The notes under the pieces were generated by a model that was not told where the DNA came from, did not search any database, and was given only the letters and a program-made list of their open reading frames with translations. Made by a program: the position numbers and the translations under genes. This document shows positions 1 to 50,766 of a DNA stretch of 50,766 bases, in pieces. How positions within the stretch are numbered: position 1 is the first letter of the stretch; each line of letters begins with the position of its first letter. The stretch is from Oscillospiraceae bacterium (GTDB lineage: Bacteria > Bacillota > Clostridia > Oscillospirales > Oscillospiraceae): positions 1 to 50,766 of the forward strand of contig JAGARK010000015.1 of assembly GCA_017622295.1 (NCBI GenBank). Direction: 5' to 3'.

Positions 1-1494
1 AAACCGGGCAGGCTCGGTCCAGGTGCCGGTCTGGTGGATGTTGGCAAGATTGAACAGACACAGATCCGCATCCATGCCGGCAGCAATATGGCCCTTGGTG
101 TTCAGACTGAACCGCTCTGCAGGCAGGCCGGTGATCTTGCGCACCGCTTCCTCAATGCTCAGCAGCTGCCGTTCCCGGACATAGTGCTCCAGCAGTCTCG
201 GGATATTGCCATAAACTCTGGGATGCATCAGGCCGTTCTCGGGATAGGTGGCATCGGAGATAACGCTGGAGTAAGGCTCCTTCAGGATCCGGTCAATGTC
301 GCTGTCGCTGGTGATCCGGTCGATCATTGCAGGTGTGCAGTGTTCCGAAGCCAGCAGGTCAAAGAGCGCATCATAGGGATCCTTACCCTGCATGGAGGCA
401 ATCTCGATGATATTCTTACCCTCAAAGACTTTGTTTTCAGGCAATCTCAGCGATGTAGCCTGGATGTTCTCAAAACCGACCAGCAGGGAGATGTTCTCAA
501 AATCGGTTCCGGTTTTCATGCGCTCTTTCATGATCTCCCTCCGGGCAGGATCCAGCAGTGCTTCAGTCAGCGCATCCATGCCGCCTGCCTGGAATTCAGG
601 AGGCAGCACATGGATCAGCTGGGTGGAACCGGCAGGATAAGGATAAACATCACAGGTGATATCCACGCCCTCTGCCCGGGCAGCACGCAGCAGCTCGATC
701 ATTTTCGGCACACAGCGGTCCCAGTTGCGGGTGCCGATGGCCTTCAGATGGCTGATCTGCATGGGTGTATTCAGCGCCTTTGCGACCTTGATCATTTCCT
801 CCAGTGCCTCCACCACCTCGTCGCCTTCCTGGCGCATATGGACGGTGATGACCGTTCCGGAATCACGCAGCGGCTCCAGCGACCGGATCATCCCCTCGGT
901 ATCGTAGAAGCACTCCGGCGCATAACCCAGACCCAGGCTGACACCCAGGGCGCCTTCCGCCAGGCCCTGCTCCAGCAGCCTGTAGATAAACCGGTACTCC
1001 TCCTGAGTCAGCGCAACGTCCTTGAAGCCGGCAGCGCAGCCCCGGAGGGTGCCCATTCCCACCAGGATCCCCGAATGGATCCGCTGGGGAACTTTCGACA
1101 GCTGCTCTTTATACTCCGCCACGGTGGAAAAATCGCAGCCTGCCGGCATATCACCCACAACGGGTGCCAGATAATCCAGGATCTCCTGCCGATGGGGGCC
1201 CTGTACCGGGGTCATGGACAGGCCGCAGTTGCCGTTGATCACCAGCGTCAGACCCTGGGCCAGCTCTGCCTTGCCGTAGCCTTCCCGGAACGCGGCGGCT
1301 TCGCCATGGCGGTGGACATCGATAAAGCCGGGGGTCAGGAATCTGCCCCGTGCATCGATCACGCGGATAGCATCCCGGCCTGACAGATCGCCCACAGCCT
1401 CAATCTTACCGCTGCAGATGCCCACATCACCGTCAAAAGGCGCCTTTCCGGTGCCGTCAACGATCCTGGCATTGCGGATCAGATAATCATACAT
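1..1494 (-). CDS. N-acyl-D-amino-acid deacylase / D-aminoacylase-type amidohydrolase (3' end cut by window)
   Basis: About 498 codons are visible and the frame is still open at the window edge. The start at 1494 reads MYDYLIRNARIVDGTG and follows a GAGGAGG site with good spacing. The amidohydrolase metal motif is VHRH (His61, His63) after a TPGFID strand. Further on come QISHLKAIG and DVYPYPAGST, typical of the D-aminoacylase (N-acyl-D-amino-acid deacylase) branch, which hydrolyses N-acylated D-amino acids or related amides in the cytoplasm. The family is about 480-530 residues, so only a short C-terminal part is missing. The exact substrate cannot be read from sequence. It could instead be a dihydroorotase- or hydantoinase-like enzyme of the same superfamily. 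It is on the same strand as, and downstream of, a YheO/DauR-type regulator but has its own promoter. Confidence 0.8.
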   Translation of the reverse strand, partial: MYDYLIRNARIVDGTGKAPFDGDVGICSGKIEAVGDLSGRDAIRVIDARGRFLTPGFIDVHRHGEAAAFREGYGKAELAQGLTLVINGNCGLSMTPVQGPHRQEILDYLAPVVGDMPAGCDFSTVAEYKEQLSKVPQRIHSGILVGMGTLRGCAAGFKDVALTQEEYRFIYRLLEQGLAEGALGVSLGLGYAPECFYDTEGMIRSLEPLRDSGTVITVHMRQEGDEVVEALEEMIKVAKALNTPMQISHLKAIGTRNWDRCVPKMIELLRAARAEGVDITCDVYPYPAGSTQLIHVLPPEFQAGGMDALTEALLDPARREIMKERMKTGTDFENISLLVGFENIQATSLRLPENKVFEGKNIIEIASMQGKDPYDALFDLLASEHCTPAMIDRITSDSDIDRILKEPYSSVISDATYPENGLMHPRVYGNIPRLLEHYVRERQLLSIEEAVRKITGLPAERFSLNTKGHIAAGMDADLCLFNLANIHQTGTWTEPARF

Positions 1495-1526
1495 AACCGA
1501 TTCCTCCTCATATGATCTTTGATTTT

Positions 1527-1555
1527 ATTGTAGCACCCCGAAGCGCGGTTTGCAA
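1527..1555 (-). promoter_or_regulatory. Sigma-A-type promoter for the amidohydrolase
   Basis: On the - strand TTGCAA (1550-1555) and TACAAT (1527-1532) are separated by 17 bp. The start codon at 1494 lies about 30 nt downstream. Confidence 0.6.
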
Positions 1556-1738
1556 TCGCCGCCTTTTTCTGTATCTTTTTCTTTTGGATCCAGAATCTGG
1601 AAACGCGCCCGTCCTACCCCGGTGTTTTGTGAATATTTCGGGTCACAAATCGTTGTTTTGCCAAATGCAGCATGTTTTTTCTGGGCATTATGCCCAATTT
1701 GGACTTCCCATTATCGGCAGTCTGCCAGCAATTTTTCC

Positions 1739-1767
1739 TTGAATTTTGTTGCTTCTGATGGTATACT
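1739..1767 (+). promoter_or_regulatory. Orphan sigma-A-like promoter
   Basis: TTGAAT (1739-1744), 17-bp spacer, TATACT (1762-1767). No open reading frame with a ribosome binding site follows on this strand. A transcript would start near 1774 and run into hairpins at 1789-1805 and 1849-1878. It may be a small RNA or antisense promoter, or chance in an AT-rich stretch. Confidence 0.35.
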
Positions 1768-1840
1768 TTTTGTAGGCCTACCCTTATAGGCGCAGTTCTT
1801 GCGCCCTTTTGGCGGCCTTACCGGGTGAATTATTTCTGCA

Positions 1841-1878
1841 AAACAAAACAGCAGTCCAATGATTTCACCGGACTGCTG
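1841..1878 (-). terminator. Intrinsic terminator of the YheO-type regulator
   Basis: A perfect 9-bp stem, CAGCAGTCC (1849-1857) with GGACTGCTG (1870-1878), is followed on the - strand by TTTTGTTTTG. It lies about 20 nt after the regulator's stop codon. Confidence 0.8.
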
Positions 1879-1898
1879 TAAATCGATATTTCGTTGCG

Positions 1899-2546
1899 TT
1901 ACTTGTCTTTTTCGCCTTTGGCCTCGTCGATGTAGCTGTAGAGGGTATACTTGGAAATGCCGAAGTAATTGCACACACGCTGGCCGGCCTTGGTAATCAG
2001 GAACGCGCCGCTCTCATTCAGGAAGCGGATGGCCTTGACCTTATCTTCCTTGTTCATCAGCGCCACAGGCTTGCCCACGATCTTGGAAGACTGCTTGATC
2101 AACTCCTCCAGCAGATCATTGACGTTGTGGGTAATGGTCTGAGGCTCCTGGGAAGGCTCCTCGGGCGCGGTAAAGATATGCAGCGTGTCTTCCATAGCCT
2201 TCATCATGGTGATGTCGTAGTTGATGGCGAAGATGCCCACGGGCTTGCCTTCATCATCGCGCAGGAACACGGTGCTGGACTTCAGGATCTTGCCGTCCTC
2301 GGTTCTGGTTAAGTAAGCCAGCCGGTCTTCCAGCAGAGCGGGATCAGCCTTCAGCGCTTCCCAGACCACATGGGAAGGACCGTCGCCCACCCGGCGGCCG
2401 GAAATATGGCCGTTCTCGATGGCCACGATGGAATGTTCCGCCTCGGCGGCACACAGATCATGGACAACCACTTCGCAGTTCGGTCCGAACTGACGGGCGA
2501 TGCCCCTGGCGAGCTTGATACAGAAGTCGATTTCATATGCTTTCAT
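1899..2546 (-). CDS. YheO/DauR-family transcriptional regulator (PAS-like domain plus helix-turn-helix)
   Basis: This 215-residue protein has the YheO-like PAS domain in its N-terminal part (HSIVAIENGHISGRRVGD; then LKSSTVFLRDDEGKPVGIFAINYD at about residues 88-112). A C-terminal DauR-type helix-turn-helix follows (MNKEDKVKAIRFLNESGAF...YFGISKYTLYSYI). Members such as DauR sense small molecules and control catabolic genes, including D-arginine use. The gene is divergent from ssnA, so by position it is the best candidate regulator of the purine cluster. An alternative target is the downstream D-aminoacylase-type gene. The family call is firm; target and ligand are inference. A 13-bp palindrome overlapping its own promoter suggests autoregulation. 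Confidence 0.85.
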   Translation of the reverse strand: MKAYEIDFCIKLARGIARQFGPNCEVVVHDLCAAEAEHSIVAIENGHISGRRVGDGPSHVVWEALKADPALLEDRLAYLTRTEDGKILKSSTVFLRDDEGKPVGIFAINYDITMMKAMEDTLHIFTAPEEPSQEPQTITHNVNDLLEELIKQSSKIVGKPVALMNKEDKVKAIRFLNESGAFLITKAGQRVCNYFGISKYTLYSYIDEAKGEKDK

Positions 2547-2583
2547 ATTTAATATGGACCCCTTTCTGATTTTCTATGCACCC

Positions 2584-2611
2584 ATTATATCAGGTTAATT
2601 GAAAATTTCAA
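2584..2611 (-). promoter_or_regulatory. Promoter of the YheO-type regulator with overlapping palindrome
   Basis: On the - strand TTGAAA (2606-2611), a 16-bp spacer and TATAAT (2584-2589). The -35 box is one arm of the perfect palindrome TTGAAA-A-TTTCAA at 2599-2611, a plausible operator in the 200-bp divergent region shared with ssnA. I could not identify a convincing ssnA promoter on the + strand. Confidence 0.6.
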
Positions 2612-2747
2612 CGACCCAGACGTAAAATCAGTCAGGAAAACAAAAAATTTGTCAAAGTTGCAGGCTGAAACGCAGTGCTTTGCGCACGGGCCCGGCTTTA
2701 AATAAAAAGAAAAAAATTTTTATATTCATCCAAAGGAGGCAATCAAC

Positions 2748-4091
2748 ATGCTGTTAGTAGGTAACGGTAGACTCATTACCCGCGACCCTGCAAACCCCTA
2801 CCTGGTGGACGGCGCTGTCGTCATTGACGGCGAGCTCATCAAGGAGGTCGGCACCCTGGCCGAAATGAAGGCCAAGTACCCCGAAGCTGAGTTTGTGGAT
2901 GCTCAGGGCGGCGTCATCATGCCCGGTCTGATCAACGCACATACCCACATTTACTCCGGTCTGGCCCGCGGCCTGTCCATCGCCGGTAAGAACTCCAGAA
3001 ACTTCATCGAAGTCCTGGAGGACACCTGGTGGAACATTGACCGTCATCTGACCATGGATGGCACCAAGGCCTGCGCCTATGCCACCGTTCTGGACTCCAT
3101 CCGCAACGGTGTCACCACCATCGTTGACCACCACGCATCCTTCTGCGAGATCCCCGGCACCCTGTTCGCCATCAAGGACGTCTGCCAGGAAATCGGCATC
3201 CGTGCCAACCTGTGCTACGAAGTCTCCGAGCGCGACGGTGCTGTCAAGACTGAGGAAGCCATCCGCGAGAACGCTGAGTTCGCACGCTGGGCTGCCGCTC
3301 AGAACGACGACATGATCTCCGCAATGTTCGGCGGTCACGCACTGTTCACCATCTCCAACAAGACCTTCGAAAAGATGGTCGCTGAGAACAACGGTCTGAC
3401 CGGCTTCCACATCCATGTGGCTGAGGGTCTGAACGACGTTTACGACTCCCTGAACCATCATATGTGCTACCCCATCGAACGTCTGGAGCGCATCGGCGGC
3501 ATCCTGGGTCCCAAGACCATGCTGGGCCACTGCATCCACCTGACCGACTCCGAGCTGGACACCATCGCTGCCACCGGCACCATGTGCGTCAACAACCCCG
3601 AGTCCAACATGGGTAACGCTGTTGGCTGCTCCCCCGTTCTGAAGATGTTCGAGAAGGGCATCCACGTCTGCATGGGTACCGACGCTTACACCCACGACAT
3701 GCTCGAATCCCTGAAGGTCTTCCTGGTCATCCAGCGCCACAACGCCCAGAAGCCCAACGTGGCATGGGGCGAAGGCACCACCATGCTGTTCCAGAACAAC
3801 GCCAAGATGATGTCCAAGTACTGCAAGAAGCCTCTGGGCATCCTGGCTCCCGGCGCAGCAGCCGACGTCATCGTCATGGACTACAAGCCCTTCACTCCCT
3901 TCTCCGACGAGAACATCGACGGCCACATGATCTACGGCTTCATGGGCAGAAGCAACCGCACCACCATCATCAACGGCAAGGTCATCTACAAGGACCGCGA
4001 GTTCGTCAATATCGACGAGGACGCCATCAACGCTTGGACCATGGAGCAGGCTAAGAAGCTGTGGGGCCAGCTGAACAACCGCGTCTACTAA
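2748..4091 (+). CDS. ssnA: SsnA-type aminohydrolase
   Basis: A 447-residue amidohydrolase-superfamily protein closely resembling E. coli SsnA and the chlorohydrolase/aminohydrolase group. The metal motif is NAHTH (His65, His67). Further metal and catalytic motifs follow: FHIHVAEG near residue 225, LGHCIHL near 262 and MGTDAYTHDM near 312. The start has a textbook AAAGGAGG site. It is the first gene of the cluster ssnA-ygfK-xdh-ferredoxin. In E. coli and gut anaerobes ssnA is one of the genes tied to anaerobic purine/urate use, probably deaminating or hydrolysing a ring-derived intermediate, but the exact reaction is not settled. Codons are strongly biased (CTG, AAG, CCC), suggesting high expression. 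Confidence 0.9.
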   Translation: MLLVGNGRLITRDPANPYLVDGAVVIDGELIKEVGTLAEMKAKYPEAEFVDAQGGVIMPGLINAHTHIYSGLARGLSIAGKNSRNFIEVLEDTWWNIDRHLTMDGTKACAYATVLDSIRNGVTTIVDHHASFCEIPGTLFAIKDVCQEIGIRANLCYEVSERDGAVKTEEAIRENAEFARWAAAQNDDMISAMFGGHALFTISNKTFEKMVAENNGLTGFHIHVAEGLNDVYDSLNHHMCYPIERLERIGGILGPKTMLGHCIHLTDSELDTIAATGTMCVNNPESNMGNAVGCSPVLKMFEKGIHVCMGTDAYTHDMLESLKVFLVIQRHNAQKPNVAWGEGTTMLFQNNAKMMSKYCKKPLGILAPGAAADVIVMDYKPFTPFSDENIDGHMIYGFMGRSNRTTIINGKVIYKDREFVNIDEDAINAWTMEQAKKLWGQLNNRVY

Positions 4092-4128
4092 TCACAGTCA
4101 CCCTGTACAATATTTTGTAAGTCTTTTT

Positions 4129-4167
4129 GGCAGACTGCACCCTGATTGGGTTTTGGGTGCAGCTGCC
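4129..4167 (+). other. Strong intercistronic hairpin between ssnA and ygfK
   Basis: CTGCACCC (4135-4142) pairs with GGGTGCAG (4155-4162), extended by GGCAG (4129-4133) with CTGCC (4163-4167) and one bulged A. No U-tract follows, so it looks like an RNA processing or stability element rather than a terminator. Confidence 0.6.
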
Positions 4168-4197
4168 GAAATCACATAAACATTGGAGGAAACAAAT

Positions 4198-7191
4198 ATG
4201 GCAGATATTATGCGTCCCATTCCCTTTGGTCAGCTGATGACCTGGATCCTGAAGGAGAACGAGGAAAAGGGTTCCATCTTCGGCGTCGCAAAGCAGGTCC
4301 ACCACACCACCGGTAAGGCTCTGCCCATCTTCGACGAGAAGATCGAGACTCCCTACGGCCCCGCAGCCGGCCCCAACTCCCAGCTGGCTCAGAACATCAT
4401 CGCTGCTTACGCAGCAGGCTCCCGCTTTTTCGAGCTGAAGACCGTTCAGCAGATGGACGGCGAAGAGCTGAGCGAATGCGTCAACAAGCCCTGCATCACC
4501 GCAGGCGACGAGTGCTACAACTGCGAATGGTCCACCGAGCTGTACGTCCCCGAAGCATACGTCGAATACGTCAAGGCATGGTGGGCATGTAAGCTGATGG
4601 CCAAGGAACTGGGCATGGGCGATCCCGATGGCTTTGTCTTCAACATGTCCGTTGGCTACAACCTGGCTGACATCAAGAAGAACAAGACCAACTCCTACAT
4701 CGATCAGATGATGGACGCTTCCCGCACCGAGATCTGGAACTCTTGTAAGAACTGGACTCTGAATAACCTGGATATGTTCAAGAACGTCGATGCCGACTAC
4801 GTCAACAACATCTCCGCTCGCATCTCCAACTCCATCACCGAGTCCACCCTGCATGGCTGCCCCCCCAGCGAGATCGAAGCCATCGCCCGCTACCTGATCA
4901 CCGAGAAGCACCTGAACACCTACATCAAGTGCAACCCCACCCTGCTGGGCTACGAGTACGCCCGTGCCCGCATGGACTCCCTGGGCTTTGACTACGTTGC
5001 ATTCACTGACTCTCACTTCCTGACTGACCTGCAGTGGTGCGATGCAGTTCCCATGTTCGAGCGTCTGATCGCCCTGTGCGAGCAGGAAGGCGTCGAGTTC
5101 GGTCTGAAGCTGACCAACACCTTCCCCGTCGACGTCGAGGCTGGCGAGCTGCCCAGCAATGAGATGTACATGTCCGGTCGTTCCCTGTACCCCCTGTCCA
5201 TCTCCCTGGCCCGCCGCATCACCGACCAGTTTAACGGCAAGCTGCGCATCTCCTACTCCGGCGGTGCTGAAGCCCGTAACATCAAGGCCCTGTTCGATGC
5301 AGGCATCTGGCCCATCACCATGGCTACCACCATCCTGAAGCCCGGCGGATATGAGCGTATGACTCAGATCTACAATGAGCTGGGCGACTGCGGCGACCAG
5401 CGCTGGAACGGCCTGAACGTGGAAGCTGTCCGCGCTCTGGACGACGGTGTTGCCACCGACGCTCTGTACCAGAAGCCCATCAAGCCCCTGCCCGTCCGTC
5501 ACATCGGCAAGCAGGTCCCCCTGGTTGACTGCTTCAATGCTCCCTGCCGCAACGGCTGCCCCATTGAGCAGGACATCCCCGCTTACCTGACTGCTGTCGG
5601 CGAAGGCCGCATGGCTGATGCTCTGAACATCATCCTGGAGCGCAACGCTCTGCCCTTCATCACCGGTACCATCTGCCCCCACCACTGCGGCGACAAGTGC
5701 ATGCGTAACTACTACGACGAGCACGTTCACATCCGCGAGGCTAAGCTGACTGCTGCTACCGGCGCTTACGAAGATGTCATCGCTTCCCTGAAGCCCGCTG
5801 CTCCCGTGGCCGGCAAGAAGGTCGCTGTCATCGGCGGTGGCCCCGCTGGTCTGGCTGCTGCTTCCTTCCTGTCCCGCGCAGGCGTCGACGTCACTGTCTA
5901 CGAGCGCACCGACAAGCTGGGCGGCATCGTCCGTCACGTGATCCCCGAGTTCCGTATCTCCACCGCTTCCATTGACAAGGACGTGGCTCTGTGCAAGGCA
6001 TACGGCGCCAAGTTCGAGCTGAACACCGAAGTCAACTCCGTTGCTGACCTGCTGGCTGCCGGCTACACCGACGTCATCGTCGCTGTGGGCGCATGGAAGT
6101 CCGGTGCATCCGGTGTTGAGTACGGCGAGACTCTGAACGTCATCAAGTTCCTGTACGCTGCAAAGAACGCTCCCGAGACCCTGAACCTGGGCAACGACGT
6201 CGTCGTCATCGGCGGCGGCAACACCGCTATGGACGCAGCCCGCGTTGCAAAGCGTCTGGGCGCTCAGAATGTCCGCCTGATCTACCGTCGTACCAAGCGC
6301 TACATGCCCGCCGACGAGGAAGAACTGGCTGAGGCTCTGGAAGACGGTGTCGAGTTCATGGAACTGCTGGCTCCCATCGGTGTCAAGGACGGCGTCCTGA
6401 CCTGCGATGTCATGCAGCTGACCGCTCCCGACGCTTCCGGCCGTCGTGGTGTTGAAGCCACCGGCGAGAAGGTCGAGGTTCCCGCTTCCATCGTCATCAC
6501 CGCCATCGGTGAGAAGGTCGAGACCGGCCTGTACGAGGGCATCGGTGTTGAGCTGACCAAGAAGGGCACTCCCGTTGTCGATGACAACATGCAGACCTCC
6601 GTCGCTCATGTCTACGCTGTCGGTGACGGCCGCCGTGGTCCCGCTACCATCGTGGAAGGCATCGCTGATGCTGCCAAGGCTACCACCGCAATCTGCGGCT
6701 ACGACTTCGGCAAGTACACCGACGCCAACATCGAGGACGACTACCAGAAGGTCCTGGATAAGAAGGGCTCCCTGTGCGCCGACTGCTCCAGCTGCTCCGA
6801 CTCCCGCTGCCTGGGCTGCGCAACCGTCTGTGAGACCTGCGCTTCCGTCTGCCCCAACCGTGCAAACGTGGCCATCGCCGTTCCCGGCATGCGTCAGCGC
6901 CAGATCGTCCACGTGGACGGCATGTGCAACGAGTGCGGCAACTGCCTGATCTTCTGTCCCTACGATTCCCGTCCCTACAAGGACAAGTGGACTCTGTTCT
7001 GGACCGAGTGGGACTTCGAGAACTCCACCAACGCCGGCTGGCTTGAGCTGGGCGATGGCAAGGTCAAGGTCCGCCTGGGCGACTCCGTCAACGAGTACGT
7101 CGTTGCCGATGCAAACTGCGGCCTGTACGAGCCCCTGCGTCAGATCATCCTGGCTGTTGAGAACGACTACAGCTGGCTGCTGAGCAAGTAA
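4198..7191 (+). CDS. ygfK: YgfK-type multidomain flavin/iron-sulfur oxidoreductase (putative selenate reductase subunit by old name)
   Basis: 997 residues, near the E. coli YgfK length. The ATG at 4198 is chosen because a GGAGGAA site sits 7 nt before it; an in-frame TTG at 4183 would place the site inside the coding region. Domains in order: a dihydroorotate/dihydropyrimidine dehydrogenase-like barrel (about 1-430); a cysteine motif CFNAPCRNGCP (near 445) as in the iron-sulfur region of glutamate synthase and dihydropyrimidine dehydrogenase; two nucleotide-binding folds (GGGPAG near 546, GGGNTAMD near 672); and a C-terminal cysteine-rich ferredoxin region (about 860-925). This resembles dihydropyrimidine dehydrogenase, so reduction of a purine ring or intermediate with NAD(P)H or ferredoxin is plausible. 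The selenate reductase name has no support here. It sits between ssnA and the selenium-type xanthine dehydrogenase. Confidence 0.9.
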   Translation: MADIMRPIPFGQLMTWILKENEEKGSIFGVAKQVHHTTGKALPIFDEKIETPYGPAAGPNSQLAQNIIAAYAAGSRFFELKTVQQMDGEELSECVNKPCITAGDECYNCEWSTELYVPEAYVEYVKAWWACKLMAKELGMGDPDGFVFNMSVGYNLADIKKNKTNSYIDQMMDASRTEIWNSCKNWTLNNLDMFKNVDADYVNNISARISNSITESTLHGCPPSEIEAIARYLITEKHLNTYIKCNPTLLGYEYARARMDSLGFDYVAFTDSHFLTDLQWCDAVPMFERLIALCEQEGVEFGLKLTNTFPVDVEAGELPSNEMYMSGRSLYPLSISLARRITDQFNGKLRISYSGGAEARNIKALFDAGIWPITMATTILKPGGYERMTQIYNELGDCGDQRWNGLNVEAVRALDDGVATDALYQKPIKPLPVRHIGKQVPLVDCFNAPCRNGCPIEQDIPAYLTAVGEGRMADALNIILERNALPFITGTICPHHCGDKCMRNYYDEHVHIREAKLTAATGAYEDVIASLKPAAPVAGKKVAVIGGGPAGLAAASFLSRAGVDVTVYERTDKLGGIVRHVIPEFRISTASIDKDVALCKAYGAKFELNTEVNSVADLLAAGYTDVIVAVGAWKSGASGVEYGETLNVIKFLYAAKNAPETLNLGNDVVVIGGGNTAMDAARVAKRLGAQNVRLIYRRTKRYMPADEEELAEALEDGVEFMELLAPIGVKDGVLTCDVMQLTAPDASGRRGVEATGEKVEVPASIVITAIGEKVETGLYEGIGVELTKKGTPVVDDNMQTSVAHVYAVGDGRRGPATIVEGIADAAKATTAICGYDFGKYTDANIEDDYQKVLDKKGSLCADCSSCSDSRCLGCATVCETCASVCPNRANVAIAVPGMRQRQIVHVDGMCNECGNCLIFCPYDSRPYKDKWTLFWTEWDFENSTNAGWLELGDGKVKVRLGDSVNEYVVADANCGLYEPLRQIILAVENDYSWLLSK

Positions 7192-7202
7192 TTACCCATC
7201 CC

Positions 7203-7226
7203 GGGAGGGGGAGCATTCCCCCTCCC
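7203..7226 (+). other. GC-rich intercistronic hairpin between ygfK and xdh
   Basis: A perfect 10-bp stem, GGGAGGGGGA (7203-7212) with TCCCCCTCCC (7217-7226), and a 4-nt loop. A T-run occurs about 8 nt later (7237-7241), so it might act as a leaky terminator or as a 3'-end protector of the ssnA-ygfK message. Confidence 0.6.
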
Positions 7227-7258
7227 CATCCAAACTTTTTTCAAGAAAGGATTCCGCT

Positions 7259-9832
7259 ATGAGTACTTTTACCGTAAACGGCGTCCAGCATACCGTTACC
7301 GAAAAGAAGTCTCTGCTCCGTTTCCTGCGTGATGACCTGCGGCTGACCTCCGTCAAGGACGGCTGCAGTCAGGGTGCCTGCGGCGCCTGTACCGTCATCA
7401 TCGATGGTGAGACCTGCAAATCCTGCGTTCCCACCACCGACCGCCTGGACGGCAAGACCATCGTCACTGTCGAGGGTCTGTCCGATTGGGAAAAGGAGCT
7501 GTATACCTATGCCTACGGCGAAGCCGGTGCCGTTCAGTGCGGTTTCTGCATCCCCGGCATGGTCATGTGCACCAAGGCACTGCTGGACAAGAACCCCAAC
7601 CCCACCGAAGACGAAATCAAGTACGCTCTGCGTAATAACTACTGCCGCTGCACCGGTTATGTGAAGATCATCGCCGCTGTCAAGCTGGCAGCCAAGATCA
7701 AGGCTGAAGGCACCATCCCCGCTGCATCCACCACCGACTGGCATGTGGGCAACCGCGTCCATCGTCTGGACGTGGCTGAGAAGGTTCTGGGCTACGGCCA
7801 GTACCCCGATGACATCTATCCCGAGAACACCACCTATGCCGGCGCTGTCCGCAGCAAGTATCCCCGCGCCCGGGTCCTGTCCATCGACATTGAGAAGGCC
7901 AAGGCTCTGCCCGGCGTCGTTGCAGTTCTGACTGCAGCCGACATCCCCGGCGAGAATATGATCGGCCACCTGAAGCACGACCAGTACACCCTGGTTCCCG
8001 TGGGCGAACTGACCCACTACCTGGGCGATGCCATCGTGCTGATCGTCGCTGAGAGCATGGCCATCGTTGAGAAGGCAAAGAAGCTGGTCAAGATCGAATA
8101 CGAGGTACTGCCCGCCGTTACCTGCATCGCTGATGCCAAGGCAGAAGGCGCCCCCCTGGTCTTCGAGACTGACAAGTCCAACGTCCAGGCCCACGAGCAC
8201 ATCATCCGCGGCGATGCCCGCGGCCAGATTGCCAAGGCTCCTCACGTCATCTCCCACCACTTCGAGACTCCCTGGACCGAGCATGCATTCCTGGAGCCCG
8301 AGGCTACCGCAGCCTTCCTGGATGAGGACGGCGACATCTTCGTCTACTCCACCGACCAGTCCGCCCACCAGACCCTCCACGAGTGCCAGCTGCTGCTGGG
8401 CACCAAGAAGGTCAAGGTCCAGAACGCTCTGGTCGGCGGCGGCTTCGGCGGCAAGGAAGACATGACCGTTCAGCATCTGGCTGCTCTGGCTGTCTACCAT
8501 ACCCACCGTCCCGTCAAGATGAACCTGACCCGTGCCGAGTCCCTGCTGGTTCACCCCAAGCGTCACCACTTCTCCATGGACTTCACCATGGGCTGTGGTG
8601 AAAACGGCAAGATCATGGGCGTTGTGGCTGTCTGTGAGTCCGACACCGGTGCATACGCCTCCCTGGGCGGCCCTGTTCTGCAGAGAGCCTGTACCCATGC
8701 CGCAGGTCCCTACGCTTACGAGAACTTCGAAATCGAGGGCACCGCTTACTACACCAACAATCCTCCCGCAGGCGCATTCCGTGGCTTCGGCGTCACCCAG
8801 ACCTGCTTCGCCACCGAGTCCCTGCTGAACATGATGGCTGAGAAGATCGGCATCACTCCCTGGGAGATTCGTTACATCAACGCCATCCGTCCCTGGGGCG
8901 TCCTGCCCAACGGCCAGATCGTTGATGACTCCACCGGTCTGGTGGAAACCCTGGAGGCTGTCAAGCCTTACTACGATGCAGCTGTCGCTGCCGGCAAGCC
9001 TGTCGGTATCGGCTGCGCCATGAAGAACGCCGGCGTCGGCGTCGGCATCCCCGATACCGGTCGCGTCAAGCTGCTGGTCGAGAAGGACAATAAGGTCCAC
9101 ATCTACTCCGGCGCATCCTGCATCGGTCAGGGCCTGGGCACCGTTCTGGTCCAGAACGTCGTTGAGTACACCGGCCTGAACCGTGACGACATCGTCTACG
9201 AGCGCTCTCAGACCTGGTACGCTCCCGACTCCGGTACCACCTCCGGTTCCCGTCAGACTCTGGTCACCGGCGAAGCCTGCATCCGTGCATCCAAGCTGCT
9301 GAAGGAAGCTCTGGACACCGGCAAGACTCTGGCTGACCTGGTCGGTCAGGAGTTCTACGGCGAGTATCTGGCAAAGACCGATCCTCTGGGCGCCAATGTT
9401 CCCAACCCCGTGTCCCACGTTGCTTACGGCTACGCAACTCAGGTCTGCGTGCTGAACAAGAAGACCGGTAAGGTCGAGCAGATGATCGCTGCCCACGACG
9501 TGGGTAAGGCCGTTAACCCCCTGTCCTGCGAAGGCCAGATCGAAGGCGGCGTGGTCATGTCCATGGGTTACGCCCTGCGCGAGGACTATCCTCTGAAGGA
9601 CTGCAAGCCCATCGAGAAGTATGGCTCCCTGGGTCTGTTCCGCGCACATGAGATCCCCGAGATTGTGCCCATCGTTGTGGACAAGCCCGGTCTGAAGGTC
9701 GCCGGCGGCGCCATCGGCATCGGTGAGATCACCTCCATTCCCACCGCACCCGCTATCACTGAGGCTTACTACCAGTGGGACGGCGAGCGTCGTTATGCTC
9801 TGCCCATCCACGGCACGCCTTATAATAAGTAA
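7259..9832 (+). CDS. Selenium-dependent xanthine dehydrogenase / molybdenum hydroxylase (2Fe-2S and Mo domains fused)
   Basis: 857 residues. The N-terminal plant-type 2Fe-2S domain has Cys36, Cys41, Cys44 and Cys56. The second 2Fe-2S domain has Cys94, Cys97, Cys129 and Cys131. From about residue 160 the molybdopterin-binding domain follows, with GGGFGGKED near 392, AFRGFGVTQ near 505 and the catalytic-Glu motif GIGEITSIPTAP near 820. The layout matches the selenium-dependent XDH family and E. coli XdhD: no FAD domain. The enzyme oxidises purines (hypoxanthine, xanthine, or the reverse) using a Mo-pterin cofactor with a labile selenium ligand, so no in-frame selenocysteine codon is expected. 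The selenium assignment rests on the family plus nearby yqeB, yqeC and mocA-like genes. Confidence 0.9.
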   Translation: MSTFTVNGVQHTVTEKKSLLRFLRDDLRLTSVKDGCSQGACGACTVIIDGETCKSCVPTTDRLDGKTIVTVEGLSDWEKELYTYAYGEAGAVQCGFCIPGMVMCTKALLDKNPNPTEDEIKYALRNNYCRCTGYVKIIAAVKLAAKIKAEGTIPAASTTDWHVGNRVHRLDVAEKVLGYGQYPDDIYPENTTYAGAVRSKYPRARVLSIDIEKAKALPGVVAVLTAADIPGENMIGHLKHDQYTLVPVGELTHYLGDAIVLIVAESMAIVEKAKKLVKIEYEVLPAVTCIADAKAEGAPLVFETDKSNVQAHEHIIRGDARGQIAKAPHVISHHFETPWTEHAFLEPEATAAFLDEDGDIFVYSTDQSAHQTLHECQLLLGTKKVKVQNALVGGGFGGKEDMTVQHLAALAVYHTHRPVKMNLTRAESLLVHPKRHHFSMDFTMGCGENGKIMGVVAVCESDTGAYASLGGPVLQRACTHAAGPYAYENFEIEGTAYYTNNPPAGAFRGFGVTQTCFATESLLNMMAEKIGITPWEIRYINAIRPWGVLPNGQIVDDSTGLVETLEAVKPYYDAAVAAGKPVGIGCAMKNAGVGVGIPDTGRVKLLVEKDNKVHIYSGASCIGQGLGTVLVQNVVEYTGLNRDDIVYERSQTWYAPDSGTTSGSRQTLVTGEACIRASKLLKEALDTGKTLADLVGQEFYGEYLAKTDPLGANVPNPVSHVAYGYATQVCVLNKKTGKVEQMIAAHDVGKAVNPLSCEGQIEGGVVMSMGYALREDYPLKDCKPIEKYGSLGLFRAHEIPEIVPIVVDKPGLKVAGGAIGIGEITSIPTAPAITEAYYQWDGERRYALPIHGTPYNK

Positions 9833-9849
9833 GAAAGGGGAAAGAAATC

Positions 9850-10344
9850 ATGGCTGTTAAGAAGAAGTTCCCCTACAAGTCCGCTGTTGTGGCCTGCAAC
9901 GGCGGCTGCCGGGCAAGCAAGACTCCCGACGCCAAGTGTGTCTACGGCTGTATCGGCTGTGAGCAGTGCGTCATCGCCTGTAAGTTCGGCGCCATCGCCA
10001 TCAACGACCTGGGTGTTGCCGAGGTCAATGAGGAAAAGTGCATCGCCTGCGGCAAGTGCGCAACCTATTGCCCCCAGAATCTGATCCACATTCACGAAGT
10101 AGCGAACTACATCGTCGTCAAGTGCTCCAACCACGACAAGGGCAAGGACGCCCGCGCTGTGTGTGAGGTCAGCTGCATCGGCTGCGGCATGTGCGAGAAG
10201 GTCTGCACCGCCGGTGCCATCAAGGTCATCGACAATGTCGCTGTCATTGATGATGCCAAGTGCCTGAGCTGCGGCATGTGCGCCGTCAACTGCCCCCGTG
10301 GTGCGATCATCGACACCCGCGGCGTTCTGACCGGCAAATATTAA
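9850..10344 (+). CDS. RnfB-like stand-alone polyferredoxin (four 4Fe-4S motifs)
   Basis: 164 residues with four CxxCxxCxxxC motifs: CIGCEQCVIAC, CIACGKCATYC, CIGCGMCEKVC and CLSCGMCAVNC. The extra cysteines and spacing (CNGGCRASKTPDAKC, then VKCSNHDKGKDARAVC) match the C-terminal ferredoxin part of RnfB, the electron-input subunit of the Rnf complex. The membrane anchor and first cluster domain of RnfB are absent, and no other rnf gene is here. It starts 17 nt after the xanthine dehydrogenase with a good AAGGGGAAAG site, so it is almost certainly co-transcribed. I infer that it carries electrons between that FAD-less enzyme and YgfK or a ferredoxin pool. It is cytoplasmic, with no signal or membrane segment. 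Confidence 0.88.
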   Translation: MAVKKKFPYKSAVVACNGGCRASKTPDAKCVYGCIGCEQCVIACKFGAIAINDLGVAEVNEEKCIACGKCATYCPQNLIHIHEVANYIVVKCSNHDKGKDARAVCEVSCIGCGMCEKVCTAGAIKVIDNVAVIDDAKCLSCGMCAVNCPRGAIIDTRGVLTGKY

Positions 10345-10493
10345 TCCAGCTAAGCTGCCGGCAGCTCCGGCTGTCGGCGGCTCGAAAACAAAACCTTACT
10401 TTTTGTTTGGTTTTCGGTTGTGATTTTAACCAAGACGAAGCACCCGCCGCGGCTTCTTGCGCGGCCCCCTTCGGGTACAAATTTCCGCTCTAA

Positions 10494-10616
10494 AAAAACA
10501 CCCTGATTTTTTGACCCTCAATCCGCGGTTTTCTCCCCCAAAAATCGAAAAAACCGTTACGTCAGAATCAACAAAAAAACGGGTGTTTTTACCCTCGAAA
10601 ATCCGAAATTTTCTCC
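10494..10616. repeat. Direct and inverted repeats upstream of the ygeX promoter
   Basis: Inverted repeat: AAAAACACCC (10494-10503) and GGGTGTTTTT (10581-10590). Direct repeat: ACCCTC, AATCCG, NNN, TTTTCTCC at 10514-10536, again at 10591-10616 with three extra bases after ACCCTC. The matching boxes are 77-80 bp apart and the second copy ends about 20 bp before the -35 box. These are candidate regulator binding sites. Confidence 0.5.
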
Positions 10617-10637
10617 AATTATTTGGCGAAAATTCTC

Positions 10638-10665
10638 TTGACTTTCGGCCATTGCATGGTATTAT
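10638..10665 (+). promoter_or_regulatory. Sigma-A promoter for ygeX
   Basis: TTGACT (10638-10643), 16-bp spacer, TATTAT (10660-10665). The predicted 5' leader is about 70 nt before the ygeX ATG. Confidence 0.7.
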
Positions 10666-10740
10666 GGATGTATACCAAACAAAAAGTTTGTAACCAAAAA
10701 AATTTTTAGCATACAAAAATTTCTAGGAGGCTAAGAACAG

Positions 10741-11955
10741 ATGGAACCCAAAATGAAATGGAAACTGAATACCATGCCCAAGGGCGATGGTAACGAACTG
10801 GAGATCATGGCTCTGGAGAATGTCGCCAATGCTCGTGCTTTCCACGAAAGCTTCCCTCAGTACAGCATCACTCCTCTGGCTAAGCTGGACAAGATGGCTG
10901 AGTACCTGGGCCTGAACACCCTGTGCATCAAGGACGAGAGCTACCGTTTCGGCCTGAACGCATTCAAGGTTCTGGGCGGCTCCTTCGCCATGGCTAAGTA
11001 CATCGCCAAGGAACTGGGCAAGGACGTTTCCGAGATGACCTACGACTACCTGACCAGCGCCGCTCTGAAGGAAGAGTTCGGCCAGGCCACCTTCTGCACC
11101 GCTACCGACGGCAACCACGGCCGCGGCGTTGCATGGGCTGCCAACAAGCTGGGCCAGAAGGCTATCGTTCACATGCCCAAGGGTTCTTCCAAGTATCGTT
11201 TCGATAACATTGCCAAGGAAAACGCAAAGGTCACCATCGAAGAGGTCAACTACGACGAGTGTGTCCGTATTGCTGCTGCCGAGGCTGACGCTGTCGAGCA
11301 CGGCGTTATCGTTCAGGATACCGCTTGGGAAGGCTACACCGAGATCCCCAGCTGGATCATGCAGGGTTACGCTACCATGGGCAGCGAAGCTCTGGAGCAG
11401 CTGAAGGGCTACGGCGTTGAGCGTCCCGACGTCGTCATCCTGCAGGCTGGCGTCGGCTGCATGGCCGGTGCTATCTGCGCTTACATCGTCAACAGCTATC
11501 CCGACAATCCTCCCAAGATCGTCATCGCTGAGGCTGGCATCGCTGACTGCCTGTACCAGGGCGCTGTTGCCAACGACGGCAAGTACCGCATCGTTGACGG
11601 CGATCTGCAGACCATCATGGCTGGCCTGGCTTGCGGCGAACCCAACATCGTCTGCTGGGAAATCCTGCGCAACCATGTCACCGCATTCTGCTCCTGCCCC
11701 GACTGGATGGCAGCAAAGGGCATGCGTATGCTGGCAGCTCCCATCAAGGGCGACCCCGCTGTCTGCTCCGGCGAGTCCGGCGCTATCGGCATGGGCGTCA
11801 TTGTCTCCCTGATGACCGATCCCGACTACGCAGAGCTGAAGGAAGCTCTGGGCCTGAACAAGGACTCCAAGGTCCTGCTGTTCTCTACCGAAGGCGACAC
11901 CGATCCCGACAAGTACAAGAGCATTGTCTGGGGCGGCGAATACGCTACCGTGTAA
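10741..11955 (+). CDS. ygeX: 2,3-diaminopropionate ammonia-lyase
   Basis: 404 residues, fold-type II PLP enzyme. The PLP lysine is Lys76 in GLNAFKVLGG. The substrate-binding segment TATDGNHGRGVAW lies near 120 and the phosphate-cup glycines are in LQAGVGCMAGA near 240. E. coli YgeX splits 2,3-diaminopropionate to pyruvate and two ammonia molecules, by way of 2-aminoacrylate. In the urate/purine pathway this is the step that yields a central metabolite. It opens a second transcription unit behind a clear promoter, followed by ygeY and ygeW. The ATG at 10741 has a TAGGAGG site; an in-frame Met at codon 4 is a less likely start. Confidence 0.93.
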   Translation: MEPKMKWKLNTMPKGDGNELEIMALENVANARAFHESFPQYSITPLAKLDKMAEYLGLNTLCIKDESYRFGLNAFKVLGGSFAMAKYIAKELGKDVSEMTYDYLTSAALKEEFGQATFCTATDGNHGRGVAWAANKLGQKAIVHMPKGSSKYRFDNIAKENAKVTIEEVNYDECVRIAAAEADAVEHGVIVQDTAWEGYTEIPSWIMQGYATMGSEALEQLKGYGVERPDVVILQAGVGCMAGAICAYIVNSYPDNPPKIVIAEAGIADCLYQGAVANDGKYRIVDGDLQTIMAGLACGEPNIVCWEILRNHVTAFCSCPDWMAAKGMRMLAAPIKGDPAVCSGESGAIGMGVIVSLMTDPDYAELKEALGLNKDSKVLLFSTEGDTDPDKYKSIVWGGEYATV

Positions 11956-12009
11956 CCCCTTTAGCATAAGCTAAACAACATATCAATCATTTCAAGGAGG
12001 ACACTACCA

Positions 12010-13422
12010 ATGGTTAATGCAAATCTGGACTACGCTCAGATCAAGGCTGCTGCTGAGGCTTACAAGGCTGACATGGCTGCTTTCCTGCGTGCTATGATCT
12101 CCCACCCCAGCGAAAGCTGCGAAGAGGGTGCTGTCTGCGAGTGTATCAAGGCTGAGATGGAAAAGCTGGGCTTCGACGAAGTTGAATTCGACGGCCTGGG
12201 CAACGTCATCGGCTGGATGGGCACCGGCGATAAGATCATCGCCATTGACTCCCACATCGATACCGTCGGTATCGGCAACATCAACAACTGGACCCATGAT
12301 CCCTACCAGGGCTACGAAGACGACGAGGTCATCTACGGCCGCGGCGGCTCCGACCAGGAAGGCGGCATGGCTTCCGCAACCTACGGCGCAAAGATCATGA
12401 AGGACCTGGGTCTGATCCCCGAGGGCTACAAGATCATGGTTATCGGCTCCGTTCAGGAAGAAGACTGCGACGGCATGTGCTGGCAGTACGTTGTTAACAA
12501 GCACTTCCCCAAGAAGGGCATCAAGAAGGAGCAGGTCGAGTTCGTTATCTCCACCGAGCCCACCGACGGCGGTATCTACCGTGGCCATCGCGGCCGTATG
12601 GAAATCCGCGTTGACGTCAAGGGCGTTTCCTGCCATGGCTCCGCTCCCGACCGCGGCGACAACGCTATCTACAAGATGGCTGACATCCTGCAGGACGTTC
12701 GCGCTCTGAACGAGAACGACGCTGAGGAAGGCACCGAGATCAAGGGCCTGGTCAAGATGCTGGATCCCAAGTACAACCCCGACCACTACGAGGATGCTCG
12801 TTTCCTGGGCCGTGGTACCTGCACCACTTCTCAGATCTACTTCACCTCTCCCTCCCGCTGCGCTGTTGCTGACTCCTGCTCCATCTCCATCGACCGTCGT
12901 ATGACCGCCGGTGAGACCTGGGATTCCTGCCTGCAGGAGATCCGCGATCTGCCCAACGTCAAGAAGTACGGTGACGACGTCGTCGTGTCCATGTACATGT
13001 ACGATCGTCCCTCCTGGACTGGCGAAGTCTACGAGACCGAGTGCTACTTCCCCACTTGGATCAACAAGAAGGAATCCGCACACGTCAAGGCTCTGGAAGA
13101 TGCACATCTGGCACTGTTCGGCGACACCCGTACCTGCCCCAACTCCGAGATCGCTAAGGCTAAGCGCGAAGGCCGTCCCCTGACCGACAAGTGGACCTTC
13201 TCCACCAACGGTGTTGCTATCCAGGGCCGCTACGGCATCCCCTGCGTTGGCTTCGGCCCCGGTGCTGAGTCTCAGGCACACGCTCCCAACGAGATCACCT
13301 GGAAGTCCGACCTGGTTACCTGTGCAGCTCTGTACGTTGCAGCAGTCAACCTGTACGACGAGTCCAAGAAGATCGACGTTTACGAGTTCCGTGCTGGCAA
13401 GACCGACAACGAGATCCTGTAA
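12010..13422 (+). CDS. ygeY: YgeY-type M20 metallohydrolase (selenium-metabolism linked)
   Basis: 470 residues, M20 peptidase/deacylase family. Metal motifs: [10 protein letters not shown] (His near 82), [10 protein letters not shown] (Asp near 118) and VQEEDCDG (Glu pair near 154), with a C-terminal AHAPNE motif. YgeY is consistently found with ygeX, ygeW and the selenium-type molybdenum hydroxylases. It probably hydrolyses an amide or carbamoyl intermediate upstream of diaminopropionate, though the exact substrate is not established. It begins 54 nt after ygeX with a CAAGGAGG site and no promoter between, so the two are co-transcribed. It is distinct from the membrane-anchored M20 protein at 35-36 kb. 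Confidence 0.92.
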
Positions 13423-13447
13423 TCAACTGATTATGTAACCCCGGCAA

Positions 13448-13478
13448 CCTCAGAGACCGGCACCGCCGGTTTCTGAGG
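13448..13478 (+). other. Intercistronic hairpin between ygeY and ygeW
   Basis: CCTCAGA and ACCGGC (13448-13461) pair with GCCGGT and TCTGAGG (13465-13478), a 14-bp stem with one G-U pair and a 3-nt loop. No U-tract follows, so it is more likely a stability or processing element than a terminator. Confidence 0.6.
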
Positions 13479-13533
13479 AGCCATCAAAAAGTAAAAACCT
13501 TATAATAATTAATTTTAAAGGAGACTACTCAAA

Positions 13534-14733
13534 ATGGACAAGACCCTGCAGCAGTATATTGACAAGCTGAACTCCCTGAACTTCGCTGAGATGTACAACG
13601 GCGACTTCTACCTGACCTGGGACAAGACTCAGGACGAGCTGGAAGCTATCTTCACCGTCGCTGATGCTCTGCGCTACATGCGTGAGAACAACATCTGCAC
13701 CAAGATCTTTGAGTCCGGCCTGGGCATCTCCCTGTTCCGCGACAACTCCACCCGTACCCGTTTCTCCTTCGCTTCCGCCTGCAACCTGCTGGGTCTGGAA
13801 GTTCAGGATCTGGACGAGGGCAAGAGCCAGGTCGCTCACGGCGAGACCGTCCGCGAGACTGCAAACATGGTTTCCTTCATGGCTGACGTCATCGGTATCC
13901 GTGACGACATGTACATCGGCAAGGGCCACACCTACCAGAAGGAGTTCATGGACGCTGTTACCGAAGGCAATGCAGCTGGCATCCTGGAGCAGAAGCCCAC
14001 TCTGGTCAACCTGCAGTGTGACATCGACCATCCCACCCAGGCTATGGCTGACGCCCTGCACATCATCCACGAGTTCGGCGGCATCGAGAACCTGAAGGGC
14101 AAGAAGGTCGCTATGACTTGGGCATACTCTCCCTCCTACGGCAAGCCCCTGTCCGTTCCCCAGGGTATCGTTGGCCTGATGACCCGCTTCGGCATGGACG
14201 TCGTTCTGGCACATCCCGAGGGCTACGAAATCATGCCCGAGGTCGAAGAGGTTGCTAAGAAGAACGCTGAGCTGTCCGGCGGTTCCTTCACCAAGACCAA
14301 CTCCATGGCTGAAGCATTCAAGGATGCTGACGTCGTTTACCCCAAGTCCTGGGCTCCCTTCGCTGCTATGGAAAAGCGTACCGTCCTGTACGGCAACGGC
14401 GACATGGCTGGCGTCAAGGCTCTGGAGCTGGAGCTGCTGGAGCAGAACAAGGAGCACATGGACTGGTGCTGCACCGAAGAGCTGATGGCTACCACCAAGG
14501 ACGGCAAGGCTCTGTACATGCACTGCCTGCCCGCTGACATCAACGACGTTTCCTGCGTCAACGGCGAAGTCGAGGCTACCGTGTTCGATCGTTACCGCGA
14601 TCCTCTGTACATGGAAGCTTCCTACAAGCCCTACATCATCGCTGCTATGATCTTCATGGCTAAGGTCAAGAATCCTCAGGCTACCCTGAAGGCTCTGGAA
14701 GAGAAGAGCACCGCTCGTTGGTTCCAGGCTTAA
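13534..14733 (+). CDS. ygeW: Knotted carbamoyltransferase YgeW
   Basis: 399 residues, aspartate/ornithine carbamoyltransferase fold. The carbamoyl-phosphate motif STRTR is at 72-76, HPTQAMAD near 170 and MHCLPADI near 330. Length and motifs match YgeW rather than ArgF or PyrB; PyrB is encoded separately at 27.0 kb. YgeW is a trefoil-knotted transcarbamylase whose natural carbamoyl acceptor is not firmly known. In this cluster it most likely runs in the phosphorolytic direction, giving carbamoyl phosphate for the next gene, carbamate kinase. Codon bias is strong (CTG, AAG, CGT or CGC for Arg), as for its neighbours. Confidence 0.93.
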   Translation: MDKTLQQYIDKLNSLNFAEMYNGDFYLTWDKTQDELEAIFTVADALRYMRENNICTKIFESGLGISLFRDNSTRTRFSFASACNLLGLEVQDLDEGKSQVAHGETVRETANMVSFMADVIGIRDDMYIGKGHTYQKEFMDAVTEGNAAGILEQKPTLVNLQCDIDHPTQAMADALHIIHEFGGIENLKGKKVAMTWAYSPSYGKPLSVPQGIVGLMTRFGMDVVLAHPEGYEIMPEVEEVAKKNAELSGGSFTKTNSMAEAFKDADVVYPKSWAPFAAMEKRTVLYGNGDMAGVKALELELLEQNKEHMDWCCTEELMATTKDGKALYMHCLPADINDVSCVNGEVEATVFDRYRDPLYMEASYKPYIIAAMIFMAKVKNPQATLKALEEKSTARWFQA

Positions 14734-14771
14734 GTTCCTGACATCAGTTTTTACTGAAACCTAATCTAACT

Positions 14772-14812
14772 GGCCCGTACACCGCCGCACATGGGCAGTG
14801 TGCGGGCCTTTG
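14772..14812 (+). terminator. Possible weak terminator between ygeW and arcC
   Basis: GGCCCGTACAC (14772-14782) pairs with GTGTGCGGGCC (14798-14808), including one G-U pair, with a 15-nt loop and then TTTG. The short T-run suggests partial termination or 3'-end protection. arcC could be read through, or start from a weak TTGCAT/TATTTT promoter just after (14816-14843). Confidence 0.5.
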
Positions 14813-14859
14813 TACTTGCATATTCTCTATTAAAATCTATTTTTGAGGTGTTATAAATT

Positions 14860-15768
14860 ATGGGCAAGCGTATCGTTATCGCTCTGGGCGGCAACGCACT
14901 GGGCAACAATCTGCCTGAGCAGATGGAAGCTGTTAAGACCACCGCTAAGGCTATCGTTGACCTGATTGAAGAAGGCCACGAGGTTATCGTTGCTCACGGC
15001 AACGGCCCCCAGGTCGGTATGATCAAGAACTCCATGGATAAGTCCATCCCCATGTCCGTCTGCGTCGCTATGAGCCAGGCTTACATCGGCTACGACCTGC
15101 AGAACGCACTGCGTGAGGAGATGCTGTCCCGCGGCCTGAACAAGAGTGTTACCACCATTCTGACTCAGGTTGAGGTTGACGCTGCTGACCCCGCATTCCA
15201 GAAGCCCACCAAGCCCATCGGCTCCTTCATGAGCAAGGAAGAGGCTGAGGCTCTGGAGGCCAAGGGCTACACCTGCGTTGAGGACTCCGGCCGTGGCTAC
15301 CGTCAGGTTGTCGCTTCTCCCCGTCCCCAGGGCATCGTTGAGCTGAACACCATCAAGACTCTGGTCGAGGCTGGCCAGGTTGTCATCGCCTGCGGCGGCG
15401 GCGGTATCCCCGTTGTCAAGACCGAAGGCCACCACCTGAAGGGTGCTGCAGCCGTTATCGACAAGGACTTCGCTTCCTGCGTCCTGGCTCAGCAGCTGGA
15501 TGCAGACTGCCTGATCATTCTGACCGCAGTCGAGAAGGTTGCTATCCACTTCGGCAAGCCCGATGTTGAATGGCTGGCTGACCTGACCCCCGCAAAGGCT
15601 CAGGAGTACATCGCTGCTGGTGAGTTCGCTCCCGGCTCCATGCTGCCCAAGGTCCAGGCTGCTGTTATGTTCGCCGAGTCCAAGGAAGGCCGTACTGCTC
15701 TGATCACTCTGCTGGAGAAGGCTAAGGACGGCGTCGCTGGCAAGACCGGTACCGCTATCCATCAGTAA
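14860..15768 (+). CDS. arcC: Carbamate kinase
   Basis: 302 residues, amino-acid-kinase fold. It shows IALGGNALG at the N-terminus, VAHGNGPQVG near 45, CGGGGIPVV near 178 and AAVIDKD near 199. It makes ATP and carbamate from carbamoyl phosphate. E. coli has the paralogue yqeA at the same place in its purine cluster, so this copy most likely serves YgeW-derived carbamoyl phosphate rather than an arginine deiminase pathway; no arcA or argF is nearby. A strong terminator follows, closing the ygeX-ygeY-ygeW-arcC unit. Confidence 0.94.
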   Translation: MGKRIVIALGGNALGNNLPEQMEAVKTTAKAIVDLIEEGHEVIVAHGNGPQVGMIKNSMDKSIPMSVCVAMSQAYIGYDLQNALREEMLSRGLNKSVTTILTQVEVDAADPAFQKPTKPIGSFMSKEEAEALEAKGYTCVEDSGRGYRQVVASPRPQGIVELNTIKTLVEAGQVVIACGGGGIPVVKTEGHHLKGAAAVIDKDFASCVLAQQLDADCLIILTAVEKVAIHFGKPDVEWLADLTPAKAQEYIAAGEFAPGSMLPKVQAAVMFAESKEGRTALITLLEKAKDGVAGKTGTAIHQ

Positions 15769-15784
15769 TCCGCTGATCTAACCC

Positions 15785-15818
15785 AACCCACCTTGCAAAA
15801 CCGCAAGGTGGGTTTTTT
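15785..15818 (+). terminator. Intrinsic terminator after arcC
   Basis: A perfect 12-bp stem, AACCCACCTTGC (15785-15796) with GCAAGGTGGGTT (15803-15814), running into six T residues. Confidence 0.92.
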
Positions 15819-15843
15819 ACTGGTATTTTGAGAAAAGTTTTCA

Positions 15844-15872
15844 TTGACAAAAGGACTGTTTTATACGAAAAT
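15844..15872 (+). promoter_or_regulatory. Probable promoter for the hydantoinase gene
   Basis: A perfect -35 TTGACA (15844-15849), 17-bp spacer and a weak -10 GAAAAT (15867-15872). The leader before 15967 contains a CCCGG/CCGGG-type hairpin around 15893-15917. A strong -35 with a poor -10 suits an activated promoter. Confidence 0.45.
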
Positions 15873-15966
15873 TAGAGGAGATACTATTGTCCCCCGGGGC
15901 TTTATGACGAACCCGGGAATCAAGGTTTTTCTTAAAATATCAGTATCAGGAAGGTGATTTGTAATT

Positions 15967-17307
15967 ATGACGATCCTGAAAAACGGCACTCTGGTTACTC
16001 CCGATGGTCTGAAGAAGGCTGATTTGGCTTTCGAAGGCGACAAAATCATCAAAATCGGTGAAAATCTGACCGGCGAAACCATCGTGGATGTCTCCGGCTG
16101 CATCGTGTTCCCCGGCTTCATCGACGGCCACACCCATCTGGATCTGGTCAACAATCTGGGCCACACTGCCGACAATTTCGAAACCGGCTCCCGCGGCGCT
16201 GTCTGCGGCGGCACCACCACCTGCATGGACATGGCCACCCAGGAGCATGGTGACACCCTGGTCCACACCATGGAAGTCTGGAAGGATCTGGCTCAGAATA
16301 TTTCCTGCAACTACGGCATCCATATGTCCATTACCGACTGGAACGAAACCACCAAGGCAGAGATCCAGACCATGGCCGAAGAAGGCATTACCACCTACAA
16401 GACCTACACCGCCTACGGCATCGCCATCGACGACGTGGACACCATGGCTGTCCTGAAGGAGCTGAAGACCGTTAACGGCATCTGCGGCATTCACTGCGAG
16501 AACGGCCCCCTGATTCCCGTTCTTCAGAAGGAAGTTCTGGAATCCGGCATCACCAGTCCCGCCGGTCATCCCATCAGCAAGCCCGACTATCTGGAAGCAG
16601 AAGCCATCAACCGCGTGTGCTACATCGCTGAGATCGTGGACTCTCCCGTTCACATCGTTCACCTGTCCAGCAAGCTGGGTCTGGAAGAGATCCGCGCTGC
16701 CCGCAGCAGAGGCGTGACCGTTTACGCCGAGACCTGCCCCCAGTATCTGCTGTTCAACGACAGTGTCTACTCCCGGCCCGACGGCTCCAAGTGGGTCCTG
16801 AGCCCCCCCATCCGTAAGGATGAGGACATCGCCGCCCTCCACGAGGCCGTTGTCAACGGCGAGATCGGCACCATTGCTACTGACCACTGCCCCTTCAACT
16901 TCACGCTGAAGCAGTCCCAGGCTGCCAAGGGCTTCGATCAGATCCCCGGCGGCGGCGCAGGTGTCGAGCATCGTCCCGTGCTGATGATGACCCTCTTCAA
17001 GAACGAACTGGACTACGTCCAGCTCAACAAGATCCTCAGCGAAAATGCAGCCAAGCTGTTCAACCTGTACCCCAAGAAGGGTGCCCTGCTGGAAGGCTCC
17101 GACGCCGATATTACCGTCTGGGATCCCAGCGTCAAGTGGACCATTTCCGCCTCCAACCAGCACCAGAATGTGGACCATACTCCCTACGAAGGCTTTGAGG
17201 TCGAGGGCAAGGCAAAGTATGTCTACGTCAACGGCCAGCTGGCAGTCGTGGACGGCGAGCCCACCGGCGTTCAGGCAGGCACTTTCGTCCGGGCTGACTG
17301 TAATTAA
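15967..17307 (+). CDS. hyuA: D-hydantoinase / dihydropyrimidinase-type cyclic amidohydrolase
   Basis: 446 residues. The dihydropyrimidinase motifs are present: metal pair DGHTH (His55, His57), the carboxylated lysine in ITTYKTYTAYG (Lys145), HIVHLSS near 218 and IATDHCPF near 302. E. coli HyuA (YgeZ), in the equivalent cluster, is a D-phenylhydantoinase. The enzyme opens five- or six-membered cyclic ureides, which suits ring opening of an imidazolone or hydantoin-like urate product. It is a separate transcription unit between the arcC terminator and the ridA promoter. Dihydropyrimidinase in pyrimidine breakdown is the main alternative. A dedicated dihydroorotase is encoded at 22.7 kb. Confidence 0.88.
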   Translation: MTILKNGTLVTPDGLKKADLAFEGDKIIKIGENLTGETIVDVSGCIVFPGFIDGHTHLDLVNNLGHTADNFETGSRGAVCGGTTTCMDMATQEHGDTLVHTMEVWKDLAQNISCNYGIHMSITDWNETTKAEIQTMAEEGITTYKTYTAYGIAIDDVDTMAVLKELKTVNGICGIHCENGPLIPVLQKEVLESGITSPAGHPISKPDYLEAEAINRVCYIAEIVDSPVHIVHLSSKLGLEEIRAARSRGVTVYAETCPQYLLFNDSVYSRPDGSKWVLSPPIRKDEDIAALHEAVVNGEIGTIATDHCPFNFTLKQSQAAKGFDQIPGGGAGVEHRPVLMMTLFKNELDYVQLNKILSENAAKLFNLYPKKGALLEGSDADITVWDPSVKWTISASNQHQNVDHTPYEGFEVEGKAKYVYVNGQLAVVDGEPTGVQAGTFVRADCN

Positions 17308-17319
17308 TCGAAAAAACTC

Positions 17320-17348
17320 TTGTATTATCAGCGGGTTTCCGTTATAAT
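17320..17348 (+). promoter_or_regulatory. Sigma-A promoter for ridA
   Basis: TTGTAT (17320-17325), 17-bp spacer, perfect TATAAT (17343-17348), just after the hydantoinase stop. Confidence 0.8.
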
Positions 17349-17384
17349 CTAGTTATACTAAACTAACAAAGGAGAATGATTCCA

Positions 17385-17765
17385 ATGAGCAACATCGCTG
17401 TCAACACCACCAACGCTCCCGCCGCCATCGGCCCCTACTCCCAGGCCATCCAGGCCGGCAACACCATCTATGTTTCCGGTCAGCTGCCCATCGACCCCGC
17501 TACCGGCGCTTTCGCTGGTGACGAGATCAAGGCACAGACCCGTCAGAGCCTGACCAACATCAAGAACATCCTGGCCGAGGCCGGCACCGACATGTCCGCT
17601 GTTGTTAAGACCACCGTTCTGCTGGCTAACATCGCTGACTTCGCTGCTATGAACGAGGTTTACGCTGAGTTCTTCTCCGCTCCCTACCCCGCCCGTGCTG
17701 CTTTCCAGGTTGCCTGCCTGCCCAAGAACGCTCTGATCGAGATCGAGTGCGTCGCTGTTAAGTAA
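17385..17765 (+). CDS. ridA: RidA-family reactive enamine/imine deaminase
   Basis: 126 residues, the usual RidA length. The start at 17385 is preferred over an in-frame ATG at 17376 because the GGAG site (17371-17374) is 10 nt before it. Key residues are present: Tyr18 in IGPYSQA, Arg104 in YPARAAFQ and Glu120 in IEIEC. RidA hydrolyses 2-aminoacrylate and related imines released by PLP enzymes. YgeX, 5 kb upstream, makes 2-aminoacrylate in its reaction, so a housekeeping partner role in this pathway is a natural inference. It has its own promoter and a perfect terminator. Confidence 0.93.
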
Positions 17766-17780
17766 TTTAGATCCCCAAAA

Positions 17781-17810
17781 AGCGTGCTGCTCCGGCAGCA
17801 CGCTTTTTTC
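17781..17810 (+). terminator. Intrinsic terminator after ridA
   Basis: A perfect 10-bp stem, AGCGTGCTGC (17781-17790) with GCAGCACGCT (17795-17804), 4-nt loop and a T-run. Confidence 0.93.
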
Positions 17811-17846
17811 ACGCCCAGCAAGTGAAATCTTAATGCGATGGATATC

Positions 17847-17875
17847 TTGTCAAGCTCCCAGATCGGTGCTATAAT
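17847..17875 (+). promoter_or_regulatory. Sigma-A promoter for trkA-trkH
   Basis: TTGTCA (17847-17852), 17-bp spacer, TATAAT (17870-17875). Confidence 0.8.
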
Positions 17876-17916
17876 GAGAATAATCTTGATTTTTTTCCAT
17901 TTTTCAGGAGGTTTCT

Positions 17917-19275
17917 ATGAATATCATTATTGCCGGTGACGGCCAGGTGGGCTCCACCCTGACAAGGCTTCTCTCCGCCGAAGGCCACGATGTCACCCTC
18001 ATTGACACCAATTCCCGGGTCCTGGAATCCAGTCAGGAATCCTTTGACGTGATGTCCGTCCACGGTAACTGCGCTTCCATGGAGGTTCTGCTCCAGGCAG
18101 GCGTGAAGGACGCGGATCTGCTCATCGCCGCCACCAATGCCGATGAGATCAATCTGCTGTGCTGCACCACCGCCCACGGTCTGAACAAAAAGCTGCACAC
18201 CATCGCCCGGATCCGCAATCCCGAATACACCGAGCAGATCTACACCATGCAGGACGTTTTCGGCCTGTCCATGGTCATCAATCCCGAAAAGCAGGCCGCC
18301 CAGGAGATCGAGCGCCTTCTGAAGTATCCGGGTTTTCTGAAGCGGGACAGCTTTGCCAAGGGCCGCACGGAGATCGTCGAGCTTCGGGTGGATGCCTCCA
18401 GCAAGCTTTGCAATGTGGCCCTGATCGACATGAATTCCATCGTCAAATGCCGGGTTCTGGTTTGTGCCGTTCTGCGGGGCGGCAACGCCATCGCCCCCGG
18501 CGGTAATTTCGTCCTGCGGGAAGGCGACCGGATTTTCGTCACCGCTCCCACAGAAAACCTGGCCACCCTGCTGCGCAATCTTGGCATTATCACCCGCCGG
18601 GTTCGCCGTGTGGTCCTGTGCGGCGGCGGCCGGGTCAGCTTCTATGTGGCCAGTTTGCTGGAAAAGAACGGCATTGCCGTACAGATCATCGAGCATGATT
18701 ACGACCGCTGCATGGAGCTGGCCGAAGATCTGCCCGACACCAACGTCATTCACGGCGACAGCACCGACCAGTCCCTGCTGGAAAGCGAGGGCCTTGCCGA
18801 TACCGACGCCCTGGTCAGCCTCACCGGACTGGATGAGCTGAACATGATCATTTCCCTCTATGGCCAGAGCCGCGGCGTGCCCCAGGTCATCACCAAGCTG
18901 AACCGCATGGAAAACCGCAGCATGGTCGACGCCCTGGGACTGGGCAGTGTCATCTGCCCCAAGGAGCTGTGCAGCAACACCATCGCCCGCTATGTCCGTG
19001 CCATGCAGAACCAGAGCGGTGCCGCCGTATCTCTGCACGCCATCGCCGACGGCCAGGCAGAAGCCATCGAATTTCTGGTGGATGAGCATACCCGCAACTG
19101 CAACATTCCCCTGAAGGATATCAAGCTCAAGCCCAATGTGCTGCTGGTATCCATCACTCATGGCTCCAAAACTGAGATTCCCGGCGGCCTTTCCTCCTTC
19201 CGCAAGGGCGACACCATCGTGGTGGTCACCAGCGGCCGGGGCACCATCCGTCAGCTCAACGACATCTTCGCATAA
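17917..19275 (+). CDS. trkA: Trk potassium uptake system, NAD-binding regulatory subunit TrkA
   Basis: 452 residues with the TrkA tandem layout of RCK_N-RCK_C twice. The first nucleotide-binding motif is GDGQVG (Gly7, Gly9, Gly12); the second is CGGGRVSFYVA near 235. The C-terminal half ends with an RCK_C domain (KGDTIVVVTS). TrkA is a cytoplasmic ring that gates the TrkH channel with NAD(H) or ATP. trkH follows after 11 nt, so they form one operon. Codon use (CGG and CCG more frequent) is less biased than in the purine genes. Confidence 0.95.
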   Translation: MNIIIAGDGQVGSTLTRLLSAEGHDVTLIDTNSRVLESSQESFDVMSVHGNCASMEVLLQAGVKDADLLIAATNADEINLLCCTTAHGLNKKLHTIARIRNPEYTEQIYTMQDVFGLSMVINPEKQAAQEIERLLKYPGFLKRDSFAKGRTEIVELRVDASSKLCNVALIDMNSIVKCRVLVCAVLRGGNAIAPGGNFVLREGDRIFVTAPTENLATLLRNLGIITRRVRRVVLCGGGRVSFYVASLLEKNGIAVQIIEHDYDRCMELAEDLPDTNVIHGDSTDQSLLESEGLADTDALVSLTGLDELNMIISLYGQSRGVPQVITKLNRMENRSMVDALGLGSVICPKELCSNTIARYVRAMQNQSGAAVSLHAIADGQAEAIEFLVDEHTRNCNIPLKDIKLKPNVLLVSITHGSKTEIPGGLSSFRKGDTIVVVTSGRGTIRQLNDIFA

Positions 19276-19286
19276 GGGAGCTGCCT

Positions 19287-20741
19287 ATGAATTATAAAAT
19301 GATGGGACGCTTCATTTCCCAGATTCTGTTCATTGAAGCGCTGTTTATGATCCCGGCGGTGGGCATCGGCCTTTACTGCGGCGAAACTGCAGCAGTAAAG
19401 GGATTTGCGCTGACGCTGGGACTCATGTCCGCGATCATTGCGGTTCTGATTATGCTCTGCCGGGGCGCACCCAGCGCTTTCTACGCCAAGGAAGGCATGG
19501 TCTGTGTCGGCGTCAGCTGGATTGTGCTGAGTCTGCTGGGCTGTCTGCCCTTTTACTTCTCCGGCGAGATCCCCAGCTACATCGATGCGTTTTTTGAGAT
19601 CGTCTCCGGCTTTACCACCACTGGCTCCTCTATTCTGACCGATGTGGAAGCACTGTCCAACAGTATCCTCTACTGGCGCAGCTTCAGCCACTGGCTGGGC
19701 GGCATGGGTGTTCTGGTATTCCTGCTGGCCATTACCCCCAGCGGTGCCAAGGGCACCGGCTTTACCATGCATCTGCTCCGGGCGGAAAGTCCCGGCCCCA
19801 ATGTAGGCAAGCTGGTTCCCAAGATGCGTAAAACTGCCGCAATTCTTTACATCATCTATATCGTAATGACCATTGTGAATATCATTTTTCTGCTGGCAGG
19901 CGGCATGAGCCTGTTTGAATCCGTCTGTACCGCCTTCGGCACTGCCGGTACCGGCGGCTTCGGCATCAAGAATGATTCCATGGCCAGCTACTCCCCCTAT
20001 ATTCAGAACGTGACCACCGTGTTCATGGCTCTGTTCGGTATCAATTTCAGCTGTTATTATCTGCTGCTTCTGAGGCAGTTCAAGAGCGTCTTCAAAGACG
20101 AGGAGCTGCGGCTGTATCTCGGCCTGATCTTTGGCAGCACCGCGCTGATCGTACTGAATCTGCGGGGATACTACCCGACGCTGGAGGAAACCATCCGCCA
20201 CGCCGCTTTCACCGTCTCCACCATCATCACTACCACTGGCTTCGCCACCACAGATTTTGACCTGTGGCCTGCCTTCTCCAAGGCCATTGTGATGATGCTG
20301 ATGCTCATCGGTGCCTGCGCCGGCTCCACCGGCGGCGGCTTCAAATGCGCCCGGCTGCTGCTGGTTCTGAAAAGCCTGAAGCGCAATATCCGTCAGGTCA
20401 TTTCCCCCCGGAAGGTTCAGGTGGTCCGCAACAACGGTGCCATCGTGGACGAGAAAATTCTCGACAACGCCAACGCCTACCTGGCTGCCTACGTCATCAT
20501 CATCTTTGTCAGCTTCCTGCTGGTGTCTCTGGATGAATTCTCCATCGGCACCAATTTCACCGCTGTGCTGGCCTGCTTCAACAACATCGGCCCCGGTCTG
20601 GAAGCGGTGGGCCCCACCTGCAATTTTTCAGGATACAGCGTCCTGTCCAAGCTGGTGCTGTGCTTTGATATGCTGGCGGGCAGACTGGAGATCTTCCCCA
20701 TCCTGGCGCTGCTGTCCAGAAGCACCTGGACCTCCAAATAA
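19287..20741 (+). CDS. trkH: Trk potassium channel/transporter subunit TrkH
   Basis: 484 residues with many membrane segments and the four selectivity-filter-like P-loops: FTTTGSSIL near 110, GTAGTGGFG near 225, ITTTGFATT near 315 and the last near NNIGPGLEAVGP at about 432. It imports potassium across the cell membrane with TrkA. A GGGAGC site precedes the ATG. A bidirectional terminator separates it from yqeB, which converges from the other strand. Confidence 0.95.
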   Translation: MNYKMMGRFISQILFIEALFMIPAVGIGLYCGETAAVKGFALTLGLMSAIIAVLIMLCRGAPSAFYAKEGMVCVGVSWIVLSLLGCLPFYFSGEIPSYIDAFFEIVSGFTTTGSSILTDVEALSNSILYWRSFSHWLGGMGVLVFLLAITPSGAKGTGFTMHLLRAESPGPNVGKLVPKMRKTAAILYIIYIVMTIVNIIFLLAGGMSLFESVCTAFGTAGTGGFGIKNDSMASYSPYIQNVTTVFMALFGINFSCYYLLLLRQFKSVFKDEELRLYLGLIFGSTALIVLNLRGYYPTLEETIRHAAFTVSTIITTTGFATTDFDLWPAFSKAIVMMLMLIGACAGSTGGGFKCARLLLVLKSLKRNIRQVISPRKVQVVRNNGAIVDEKILDNANAYLAAYVIIIFVSFLLVSLDEFSIGTNFTAVLACFNNIGPGLEAVGPTCNFSGYSVLSKLVLCFDMLAGRLEIFPILALLSRSTWTSK

Positions 20742-20749
20742 CGCACAAA

Positions 20750-20778
20750 ACAGGCATACCTTGTGGTATGCCTGTTTA
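20750..20778. terminator. Bidirectional terminator between trkH and yqeB
   Basis: CAGGCATACC (20751-20760) pairs with GGTATGCCTG (20765-20774) around TTGT. A-rich sequence on one side and T-rich on the other let it serve both strands. Confidence 0.85.
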
Positions 20779-20791
20779 TCATTCTATGTAT

Positions 20792-21598
20792 TTATTTGCT
20801 TACTGCCGCGCAGACCTGCTCCAGCACGGAGCCGGCAATGCACCGGGCCTTGTCGGAAATCAGCCAGCAGTTTTCCAGCTCAGACTCCCGGGGATCGATA
20901 TCGGCGATCTTGAAGCCCTCGGTAACAGGATAACCGTCCCGGATCAGGCCCCGGATGATACCGGAAATGGTGGCCATAACGGGAACACGGCCTTTCGCCG
21001 TCTCAACGTAGGCAATCTCTGTGCCTGCCTGGACGATATCGCCGATGGCATGGACGTTCCGCAGAACGCCCTCTGCTGGGCTGTGCATGACCCGCTCCTT
21101 GCCGTAGCCGCCGATGATGCCGGGAATGCCGGTATTGGGCTTGGCGGAGCCCTCCTTGATGACCCGGCCCAGCTTATGGCCGCGGCTGGTCTCAATGACC
21201 ACATCCACATCCTCGCCGGCCACGAATCCGGGGCCCAGCGCGATGGTGGCAGGGGCCATATCCCGGGTGGTGCCCACATTCACCTTGGCAATGATGGCGT
21301 CCACCAATACCGCAGGCTTCACATTTTCCAGGCACTGCCCCAGGGGATCCACCAGCATGGGCACATTACCCTGAGCCCAGACCTCCTCCATCTGAGATAC
21401 ATCAGAAATCCGCACGGCAGTCAGCCCCTCGACGGTGGCCTTGCCCTCATAAACAGCCTCGCTCAGGGACACCTGACGGCGAATTGCCGCAGGATGCTCC
21501 GCCTCCAAAACCAGAACCCGGAATCCGGCAGACCAGAGCCGATGGATGGTACCGGTGGCCAGATCGCCGCCGCCGCGAACAACAATCAGTTCATTCAT
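20792..21598 (-). CDS. yqeB: Selenium-dependent molybdenum hydroxylase accessory protein YqeB
   Basis: 268 residues from the ATG at 21598 (MNELIVVRGGGDLATG). It matches the YqeB/EF2563 family, whose members occur beside selenium-dependent molybdenum hydroxylases and are thought to help load or deliver selenium to the Mo cofactor. Visible features are an N-terminal Rossmann-like start (VRGGGDLA) and a C-terminal half with VPVMATISGIIRGL, typical of the family. An AGAGGAAA site lies inside the end of yqeC, and only one base separates the two genes, so they are translationally linked. The xanthine dehydrogenase it should serve is at 7.3 kb on the other strand. Confidence 0.9.
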   Translation of the reverse strand: MNELIVVRGGGDLATGTIHRLWSAGFRVLVLEAEHPAAIRRQVSLSEAVYEGKATVEGLTAVRISDVSQMEEVWAQGNVPMLVDPLGQCLENVKPAVLVDAIIAKVNVGTTRDMAPATIALGPGFVAGEDVDVVIETSRGHKLGRVIKEGSAKPNTGIPGIIGGYGKERVMHSPAEGVLRNVHAIGDIVQAGTEIAYVETAKGRVPVMATISGIIRGLIRDGYPVTEGFKIADIDPRESELENCWLISDKARCIAGSVLEQVCAAVSK

Positions 21599-21599
21599 A

Positions 21600-22373
21600 T
21601 CATTTCCTCTTTCCCAAACCGTTTGACATTTGATCATATTTTACCCGCTCCTCCGGGTCAAAGGCAGTCATGACCACCTGGTCAATGCCGTATTCCCGGA
21701 GCCGGGCTGCAATTTCATTGGCGCTTCTGCGGCGGGGGCCATCGTCACACTGGTTCAGCACCACGCAGAACCGGCGCTGAAGCACATCCTTCCGGCTGCC
21801 CCGTTCCGAGGATAGGATCTTTGCCGCATCCTCCTCCGTCAGAATATGGTCCGCCGCCACATCCAGAAGCTGCGTGGCCCCCAGCAGGCCGAAACAGCAC
21901 TCATGCAGGGGCTTTCCCAAGGCTGACAGCCCCATCACCGCGATGACCAGATCGCTCTGGGGCACAAACACCGGCTCCCCCTCCCGGGGGACCTTGATGG
22001 GGCAGTGCTTGGAGCCGTCGGCTTCGATGAAGGCCACGTCCGCCTCCTCCAGAAGCCGGTCCAGCATCTGCGGATCGGGCATCTTCAGCTTGCCCTTTTC
22101 CGGCACCGGGATGCCCACCACCGCGAATCTCCCCTGGGCCCACAGATTCCGAACGGACTCCGCCGAATCGGCATAGTACTCCCGGGCGGGGGCAAAAATA
22201 TGAGTGGTGGTGGTCACGAGGACCTTTTTACCCTCTCTGGCGCAGGTTTGTGCCATAAAGTACATCAGGGTCGTCTTTCCGCCGCCGCCCACCAGAGATA
22301 CAATGTGGCCAGTCTCGCCGAAAAACCCGAAAACCTGTTTCAGAGCCGAGGGGCTTGACGCAAAAATCCGCAT
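21600..22373 (-). CDS. yqeC: Putative selenium-dependent hydroxylase accessory protein YqeC
   Basis: 257 residues. A P-loop-like GGGGKTT at 29-35 follows the opening HIVSLVGGGG strand. FIEADGSKHCPIKVP near 115 is characteristic of YqeC, as is FVPQSDLVIAVMGLSALGKP. The role is inferred from strict co-occurrence with yqeB, mocA and selenium-type molybdenum hydroxylases: an NTP-dependent step in maturing the selenium-containing Mo cofactor. It is first of the two-gene unit yqeC-yqeB and has its own promoter, divergent from the pyr operon. Confidence 0.9.
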   Translation of the reverse strand: MRIFASSPSALKQVFGFFGETGHIVSLVGGGGKTTLMYFMAQTCAREGKKVLVTTTTHIFAPAREYYADSAESVRNLWAQGRFAVVGIPVPEKGKLKMPDPQMLDRLLEEADVAFIEADGSKHCPIKVPREGEPVFVPQSDLVIAVMGLSALGKPLHECCFGLLGATQLLDVAADHILTEEDAAKILSSERGSRKDVLQRRFCVVLNQCDDGPRRRSANEIAARLREYGIDQVVMTAFDPEERVKYDQMSNGLGKRK

Positions 22374-22413
22374 AGGCCGGCTCCTTTTTCATTTATTGAA
22401 TATCCTTATCCAT

Positions 22414-22442
22414 ATCATACAAAATAATGGACAGAATTTCAA
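22414..22442 (-). promoter_or_regulatory. Promoter for yqeC-yqeB
   Basis: On the - strand TTGAAA (22437-22442), 17-bp spacer, TATGAT (22414-22419). Confidence 0.7.
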
Positions 22443-22499
22443 CCCAATATTCCTCCTGTCAAAGACCGTTTCTTGTGTGAATTGTCCTCCGCATTCCGG

Positions 22500-22528
22500 T
22501 TGACAAGAAAGTTATTTCGTGGTATAAT
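22500..22528 (+). promoter_or_regulatory. Perfect consensus sigma-A promoter for pyrC
   Basis: TTGACA (22500-22505), exactly 17 bp, TATAAT (22523-22528). Both boxes are perfect, so control is expected after initiation, in the leader. Confidence 0.9.
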
Positions 22529-22534
22529 TCATTG

Positions 22535-22650
22535 GAACAAATGGGGCCAAACCGTTCAATTCGACCGGTAAAAGTCAGTTCTTTCAGACTTTTGTCTTGC
22601 CGAATCCAACGGCAGGGCTTTTTTTATGAAGTATTTGAAAGGAGATCACC
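22535..22650 (+). promoter_or_regulatory. Attenuator-like leader of the pyr operon
   Basis: The leader holds a terminator hairpin: GTCTTGCCG (22594-22602) pairs with CGGCAGGGC (22610-22618), including two G-U pairs, and is followed by seven T residues (22619-22625), all before the pyrC ribosome binding site. Upstream, AAAAGTC (22570-22576) pairs with GACTTTT (22587-22593). CGGTAA (22566-22571 region) can also pair with TTGCCG, which would break the terminator, and ACCG/CGGT pairing (around 22550-22569) can in turn block that. This is a terminator / antiterminator / anti-antiterminator design as in PyrR-controlled operons, but I do not see the classic PyrR-binding loop sequence. Confidence 0.65.
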
Positions 22651-23841
22651 ATGGCACAGAGCATCAACGCAAAGGTTTACGGCAGCGCGTCTGTCGTTCT
22701 GTCTGACGACCTCACTGTTTTCAATTCCTCCAAGTATGCAGTTTTTCCCGGCTTTTGTGATGTACATGTACATTTCAGAGAGCCGGGATTTTCTTATAAG
22801 GAGACGATTCGCTCCGGCTGCGCCAGCGCTGCCCGGGGTGGCTACACCGCCGTGTGCACCATGCCCAACCTGAATCCCGTTCCCGACGACCTCGAGCACC
22901 TGAAGGCTCAGACCGACATCATCGAGACCGATGCCTGCATCCATGTCTATCCCTACGGTGCCATCACCGTGGGCGAAAAAGGTGAGACCCTGGCAGACCT
23001 GGAGGGCATGGCTCCCAATGTATGTGCCTTCTCCGACGACGGCAAGGGCGTCCAGAGTGACGACATGATGCGTGAGGCTATGAAGCGGGCCAAGGCGCTG
23101 GGTAAAATGATTGTGGCCCACTGCGAGGTCAACGACCTGCTCCACGGCGGCTATATCCACGATGGCGAATACGCCAGGCTCCACGGCCACCGGGGCATCT
23201 GCTCCGAAAGCGAATGGGCCCAGGTCGCCCGGGATATCGAGCTGGTGAAGGAGATCGGCTGCAAGTACCATGTCTGCCACATCTCCACCAAGGAGACCGT
23301 CGATATCATCCGCAAGGCCAAGGCCGAGGGCGTGGACATCACCTGTGAAACCGGCCCCCACTACCTGGTCATGAACGACATGGACCTGCAGGAGGACGGC
23401 CGCTTCAAGATGAATCCCCCCATCCGCTCCGAAGAGGACCGGAAGGCTCTGCTGGAAGGCATTCTTGACGGCACCATCGACATGCTGGCCACTGACCACG
23501 CCCCCCACTCCGCAGAGGAAAAGTCCAGAGGCCTGGAAAAGAGCGTCTTCGGCATCGTGGGTCTGGAAACCGCATTCCCCATCATGTACACTTATCTGGT
23601 CAAGCCCGGCATCATGACCATGGAGCGGCTGGTGGAGGTCATGGTGGAAGCTCCCAGAAAGCGCTTCGATCTGCCCCTGGGCGAGGACTTCTCCATCTGG
23701 GATCTGGATGCCGAATATGAGATCGACCCTGCCGAATTCGTTTCTCTGGGCAAGGCCACCACATTCACCGGCTGGAAGGTAAACGGCCGCTGCATGGCCA
23801 CCGTCTGCGACGGCAAAGTTGTGTGGAAAGAAGACAAATAA
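22651..23841 (+). CDS. pyrC: Dihydroorotase
   Basis: 396 residues. Motifs: DVHVHFREPG (metal His pair near 39-41), an AHCE segment near 155, HICHIST-type segment (YHVCHISTKET) near 212, and ATDHAPHSAEEK near 283, which carries the catalytic Asp. This is the class I dihydroorotase form. It closes N-carbamoyl-aspartate to dihydroorotate in pyrimidine synthesis. It is the first pyr gene after the attenuator-like leader. Unlike the usual order it precedes the pyrK-pyrD-pyrF-pyrE-pyrB-pyrI block, with a probable internal promoter between. Confidence 0.95.
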   Translation: MAQSINAKVYGSASVVLSDDLTVFNSSKYAVFPGFCDVHVHFREPGFSYKETIRSGCASAARGGYTAVCTMPNLNPVPDDLEHLKAQTDIIETDACIHVYPYGAITVGEKGETLADLEGMAPNVCAFSDDGKGVQSDDMMREAMKRAKALGKMIVAHCEVNDLLHGGYIHDGEYARLHGHRGICSESEWAQVARDIELVKEIGCKYHVCHISTKETVDIIRKAKAEGVDITCETGPHYLVMNDMDLQEDGRFKMNPPIRSEEDRKALLEGILDGTIDMLATDHAPHSAEEKSRGLEKSVFGIVGLETAFPIMYTYLVKPGIMTMERLVEVMVEAPRKRFDLPLGEDFSIWDLDAEYEIDPAEFVSLGKATTFTGWKVNGRCMATVCDGKVVWKEDK

Positions 23842-23853
23842 AAGCACTTTGCC

Positions 23854-23882
23854 TTGACTCAGGACGAATTACATTATATCAT
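23854..23882 (+). promoter_or_regulatory. Internal promoter before pyrK
   Basis: TTGACT (23854-23859), 17-bp spacer, TATCAT (23877-23882). The predicted start lies next to a run of six C residues (23892-23897). Confidence 0.6.
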
Positions 23883-23919
23883 TAAGAGAGACCCCCCGAC
23901 TAAATGTACGAGGTGAATT

Positions 23920-24654
23920 ATGAAACAGAGTATCTTTGAGATTTTAGAAAACGTTCCCCTGACCAAAGATGTGTTCAAGATGGTTCTGGCTGGCGATACC
24001 AGCCACATCACCGCATCCGGTCAGTTCGTGAACATCCTGCTGGACGGCTTCTATCTGCGCCGTCCCATCTCCGTCTGCGACTGGGATGACAAAACCCTGA
24101 CCATCGTCTATAAGGTGGTGGGCCACGGCACCGAGGCCATGAGCAAGATGGGCAAGGGCACCAAGCTGGACATCCTGACCGGCCTGGGCAACGGCTATGA
24201 CCTGACCCTGGCAGGCGATAAGCCTGTCCTGCTGGGCGGCGGCGTTGGTGTTCCTCCCATGTACGGCTGCGCCAAGAAGCTGGTAGAGCTGGGTATCAAA
24301 CCCACTGTGATCCTGGGCTTCAATGTCAAGGACGAGATCTTCTACGAAGAAGAATTCAAGGCCCTGGGCTGTGAGACAGTCGTCACCACCGTGGACGGCT
24401 CCTACGGCATCAAGGGTTTCGTCACCAATGCTCTGCCTGAAGGCTACACCCATTTCTACACCTGCGGCCCCGAGCCCATGCTCAAGGCCGTCTACAAGGC
24501 AACCAATACCTCCGGCCAGATGAGCTTTGAAGAGCGGATGGGCTGCGGCTTCGGCGCCTGCATGGGCTGCTCCTGCAAGACCCTCACCGGCTACAAGCGC
24601 ATCTGTAAGGATGGCCCCGTCATGATGAAGGAGGAGATCAAATGGGAAAGCTGA
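23920..24654 (+). CDS. pyrK: Dihydroorotate dehydrogenase B, electron-transfer subunit
   Basis: 244 residues, ferredoxin-reductase-like. FAD-binding motif RRPISVCDWD is near 46-55, NAD-binding region LLGGGVGVPPMYGCAKKL near 107, and the C-terminal 2Fe-2S cysteines are in MGCGFGACMGCSCKT, with a fourth in KRICKDGP. PyrK passes electrons from PyrD's FMN to NAD+. The 3' end overlaps pyrD by 13 nt, matching translational coupling of a stable complex. Presence of PyrK marks the NAD-linked class 1B enzyme, usual in anaerobic Gram-positives. Confidence 0.95.
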   Translation: MKQSIFEILENVPLTKDVFKMVLAGDTSHITASGQFVNILLDGFYLRRPISVCDWDDKTLTIVYKVVGHGTEAMSKMGKGTKLDILTGLGNGYDLTLAGDKPVLLGGGVGVPPMYGCAKKLVELGIKPTVILGFNVKDEIFYEEEFKALGCETVVTTVDGSYGIKGFVTNALPEGYTHFYTCGPEPMLKAVYKATNTSGQMSFEERMGCGFGACMGCSCKTLTGYKRICKDGPVMMKEEIKWES

Positions 24655-25553
24655 GTGTCAATCTGTGCGGCATTGAGATGGACAACCCCATCATCCCCGC
24701 CTCCGGTACTTTTGGCTACGGCTATGAGTATGCCGAACTCTATGATATCAACGAGCTGGGTACCTTCTCCTTCAAGGGTACCACCAAGGATCCCCGGTTC
24801 GGCAACCCCACTCCCCGTATCGCCGAATGCTACAGCGGCATGATCAATGCCGTGGGTCTGCAGAACCCCGGCGTGGAGAAGGTCATCTCCGAAGAGCTGC
24901 CCAAGCTGAAGGAGTGCTTCCACAAGCCCGTCATGGCGAATGTCTCCGGCTTCAGCGTGGAAGACTATGCCTATACCTGCGAAAAACTGGACAAGGAAGA
25001 GCAGGTGGGCTGGCTGGAAGTCAACGTCTCCTGCCCCAACGTCCACGGCGGCGGCATGAGCTTCGGCACCTGCCCCGAGGCAGCAGCGGAAGTCACCGCA
25101 GCTGTCAAGAAGGTCACCACCAAGCCCGTCATCATCAAGCTGAGCCCCAACGTCACCGACATCGTCTCCATCGCCAAGGCCTGTGAAGACGCCGGTGCCG
25201 ACGGCATCAGCCTGATCAACACCATGCTGGGCATGCGCATCAACCTGAAGACCCGCAAGCCCGTCATCGCCAACAAGATGGGTGGCTTCTCCGGCCCCGC
25301 CATCTTCCCCGTGGCTGTCCGCATGGTCTATCAGGTCTCCAACGCCGTCAAGATCCCCGTCGTCGGCATGGGCGGTGTTTCCAGCGCTGAGGACGTCATC
25401 GAAATGATGCTGGCCGGTGCCACCGCTGTTGAAGTGGGCGCTGCCAACCTGGTCAATCCGTATGTCTGCCGTGATATCGTCCGGGATCTGCCGGAAGTCA
25501 TGGCCAAGTATAGAATCAACTCTCTGAACGAAATTATAGGAGGCGCAAAATAA
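24642..25553 (+). CDS. pyrD: Dihydroorotate dehydrogenase B, catalytic subunit
   Basis: 303 residues, FMN barrel. Motifs: PASGTFGYGYEY near 20, VNVSCPNVHGGG near 127 (the SCPN cysteine is the catalytic base in class 1 enzymes), and GMGGVSSAEDVIEMM near 242 in the FMN phosphate site. It oxidises dihydroorotate to orotate. It overlaps pyrK upstream by 13 nt and pyrF downstream by one base (TAATG), so the three are translated together. Its barrel is distantly related to the N-terminal part of YgfK. Confidence 0.96.
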   Translation: MGKLSVNLCGIEMDNPIIPASGTFGYGYEYAELYDINELGTFSFKGTTKDPRFGNPTPRIAECYSGMINAVGLQNPGVEKVISEELPKLKECFHKPVMANVSGFSVEDYAYTCEKLDKEEQVGWLEVNVSCPNVHGGGMSFGTCPEAAAEVTAAVKKVTTKPVIIKLSPNVTDIVSIAKACEDAGADGISLINTMLGMRINLKTRKPVIANKMGGFSGPAIFPVAVRMVYQVSNAVKIPVVGMGGVSSAEDVIEMMLAGATAVEVGAANLVNPYVCRDIVRDLPEVMAKYRINSLNEIIGGAK

Positions 25554-26251
25554 TGGGTAAAGACGTAATCGTAGCATGTGACTTTGCTTCTGCTGAAGCA
25601 GTCTACAACTTCCTGGACAAGTTCACCGGCCGCAAGCCCTTTGTCAAGATCGGCATGGAGCTGTACTACGCAGAAGGTCCCGCCATCGTCAAGGAGATCA
25701 AGGCCCGCGGCCACAAGATCTTCCTGGACCTGAAGCTGCACGACATCCCCAATACCGTCAAGAAGTCCATGGCAGTTCTGAGCAAGCTGGACGTTGACAT
25801 CACCAATCTGCACGCTGCCGGTGCCACCGCCATGATGCAGGGCGCTCTGGAAGGCCTGACCCGTCCCGACGGCACCCGCCCCCTGCTGATCGCCGTTACC
25901 CAGCTGACCTCCACCGACCAGGAGACCATGGAGCGTGATCTGCTGATCCACGAGCCCATCGACCAGGTCGTCATGCACTACGCCGAGACCGCCAAGAACG
26001 CAGGCCTGGACGGCGTCGTCTGCTCCCCCCTGGAAGCCGGCAAGGTCCACGACCGCTGCGGTAAGAACTTCCTGACCATCACCCCCGGCGTCCGCTTTGC
26101 CGACGGCGACATCGGTGACCAGAAGCGCGTCATGACCCCCGCCGCTGCCAAGGAGATCGGCTCCGACTACATCGTTGTCGGCCGTCCCATCACCGCCGCC
26201 GCCGATCCTGTGGCCGCTTACGAGCGCTGCATCGCTGAGTTCTGCGACTGA
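25553..26251 (+). CDS. pyrF: Orotidine 5'-phosphate decarboxylase
   Basis: 232 residues, the short bacterial form. The catalytic Lys/Asp motif is FLDLKLHDIPNTV near 60-72, and the C-terminal phosphate-gripper is DYIVVGRPIT near 205. It decarboxylates OMP to UMP, the last step of the pathway. It starts within the pyrD stop. A 95-nt gap follows before pyrE without a clear terminator. Confidence 0.96.
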   Translation: MGKDVIVACDFASAEAVYNFLDKFTGRKPFVKIGMELYYAEGPAIVKEIKARGHKIFLDLKLHDIPNTVKKSMAVLSKLDVDITNLHAAGATAMMQGALEGLTRPDGTRPLLIAVTQLTSTDQETMERDLLIHEPIDQVVMHYAETAKNAGLDGVVCSPLEAGKVHDRCGKNFLTITPGVRFADGDIGDQKRVMTPAAAKEIGSDYIVVGRPITAAADPVAAYERCIAEFCD

Positions 26252-26346
26252 TAAAAGGCTTACCCCCTCTGCCCGGATCGATGCCCGTTTCGGTTCCCGC
26301 GAGAGGTTTACCCAAGTTTCTTAATTCTTAAATAAGGAGATAAATC

Positions 26347-27003
26347 ATGGAAGCTTATAAGAGAGAGTTTATCGAATTCCTGAAGAGCGCCAACGTTCTG
26401 AAATTCGGCGATTTCATCGCCAAGTCCGGCCGCCGCATCCCCTATTTCGTCAACGCAGGCGAAATCAAGACCGGTGACCAGATCTGCAAGCTGGGCGAGT
26501 TCTACGCCAAGGCTTACGCAGACAAGCTGGGTGACAAGAAGACCGTCCTGTACGGCCCCGCCTACAAGGGCATTCCCATCGCTGTCGCTGTTTCCGTCGC
26601 ACTGTCCAAGGAAGGCATGGACCTGCCCTTCTTCTTCAACCGCAAGGAAGCCAAGGACCACGGCGAAGGCGGCATCTTTGTCGGCTACAAGCCCAAGGCA
26701 GGCGAGGAAGTCGTCATCGTTGAGGATGTCATTACCGCCGGCACCGCCATCCGCGAGTCCATGGAGAACCTGAAGTCCCTGGAGGGCATCAAGGTCGCCG
26801 CCTGCTTCGTCATGGTCGACCGCAAGGAAAAGGGCCAGACCGAGCTGGCCGCTACCACTGAAGTCACCCGCAACTTCGGCTTCCCCGTCTACTCCGTCAT
26901 CGACGTTTACGACATCATCGAGTATCTGGAAGAGGATCCCGCCAACGAAGAAAATGTCACCCGTATCAAGAACTATCTGGCTGTGAACGGAGCTAAAGCA
27001 TGA
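26347..27003 (+). CDS. pyrE: Orotate phosphoribosyltransferase
   Basis: 218 residues. The PRPP-binding motif [14 protein letters not shown] lies near 122-135, and the start is preceded by an AAGGAG site. It joins orotate and PRPP to give OMP. The stop overlaps the pyrB start by 4 nt (ATGA), indicating coupled translation. Length and motif are normal for the family. Confidence 0.96.
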
Positions 27004-27917
27004 GAAATCTGATGAATATTACCGATCTCTCTCTGGAGGAGATCGACGAGCTGATTGCAACTGCTGAAGACATCATTGCAAATCCCAAGAAGTACGAGAA
27101 CGCCTGTGACCACAAGCTGCTGGCCGCACTGTTCTTTGAGCCCTCCACCCGTACCCGTCTGAGCTTCGAGGCTGCCATGCAGCGCCTGGGCGGCAGAGTC
27201 ATCGGCTTCAGCGAGGCCGGTTCCTCCTCCACCGCCAAGGGCGAGAGCCTGTCCGACACCGTTCAGACCGTCGGCTGCTACGCTGACATCATCGTCATGC
27301 GTCATCCCAAGGAAGGCGCCCCCGTTGTGGCTGCCCGCCGCGCAGGCGTCCCCATCATCAACGCAGGTGACGGCGCTCACAACCATCCCACCCAGACCCT
27401 GACTGACCTGCTGACCATCTGGCGCAGCAAGCACACCTTCGAGGGTCTGACCATCGGCCTGTGCGGCGACCTGAAGTTCGGCCGTACCGTCCACTCCCTG
27501 GTTGCCGCCATGGCCCGTTACAGCGGCATCAAGTTCGTCTTCATCGCTCCCGAGGAGCTGAAGTTCCCCCGCTATATCATCGAGGAAGAACTGGATACCC
27601 GCGGTATTGAGTACAAGGAAGTCACTTCCATGGAAGAGGCCATGCCCGAGCTGGACGTGCTGTATATGACCCGCGTCCAGAAGGAGCGCTTCTTCAACGA
27701 GGCTGACTATATCCGTCTGAAGGATACCTATATCCTGACTCCCGACAAGCTGGAGCCCGCCAAGAAGGATATGATCGTCATGCATCCCCTGCCCCGCGTC
27801 AATGAAATCAGCGTTGCCGTGGACGACGACCCCAGAGCCGCCTACTTCCCCCAGGCTAAAAACGGCATGTTTATCCGGATGGCTCTGATTATGAAGATGC
27901 TGGAGGTTACCGTATGA
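27000..27917 (+). CDS. pyrB: Aspartate carbamoyltransferase, catalytic subunit
   Basis: 305 residues. The carbamoyl-phosphate motif FFEPSTRTR places STRTR at 49-53; [11 protein letters not shown] lies near 130 and [10 protein letters not shown] near 260. It makes carbamoyl-aspartate from carbamoyl phosphate and aspartate. It overlaps pyrE upstream and pyrI downstream by 4 nt each. It is a second STRTR transcarbamylase in this window besides YgeW, with clearly different sequence. Confidence 0.97.
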
Positions 27918-28336
27918 TTATCGGACAGATTAAGGACGGCATCGTCCTGGACCACATCACCGCCGGCAAGTCCATGGACATCTACAATGTCCTGAAGCTG
28001 GGCAAGCTGGACTGCTCCGTTGCTATGATCCAGAACGCCACTTCCGTCAAGATGGGCAAGAAGGATATCATCAAGATCGGCACCCTGCTGGACATCAATC
28101 TGGATGTTCTGGGTTATATTGATCCCGGCATCACGGTCAACATCATCCGTGACGGCAAGGTTGCAAAGCGCCACCACCTGTGGCTGCCTGAGCGTGTTGT
28201 CGGCGTCATCAAGTGCAGAAATCCCCGCTGCATCACCTCCACCGAGGTCAACGCCGTCCACGAGTTCCGTCTGGCTGACAAGGAAAAGAAGCTCTACCGC
28301 TGCATCTACTGCGAGCACAAGGCTGAGCGTAAGTAA
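27914..28336 (+). CDS. pyrI: Aspartate carbamoyltransferase, regulatory subunit
   Basis: 140 residues, allosteric nucleotide-binding domain followed by a zinc domain. The zinc cysteines are Cys101, Cys106, Cys130 and Cys133, the same C-x4-C-x23-C-x2-C spacing as E. coli PyrI, so assembly with PyrB into the allosteric dodecamer is expected. It is the last gene of the operon and is followed by a terminator. B. subtilis-type bacteria lack this subunit, so its presence fits a Clostridia host. Confidence 0.95.
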
Positions 28337-28344
28337 ACACTTAC

Positions 28345-28375
28345 AACCCCGGAGAAAATCCTCCGGGGTTTCTTT
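28345..28375 (+). terminator. Intrinsic terminator after pyrI
   Basis: A perfect 10-bp stem, AACCCCGGAG (28345-28354) with CTCCGGGGTT (28361-28370), followed by TCTTTTG. Confidence 0.9.
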
Positions 28376-28400
28376 TGTCTGCTGCAGATCACGGTTTGTC

Positions 28401-28429
28401 TTGCTCAGCAGCGTCCCGCGTGGTACAAT
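28401..28429 (+). promoter_or_regulatory. Promoter for the mocA-like gene
   Basis: TTGCTC (28401-28406), 17-bp spacer, TACAAT (28424-28429), 21 nt before the ATG. Confidence 0.6.
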
Positions 28430-28449
28430 GATTCCCAAGAGGTGATTTT

Positions 28450-29025
28450 ATGAAAATCGGATGTGTCATTATGGCCTCGGGTATGGCCCGGCGGTTTGGC
28501 AGCAACAAGCTCCTGCATGATTTCCACGGCGAACCTGTTATGGTCCGAATCCTGCGCAGCGTCAAAGCCGCGGGCATTGATTTCCCCATCACGGTAACCC
28601 GGCATCCGGAGGTGGTGGAAATCTGTAATACAGAGGGAATCCCCTCCATTCTCCACGAGCTTCCCAAGCGCAGCGATACCGTCCGGCTGGGCATGGAATA
28701 CCTGCTGAAGGCCTGCCCGGAGCTGGACGGCATCATGTTTGCCGCATCGGATCAGCCCTGTCTGAGCTGGGAGAGCATCGCTGCCCTGTGCGCTGCCCTG
28801 AAGGCACAGCCGGAGTGCATCCACCGCCTGAGCCACAAAGGCGCCGAAGGCAACCCGGTGCTGTTCCCCAAGTCCACCTTTGATGCGCTGTGCCATCTGC
28901 CGGAGGGAAAGGGCGGCGGCGCAGTAATCAAGGCCCACCCGGAGCTTGTACGGCTGGTGGAGGTCTCCGATCCCCGGGAACTGGTGGACGTGGACACTCC
29001 GGAAATTTTGCAATCACTGCTGTAA
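28450..29025 (+). CDS. MocA/YgfJ-like molybdenum cofactor nucleotidyltransferase
   Basis: 191 residues, MobA-like NTP transferase fold. The nucleotide-binding start is VIMASGMARRFGSNKLL, with the Mg-binding segment AASDQPCLS near 98 and a GNPVLFPKS segment near 138. MocA adds CMP to the Mo-pterin cofactor for xanthine-dehydrogenase-type enzymes. YgfJ is the E. coli homologue in the selenium/purine cluster. Together with yqeB and yqeC it completes the maturation set for the enzyme at 7.3 kb, although it stands 6 kb away from yqeC, between the pyr operon and a MarR gene. The cytidylyl specificity is inferred from family and context. Confidence 0.85.
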   Translation: MKIGCVIMASGMARRFGSNKLLHDFHGEPVMVRILRSVKAAGIDFPITVTRHPEVVEICNTEGIPSILHELPKRSDTVRLGMEYLLKACPELDGIMFAASDQPCLSWESIAALCAALKAQPECIHRLSHKGAEGNPVLFPKSTFDALCHLPEGKGGGAVIKAHPELVRLVEVSDPRELVDVDTPEILQSLL

Positions 29026-29035
29026 TATATTGTTC

Positions 29036-29063
29036 CTGCCTCCCATTCGGGAGGCAGTTTTTT
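29036..29063 (+). terminator. Intrinsic terminator after the mocA-like gene
   Basis: A perfect 9-bp stem, CTGCCTCCC (29036-29044) with GGGAGGCAG (29049-29057), followed by six T residues. Confidence 0.92.
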
Positions 29064-29072
29064 GAAATAACT

Positions 29073-29134
29073 GTTGACATATCAACGTTTTTATAGTATC
29101 ATGCATCCTGTTGAGGAAACGATGACAAATCAAC
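29073..29134. promoter_or_regulatory. Twin operator-like sites around the marR promoter
   Basis: GTTGACATATCAAC (29073-29086), a near-palindrome covering the -35 box, recurs as GATGACAAATCAAC (29121-29134), 12 of 14 bases identical, between the transcription start and the ribosome binding site. TTGAnnTATCAA-type palindromes are typical MarR-family sites, so autoregulation is likely. Confidence 0.6.
29074..29102 (+). promoter_or_regulatory. Sigma-A promoter for marR-degV
   Basis: A perfect TTGACA (29074-29079), 17-bp spacer, TATCAT (29097-29102). Confidence 0.8.
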
Positions 29135-29156
29135 ATTTTGGTGAGGTGTTTTTTCT

Positions 29157-29618
29157 ATGATCAGTCGTTTTGAACAGTTTACCCTGTCCGTGGCCAGCCT
29201 CTACCGCTGCATCCAGAAGATCGAGCGGGTGGAGATGGCAAAATTCGGCCTGAAGGGTCCCCATGCCCAGTGCCTGCTGGCGATGCACCGCCGCCCCGAG
29301 GGCGTAACCTCCAGCGAGCTGTGCACCCTCTGCGACAAGGATAAGGCCGCCATTTCCCGCACGGTGACGGAGCTGGAGCGGGAAGGTATGATCACGCGTC
29401 TGGCAAAAAACGGCAGCATGTACCGCGCCGCCCTGAAGCTGACTCCCCGGGGACAGGAAGCCGCCCGGCAGGTCGATGAGCGGGCTCAGTTTGCTGTGGA
29501 AAAAGCCGGCGAATGCCTGACGGACCAGGAGCGGATCATCATGTATAAGGCCCTCGCCATGATTGCCTCCAACCTGCAGACCATCTGCGCCGAAGGCTTG
29601 GAAGAACAAGAAGACTAA
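29157..29618 (+). CDS. MarR-family transcriptional regulator
   Basis: 153 residues, winged helix-turn-helix of MarR type. The recognition region is VTSSELCTLCDKDKAAISR (about 45-63), followed by the wing TELEREGMITRLAKNGS, with helices at both ends for dimerisation. Such proteins usually repress their own operon and respond to small molecules. Twin operator-like sites flank its promoter. degV follows after 23 nt with no terminator, so they probably share a transcript. The effector is unknown. Confidence 0.9.
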   Translation: MISRFEQFTLSVASLYRCIQKIERVEMAKFGLKGPHAQCLLAMHRRPEGVTSSELCTLCDKDKAAISRTVTELEREGMITRLAKNGSMYRAALKLTPRGQEAARQVDERAQFAVEKAGECLTDQERIIMYKALAMIASNLQTICAEGLEEQED

Positions 29619-29641
29619 GATAAATTTTGAGGTATGAATTC

Positions 29642-30478
29642 ATGAGTGTTAAGATTGTTGTAGACTCTACCGTCGATCTGACTCCCGATATCAAGTCCCA
29701 GGTGAAGGTCGTTCCCCTGTCCGTCCTCTTCGGTGAGGAGGAATATCAGGACGGCGTTACCATCACCGCTGAGAAGTTCTATGAAATGCTGGTTAAGTGC
29801 GAGCAGCTGCCCACCACCAGCCAGCCCACCCCCGCCGCTTTTGAAACTGTATATCAGGAGCTGGTGGACGAAGGCCACGAGGTCGTGGTCATCACCATCG
29901 CCTCCAAGCTCTCCGGTACCTACCAGAGCGCCACCATCGCCGCCGAGGAATTCCCCGGCAAGGTCTTCGTGGTGGACAGCCGCAACGCCGCCCTGGCCTC
30001 CGGCGTTCTGGCCGAGTACGCCCTGCAGCTGGCTGCGGACGGCATGAGCGGTCAGCAGATCCTGGACGCACTGATCGAAAAGCGCAAGCACGCCCGTCTG
30101 TATGCCATCGTGGATACCCTGGAGTATCTGAAGAAGGGCGGCCGCCTGAGCTCCACCGTGGCATTCGTAGGCGGTATGCTGAACCTGAAGCCCGTGATCT
30201 GCGTGGAAGACGGCGAGATCAAAACCGTCGGCAAGGCTCGTGGCCTGAAGGCAGCATTCTCCATGCTGACCAAAGAATGCAGCACCAACGGCGGCGTGGA
30301 CTTCACCATGCCCACTCTGCTGGGCTACACCGGCAACGACGCTGCCCCGCTGAAAAACTACATGGAAGCCAGCGCAGAACTGTGGACCCCTGATACCAGA
30401 ACCACCATCGTGGGCTCTGCCATCGGCGTCCACGCAGGCCCCGGCGCCGTTGCCCTGGGCTTCTTCAGCAAGGAGTAA
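29642..30478 (+). CDS. DegV-family fatty-acid-binding protein
   Basis: 278 residues. The start at 29642 has GAGG 9 nt upstream; an in-frame TTG at 29627 is less likely. The family start motif is KIVVDSTVDLT, with TSQPTPAAFE near 61, ISSKLSGTYQSA-like ITIASKLSGTYQSA near 85 and the lid segment LEYLKKGGRLSS near 160. DegV (FakB-like) proteins bind a fatty acid and present it to the kinase FakA, feeding phospholipid synthesis. No fakA is in the window. It lies downstream of marR and ahead of a strong bidirectional terminator. Confidence 0.92.
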   Translation: MSVKIVVDSTVDLTPDIKSQVKVVPLSVLFGEEEYQDGVTITAEKFYEMLVKCEQLPTTSQPTPAAFETVYQELVDEGHEVVVITIASKLSGTYQSATIAAEEFPGKVFVVDSRNAALASGVLAEYALQLAADGMSGQQILDALIEKRKHARLYAIVDTLEYLKKGGRLSSTVAFVGGMLNLKPVICVEDGEIKTVGKARGLKAAFSMLTKECSTNGGVDFTMPTLLGYTGNDAAPLKNYMEASAELWTPDTRTTIVGSAIGVHAGPGAVALGFFSKE

Positions 30479-30483
30479 TATGC

Positions 30484-30517
30484 AAAAAATCCCGGATCGC
30501 ATGATCCGGGATTTTTT
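30484..30517. terminator. Bidirectional terminator between degV and the DUF1846 gene
   Basis: A perfect 15-bp stem (30484-30498 with 30503-30517), A-run on the left and T-run on the right, serving both convergent genes. Confidence 0.93.
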
Positions 30518-30519
30518 CA

Positions 30520-31986
30520 TCAGCCTTTGTACTTGGGCTCGCAGGTCAGGTTCACGCCCAGACGCTTGAAGGTCTTCTCATCCACCGGGGACAGAATCAC
30601 CGTGGAATGGACCTCACACCCCCGCAGGCCGCTGAGCTGCTCCATAGCCAGCTCAGCCGTGGGGTTGGTGGCGGCACTGATGGACAGGGCGATGAGCGTC
30701 TCATCGGTGTGGAGTCTGGGATTGCGGTTGCCCAGATGCCCCACCTTCAGATGCTGGATGGGGTCCAGGACCACCGGGGAGATCAGATGCAGCCGGTCAT
30801 TCATGCCGCCCAGAGCCTTCAATGCGTTCAGCAGCAGCGCAGAGGACGCGCCCAGCAATGCAGAAGTCTTGCCGGTGACGATCCGGCCGTCGGGCAGCTC
30901 CATGGCTGCAGCCGGGGCGCCGGTTTCCTCTTCCCTGGCCAGTGCGGCAGCAACCACCTTCCGGTCCGCCACACTGACGCCAACCTTTTTCATCAGCAGC
31001 TCCAGCTTGGGCACCACTTCGTCGGAAATCTTGCCCTTCTTTTGCTCGCACAGGGCATTGTAGTACCGGCGGATGATCTCCTGACCGGAGGCCTGGCGGC
31101 AGGCTTCATCGTCCACAATACAGTTGCCCACCATGTTGACGCCCATGTCCGTGGGGGACTTGTAGGGACAGTGGCCCAGAATCTTTTCAAACATGGCCAC
31201 CAGCACGGGGAAGGCCTCCACGTCGCGGTTGTAGTTGACGGTGGTGGTGCCATAAGCTTCCAGATGGAAGGGGTCGATCATATTGACGTCATTCAGGTCA
31301 ACAGTTGCGGACTCATAGGCCAGGTTCACCGGATGGTTCAACGGCAGATTCCAGACCGGGAAGGTCTCGAACTTTGCGTAGCCCGCCTGAATGCCCCGCT
31401 TGTGCTCGTGGTATAGCTGGCTCATGCAGGTGGCCAGCTTGCCGCTGCCGGGGCCGGGGGCAGTGACCACCACCAGTTCCCGGGTGGTCTCGATATAATC
31501 ATTCTTGCCGTAGCCCTCGTCGCTGACGATGCCGGCAATGTTGTAGGGGTAACCCTCGATGGCGTAGTGATGGTAGACCTTCAGGCCCAGACTCTCCAGA
31601 CGGGACTGGAAGGCCTTCGCCTGGGGCTGACCATTATAGCGGGTCAGCACCACGCTGGAAACGTAAAGACCGAAGCCGCGGAAAATATCGATGAGCCGGA
31701 TCACATCCCGGTCATAGGTGATGCCCAGGTCACCGCGGACCTTGTTCTTTTCGATATCGGCTGCGTTGATGGCGATGACCATCTCCACCTGGTCCTTCAG
31801 CTGCAGCAGCATCCGCAGCTTGGAATCCGGCTGGAAGCCGGGCAAAACTCTGGATGCATGGTAATCGTCGTAAAGCTTTCCGCCGAACTCCAGATACAGC
31901 TTTCCGCCGAACTGAGCCAGGCGGTCACGGATGTGGGCGGACTGCATTTGCAGATACTTATCGTTGTCAAATCCCATTTTAACCAT
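30520..31986 (-). CDS. DUF1846 family protein
   Basis: 488 residues, matching the DUF1846 family found in many Firmicutes. It starts [19 protein letters not shown], with an AAGAGGCG site before the first Met; the second Met (codon 4) is possible. Features include [23 protein letters not shown] near 140-162, a P-loop-like segment [16 protein letters not shown] near 180, and a C-terminal half with [18 protein letters not shown]. The function is not established. The GSGK loop and fold of the family suggest nucleotide or phosphate binding, which is inference. It is a single-gene unit with its own promoter. Confidence 0.85.
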
Positions 31987-32026
31987 GATGAGCGCCTCTT
32001 TTCCAAATCAAAATCAAGTACTTCTT

Positions 32027-32055
32027 ATTGTACTAGAAACAGCTCAAAATAGCAA
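32027..32055 (-). promoter_or_regulatory. Promoter for the DUF1846 gene
   Basis: On the - strand TTGCTA (32050-32055), 17-bp spacer, TACAAT (32027-32032). Confidence 0.6.
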
Positions 32056-32093
32056 GAAATTTGACAAGGAAATTTCTCCACACCCCATAAGCA

Positions 32094-32122
32094 TTGACTT
32101 TCGATGCGATACAAACTATAAT
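32094..32122 (+). promoter_or_regulatory. Sigma-A promoter for lrgA-lrgB
   Basis: TTGACT (32094-32099), 17-bp spacer, perfect TATAAT (32117-32122). The resulting 5' leader of about 115 nt contains repeat copy 1. Confidence 0.8.
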
Positions 32123-32127
32123 TTTTG

Positions 32128-32227
32128 TTAGAAATTTCGGAAACAAAATCAAATCGTGCGCTTCGCGCACACCATAATTCTGCATTTTTCATTTTGAATT
32201 TTGCATTGTGCTGCCATCAACAGCATG
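32128..32227 (+). repeat. Dispersed intergenic repeat, copy 1
   Basis: The first of three related elements (see 33351-33442 and 39327-39412). It carries the hairpin GTGCGC-TTC-GCGCAC (32156-32170), then ACACCATAATTCTGCATTTT, and a second weaker hairpin GTGCTG/CAGCAT (about 32208-32226). The first 25 bases are the least conserved. It lies in the 5' leader of lrgA. Confidence 0.75.
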
Positions 32228-32245
32228 CTACAAGGAGGTAATCTT

Positions 32246-32608
32246 TTGAAATTCTTACGTCAGATGTGCATCATCGTTTTATTTTCTTTCCTGGGAGAGG
32301 TCTGCCGGGCGGTGATCCCCTTCCCCATCCCCGCATCCATCTATGGTATGGTGCTGATGCTGGCAGCCCTGGCGCTGAAAATCGTCAAAGTCGAACAGGT
32401 GAAAGACGCCGGTACCTTCCTGGTCTCCTTCTTTCCGATCCTGTTTATCGCTCCCACGGTCAATCTGATCGCCTGCTGGGATGATATCAAAAACGATCTT
32501 CTGGTGCTGGTGGTCATCATCGTCGTGACCACCGTCCTGACCTTCGGTGTTTCCGGACTGGTAGCCCAGTGGATCGGCCGCGGAAAGGGGGACAAGAACC
32601 ATGATTGA
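32246..32608 (+). CDS. lrgA: LrgA/CidA-family membrane protein
   Basis: 120 residues from a TTG start at 32246, chosen because AAGGAGG (32232-32238) is 7 nt upstream; the next ATG (32264) would cut the first membrane helix. There are four predicted membrane segments (IIVLFSFLGEVCRAV; IYGMVLMLAALAL; FLVSFFPILFIAPTV; LLVLVVIIVVTTVLTFGV), and the conserved FPIPASIYGM motif fits LrgA/CidA. These holin-like proteins act with LrgB in murein hydrolase control or in pyruvate/glycolate-type transport. The first is known from staphylococci and the second from Bacillus. lrgB overlaps by 8 nt. Confidence 0.88.
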   Translation: MKFLRQMCIIVLFSFLGEVCRAVIPFPIPASIYGMVLMLAALALKIVKVEQVKDAGTFLVSFFPILFIAPTVNLIACWDDIKNDLLVLVVIIVVTTVLTFGVSGLVAQWIGRGKGDKNHD

Positions 32609-33293
32609 GTTTCTGAGCAGCAGCAGCTTTTTCGCCTTGGCGCTGGCGCTGGTCGTTTATGCCTTTGCCGATGTGCTCCAGAAGAAGTTCAAGACGCCCC
32701 TTCTGAACCCGCTGGTGGTCTCTTCCGCGGTGATCATCCTCCTTCTGGTGGTGCTGGATATTCCAAACGAACGCTTCCAGGCCGGCTGTCAGGTTCTGAG
32801 CTACCTGCTGACCCCCGCCACCATTTGCCTTGCCATCTCCTTCTATGAAAAATTCCAGGCTCTGAAGCATTATCTGCCCGCTGTCATTGCCGGCGTTCTG
32901 GCAGGTGTGGTATGCAGTCTGGGCTCTGTGTACATCCTGTGCAAGGTCTGCCATGTGGACCACACCGTCATGCTGTCGCTGATGCCCAAGAGTGTTACCA
33001 CCGCCATCGGCATGGCTCTCAGCGCCGAGCTGGGCGGCATCACCGCCATCTCCACCGTTGCCATTGTCATCACCGGCAACATCGGCAATATGGCAGGTCC
33101 GACACTGTGCAAGCTTCTGCACATTGATGACGAGATTTCCCGGGGCGTGGCCTTCGGCACCGCCTCCCATGTCATCGGCACCTCCAAGGCCATTGAGCTC
33201 AGCCAGCTCACCGGCGCGGTGAGCAGTCTGTCTCTGACCCTGGCAGGCATCGTCACCTGTCTGCTGATGTCCTTCCTGGCCCAATATATGTGA
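32601..33293 (+). CDS. lrgB: LrgB/CidB-family membrane protein
   Basis: 230 residues with about six membrane segments. The family hallmarks are LLNPLVVSSAVIILLL near 35, MPKSVTTAIGMALS near 130 and GVAFGTASHVIGTSKAIE near 190. It pairs with LrgA as a two-component transport or holin-like system; in Bacillus the YsbAB (PftAB) pair takes up pyruvate. YgeX releases pyruvate elsewhere in this window, but a link is only a guess. An intrinsic terminator follows. Confidence 0.92.
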   Translation: MIEFLSSSSFFALALALVVYAFADVLQKKFKTPLLNPLVVSSAVIILLLVVLDIPNERFQAGCQVLSYLLTPATICLAISFYEKFQALKHYLPAVIAGVLAGVVCSLGSVYILCKVCHVDHTVMLSLMPKSVTTAIGMALSAELGGITAISTVAIVITGNIGNMAGPTLCKLLHIDDEISRGVAFGTASHVIGTSKAIELSQLTGAVSSLSLTLAGIVTCLLMSFLAQYM

Positions 33294-33299
33294 TTTTTC

Positions 33300-33334
33300 A
33301 GCACAGGCACCCCAATGGGCGCCTGTGCTTCTTT
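33300..33334 (+). terminator. Intrinsic terminator after lrgB
   Basis: AGCACAGGC (33300-33308) pairs with GCCTGTGCT (33321-33329), with an inner CCC/GGG pair, followed by TCTTTT. Confidence 0.85.
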
Positions 33335-33350
33335 TAAATTTCAGTTTAGA

Positions 33351-33442
33351 GGAGTTTTCTTCAAAAACAATTTAAATCCTGCGTTTTGCGCACACCATCA
33401 TTCTGCATTTTGAATTTTGGATTGTGCGACCTTCGGCAGCAT
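33351..33442 (+). repeat. Dispersed intergenic repeat, copy 2
   Basis: It begins GGAGTTTTCTTCAAAAACA and includes CGCACACCATCATTCTGCAT. The first hairpin is partly decayed (outer pair lost, one G-U pair) and the second (GTGC...GCAT) is degenerate. Similarity to copy 3 extends a further 15-20 bases downstream. Unlike copies 1 and 3 it lies upstream of the recognisable promoter (33471-33499). Confidence 0.75.
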
Positions 33443-33470
33443 CCCAAACTGCAATTTGGAGCCCCAAATC

Positions 33471-33499
33471 TTGTTTTACAAATTCACCCATGCTATAAT
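33471..33499 (+). promoter_or_regulatory. Promoter for the DUF5058-like / M20 operon
   Basis: TTGTTT (33471-33476), 17-bp spacer, perfect TATAAT (33494-33499). Confidence 0.75.
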
Positions 33500-33531
33500 G
33501 ATTCCATCAATTTCAGCCGGAGGTGTACTCT

Positions 33532-34284
33532 ATGACATTCGATGTCAATCATCCAATTCTTTTTGTGCTGGCAGGTTTCCTGGTTGCAGTGGTGCTGGGC
33601 CAGTCGGTCTATTCTCTGGTGAAAGCCATCCGCCGCAGCAAGGCCATTGGCATGGACCAGATCAAAATCAAAAAAACCATCAAAACCGCCGCCGTCTTCA
33701 CCATCGCTCCAGCGGTCTCCATCGTCATCAGCGTCATCGCCCTGAGCAAAAGCCTGGGCCTTCCCCTGCCCTGGCTGCGGCTTTCCGTGGTCGGCTCCCT
33801 CAGCTATGAGACCATCGCCGCCGAAAATGCCGTCAGCGCCATGGGGCTGACCCTGGGCAAAATCGACGCGCTGACCGCGCAGCAGTATGTGAACATCTCG
33901 CTGGTCATGACCATCTCCATCATGATGGGCATCTGGCTGGTGCCCGTCATCGGCAAAAAGCTGCTGGGCGGCATGTCCTCCCTGGAAAACCGGGACGCCA
34001 AGTGGGCAGATATCCTCCAGAGCGCCATGTTCATCGGCATGATTGCCGCCTTCCTGGGCTATGTGTTCTCTGATTTTTCCATGCTGTGGAACCCCGTGGA
34101 GGGCGTTGCCGCCACCACGGCTCTGATCCCCGTGTGTGTCATGGCTGTATCCGCAATTATCATGGCCCTGTGCGGCCTGCTGATGAAAAAGCTGAACTGG
34201 AAGTGGCTGGGCGATTATGCCCTTCCCATTTCTCTGATTCTGGGCATGGCTTCCGCCATTCCCATCACCGCATGGCTGAGTTGA
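33532..34284 (+). CDS. DUF5058-type multi-pass membrane protein
   Basis: 250 residues from the ATG at 33532; GGAGG is 8 nt upstream, and an in-frame GTG at 33523 would overlap it. About six membrane helices are visible (e.g. ILFVLAGFLVAVVLGQSV; VFTIAPAVSIVISVIAL; ISLVMTISIMMGIWLVPVI). It resembles the DUF5058 family, whose function is not known to me. It is the first gene of a tight unit: the next starts 12 nt later, then a membrane-anchored M20 peptidase begins directly at its stop. I infer that the two membrane proteins form one transporter or channel for the peptidase's substrate or product. Confidence 0.75.
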   Translation: MTFDVNHPILFVLAGFLVAVVLGQSVYSLVKAIRRSKAIGMDQIKIKKTIKTAAVFTIAPAVSIVISVIALSKSLGLPLPWLRLSVVGSLSYETIAAENAVSAMGLTLGKIDALTAQQYVNISLVMTISIMMGIWLVPVIGKKLLGGMSSLENRDAKWADILQSAMFIGMIAAFLGYVFSDFSMLWNPVEGVAATTALIPVCVMAVSAIIMALCGLLMKKLNWKWLGDYALPISLILGMASAIPITAWLS

Positions 34285-34296
34285 GGAGGAAGCAGT

Positions 34297-34962
34297 ATGA
34301 AAAAAGAACTTTCTTACATTGATTCCGTCCACCGGGACGGCCGGATCTGGAACTTGGGCGTCATGGTCCTTCTGATGATGTTCCCCCTGACGGTGGCGTT
34401 TCTCTTCGGCGCTTCCCCTGACTGGAAGGCACTGGGATTGGGTCTGCTGGCCACTGCCCCCATGTACTGGGCTGTTGGTATCATTGAGACCATCACCTTC
34501 ACCCCCATGCTGGGTGCCGGCGGCTCCTATCTGAGCTTCGTCACCGGCAACATCTCCAATCTGAAGCTCCCCTGCGCCCTGAACGCTCTGGAGCAGAATG
34601 AGGTCAGTGCCAATTCCGAGGAAGGCGAGATCATTTCCACCATCGCCATCGCCACCTCCTCCATCGTCACCACCATCATTATCATCATCGGCGTTGTCTG
34701 CATCGTACCCCTGACGCCCATTCTGGAAGCCCCTGTCCTGGAACCTGCCTTCCATCAAATGCTCCCCGCCCTCTTTGGCGGTCTTGGCGTGGTGTTCGTC
34801 AGCAAAAACTGGAAGATCTCCATCGCCCCGGTGGTACTGATGCTGCTCCTGTTCATCTTCGTCCCCGCCTGTAATGCCGGCACTGTCGGCATCATGGTCC
34901 CCGTGTCCGTGGTGTTCACCATCGCCGTGTCCCGGCTGCTGTATAAGAGAGGAGTGCTGTAA
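34297..34962 (+). CDS. Unrecognised multi-pass membrane protein
   Basis: 221 residues. I do not recognise a family with confidence. Five or six membrane segments are visible, including LGVMVLLMMFPLTVAFLFG, a central TIAIATSSIVTTIIIIIGVV and MVPVSVVFTIAVSRLL at the end. A conserved-looking loop FTPMLGAGGSYLSFVTGNIS (near 68-87) followed by an acidic stretch NEVSANSEEGE could be a substrate or lipid-facing region. The gene has a GAGGAAG site 12 nt after the DUF5058-like gene and its stop abuts the M20 gene's ATG, so the three are co-expressed. Confidence 0.75.
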   Translation: MKKELSYIDSVHRDGRIWNLGVMVLLMMFPLTVAFLFGASPDWKALGLGLLATAPMYWAVGIIETITFTPMLGAGGSYLSFVTGNISNLKLPCALNALEQNEVSANSEEGEIISTIAIATSSIVTTIIIIIGVVCIVPLTPILEAPVLEPAFHQMLPALFGGLGVVFVSKNWKISIAPVVLMLLLFIFVPACNAGTVGIMVPVSVVFTIAVSRLLYKRGVL

Positions 34963-36396
34963 ATGATCGGTTATCTCATTTGGGGCATCATCGCGCTCTT
35001 TTTGGCAGTGGTCCTGATCCGCACGGCAGCTTTCAACCCCAAGCATCAGCCCGAAACCGCTCACGAGACGGTGTCCTTCAACAAAAACGCCGTCATCCAT
35101 GGTCTCGCCGAGCTGGTCAAATGCAAAACGATCTCCTATTCCGACCATGCGCTGGAAGACGACGCCGAATTCGAAAAGCTGATCGCCAAGCTCCCCAGCC
35201 TGTATCCCGATGTCTTCCGGGTCTGCGAATTTCAGCGGCTGCCGGACCGGGCTCTGCTGTTCAAGTGGCCCGGCAAAATTGCGGGCGATCCTGCCGTCAT
35301 GATGGCCCACTATGACGTGGTTCCCGTCAACGAAGAAAACTGGGAAAAGCCCCCCTTCGACGCCATTATCGAAGACGGCGTGATGTGGGGCCGGGGCACC
35401 CTGGACACCAAGGTCACCTTCAATGGTATTCTCTTCGCCGCAAACCATCTGATCGCTCAGGACTTCCTGCCGGAGCATGATGTTTATTTCGCCTTCTCCG
35501 GCGGCGAGGAGGTCAACGGCAAGGGTGCGCCCAACATCGTCTCCTGGTTTGAAGAAAAGGGCATCACCCCCGCCCTGGTGCTGGATGAAGGCGGCGCGGT
35601 GGTCGAAAACGTTTTTCCCGGCGTCAAAAAGCCCTGCGGACTCATCGGCATCGCTGAAAAGGGCATGATCAACGCCCAGTTTCGGTGTACCAGCGCCGGC
35701 GGCCACGCCTCCGCCCCCAAGGCTCACACCCCCGTGGGCATTCTGGCAGACGCCTGCGTGAAGGTGGAAGGCCATCCCTTCAAAATGCACCTGACCAAAC
35801 CGGTGGCTGAGATGTTCAACACTCTGGGCCGCCACTCTACCTTCGCGTACCGGCTTATTTTCGCCAACCTCTGGTGCTTCGGCTGGGTACTGGATCTGAT
35901 GGGCAGAACCTCCGGCGGTGAAATGAACGCTCTGATGCGCACCACCGTGGCCTTTACCCAGATGGAGGGAAGCTCCGCCCGAAATGTCATTCCCCCCGAA
36001 GCAAAGATGGTGGCTAATATGCGCCTGAATCCCGCCGACTCCGTGGATTCCGCCCTGGAATACCTGCGCAGAACCGTCAACAACAGCGACGTTGAGATTA
36101 CCGCCCTGGAAGCCTTCGAGCCCAGCCCCATCTCCAGAACGGACTGCGCCGGCTGGGAGAAGGTGGCCTCCTCCGTGGCCGCAACCTGGCCCGGCACCAT
36201 CGTCTCCCCCTATCTGATGGTCCAGTGCTCCGACGCCCGGCACTGGGGACGGATCTCCGACCGGGTCTACCGCTTCTCCGCCATGGACTTAACCTCCGCC
36301 GAGCGGGCCAGCATCCACGCCAACAACGAGCGGATCCGCATTCCGTGCGCTGAGAGGGCTGCGGAATTTTACATCCGCCTGTTGAAACAGTGCTGA
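34963..36396 (+). CDS. Membrane-anchored M20 metallopeptidase (carboxypeptidase S / PM20D1 type)
   Basis: 477 residues. An N-terminal membrane helix (YLIWGIIALFLAVVLI) anchors it. Metal and catalytic motifs: MMAHYDVVP near 110, WGRGTLDTK near 144, SGGEEVNG near 180, VLDEGG near 208 and GGHASAPKAHTP near 247. The C-terminal DARHWGR and IHANNERI match the carboxypeptidase S/PM20D1 branch, which cleaves or forms amide bonds of dipeptides or N-acyl amino acids. With the helix first, the catalytic domain could lie outside or inside the membrane; this cannot be decided here. It follows two membrane proteins and precedes a terminator. Confidence 0.88.
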   Translation: MIGYLIWGIIALFLAVVLIRTAAFNPKHQPETAHETVSFNKNAVIHGLAELVKCKTISYSDHALEDDAEFEKLIAKLPSLYPDVFRVCEFQRLPDRALLFKWPGKIAGDPAVMMAHYDVVPVNEENWEKPPFDAIIEDGVMWGRGTLDTKVTFNGILFAANHLIAQDFLPEHDVYFAFSGGEEVNGKGAPNIVSWFEEKGITPALVLDEGGAVVENVFPGVKKPCGLIGIAEKGMINAQFRCTSAGGHASAPKAHTPVGILADACVKVEGHPFKMHLTKPVAEMFNTLGRHSTFAYRLIFANLWCFGWVLDLMGRTSGGEMNALMRTTVAFTQMEGSSARNVIPPEAKMVANMRLNPADSVDSALEYLRRTVNNSDVEITALEAFEPSPISRTDCAGWEKVASSVAATWPGTIVSPYLMVQCSDARHWGRISDRVYRFSAMDLTSAERASIHANNERIRIPCAERAAEFYIRLLKQC

Positions 36397-36420
36397 AAAG
36401 GTTTACAATTTATCATTTTC

Positions 36421-36456
36421 GCTCCGCGGCCAGTTTTGCCGCGGAGCTTCATCTTT
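36421..36456 (+). terminator. Probable terminator after the M20 gene
   Basis: A perfect 10-bp GC-rich stem, GCTCCGCGGC (36421-36430) with GCCGCGGAGC (36438-36447), followed by TTCATCTTT. The T-run is weak. Confidence 0.75.
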
Positions 36457-36581
36457 CCCCATTGGGACAAATTAACCCCGGTTGTTCCCGAAAAACTTAG
36501 TCGTTTTACACAATTTTTTGACAACATCATCGTAGGTTCAGATACCAAATACTGATTGCAATTTACCACATTCCATGCTAA

Positions 36582-36623
36582 TATAATATCTGGTAGGGTT
36601 TGGATATCCTGCCGCCCGGATAT
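36582..36623 (+). promoter_or_regulatory. -10 box and leader hairpin before the ROK-like gene
   Basis: A perfect TATAAT (36582-36587) is preceded by TTGCAA at an over-long 20-bp spacing, so the -35 is poor. The leader has the stem ATATCC/GGATAT (36604-36609 with 36618-36623) followed by a U-rich stretch, which could be a weak attenuator. Confidence 0.4.
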
Positions 36624-36661
36624 GTTTTATCTTTTATTAATATATTTGTAGGAGGATTATC

Positions 36662-38044
36662 ATGCAGTACTTAGGCGTTAATTACGACATCAAGCACATT
36701 CCTGTTCTGGATCCCGGCTACATTCCCTTTGGTGTATGGATGCAGGCTTACCTGAAGGGCGCCCAGAAGCCCCTGGCAATCGCTGTCGAGCGTACCAACG
36801 GCCATATCACAGTTCGTCACACCATGATCCACGGTACCCCCGAAATGCGCGATGCTGACTACCGTTACGTTGAAAGAATCGTCAAGTTCCTGCTGTGGTC
36901 CGTCGGCGGTTTCAAGGTCTACATCTGTGGCTGCTCCGAGCTGGCACAGAAGCTGCAGGCCTCCTATAAGATCGGCGGCGAGCGTGAGTTTGACTTCACC
37001 TTCGTTGATCAGCTGTTCGAGAAGACTCTGGAAGTCATCGACCTGCCTCTGGAAGAGTGCCCCATTGCCAACGAGCAGCCCGAGCCCATGGGCGGCTACA
37101 TGGACGGCTGCCGCATCGGCTTCGATGCCGGCGGATCTGACCGTAAGGTCTCAGCTGTCATCGACGGCGAGTGCGTCTACTCCGAAGAAGTCGTCTGGTT
37201 CCCCAAGCTGAACGAGGATCCCGACTATCACTACGAGCACATCCTGGCTGCATTCCAGACCGCCGCTTCCAAGATGCCCAGAGTTGATGCCATCGGTGTT
37301 TCCTCCGCCGGTGACTACATTGATAACGAGCCCCGTGTTGCTTCCCTGTTCATCAAGGTTCCCCGCAACAACTGGGATAAGGTCAAGACCATCTACACCC
37401 GCGCTGCTGCAGCCATCGGTGATGTTCCCCTGGTCGTTGCCAACGACGGCGACGTCTCCGCTCTGGCAGGCGCCATGGGTCTGGGCAAGGGCAAGCTGAT
37501 GGGCCTGGCTATGGGTACTTCCGAGGCTGTCGGCTATGTCGATGCCGACCAGAACGTTCTGGGCTGGATCAACGAGCTGGCATTTGCTCCCGTTGACCTG
37601 AACCCCGATGCCATGCAGGACGAGTGGTCCACCGACTTCGGTGTTGGCTGCAAGTACTTCTCTCAGGACGCCGTCATCAAACTGGCTCCCGCTGCCGGCA
37701 TTGAGCTGGACGAGAGCCTGTCCCTGGCCGAAAAGCTGAAGGCTGTTCAGAAGCTGATGGAAGCTGACGATCCCAGAGCTCAGAAGATCTTCGAGTCCAT
37801 CGGTGTTTACTTCGGTTACACTGTGGTTCTGTACTCCCAGTTCTACGATCTGGACTACATCATGCTGATGGGCCGCGTCATGTCCGGTAAGGGCGGCGAT
37901 ACCATCCTCCGGGTCACCAACGAGATCCTGGCCGATGAGTATCCAGAGCTGGCTGCAAAGTGCTGCGTCACTCTGCCCGACGAGAAGATGCGCCGTGTTG
38001 GTCAGGCTGTGGCTGCTGCCAGCCTGCCTGAGCTGAAAAAGTAA
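36662..38044 (+). CDS. ROK-family-like protein without the zinc motif
   Basis: 460 residues, longer than the usual 300-residue ROK sugar kinase because of about 150 extra N-terminal residues of unknown fold. The ASKHA core is visible: RIGFDAGGSDRKVSAVIDG near 158-176 (phosphate 1), VVANDGDVSALAGAMGLG near 258 (catalytic Asp region), GLAMGTSEAVGY near 282 and LMGRVMSGKGG near 400. The ROK zinc signature CxCGxxGCxE is absent. It may be a kinase for an amino sugar, a sugar-binding regulator, or a non-catalytic relative. nagA follows 65 nt later across a hairpin, suggesting an N-acetyl-hexosamine role. Confidence 0.7.
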   Translation: MQYLGVNYDIKHIPVLDPGYIPFGVWMQAYLKGAQKPLAIAVERTNGHITVRHTMIHGTPEMRDADYRYVERIVKFLLWSVGGFKVYICGCSELAQKLQASYKIGGEREFDFTFVDQLFEKTLEVIDLPLEECPIANEQPEPMGGYMDGCRIGFDAGGSDRKVSAVIDGECVYSEEVVWFPKLNEDPDYHYEHILAAFQTAASKMPRVDAIGVSSAGDYIDNEPRVASLFIKVPRNNWDKVKTIYTRAAAAIGDVPLVVANDGDVSALAGAMGLGKGKLMGLAMGTSEAVGYVDADQNVLGWINELAFAPVDLNPDAMQDEWSTDFGVGCKYFSQDAVIKLAPAAGIELDESLSLAEKLKAVQKLMEADDPRAQKIFESIGVYFGYTVVLYSQFYDLDYIMLMGRVMSGKGGDTILRVTNEILADEYPELAAKCCVTLPDEKMRRVGQAVAAASLPELKK

Positions 38045-38054
38045 GATCTCACTG

Positions 38055-38091
38055 AAGAGGCAGCACAAATATTTGTGCTGCCTCTTGTTTT
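38055..38091 (+). terminator. Terminator between the ROK-like gene and nagA
   Basis: A 32-bp perfect palindrome (38055-38070 with 38071-38086) followed by GTTTTC. nagA begins only 18 nt later with no promoter visible in between, so partial read-through is likely. Confidence 0.8.
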
Positions 38092-38109
38092 CGAAAGGAG
38101 TTTGGTTTT

Positions 38110-39246
38110 ATGTTCTATAAGAATGCCAGAATTTACGGAAGCGATTTCCAGTTCCATAACGGTGCTTTCGAGGTTACCGCAGACGGCCGCTTCGGCGCTG
38201 TGTGCCCTGAAAATGTTCCTGCTGACGCCATTGACCTCAATGGTGCCACTGTCATCCCCGGCCTCATCGAGGTCCACAGCCACGGCAACTCCGGCTACGA
38301 CTTCTCCGACGGCGATTACGAAGGCCTGAAGAAGATGGCCGAATTCTACCTGTCCTGCGGCGTCACCTCCTTCGCTCCCGCTTCCATGACCCTGCCTTAT
38401 GACGTGCTGGAGAAGGCATTTGCCACCGCAAAGCAGCTGGTAGAAGAAAAGCCCGCCGGCTGCGCCGTGCTGCGCGGCATCCAGATGGAAGGCCCCTACT
38501 TCTCCTACAAGAAGCGCGGCGCTCAGAACGCCGACTACCTGAAGGAGCCCGATTTTGAGGGCTTCAAGAAGCTCTTCGACAGCTGTGGCGGTCTGGTCCG
38601 CATCGTGGACATCGCCCCCGAGCTGCCCGGCGCCGTGGAATTCACCAGGGAAGCCAGCAAGCTGTGCACCGTGTCCGTTGCACACACCGACTCCGACTAT
38701 GACCACGCCAGAGACGTCTTCGCCAACGGCGCAACTCACCTGACCCACCTGTACAACGCCATGCCCGGTATCAACCACCGTAATCCCGGTGTCATTCCCG
38801 CCGCTGTGGAAGCTCCCCAGGTCCGTGCCGAGATCATCTGCGACGGCCTGCACATCCATCCCGCAGCTGTCCGCATGGCCTTCTCCATGTTCGGCGGTGA
38901 GCGCATGATCATCGTCTCCGACTCCGGCCGCTGCGCCGGTCAGACTGAGGGCTACCAGTTCGATCTGGGTGGTCAGATGGCTGAAATCCGCGGCGGTGTT
39001 GCCAAGCTGGTGGGCACTGAGACCATCGCCTGCTCCGCCACCAACCTGTGGCAGTGCCTGGTCAACTGTGTCTCCTGGGGCATCAAGGAAGAGGACGTGG
39101 TCCGTGCCTGCACCTACAACCCTGCCTGCGCACTGGGCGCTCAGGGCGAAGTGGGCTCCATCGAGTCCGGTAAGGCTGCTGACTTTGTCATCTGCAACGC
39201 CGACTATTCCGGCCGCCGTGTCTTCCTGGCCGGCAAAGAAATCTAA
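38110..39246 (+). CDS. nagA: N-acetylglucosamine-6-phosphate deacetylase
   Basis: 378 residues. Amidohydrolase motifs: EVHSHGNSGYDF (His56, His58), the metal Glu in QMEGPYF near 124, AHTDSDYDHA near 192, THLYNAMP near 213 and the catalytic Asp in VSDSGRCAG near 275. It removes acetate from GlcNAc-6-phosphate, feeding amino-sugar breakdown from cell wall, mucin or chitin. No nagB is in the window. A AAAGGAG site precedes the ATG and a strong terminator follows. Confidence 0.94.
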   Translation: MFYKNARIYGSDFQFHNGAFEVTADGRFGAVCPENVPADAIDLNGATVIPGLIEVHSHGNSGYDFSDGDYEGLKKMAEFYLSCGVTSFAPASMTLPYDVLEKAFATAKQLVEEKPAGCAVLRGIQMEGPYFSYKKRGAQNADYLKEPDFEGFKKLFDSCGGLVRIVDIAPELPGAVEFTREASKLCTVSVAHTDSDYDHARDVFANGATHLTHLYNAMPGINHRNPGVIPAAVEAPQVRAEIICDGLHIHPAAVRMAFSMFGGERMIIVSDSGRCAGQTEGYQFDLGGQMAEIRGGVAKLVGTETIACSATNLWQCLVNCVSWGIKEEDVVRACTYNPACALGAQGEVGSIESGKAADFVICNADYSGRRVFLAGKEI

Positions 39247-39257
39247 GGAACAACACC

Positions 39258-39287
39258 AAGGGCGGGGACTTGTCCCCGCCCTTTTTC
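39258..39287 (+). terminator. Intrinsic terminator after nagA
   Basis: An 11-bp stem (39258-39268 with 39273-39283) rich in G-C pairs, followed by TTT within a CCCTTTTTC run. Confidence 0.9.
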
Positions 39288-39298
39288 TGTGTTATGAT
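39270..39298 (+). promoter_or_regulatory. Possible promoter for the MATE gene, inside the nagA terminator
   Basis: TTGTCC (39270-39275), 17-bp spacer, TATGAT (39293-39298). The -35 lies in the terminator stem. If used, repeat copy 3 falls in the MATE 5' leader. Confidence 0.45.
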
Positions 39299-39326
39299 AC
39301 AGCTGTTCAAATTACAGGTTAATTGT

Positions 39327-39412
39327 GGAGTTTTCTTCGAAAACATTTTAAATCGTGCGCTTCGCGCACACCATAATTCTGCATTTTGTATTGTGCTGCT
39401 ATTGGCAGCACG
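39327..39412 (+). repeat. Dispersed intergenic repeat, copy 3
   Basis: It begins GGAGTTTTCTTCGAAAACA. The hairpin GTGCGC-TTC-GCGCAC (39355-39369) and following ACACCATAATTCTGCATTTT are identical to copy 1. The second hairpin, GTGCTGC-TATTG-GCAGCAC, is perfect here. It starts 29 nt after the probable -10 box, close to the 5'-leader placement of copy 1. Confidence 0.78.
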
Positions 39413-39455
39413 TTAAGCTGTCATTTGAAATACTTCCCCATCCATAGAGGTCATT

Positions 39456-40838
39456 ATGTTTCGTAAATTCATCGGCGACAGGGCATTTTACCGCCATGTG
39501 CTGGCCATCGCCATTCCCATCATCATTCAAAACGGCATCACCAATTTTGTTTCTCTGCTGGACAACATCATGGTGGGCCAGGTGGGCACCGCACCCATGA
39601 GCGGTGTGTCCATCGTCAACAATCTGCTGTTTGTCTTTAATATGTGCGTCTTCGGCGCCACCTCCGGCGCCGGCATCTTCACCGCCCAGTTCCATGGCTG
39701 CCGGGATCAGGAGGGCATCCGCCACACCTTCCGGTTCAAGCTGCTGATCTGCCTGGTGCTGACCGCGGCCAGCATCGGCCTGTTCCTCACTTGGGGCAGG
39801 GATCTGATCCTGCTCTATCTCCAGGGCGAGGGCGATACATCCGCCATCGCCGATTCCCTGCACTACGGAATGGGGTATCTGGGCATCATGCTCTGGGGCC
39901 TGCCGCCCTTTGCGCTGAGCTATGCCTATTCCAGCACTCTGCGAGAAACCAACGAAACCGTCATCCCCATGATCGCCGGCATCACAGCGGTCTTTGTCAA
40001 TCTGGCGCTGAACTATGTGCTGATCTTCGGCAAATTCGGCGCACCGGCACTGGGCGTCAACGGCGCGGCCATCGCCACTGTGGTGTCGCGCTATGTGGAA
40101 CTTGCCATCGTAGCCCTGTGGACCCACCGCAACAGCGGCACGCATCCGTTCATCACCGGCGCGTTCCGCTCTGTCTACATTCCCGGCAGGCTTTTCCGGC
40201 TTATCAGCATCAAGGGCTTTCCCCTGCTGGTCAACGAGTTCTTCTGGTCCACCGGTATGGCATTTCTGAATCAGTGTTACTCCATCCGGGGTCTGGATGT
40301 GGTGGCTGCCTTCACCATCGCCACCACCATTTCCAATCTGTCCAGCGTGGTGTTTATGGCCATGGGCAATTCCGTCGGCATCATCATGGGCCAGATGCTG
40401 GGTGCCGGGGCCTCAGCCGGGGCGGTCCGGGATTCCAACCGGAAGCTGATCTTTGTGGCCGTGGCCTCCTGCGCCGTTTTCGGCGGACTGATGGCGGCGG
40501 TTTCCGGCGTTTTCCCATTGCTGTACAACACCACCTCCAGTGTCCGGAGTATCGCAACGGCACTGATTCTGGTCACGGCGGCCATCATGCCCTTCAACGC
40601 CTACACCACCTCCGCCTATTTCACCCTCCGCTCCGGCGGCAAAACCGCCATCACCTTCATCTTCGACAGCGGCTTTGTCTGGTGCATCATCGTACCCCTG
40701 GCCTTTGTACTGAGCCGCTTCACAGCGCTGCCCATCGTCCCCCTGTACGCCGCCTGCCAGGCCACGGACCTGATCAAATGCGTCCTCGGCCGCTGGATGA
40801 TCAAAAGAGGCAGCTGGATCCAGAACCTGACCACCTGA
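39456..40838 (+). CDS. MATE-family multidrug/metabolite exporter
   Basis: 460 residues, twelve membrane segments in two similar halves. The start MFRKFIGDRAFYRHVLAIAIPIIIQN and the following LDNIMVGQVGTAPMSGVSIVNN are characteristic of MATE proteins, which export cationic drugs or metabolites using proton or sodium gradients. An AGAGGT site precedes the ATG. It stands alone between nagA and a bidirectional terminator. The substrate is unknown. Confidence 0.93.
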   Translation: MFRKFIGDRAFYRHVLAIAIPIIIQNGITNFVSLLDNIMVGQVGTAPMSGVSIVNNLLFVFNMCVFGATSGAGIFTAQFHGCRDQEGIRHTFRFKLLICLVLTAASIGLFLTWGRDLILLYLQGEGDTSAIADSLHYGMGYLGIMLWGLPPFALSYAYSSTLRETNETVIPMIAGITAVFVNLALNYVLIFGKFGAPALGVNGAAIATVVSRYVELAIVALWTHRNSGTHPFITGAFRSVYIPGRLFRLISIKGFPLLVNEFFWSTGMAFLNQCYSIRGLDVVAAFTIATTISNLSSVVFMAMGNSVGIIMGQMLGAGASAGAVRDSNRKLIFVAVASCAVFGGLMAAVSGVFPLLYNTTSSVRSIATALILVTAAIMPFNAYTTSAYFTLRSGGKTAITFIFDSGFVWCIIVPLAFVLSRFTALPIVPLYAACQATDLIKCVLGRWMIKRGSWIQNLTT

Positions 40839-40840
40839 CA

Positions 40841-40876
40841 AAAAAGGCCACCCTCGCGGGTGGTCTTCTTTTATTT
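40841..40876. terminator. Bidirectional terminator between MATE and DHHW genes
   Basis: GGCCACCC (40846-40853) pairs with GGGTGGTC (40858-40865), one G-U pair, with A-run before and T-rich sequence after. It serves both convergent genes and runs into the DHHW stop. Confidence 0.85.
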
Positions 40877-41971
40877 TATCGTGCTGCTGGAATTGAGCAC
40901 CAGCGTGCTGTAGAGGAACAGCACATCCTGTCCGTGGAAATCCACGAAATTGCCCAGCAATTCACTGGAAAGATACCGGATATCCACCACCGTAACAGTG
41001 CTGTATCCATCCAGCAGCAGAGGTACAATGCTGCTGCCGAAGGAATCCCGGAAGACAATCAGCTCCCGGTCCGGATCTCCCTGGGGGTTTTCAATGGTCA
41101 GCAACGCTGCTGCGCCTGACAGATACACCTCATACAGATCCCAGCCCCCCAGCTTTTCCAGGTCATAGATAGGCGTGGTTTTTCCGGTTTCGTGGTTGTA
41201 GACAGTGCAACCGTCCAGTATGGGGCTGCGCAGCAGATACATGATGTCCGCATCCATCGGAATGGCCGCCTGGCCGCTGTACACCCCATAAAAGGGCTGT
41301 TCCACTTCCTCGGCGGTATAATTCTCAGCTTTCGGAACCGTCGTTCCCAGGGCCTCACAAAGCCGCTGGGCCACATTGACGATCTGTTCCTGCCGCCAGT
41401 GGGTATCGGTGGCGTAATAGCTCTCGGTGCTGAGCAGATCCGTAATGTCCACGAACTGCGCCCAGGATGTTCCCTCCCGAACCAGAGCAAACAGTTTCTC
41501 ATAGTCCATGGCCGGATAACCGTTGGCCTCTGCCAGATAATAGCCCTTGTCCGGCACCACTGTCACTGCGACGCTGCTTCCGGTGCCTTCCAGATACTTG
41601 CGGTAAATGGCGTCAAACTTTTTCACCGCATGGCTTATAGAGTCCTCATTCAGCGGGTATTCCAGCTTCGCGGCGCTGCCGTCTGCCAGATAGATGCCAT
41701 TGTTATCCTTCTGGCCGAACAAATCATAATGAACCAATGCCTTCAGCTGCCGGAACGCATCCCGCAGCGGAAACTGGTCCAGGGTATAGCTTTCAAAATC
41801 CTTCATAAAGCGGCCGTCCAGAACCGTCTTCACGGAAACGGACGGCAACTGCGCCAGCTTTCGCCGTTCCGAAACGGAAATTTCCTCCGCCGGATCCAGC
41901 CATGCGCCTAAGGTAAGCGCCAGCCACACAGCCGCGACACACAAGGTGCCAATGATTCGTGTTTTCTTCAT
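40871..41971 (-). CDS. DHHW/AlgX-like accessory protein of an MBOAT acyltransferase
   Basis: 366 residues with an N-terminal signal-anchor (IIGTLCVAAVWLALTLGAWL). The SGNH-type motifs are TDTHWR near 188 (a DHHW variant) and FRDSFGSS near 315. Such DHHW proteins are extracytoplasmic partners of MBOAT acyltransferases in O-acetylation of cell-surface polymers, like AlgJ/AlgX with AlgI. It starts 12 nt downstream of the MBOAT gene, so the two form one transcript. The polymer modified is not known. Confidence 0.82.
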   Translation of the reverse strand: MKKTRIIGTLCVAAVWLALTLGAWLDPAEEISVSERRKLAQLPSVSVKTVLDGRFMKDFESYTLDQFPLRDAFRQLKALVHYDLFGQKDNNGIYLADGSAAKLEYPLNEDSISHAVKKFDAIYRKYLEGTGSSVAVTVVPDKGYYLAEANGYPAMDYEKLFALVREGTSWAQFVDITDLLSTESYYATDTHWRQEQIVNVAQRLCEALGTTVPKAENYTAEEVEQPFYGVYSGQAAIPMDADIMYLLRSPILDGCTVYNHETGKTTPIYDLEKLGGWDLYEVYLSGAAALLTIENPQGDPDRELIVFRDSFGSSIVPLLLDGYSTVTVVDIRYLSSELLGNFVDFHGQDVLFLYSTLVLNSSSTIK

Positions 41972-41983
41972 ATCAGCACCCCC

Positions 41984-43363
41984 TTAGAACCGGAAATAGA
42001 GGAAGGGATTGAAGGACCCATCCACCAGATAGGCGCTGCACACCAGCAGCAGCGCGATCATCGCAATCGGCTCCAGCACCACCGCAATCTTCTCCGGGAT
42101 CCGGTTCGACAGATTCCGGACCAGCGGGGCAGCGCCCAGGATGCTCAGTGCCAGAATTACGGCGTAGCTTCTGAGATAATAGGCCGTCTGCACCGTCATC
42201 AGGGGCAGTCCTCCGGCACCGAACATGCCCAGGATATCCTGCCATGCCTGGCCCAGGTTCTCGCCGCCGAAGATCACAAAGCTGATGACCACCGCCAGAA
42301 CCACATAGCCATGGCGCACAAGTCCCGGCAGCCGCTCGGGCTTCAGCCATTTTTCCAGCATCAGAAGCAGACCGAAGAACAGACCCCAAACCACAAAATT
42401 CCAGCTGGCGCCGTGCCACAGACCCGTCAGCATCCACACGGTCAGAATGTTGCACACCCACCGGCCCCGTCTCACCCGGCTGCCGCCCATGGGAATATAG
42501 ACATAGTCCCGGAACCAGGTGCCCAGGCTCATATGCCAGCGCCTCCAGAATTCCGTCACGCTTTTGGACAGATACGGATAATTGAAATTCTCATTGAAGT
42601 GGAAGCCCAGGATCCGTCCCAGGCCGATGGCCATATCGGAATAGCCGGAGAAATCGAAGTAGATCTGCAGCGAGAAGGCGATGGCGTACATCCAGCAGAA
42701 GACTAGAGACTTTTCTCCGGAAGCACGGTAAATACCCGCCAGCTCGCCCAGCTGATTGGCAAGAAGGATTTTCTTACCTAGGCCTACCAGAAAGCGCCGC
42801 AGGCCAATCTGCAGATCCTCCCAACCGGCATGCCGGTTTTCCAATTCCCGGGCGATGTCCGCGTAACGGACGATGGGGCCCGCGATCAGCTGGGGAAACA
42901 GCGCCACATAGGCGCCGAAGGCAATGGGGCTTCTCTGCGCCGGTACCGTTCCCCGGTACACATCCACAACATAGCTGACACACTGGAAGGTGTAAAAGCT
43001 GATGCCGATGGGCAGCGCCAGCTTCAGCAGGGGCAGATTCAGTCCCGTCATGGCTGCAAAGTTCTCCACAAAGAAATCCGCATACTTGAACACCGCCAGC
43101 AGGCCTAATCCGATGACCAGCGACAGAATCAGGAGGACTTTACGCTGCCCGGCGCCTTTTACCCTGCCGACGCCAAGACCGCAGACATAGAAAACCAGAA
43201 TGGTTCCCACCATCAGCAACAGATACCTGGGCTCACCCCAGCCATAGAACACCAGGCTGGCCATCAGCAGCACCGCGTTGCGCCAGCTGCGGGGCACCAG
43301 GAAGTACACCGCCAGCACCACCGGCAGGAAATAGTATAGAAATGGAATACTTGAAAAGAGCAT
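41984..43363 (-). CDS. MBOAT-family membrane O-acyltransferase
   Basis: 459 residues, about ten to twelve membrane segments, AlgI/DltB-like. Key segments are VSYVVDVYRG near 133, FPQLIAGPIVRYADIA near 155, the FWRRWHMSLGTWFRDYVYIP signature near 265 and the catalytic His in LWHGASWNFVVWG near 316. It moves acyl groups from the cytoplasm to extracellular polysaccharide or teichoic acid. Its partner DHHW follows. Upstream is a lipoprotein gene, separated by a terminator, so this may be transcribed partly by read-through. Confidence 0.92.
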   Translation of the reverse strand: MLFSSIPFLYYFLPVVLAVYFLVPRSWRNAVLLMASLVFYGWGEPRYLLLMVGTILVFYVCGLGVGRVKGAGQRKVLLILSLVIGLGLLAVFKYADFFVENFAAMTGLNLPLLKLALPIGISFYTFQCVSYVVDVYRGTVPAQRSPIAFGAYVALFPQLIAGPIVRYADIARELENRHAGWEDLQIGLRRFLVGLGKKILLANQLGELAGIYRASGEKSLVFCWMYAIAFSLQIYFDFSGYSDMAIGLGRILGFHFNENFNYPYLSKSVTEFWRRWHMSLGTWFRDYVYIPMGGSRVRRGRWVCNILTVWMLTGLWHGASWNFVVWGLFFGLLLMLEKWLKPERLPGLVRHGYVVLAVVISFVIFGGENLGQAWQDILGMFGAGGLPLMTVQTAYYLRSYAVILALSILGAAPLVRNLSNRIPEKIAVVLEPIAMIALLLVCSAYLVDGSFNPFLYFRF

Positions 43364-43379
43364 AACATGTTCCTCGTCG

Positions 43380-43411
43380 AAAAATGGCAGCGATCACTCG
43401 CTGCCATTTTT
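43380..43411 (-). terminator. Terminator between the lipoprotein and MBOAT genes
   Basis: A 13-bp stem (43380-43392 with 43399-43411) around a 6-nt loop. On the - strand it ends in five T residues. Confidence 0.82.
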
Positions 43412-43417
43412 GTTTGA

Positions 43418-43996
43418 TTAGCCTGTAATTGCCTCGCTGTACAGAACGTTAACGCCGGGGTAAGCCTCAGCCAGCTTCGCCTCGAAGGTGCCCATGGCAT
43501 CGTTGACGCCCAGAGCGATCAACAGATAATTGCCGCCCAGATCCGCAGCGATCATCTTCTCAGGAGAGCCGCACAGCCACTGGCCATTCACAATGGCGTC
43601 CCTGGCGGTGGCAGCAAAGTCAGCAGCGCTGACGCCTTCCTTCAGATGGACCACAGCACCGGTGAAGGTGTTGGAGTTCATCATGTGGATCATGGTGGCA
43701 GCTTCATCGATGTTTGCGATGTCATCAGCAGTCAGCTGCAGGAAGGAAGTCAGGCCCTCCGCATAGGTCAGGTCCCAGTTTGCGGGAGCGTCCATGACGC
43801 CGCCCTCGGGATTGCCGCCCATGACGGGGAACTTCTCGCTGTCAGCGTACAGTGCCCAGATATTCTCCAGCACTTCCAGCGCGGAAGCGGGTGCATCCGC
43901 AGTGGGTGCGACGGTTTCATCGGTTCCGGCGCCGGTGCAGGCAGTCAGGCCAAAGACCATGACCAGAGCCAGCGCCATGGAAATAAACTTCTTCAT
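43418..43996 (-). CDS. Small secreted lipoprotein (possibly DUF4358 type)
   Basis: 192 residues. It begins with a lipoprotein signal MKKFISMALALVMVFGLTAC, lipobox LTAC with Cys20, then a short Thr/Ala/Pro-rich linker. The mature domain has paired halves each ending in hydrophobic strands (TGAVVHLKEG; LLIALGVNDAMG). I tentatively place it near the DUF4358 family, often found by MBOAT/DHHW genes, but this is not certain. It lies outside the membrane, 18 nt after vanZ and just before MBOAT, so it could assist the acyltransferase or be read from the mntP-vanZ transcript. A GGAGGA site precedes the ATG. Confidence 0.75.
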   Translation of the reverse strand: MKKFISMALALVMVFGLTACTGAGTDETVAPTADAPASALEVLENIWALYADSEKFPVMGGNPEGGVMDAPANWDLTYAEGLTSFLQLTADDIANIDEAATMIHMMNSNTFTGAVVHLKEGVSAADFAATARDAIVNGQWLCGSPEKMIAADLGGNYLLIALGVNDAMGTFEAKLAEAYPGVNVLYSEAITG

Positions 43997-44014
43997 ATTG
44001 TATCCTCCAAAAAG

Positions 44015-44470
44015 TTACTTGCCGTGTAAGTTTCTGATGAGAGCATGTCCGATTATCAGGAAAATCATACCTGCGGCTGTGCCGCCGGTATCGATCAATA
44101 CATCCAGGATTCCCGGACCCCGATCCACAGCAAAGATTTGGATCGTCTCATCAATGCATGCCGCAGCGAAGCCACCCAGCAGCGTCAGCGCCGCCAAAGG
44201 CCTGCCCCGCTTTCCGGCGATGGTCAGATGCCAGTACAGCAGCATACCCAGGCATGCAAATTCCGTAAAATGAGCCAGCTTTCTCAACAGGCCGTGGCCG
44301 CCCTCTGTTTGTATTTCCGGCTGGTTCAGGACCCCCTCCAGCAGGCTGCTCACCCACTGGCTGATCTGCCGCGACACATCCCCGGGCATCAGGGAATTGC
44401 CCCAGATGAAGGCCAGATTCAGGCACAAAAGCGCCGTGCACAGCCTGCTCCATCTTCCGGTGCGGTCCAT
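44015..44470 (-). CDS. VanZ-family membrane protein
   Basis: 151 residues with four predicted membrane segments. The VanZ hallmarks are HGLLRKLAHFTEFACLGMLLY near 59-79 and CIDETIQIFAVDRGPGILDVLIDTGGTAAG near 104-133 (split by segment). The family is linked to teicoplanin resistance and envelope functions, but the mechanism is unknown. Its start codon overlaps the mntP stop by one base, so it is translated with mntP and probably falls under the manganese riboswitch. Confidence 0.9.
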   Translation of the reverse strand: MDRTGRWSRLCTALLCLNLAFIWGNSLMPGDVSRQISQWVSSLLEGVLNQPEIQTEGGHGLLRKLAHFTEFACLGMLLYWHLTIAGKRGRPLAALTLLGGFAAACIDETIQIFAVDRGPGILDVLIDTGGTAAGMIFLIIGHALIRNLHGK

Positions 44471-45039
44471 TACAGCACTCCCAGATGCTCCAGCAGGATC
44501 TTCGTGCCCAACAGGATCAGGATGATGCCGCCCACAGCCTCTGCCTTGTGCTCATACCGGCTGCCAAAGACGTTGCCGATCTTCACGCCGATGGAAGAAA
44601 GCACACAGGTGGTCAGGCCGATGAAGATCACGGCAGCGAAGATGTTGACATTGCCGGCCATGGCCAGGGAAATGCCCACCGCCAGAGCGTCAATGGACGT
44701 TGCCACCGCCATGATGAACATGGTCTTCACGGAAAGATCCGCGTCGTGGCATTCTTCGCACTCGTCGCTGCCGAAGGCCTCCCGCAGCATGTTCACGCCG
44801 ATCAGGGCCAGCAGGCCGAAGGCCACCCAGTGGTCGAAGGCCTCAATGGCCTCGGCAAACATGGCGCCCAGGAAAAAGCCGATCAGAGGCATCAGCGCCT
44901 GAAATCCGCCGAACCAAACACCGCAGGTCAGCGCGCCCTTCAGCGTCGCCCGCTTCATGGCCAGGCCCTTGCACACGGACACCGCGAAGGCGTCCATACT
45001 AAGGCCCACCGCCAGCAGGAATAATTCCAAAAATCCCAT
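44470..45039 (-). CDS. mntP: Manganese efflux pump MntP
   Basis: 189 residues, six membrane helices in two related halves. The conserved membrane Asp motifs are GLSMDAFAVS (Asp16) and ATSIDALAVGIS near 116. A short loop ECEECHDAD lies between the halves, a possible metal-binding patch. MntP exports excess manganese. The leader carries a yybP-ykoY-type manganese riboswitch behind a perfect promoter, the usual control for this family, which supports the call. Confidence 0.94.
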   Translation of the reverse strand: MGFLELFLLAVGLSMDAFAVSVCKGLAMKRATLKGALTCGVWFGGFQALMPLIGFFLGAMFAEAIEAFDHWVAFGLLALIGVNMLREAFGSDECEECHDADLSVKTMFIMAVATSIDALAVGISLAMAGNVNIFAAVIFIGLTTCVLSSIGVKIGNVFGSRYEHKAEAVGGIILILLGTKILLEHLGVL

Positions 45040-45094
45040 AAAAAAGAACCTCCGTACTGATTCTCAATCGGTCAGCACAGAAGTCTGTAAAGAG

Positions 45095-45199
45095 ACTGAG
45101 AGCCGGCCGCAAAGTCTCGTCATTTCAGTCCGGACCAGAGATTGCTCTCAGTATGTTGACCCGGACCCGCATATCGCGCCGACTACTCCCTCTTCGGCG
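45095..45199 (-). ncRNA. Manganese-sensing riboswitch (yybP-ykoY type)
   Basis: The - strand leader between the mntP promoter and ATG contains GAGGGAGTAG, GTCAACATACTG and GACGAGACTTTGC in the order of the yybP-ykoY aptamer, with flanking pairing segments. After the aptamer a short stem region precedes the GGAGG site, so control at translation initiation is more likely than termination. The call is by sequence memory plus position before mntP; a covariance-model search would settle it. Confidence 0.75.
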
Positions 45200-45202
45200 A
45201 GT

Positions 45203-45231
45203 ATTATAGCAAAAGCCCCCCATTCTGTCAA
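45203..45231 (-). promoter_or_regulatory. Perfect consensus promoter for mntP
   Basis: On the - strand TTGACA (45226-45231), 17-bp spacer, TATAAT (45203-45208). Such a strong promoter fits control by the downstream riboswitch. Confidence 0.9.
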
Positions 45232-45269
45232 GCAAAACGGAAAAAATGACACATAAACTTAACAAACGG

Positions 45270-45299
45270 AACCGGGGCGCCCCAAGGGACGCCCCGGTT
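45270..45299 (-). terminator. Probable terminator after malQ
   Basis: AACCGGGGCG (45270-45279) pairs with CGCCCCGGTT (45290-45299). On the - strand the following sequence is CCGTTTGTT, a poor U-tract. Confidence 0.65.
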
Positions 45300-45302
45300 G
45301 TG

Positions 45303-46871
45303 TTATGCTTCTTCCGCTGCGGTTTCTGCTTCATCAGCCTTTTTCTCGGGCTCTTTCTTCTCGATGGTCGCCCAGTTGAAGCGGTTATAACGCTTGCTGA
45401 GCATGATGATCTCGTCGCGGACCTCGTCGGTCAGGGAGCCGGCGGCCATTCTCCAGCGCCAGTTCTTCTTGACGGTGCCGGGCTGATTCATCCGGGCGGT
45501 GTTGTCAAGCCCCAGATAGTCCTGGATGGGAATGATGCAGATTCTGGCGCAGGTAGCCATGGTTTCTGCCAGGACGGTGTGATAGAGCTCCTTCACGGGA
45601 GTATGCTCGTCCCGCAGATAAGTACGGACGGTCTTCAGAAGCTCAGGGGACATATCCTCCAGCCAGCCGGAGGTGGTTTCATTATCGTGGGTGCCGGTGT
45701 AGACCACGCAGTTGGTGCCGTAATTGTGGGGCAGGTAGTCATTGGCGCCGCCGATGTCATTTACATCAAAGGCGAACTGGATCACCTTCATGTTGGGGAA
45801 GCCGCTGTCCCTGACCAGCTTGCGGACGGTGTCGGTCATGTGGCCCAGGTCCTCGGCAATAAACTGCTTGTCACCCAGCTTCCTTACCACAGCATTGAAC
45901 AGGTCCATACCGGGGCCCTGCTCCCAATGGCCGTTCAGCGCAGTCTTGCTGCCATGGGGAATGGAGAAATACTCGTCAAAGCCGCGGAAATGGTCGATTC
46001 TCACCGCGTCATAGAGCCGGAAGCTCTGATACAGCCGGGAGATCCACCATTCATAGCCCGTTGCCTTGTGATAATCCCAGCGGTAGAGGGGGTTGCCCCA
46101 CATCTGGCCGTCGGCGGAGAAGGCATCGGGAGGACAGCCCGCCACGGCGGTGGGGGTGTTGTTTTCGTCCAGCTGGAACAGCTCGGGGTGTGCCCAGACA
46201 TCGGAGCTGTCGGGAGAAACGTAAATGGGAATGTCGCCCACGATCTGAATGTGCTTGCCGTTGGCATATTCCTTCAGCTTCAGCCACTGCTGGAAGAACT
46301 TGAACTGCATGTACTGCTGGTATTCGATGTCGAAATACAACTCCCGGCGGTAGTAATCCAGGGCGTACCAATAGCGCAGGCGAATATCCTCAGGCCAGGT
46401 GGTCCAGCCGGCATCCTTGAAGCGGCCCTTCAGCGCCATGTACAGAGCGTAGTCGCTGAGCCACCAGTTGTTTTCCTCCAAAAACTTCTGATACTCGGGG
46501 TCCTGGCTGATGTTGCTGCGCTCATAGGCCTTGCGCAGCAGGGCCCAGCGGTGCTCATGGAGCTTGTCAAAGTCCACATTGCCGGAGCCAAAATCCACGG
46601 CGTCACATTCTTCCTTGGTCAGGACACCCTCCTCGATCAGATCCTCCAGGCAGATCATGTAGGGATTGCCCGCAAATGCGGAGAAGGCCTGATAGGGGGA
46701 GTCGTCGGCGCCGCCGTAGCTGGTGGGGCCCAGGGGCAGGATCTGCCAGTAGGTCTGACCGGCAGAGGCCAGCCAGTCCACGAAATCGTAAGCCTCCTTG
46801 GAGAAGCAGCCGATGCCATACTTGGAGGGAAGGCTGGTGACAGACATCAAAATACCTGCACTGCGATTCAT
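45303..46871 (-). CDS. malQ: 4-alpha-glucanotransferase (amylomaltase)
   Basis: 522 residues, GH77 family. The catalytic nucleophile is in DAVRIDHFRGF near 293, the acid/base in AEDLG near 340 and the third carboxylate in GTHDNETT near 395. It moves alpha-1,4-glucan segments and helps use maltodextrin or glycogen. The C-terminus ends in an unusual charged tail (KKEPEKKADEAETAAEEA), beyond the normal domain. It is a single gene with its own promoter. Confidence 0.95.
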   Translation of the reverse strand: MNRSAGILMSVTSLPSKYGIGCFSKEAYDFVDWLASAGQTYWQILPLGPTSYGGADDSPYQAFSAFAGNPYMICLEDLIEEGVLTKEECDAVDFGSGNVDFDKLHEHRWALLRKAYERSNISQDPEYQKFLEENNWWLSDYALYMALKGRFKDAGWTTWPEDIRLRYWYALDYYRRELYFDIEYQQYMQFKFFQQWLKLKEYANGKHIQIVGDIPIYVSPDSSDVWAHPELFQLDENNTPTAVAGCPPDAFSADGQMWGNPLYRWDYHKATGYEWWISRLYQSFRLYDAVRIDHFRGFDEYFSIPHGSKTALNGHWEQGPGMDLFNAVVRKLGDKQFIAEDLGHMTDTVRKLVRDSGFPNMKVIQFAFDVNDIGGANDYLPHNYGTNCVVYTGTHDNETTSGWLEDMSPELLKTVRTYLRDEHTPVKELYHTVLAETMATCARICIIPIQDYLGLDNTARMNQPGTVKKNWRWRMAAGSLTDEVRDEIIMLSKRYNRFNWATIEKKEPEKKADEAETAAEEA

Positions 46872-46916
46872 AAGGGAACACTCCTTTTCTCTTGTTGCGT
46901 AGTTTGGTCTTCCTTA

Positions 46917-46945
46917 ATAATAAAAGATTTGCCCGCCGCCGTCAA
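46917..46945 (-). promoter_or_regulatory. Promoter for malQ
   Basis: On the - strand TTGACG (46940-46945), 17-bp spacer, TATTAT (46917-46922), immediately after the azlD terminator. Confidence 0.7.
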
Positions 46946-46947
46946 GG

Positions 46948-46977
46948 CATAAAAAGAGACACCCGCAGGTGTCTCTT
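46948..46977 (-). terminator. Intrinsic terminator after azlD
   Basis: A perfect 10-bp stem, AAGAGACACC (46954-46963) with GGTGTCTCTT (46968-46977). On the - strand it runs into TTTAT. Confidence 0.88.
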
Positions 46978-46980
46978 GAT

Positions 46981-47289
46981 TTATAGTAGGCTGATGATCC
47001 GCTCGATGATATACACCGCCGCACAGCTGGCCAGGGAGACCGTCAGCAGGCTCTTGCCCCGGAAGGCAAGGATCACCGCGATGATCAGCGCACCCAGACC
47101 GCTGAGTATGGACTCTCCCGAATAGAGAATCGCCGGGAAGGTCATGGCCGTCAGACAGGCATAGGGCACATAATGCAGGAAGGACCGGATAAAACGGCTC
47201 TTGATAGGCTTTCGGAACACCGTCAGGGGCAGCACCCGGATCAGATAGGTAGTCGCCGCCATGGCGATGATGTAGGTATAGATGCTCAC
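46981..47289 (-). CDS. azlD: AzlD-family small subunit of branched-chain amino acid exporter
   Basis: 102 residues, four membrane segments, with the AzlD start pattern YIIAMAATTYLIRVLPL and the central FLHYVPYACLTAMTFPAIL. With AzlC it exports branched-chain amino acids or related compounds. It overlaps azlC by 4 nt (ATGA), and the pair is downstream of cyuA in one unit. Confidence 0.9.
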   Translation of the reverse strand: MSIYTYIIAMAATTYLIRVLPLTVFRKPIKSRFIRSFLHYVPYACLTAMTFPAILYSGESILSGLGALIIAVILAFRGKSLLTVSLASCAAVYIIERIISLL

Positions 47290-47996
47290 TGCGCCACCTC
47301 CTCATCGGGAATCGGGAACAGCCAGGCGCAGACTGCCGCAGCCGCCACCGTGCAGATAACGATGGAAATACCCGCAGACACCGTGTTCAGCACCGGCACC
47401 CAGGTAAACAGGCAGCTGAGCACCAGCGCCAATGCAGCTGTGACCAGAACAGGCTTTTCCTGCCGGGCGGGAGGCACCACGATGGCGATGAACATGCCGT
47501 AGAGCATGACGCCCAGTGCAAGCCGGATGGATTCCGGCAGCACGGAGCCCGCCAGGGCGCCGCAGAGGGTGCCGCTGGTCCAGCCCAAAAACGGTGTCAG
47601 CCCCAGTCCCAGCAGGAACGGCACCGTCAGCGGCTGTTTTTCCGCCATGGCAAGAGCGAAAATCTCATCGGTATTCATAAATGCAATGGGCAGCCGTGGC
47701 AAAACGCCGATGCGGGTACCCATTTTCTGGCTCAGGGCCAGGCTCATCAGGGCATAGCGGCTGTTGATCACCAGCTGGGTCAGAATGATCTCCCACAACC
47801 CCGCCGATGCCAGAATCAGCGTCAGACCCGCAAACTGACCGGCGCTGGTGACATTGCTGGCGGAAATCAGGGTCGCATCCAGCCACTTGATGCCGTTGGC
47901 CACCGCCATGGCGCCGAAGCCGAAGCTGACAGAGAAATATCCCACGCCCACGGGCACGCCCCGCCGGACGCCCCGGCAGTAATCTTTCCATTTCAT
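47286..47996 (-). CDS. azlC: AzlC-family large subunit of branched-chain amino acid exporter
   Basis: 236 residues, about six to seven membrane segments. The AzlC signature YFSVSFGFGAMAVANGI lies near 20, followed by TSAGQFAGLTL near 50 and the MNTDEIFALAM segment near 107. It is the permease of the AzlCD pair. It starts 18 nt after cyuA and has no strong ribosome binding site (GATGAGATT), so it may depend on translational coupling. Association with cysteine desulfidase suggests export of a sulfur or amino acid product, as a guess. Confidence 0.92.
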   Translation of the reverse strand: MKWKDYCRGVRRGVPVGVGYFSVSFGFGAMAVANGIKWLDATLISASNVTSAGQFAGLTLILASAGLWEIILTQLVINSRYALMSLALSQKMGTRIGVLPRLPIAFMNTDEIFALAMAEKQPLTVPFLLGLGLTPFLGWTSGTLCGALAGSVLPESIRLALGVMLYGMFIAIVVPPARQEKPVLVTAALALVLSCLFTWVPVLNTVSAGISIVICTVAAAAVCAWLFPIPDEEVAQ

Positions 47997-48014
47997 AATC
48001 TCATCATCTCGATC

Positions 48015-49295
48015 TTAATCATTATTCAGCATAATTTCCAGAATGGTACGGTCCGTCTCCCGCATGCCCTCCCGGGCCAGGATGCCCACATTTCGAACAG
48101 TCTTGTCCACGCCCTTGGTGACGATGCCATCGCCGCCGTAGAACTGCTGGCCGTCCAGATACATGTGGTAGCCCAGAATGCCCGCGTCCACCGCCGCGGC
48201 TATTTTTGCAGCGCAGGAGGGCTTGGCGCCGTCGCAGATGGTGCCGGAGAGGATGGCGATGGCATTGACCAGAATATGGGCCACAGCCTCCTCACCGCCG
48301 CCCTGGAGGTAAGCGATGCCCGCCGCCGCACCGCAGCCGGCGCTGATGGCGCCGCAGTAGGCGGACAGGCGGCCAATGCCGGCCTTCTGATGCAGCGTCA
48401 CCAGATCCGACAGCGCCACCGCTCTAAGGAGCTTGTCCTCGGAAACCTCCAGACCTCTTGCAAAGACCACCACCGGCACGCTGGCGGTGATGCCCTGATT
48501 GCCGGAGCCGGAGCAAATGATGACGGGCATTTCGCAGCCGCTCATCCGGGCGTCGGAGCCCGCCGCCGCATAGGCGCTGGCCTTCTTCTCAAGGTTCCCG
48601 CCCTGATGGTGCAGCATGACGGTGCCGATGTTGGCGCCCCAGTGGCCGGACAGGCCCTCTTCGGCGATGGCCATGTTGTACTCGATCTGGCGGCCCACCA
48701 GCGGGCGGATATCTTCCACATCCACGCAGTCGGCAAACTCCACGATCCCCGCCACACTGAGGCAGGACTTGTCTGTCAAACCCTCTTCAGAGGAATCGCT
48801 GATGGGCTGCTGCAGGAGGACTTCACCATTCTTTTCCAGCAGAACGATGTTGGTATGGTTGTTGACAATCCGGATGCGCGCCTTCTGCCCCTGGGCTTCC
48901 AGGGTCAGATCAATGTCGAAAACCAGGTCAGAGGAGGCAGGCTGGATGTTCAGCTCTACCCGATTCATGTAGTCCCGGATAGCGGCGTGGGCCTGCTGGG
49001 GCACCTGGCTGATAACCTCCAGCTCCCGGTCCGCGTCACCGGCCACGATGCCGGCACAGACCGCCGCGGCCATGCCGTGAAGGCCCCCCGTGTTGGGCAC
49101 GATGACACTCTTGACATTTTTGATGATGTTGCCGCTGACCAGCAGATCGATCTTCTCCGGCAGGCAGCCGAGGATCTGTCTTCCCTTGGCAGCGGCATAG
49201 GCCAGGGCGATGGGCTCGGTGCAGCCCATGGCGGGCTTCAGCTCCTCTGCCAGGATGTTCAGATACTGCTGATACAGGATATCTCCTTTTTTCAT
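48015..49295 (-). CDS. cyuA: L-cysteine desulfidase / UPF0597 (YhaM) family
   Basis: 426 residues, serine-dehydratase-alpha-like. The conserved cysteines expected to hold a 4Fe-4S cluster are in MGCTEPIA (Cys25), CSGSGNQGI near 272, YCGAISAGCGAAAG near 315 and GTICDGAKPSCA near 351. CyuA splits cysteine to pyruvate, ammonia and sulfide under anaerobic conditions. Hydrogen sulfide or selenide chemistry would suit the selenium-using neighbours, but no direct link is seen. The gene has a AAGGAGA site and a clear promoter and leads the azlC-azlD unit. Confidence 0.88.
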   Translation of the reverse strand: MKKGDILYQQYLNILAEELKPAMGCTEPIALAYAAAKGRQILGCLPEKIDLLVSGNIIKNVKSVIVPNTGGLHGMAAAVCAGIVAGDADRELEVISQVPQQAHAAIRDYMNRVELNIQPASSDLVFDIDLTLEAQGQKARIRIVNNHTNIVLLEKNGEVLLQQPISDSSEEGLTDKSCLSVAGIVEFADCVDVEDIRPLVGRQIEYNMAIAEEGLSGHWGANIGTVMLHHQGGNLEKKASAYAAAGSDARMSGCEMPVIICSGSGNQGITASVPVVVFARGLEVSEDKLLRAVALSDLVTLHQKAGIGRLSAYCGAISAGCGAAAGIAYLQGGGEEAVAHILVNAIAILSGTICDGAKPSCAAKIAAAVDAGILGYHMYLDGQQFYGGDGIVTKGVDKTVRNVGILAREGMRETDRTILEIMLNND

Positions 49296-49331
49296 GGGGC
49301 GTTCTCCTTACAGTGACAATTTTTGCTATAT

Positions 49332-49360
49332 ATTATACCAGCCGATCCGGGCGAAATCAA
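49332..49360 (-). promoter_or_regulatory. Promoter for cyuA-azlC-azlD
   Basis: On the - strand TTGATT (49355-49360), 17-bp spacer, perfect TATAAT (49332-49337). Confidence 0.78.
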
Positions 49361-49431
49361 TATCGCGCCCAAAAATCATCTCTTTCAAATCGAAAATCAG
49401 AGCCTTGGAGGGAAGAAGATATTACAAATTA

Positions 49432-49460
49432 TTGACTTTTCAGAAGGTTTGTGAAATAAT
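49432..49460 (+). promoter_or_regulatory. Promoter for aspS
   Basis: TTGACT (49432-49437), 17-bp spacer, AATAAT (49455-49460). No T-box leader is seen. Confidence 0.7.
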
Positions 49461-49503
49461 AAATGGGTTAAAATTATAGAAAAATAAGAGAGGGAAATTC
49501 ATC

Positions 49504-50766
49504 ATGACCCAATCCAGAACTCATAACTGCGGCGAGCTGCGTATCAGCGACGCCGGTAAGAAGGTCACCATCGTTGGCTGGCTGGAAAATGTCCGCGAGG
49601 TCGGCTCCAACTTTGCTTTCTGCGTCGTCCGTGACTTCTATGGCACCACCCAGGTGGTTGTTGAGAACGAGGAGATGATGCAGGTCGTCAAGCCCATCAC
49701 CAAGGAATCCACCATCTGCGTCGAAGGCGTCGTCCGCGAGCGCGAGAGCAAGAACGCCAAGCAGGCCACCGGCGACATCGAAGTCGTCCCCGAGAAGATC
49801 ACCGTTCTCGGCAAGTGCCGCCATGCTCAGCTGCCCTTTGAGATCAACAAGTCCAGGGATGCTGACGAGAACGTCCGCCTGAAGTACCGTTATCTGGACC
49901 TGCGTAATCCCGCTGTCAAGTCCAACATCGTTCTGCGCTGCCAGGTCGTTGCCGAGCTGCGCCGCCTGATGACCGAGAAGGGCTTCCTGGAGATCACCAC
50001 CCCCATCCTGACCGCTTCCTCCCCCGAGGGCGCCCGTGACTATCTGGTTCCCGCCCGTAACCATCCCGGCAAGTTCTATGCCCTGCCCCAGGCTCCCCAG
50101 CAGTTCAAGCAGCTGCTGATGACCTCCGGCTTCGACAAGTACTTCCAGATCGCTCCCTGCTTCCGTGATGAGGACGCCCGTGCCGACCGCACTCCCGGCG
50201 AATTCTATCAGATGGACATGGAGATGGCCTTTGCCAACCAGAACGACGTCCTGACCACCCTGGAAGAGGTGCTGGTCCCCGTCTTCGAGAAGTTCGGCAA
50301 GTACAAGAGAATTTCCACCGCTCCCTTCCGCCACATCCCCTTCAACGAGGCCATGGAGCGCTACGGCTCCGACAAGCCCGACCTGCGTATCGACCTGGAG
50401 GTCCAGGACATCACCGCCGAGGTCCAGGGCTGCGGCTTCGGCCCCTTCCAGGACGCAACCGTCAAGGCCGTCGTGGTTGACAATTTCACCCAGGCCCGTA
50501 AGTGGATCGACAAGCTGCTCCTTGACGTGGAAGTCCAGACCGGCAACAAGGCCTGCTGGGTCAAGGTCGACGATCAGGGCAACCTGACCGGCGGCGTTTC
50601 CAAGTTCCTGGCCGATTGCAAGGACGCTCTGACCGAGAAGCTCTCCCTGAAGCCCGGCTCCTTCGTCTGCATGGCCGCCGGCAAGAAGCTGGCCGCCCAG
50701 AAGACCGCCGGCGTCATCCGCACCATGCTGGGCAAGCGTGTTCCCGGCCACTTCGACGAAGAGCAG
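49504..50766 (+). CDS. aspS: Aspartyl-tRNA synthetase (3' end cut by window)
   Basis: 421 codons are visible of the usual 580-600. It has an N-terminal OB-fold anticodon-binding domain (VTIVGWLENVREVGSNFAFCVVRD) and class II motifs from about 130 on (YRYLDLRNP; ITTPILTASSPEGARDYLVP; the motif 2 region FRDEDARADRTPGEFYQMD near 220-238). A GAD insertion domain appears to begin after residue 300. It charges tRNA-Asp with aspartate. The start has a GAGAGGG site. The rest lies beyond the right edge. Confidence 0.95.
   Translation, partial: MTQSRTHNCGELRISDAGKKVTIVGWLENVREVGSNFAFCVVRDFYGTTQVVVENEEMMQVVKPITKESTICVEGVVRERESKNAKQATGDIEVVPEKITVLGKCRHAQLPFEINKSRDADENVRLKYRYLDLRNPAVKSNIVLRCQVVAELRRLMTEKGFLEITTPILTASSPEGARDYLVPARNHPGKFYALPQAPQQFKQLLMTSGFDKYFQIAPCFRDEDARADRTPGEFYQMDMEMAFANQNDVLTTLEEVLVPVFEKFGKYKRISTAPFRHIPFNEAMERYGSDKPDLRIDLEVQDITAEVQGCGFGPFQDATVKAVVVDNFTQARKWIDKLLLDVEVQTGNKACWVKVDDQGNLTGGVSKFLADCKDALTEKLSLKPGSFVCMAAGKKLAAQKTAGVIRTMLGKRVPGHFDEEQ

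Follow-up and report, generated by a model that had tools for sequence, protein, structure and literature searches.

A polyferredoxin gene paired with a FAD-less XdhAC in a predicted reductive urate cluster of an Oscillospiraceae bacterium

Described urate clusters and the present locus

The closest described systems are the E. coli cluster xdhD-ygfM-ygfK-ssnA-hyuA-ygeWXY-yqeA and the clusters of C. difficile and C. sporogenes. For the former, the accessible sections of PMC12507026 (2025) assign reactions to XdhD, YgfK, SsnA, HyuA, YgeW, YgeY, and YgeX. In the latter, according to PMC12990295 and the same sections of PMC12507026, a molybdenum enzyme without a FAD subunit (XdhD or XdhAC) starts the pathway, and C. 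difficile has UacX and UacY. For the FAD-less initiating enzyme, the accessible sections of PMC12507026 suggest reduced ferredoxin in a general way. According to a 2025 commentary (PMC12990295), it is not known what donates electrons physiologically to XdhAC, which starts the pathway. The accessible sections of these two papers name no specific ferredoxin gene for XdhAC. Among the open-PMC matches listed, no title or abstract opening ties a polyferredoxin to XdhAC, and no open PMC paper joins uric acid with polyferredoxin.

The window analyzed here, a stretch of 50,766 nucleotides from an Oscillospiraceae bacterium, carries the following genes.

1..1494, -: UacY-like amidohydrolase of the D-aminoacylase type, truncated at the contig end (open frame, 498 aa)
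1899..2546, -: PAS_6 + HTH_22 regulator, divergent from ssnA (Pfam PF08348, PF13309)
2748..4091, +: ssnA, aminohydrolase (NF005540, 618 bits, cut-off 444; TIGR03314, 540 bits)
4198..7191, +: ygfK, full length, FAD/NAD(P)H domain and Fe-S motifs (TIGR03315, 1299 bits, cut-off 835; Pyr_redox_2, Fer4_20)
7259..9832, +: xdhAC, fused [2Fe-2S] and molybdenum subunit (TIGR03311, Se_dep_XDH, 1174 bits, cut-off 830)
9850..10344, +: polyferredoxin, 4x[4Fe-4S], stand-alone RnfB-type domain (Pfam Fer4; RnfB-type models, residues 13/14-153)
10741..11955, +: ygeX, diaminopropionate ammonia-lyase (TIGR03528, 607 bits)
12010..13422, +: ygeY, M20-family ureido hydrolase (NF009555, 602 bits)
13534..14733, +: ygeW, carbamoyltransferase (TIGR03316, 778 bits)
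14860..15768, +: arcC, carbamate kinase (TIGR00746, 363 bits, cut-off 358; 65% identity to E. coli YqeA)
15967..17307, +: hyuA, D-hydantoinase family (TIGR02033, 469 bits)
17376..17765, +: ridA, Rid-family enamine/imine deaminase (TIGR00004, 177 bits)
20792..21637, -: yqeB, selenium-molybdenum cofactor maturation (TIGR03309, 350 bits)
21600..22373, -: yqeC, selenium cofactor maturation (TIGR03172, 208 bits)

A preliminary description had recognized in 2748..17765 a near-complete set for anaerobic urate degradation, lying on one strand in a Firmicute setting and rearranged relative to E. coli, and this reading holds. All of the genes it named are on the forward strand, and the enzyme genes exceed their NCBIfam family cut-offs, including SsnA, YgfK, XdhAC, HyuA, YgeY, YgeX, and YgeW; the nearest named relatives are Oscillospiraceae metagenome-assembled genomes and then mostly Lachnospiraceae, and the gene order differs from that of E. 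coli. The genes do lie within that interval, but the cluster reaches further upstream to the regulator and the UacY-like gene, both on the reverse strand and absent from the earlier account, which listed the polyferredoxin without a role. Its term "selenium-type" for the dehydrogenase agrees with the TIGR03311 match, with yqeB and yqeC in the window, and with selD in the assembly (on contig C66, whose membership in the genome is unsure), although selenium itself is invisible in sequence. Its statement that SsnA, YgeY, and YgfK lacked assigned reactions is out of date: the accessible sections of PMC12507026 report all three from in vitro, partly coupled, assays, and the cluster is therefore not needed to resolve them, a use for it that we rejected. 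As a reading, the urate pathway is thus correct but already in print; the new element is the wiring, with the polyferredoxin beside XdhAC.

Seven products (YgfK, SsnA, HyuA, YgeW, YgeY, YgeX, and the carbamate kinase) share 31-65% identity with those of the E. coli cluster (PMC12507026). In contrast to that cluster, a fused XdhAC of the TIGR03311 type stands in place of XdhD, YgfM is missing, the polyferredoxin, ridA, and the PAS regulator lie within the cluster, and the window holds no Xan_ur permease. The FAD-less initiating molybdenum enzyme is shared with the C. difficile and C. sporogenes type, and a UacY-like gene lies nearby. The present locus has a full-length YgfK rather than UacX, has YgeW and ArcC besides the UacY-like gene, and links one particular ferredoxin gene to XdhAC, unlike that type as presented in the accessible sections of the two papers. 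A profile search of the assembly for PF00860 (Xan_ur_permease) found none on the window's contig and four genes elsewhere (contigs C66, C45, C16, and C4); a linked urate permease is a frequent, not a defining, feature of reductive urate clusters. All ten frames from ssnA to ridA are intact, with 4198 preferable to the mechanical 4183 as the start of ygfK. A tRNA scan and an Rfam scan of the window at the gathering threshold gave no matches.

XdhAC and its polyferredoxin

The Pfam domains of XdhAC are Fer2, Fer2_2, Fer2_3, Ald_Xan_dh_C, MoCoBD_1, and MoCoBD_2 only, with no FAD and no Fer4 domain. A FAD domain of the xanthine dehydrogenase (YgfM) kind was likewise absent by Pfam from 18 window proteins, which cover all listed genes between 1899 and 22373. 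The nearest solved relatives, to which XdhAC aligns over its whole length, are 1dgj and 1sij, which we take to be FAD-less, single-chain, Desulfovibrio-type aldehyde oxidoreductases. XdhAC nonetheless belongs to another curated family than these, scoring 474 against NF045668 (cut-off, 1100), and its TIGR03313 score is far below the cut-off. Glu606 of E. coli XdhD has been suggested to help set urate chemistry; this residue falls in an insertion that XdhAC and all other aligned TIGR03311-type rows lack, so that the substrate of XdhAC is unreadable from it, and we rejected this route to the substrate. A function as urate reductase is proposed for XdhAC.

The polyferredoxin gene begins 17 bp after xdhAC and encodes 164 aa with four C2C2C3C motifs, exceeding the Pfam Fer4 cut-offs. 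Among the 25 NCBIfam models listed, it passed no cut-off, the best being the Fe-S/RnfB models NF005505 and NF041836. It shares the C-terminal polyferredoxin region with RnfB of the Rnf complex (PDB 9eri and 7zc6) but is without the N-terminal part, because its matches to RnfB-type models start only at model position 111-136. In RnfB, this N-terminal part is the membrane anchor. The XdhAC-linked ferredoxins also lie on a separate side of an unrooted tree, split (98/89) from 26 RnfB-like proteins. The genome itself has an RnfB-like frame next to two Rnf-Nqr genes (contig C68).

Pairing was examined in 80 relatives, all fetched by likeness to the window XdhAC. A ferredoxin was adjacent or fused in 48 of the 50 assessable loci whose XdhAC is at least about 65.5% identical (45 downstream, 3 fused; exceptions, L154 and L194; 5 further loci were cut off and lie outside the 50) and adjacent in 1 of the 23 assessable loci below 65.5%, a division chosen after the data were seen. 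As 22 of these 23 lack an adjacent ferredoxin, not every XdhAC has such a partner. A single ancestral pairing may also underlie most of the 45 adjacent cases, since the loci were all chosen by likeness to the window XdhAC. In L160 and G357, the ferredoxin stands before XdhAC. Named isolates with a ferredoxin beside XdhAC include Blautia wexlerae (L161), Coprococcus catus (L125), and Schaedlerella arabinosiphila (L124).

XdhAC and the ferredoxin are fused in L146, L157, and L176, which occupy three places on the tree and thus require three fusion events. The fused tails are 58%, 31-35%, and 51% identical, respectively, to the window polyferredoxin, and Pfam places Fer4 domains in the L157 and L176 XdhAC proteins. 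All three fusions come from metagenome-assembled genomes; L176 is cut and lacks its N-terminus, and L146 retains two clusters only. Given an XdhAC with no FAD domain, the pairing, and the three fusions, the polyferredoxin is probably the electron partner of XdhAC, driving urate reduction.

Proposed pathway and competing explanations

Judging from gene content, the cluster likely encodes a reductive urate pathway in which XdhAC would be fed electrons through its dedicated RnfB-type polyferredoxin. XdhAC would convert urate to 2,8-dioxopurine, with electrons from reduced cellular ferredoxin moving through the polyferredoxin and the [2Fe-2S] clusters of XdhAC to its molybdenum site. YgfK, with its own supply from NAD(P)H, would reduce the 2,8-dioxopurine ring, SsnA would open it, and HyuA would give diureidopropionate. 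Ureido removal would involve YgeW, with ArcC making ATP, YgeY, and perhaps the UacY-like enzyme as well. YgeX would then carry out the final step to pyruvate and ammonia, and RidA may clear 2-aminoacrylate released by YgeX.

It seems improbable that XdhAC is instead an ordinary oxidative xanthine dehydrogenase from which the polyferredoxin removes electrons while another enzyme reduces urate. TIGR03311 is named for a selenium-dependent xanthine dehydrogenase, E. coli XdhA is about as close to XdhAC (29% identity) as XdhD is (26%), and a second full-length TIGR03311 protein is encoded in the assembly (G000:C66), on a contig that is possibly foreign. Nevertheless, xdhAC is placed between ygfK and ygeX in a urate cluster, and the XdhAC of C. 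sporogenes reduces urate (PMC12990295). Separate homologs of XdhA, XdhB, and XdhC were found in 10, 8, and 8 of the 51 ssnA loci, respectively, so that a conventional xanthine dehydrogenase is present in those loci. Furthermore, SsnA exceeded its cut-off in 11 of 12 genomes with an unlinked XdhAC, picked from the 29 loci whose examined stretch contains no ssnA.

A role of the polyferredoxin with YgfK or in general metabolism, its place beside xdhAC being due to chance or shared regulation, appears very unlikely, even though a single transcription unit is possible for all of the genes and YgfK too carries an Fe-S motif. The three fusions join the ferredoxin to XdhAC, no four-motif ygfK frame is listed among the 80 loci, and ygfK lies directly upstream of the XdhAC-ferredoxin pair in only 20 of 45 loci. 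In G357, the pair is kept together on contig C14, with ssnA-ygfK on C22; on the fusions and this genome, we rejected the ferredoxin as a partner of YgfK. We consider it just as implausible that the cluster was acquired and is now idle or decaying. Its spread is patchy, as close polyferredoxin relatives occur in only 4 of the 136 genomes of the genus (the present one counted), and the window has no permease of the Xan_ur family; against this stand the ten intact frames, their high codon adaptation, and the four permease genes on other contigs of the assembly, C66 among them.

Beyond XdhAC as a urate reductase supplied by the polyferredoxin, a broader and rather doubtful proposal is that a molybdenum hydroxylase captured an RnfB-derived polyferredoxin, making urate a terminal electron acceptor for the low-potential ferredoxin pool, so that reducing urate would compete or couple with the Rnf pump, under urate signaling through the regulator and the pattern ACAAANNNTTTGT (see below) and with ribosome-like expression. 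If so, gut Lachnospiraceae and Oscillospiraceae would use urate as both fuel and electron sink. One gene family fits the missing XdhAC donor and is present in named isolates, which makes the question directly testable. The identity of the donor matters both for which gut bacteria can break down urate efficiently and for what engineered uricolytic strains need besides the pathway enzymes.

Expression signals, the UacY-like gene, and candidate operators

The following sites were found on the forward strand.

2640..2652, +: candidate operator ACAAAAAATTTGT between the regulator gene and ssnA (pattern ACAAANNNTTTGT)
10638..10665, +: ygeX promoter-like site TTGACT-16-TATTAT, for the most part conserved among three related clusters
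10679..10691, +: second candidate operator ACAAAAAGTTTGT (pattern ACAAANNNTTTGT)
15785..15814, +: terminator-like stem of 12 pairs, then a T run, downstream of arcC

The high-expression codons noted earlier were borne out, with CAI values of 0.64-0.87 for the ten genes from ssnA to ridA and 0.26-0.76 for 24 other window genes. Seven of the ten exceed the ribosomal mean of 0.746 (xdhAC, the ferredoxin gene, and hyuA are below it); the reference comprised 12 ribosomal-protein genes of contig C43, L2 named by search and the other 11 by inspection. The strong promoters also claimed for the cluster are fair for ygeX but weaker elsewhere, with 14 promoter-like sites on both strands of 1800-20800 versus 6.8 expected. 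The hyuA-ridA gap is 68 bp, with no scan-positive forward-strand promoter inside. Because of this and the terminator-like stem after arcC, we count three or four transcription units, rather than at least four. By-eye alignments of related clusters, partly poor, revealed no shared motif upstream of ygfK, ygeY, ygeW, arcC, hyuA, or ridA.

The UacY-like gene matches the amidohydrolase model NF006560 below its cut-off. Homologs were sought by tblastn (1e-15) over the fetched loci, L089, L205, and the window. They were found at 78-89% identity in L120/L084 (one place), L121, and L145 and at 85% in L205; identity was 31-35% in L193 and L082. In these two, YgfK is of the short UacX type, and the stretch examined contains no ygeW.

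A homolog of the regulator (>45% identity) is encoded in 20 of the 51 fetched loci containing ssnA. Pattern ACAAANNNTTTGT occurs twice in the window versus 0.03 expected, and a longer pattern recovered the same two sites. The 1.99-Mb assembly holds it in three places, all at urate clusters; the third precedes the ssnA gene of another copy of this cluster, carried by contig C66, and was rejected as a new regulon member. The ACAAAAAGTTTGT 13-mer is also found in L131, reversed, just 5' of a permease gene.

The cluster and its known reactions

The genes named in the preliminary description lie on the forward strand where it placed them (ssnA-ygfK-xdhAC-fdx-ygeX-ygeY-ygeW-arcC-hyuA-ridA, 2748–17765), and every enzyme scores over the cut-off of a curated model: SsnA, YgfK, Se_dep_XDH (XdhAC), YgeX, YgeY, YgeW, carbamate kinase, and HyuA, with RidA recognized via the Rid family. 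Nine consecutive full-length family matches are not a product of chance; the gaps between genes, from ssnA to ridA, are 106, 67, 17, 396, 54, 111, 126, 198, and 68 bp. The fdx product, a polyferredoxin, passes general Fer4 models, with matching RnfB-type models scoring below cut-off. The high-expression codons had also been read correctly. Against a reference of 12 ribosomal-protein genes from contig C43 (L2 identified by search, the other 11 named by reading), whose mean is 0.746, codon adaptation spans 0.642–0.870 across the ten genes; seven lie above that mean, and xdhAC (0.740), fdx (0.642), and hyuA (0.653) fall below it. Values for 24 other window genes, several labeled from our own reading of translations, are 0.257–0.762; the divergent regulator gene reaches 0.482 and the UacY-like gene 0.400.

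SsnA, YgeY, and YgfK had been described as unassigned, which is out of date because passages of PMC12507026 report their reactions. According to these passages, XdhD reduces urate to 2,8-dioxopurine, YgfK and SsnA jointly give mainly ureidomethyl-hydantoin, HyuA produces 2,3-diureidopropionate, the ureido groups are taken off by YgeW or UacY and by YgeY, and YgeX yields pyruvate; PMC12990295 summarizes this work together with a parallel paper. The cluster adds one more example of a known pathway, reductive urate breakdown, by now an ordinary finding, and XdhAC, the enzyme that starts the pathway, is of a variant type that has its own polyferredoxin. This pairing bears on a question open in print, the physiological electron donor of XdhAC, and is testable in culturable gut bacteria.

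Beyond ridA, a promoter-like site (17847–17875, 11 of 12), among the two best in the region scanned, immediately follows ridA and precedes trkA-trkH, a potassium uptake pair neighboring an ammonia-releasing pathway. The selenium-molybdenum cofactor genes yqeB and yqeC (20792–22373) and a mocA-like gene (28450–29025; TIGR03310 score below cut-off) flank a gene run at 22651–28336 that we read as a pyrimidine operon.

Pairing of XdhAC with a polyferredoxin

In a Pfam scan, the window XdhAC showed domains for [2Fe-2S] clusters and for molybdenum but none for FAD. Its model, TIGR03311, was passed in 3 of 99 relatives searched, source genome included: the source genome and G059 (of 61 genus genomes) and G094, from the same order. 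We annotated the best 80 of 102 XdhAC relatives, with flanks of up to 10 kb, by window and E. coli proteins, under overlap rules that let a ferredoxin frame start inside xdhAC. At 65.5% identity or more to the window XdhAC, a line drawn after the data were seen, a polyferredoxin lay directly downstream in 45 of 55 loci, was fused in 3, was absent from 2, and could not be judged near a contig end in 5; below the line, 1 of 25 loci (L160) had it upstream, 22 had none, and 2 were cut. Under narrower rules, the 80 loci divided into 34 with the ferredoxin downstream, 3 with a fusion, 1 with it upstream, 35 without it, and 7 cut. XdhAC frames are partial in L187, L190, and L192, and the L143 ferredoxin frame has three motifs.

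The xdhAC-ferredoxin pair keeps together as its neighbors vary. The gene upstream of the pair in the 45 loci was ygfK in 20, yqeB-like in 14, hyuA and ygeX in 1 each, and others or contig ends in 9, and both flanks together made 12 label combinations, counting "other" and contig ends as labels. Twelve genomes were picked from 29 loci without ssnA in the stretch examined; SsnA was over cut-off elsewhere in 11, the genome of L181 being the only miss, and the ferredoxin in these 12 loci was downstream in 9, fused in 1 (L157), and absent from 2 (L154 and L194).

The window polyferredoxin (164 aa) is a stand-alone version of the RnfB C-terminal region, with RnfB structures 9eri and 7zc6 as top PDB matches. 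In a 75-row ferredoxin tree, a 98/89 branch parts 26 RnfB-like genus frames, selected by length and motif count, from XdhAC-linked rows, ten of which, with the L176 tail, are nearer RnfB than the remainder; the L157 tail sits on a very long branch. Matches above 80% identity occurred in 4 of 136 genus genomes (source genome included), all adjoining xdhAC, and other matches listed at 1e-20 or better were 36–47% identical, in frames of 242–315 aa. Across the class, with nine candidates scored per genome, matches at 1e-36 came from 2 of 391 genomes, the source genome and G357, each with a urate cluster; YgfK passed its cut-off in 9 of the 391.

In Chloroflexota, passages of PMC12507026 describe a pathway without the upstream enzymes and with a putative F420-dependent one. 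In contrast to those passages, two MAGs titled Chloroflexota (L166 and L167) carry XdhAC (60%), SsnA (36–37%), and long YgfK frames (51%, 972–975 aa) together.

Fusions and a proposed electron route

In three loci, all from records titled metagenome-assembled genomes, the ferredoxin forms the C terminus of XdhAC: L146 has two clusters matching the window polyferredoxin over its C-terminal half (58% across 57 residues), the L176 tail matches it almost entirely (51%), and L157 ends in a four-motif ferredoxin that is more distant (31–35% in overlapping pieces). An XdhAC tree of 80 rows was built by a quick method with SH-aLRT support only; it combines 70 of the 80 loci with the window and 9 further rows, those under 800 aa or cut being left out. 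On it, fused rows require three changes, and the starred branches force three. By the usual gene-fusion argument, repeated fusion is strong evidence that XdhAC and the ferredoxin act together. The order is reversed in L160 and in G357, whose ferredoxin is 45–47% identical and whose XdhAC is seen in part only in the stretch examined; this pair lies on contig C14, with ssnA-ygfK on C22. L154 and L194, above 65.5% identity and without a ferredoxin, are sisters on the XdhAC tree beside the L157 fusion. In this part of the tree, the original ferredoxin may have been lost and a different one taken up in its place.

We propose that reduced ferredoxin would pass electrons to the polyferredoxin and on to XdhAC for urate reduction. 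Both the direction of electron flow and the XdhAC substrate are what we infer, and Glu606 of XdhD is no guide to the substrate. YgfK would be fed by NAD(P)H, the donor reported for E. coli YgfK in passages of PMC12507026. On contig C68 of the source genome, an RnfB-like frame sits with two Rnf-Nqr genes, and this group could link the ferredoxin and NAD(P)H pools. YgeW would yield carbamoyl phosphate, from which ArcC would then make ATP. RidA removes 2-aminoacrylate. It fits the pathway because diaminopropionate ammonia-lyase frees this compound in Salmonella, as passages of PMC9127364 report; of the 51 loci that contain ssnA, 9 have a RidA homolog above 40% identity.

Candidate operator and upstream end

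A gene for a PAS_6/HTH_22 protein (Pfam) is divergent from ssnA, and a pattern search found the palindrome ACAAANNNTTTGT, a candidate operator, at two positions:

2640–2652, candidate operator
10679–10691, candidate operator, just 3' of the -10 element of the ygeX promoter

Against these two window sites, 0.03 were expected. The palindrome occurs at three places in the 1.99-Mb assembly, the third preceding the ssnA gene in a second copy of the cluster, which lies at one end of contig C66. Related loci totaling 1.88 Mb, some of them overlapping, contain seven sites (window and L205 counted), five of which are 5' of ssnA or ygeX in the source-genus group. The L131 site, an identical 13-mer in reverse, is 5' of a permease gene, and the L193 site, inside xdhAC, is taken as chance. 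Evidence to the contrary comes, however, from L120, without an intact copy of either site, and from L121 and L145, where the ygeX site differs in spacer or end.

Upstream of the regulator is a UacY-like amidohydrolase gene cut by the contig end, so the cluster may encode both types of enzyme for ureido removal.

The second copy, of the cluster's left part (G000:C66:62287-66545, equivalent to L205:14288-18546), holds the UacY-like gene, the regulator, ssnA, and the start of ygfK before running off the contig; its DNA is 84% identical over 4.3 kb. Either this is a true second cluster, or C66 may be a related-species contig binned with the source genome. A selD match and one permease are also on C66, as is another full-length homolog of selenium-dependent xanthine dehydrogenase (G000:C66:765-3359, locus L002; 49% identical), which has no adjacent ferredoxin and is followed by a regulator that we read as LysR-type.
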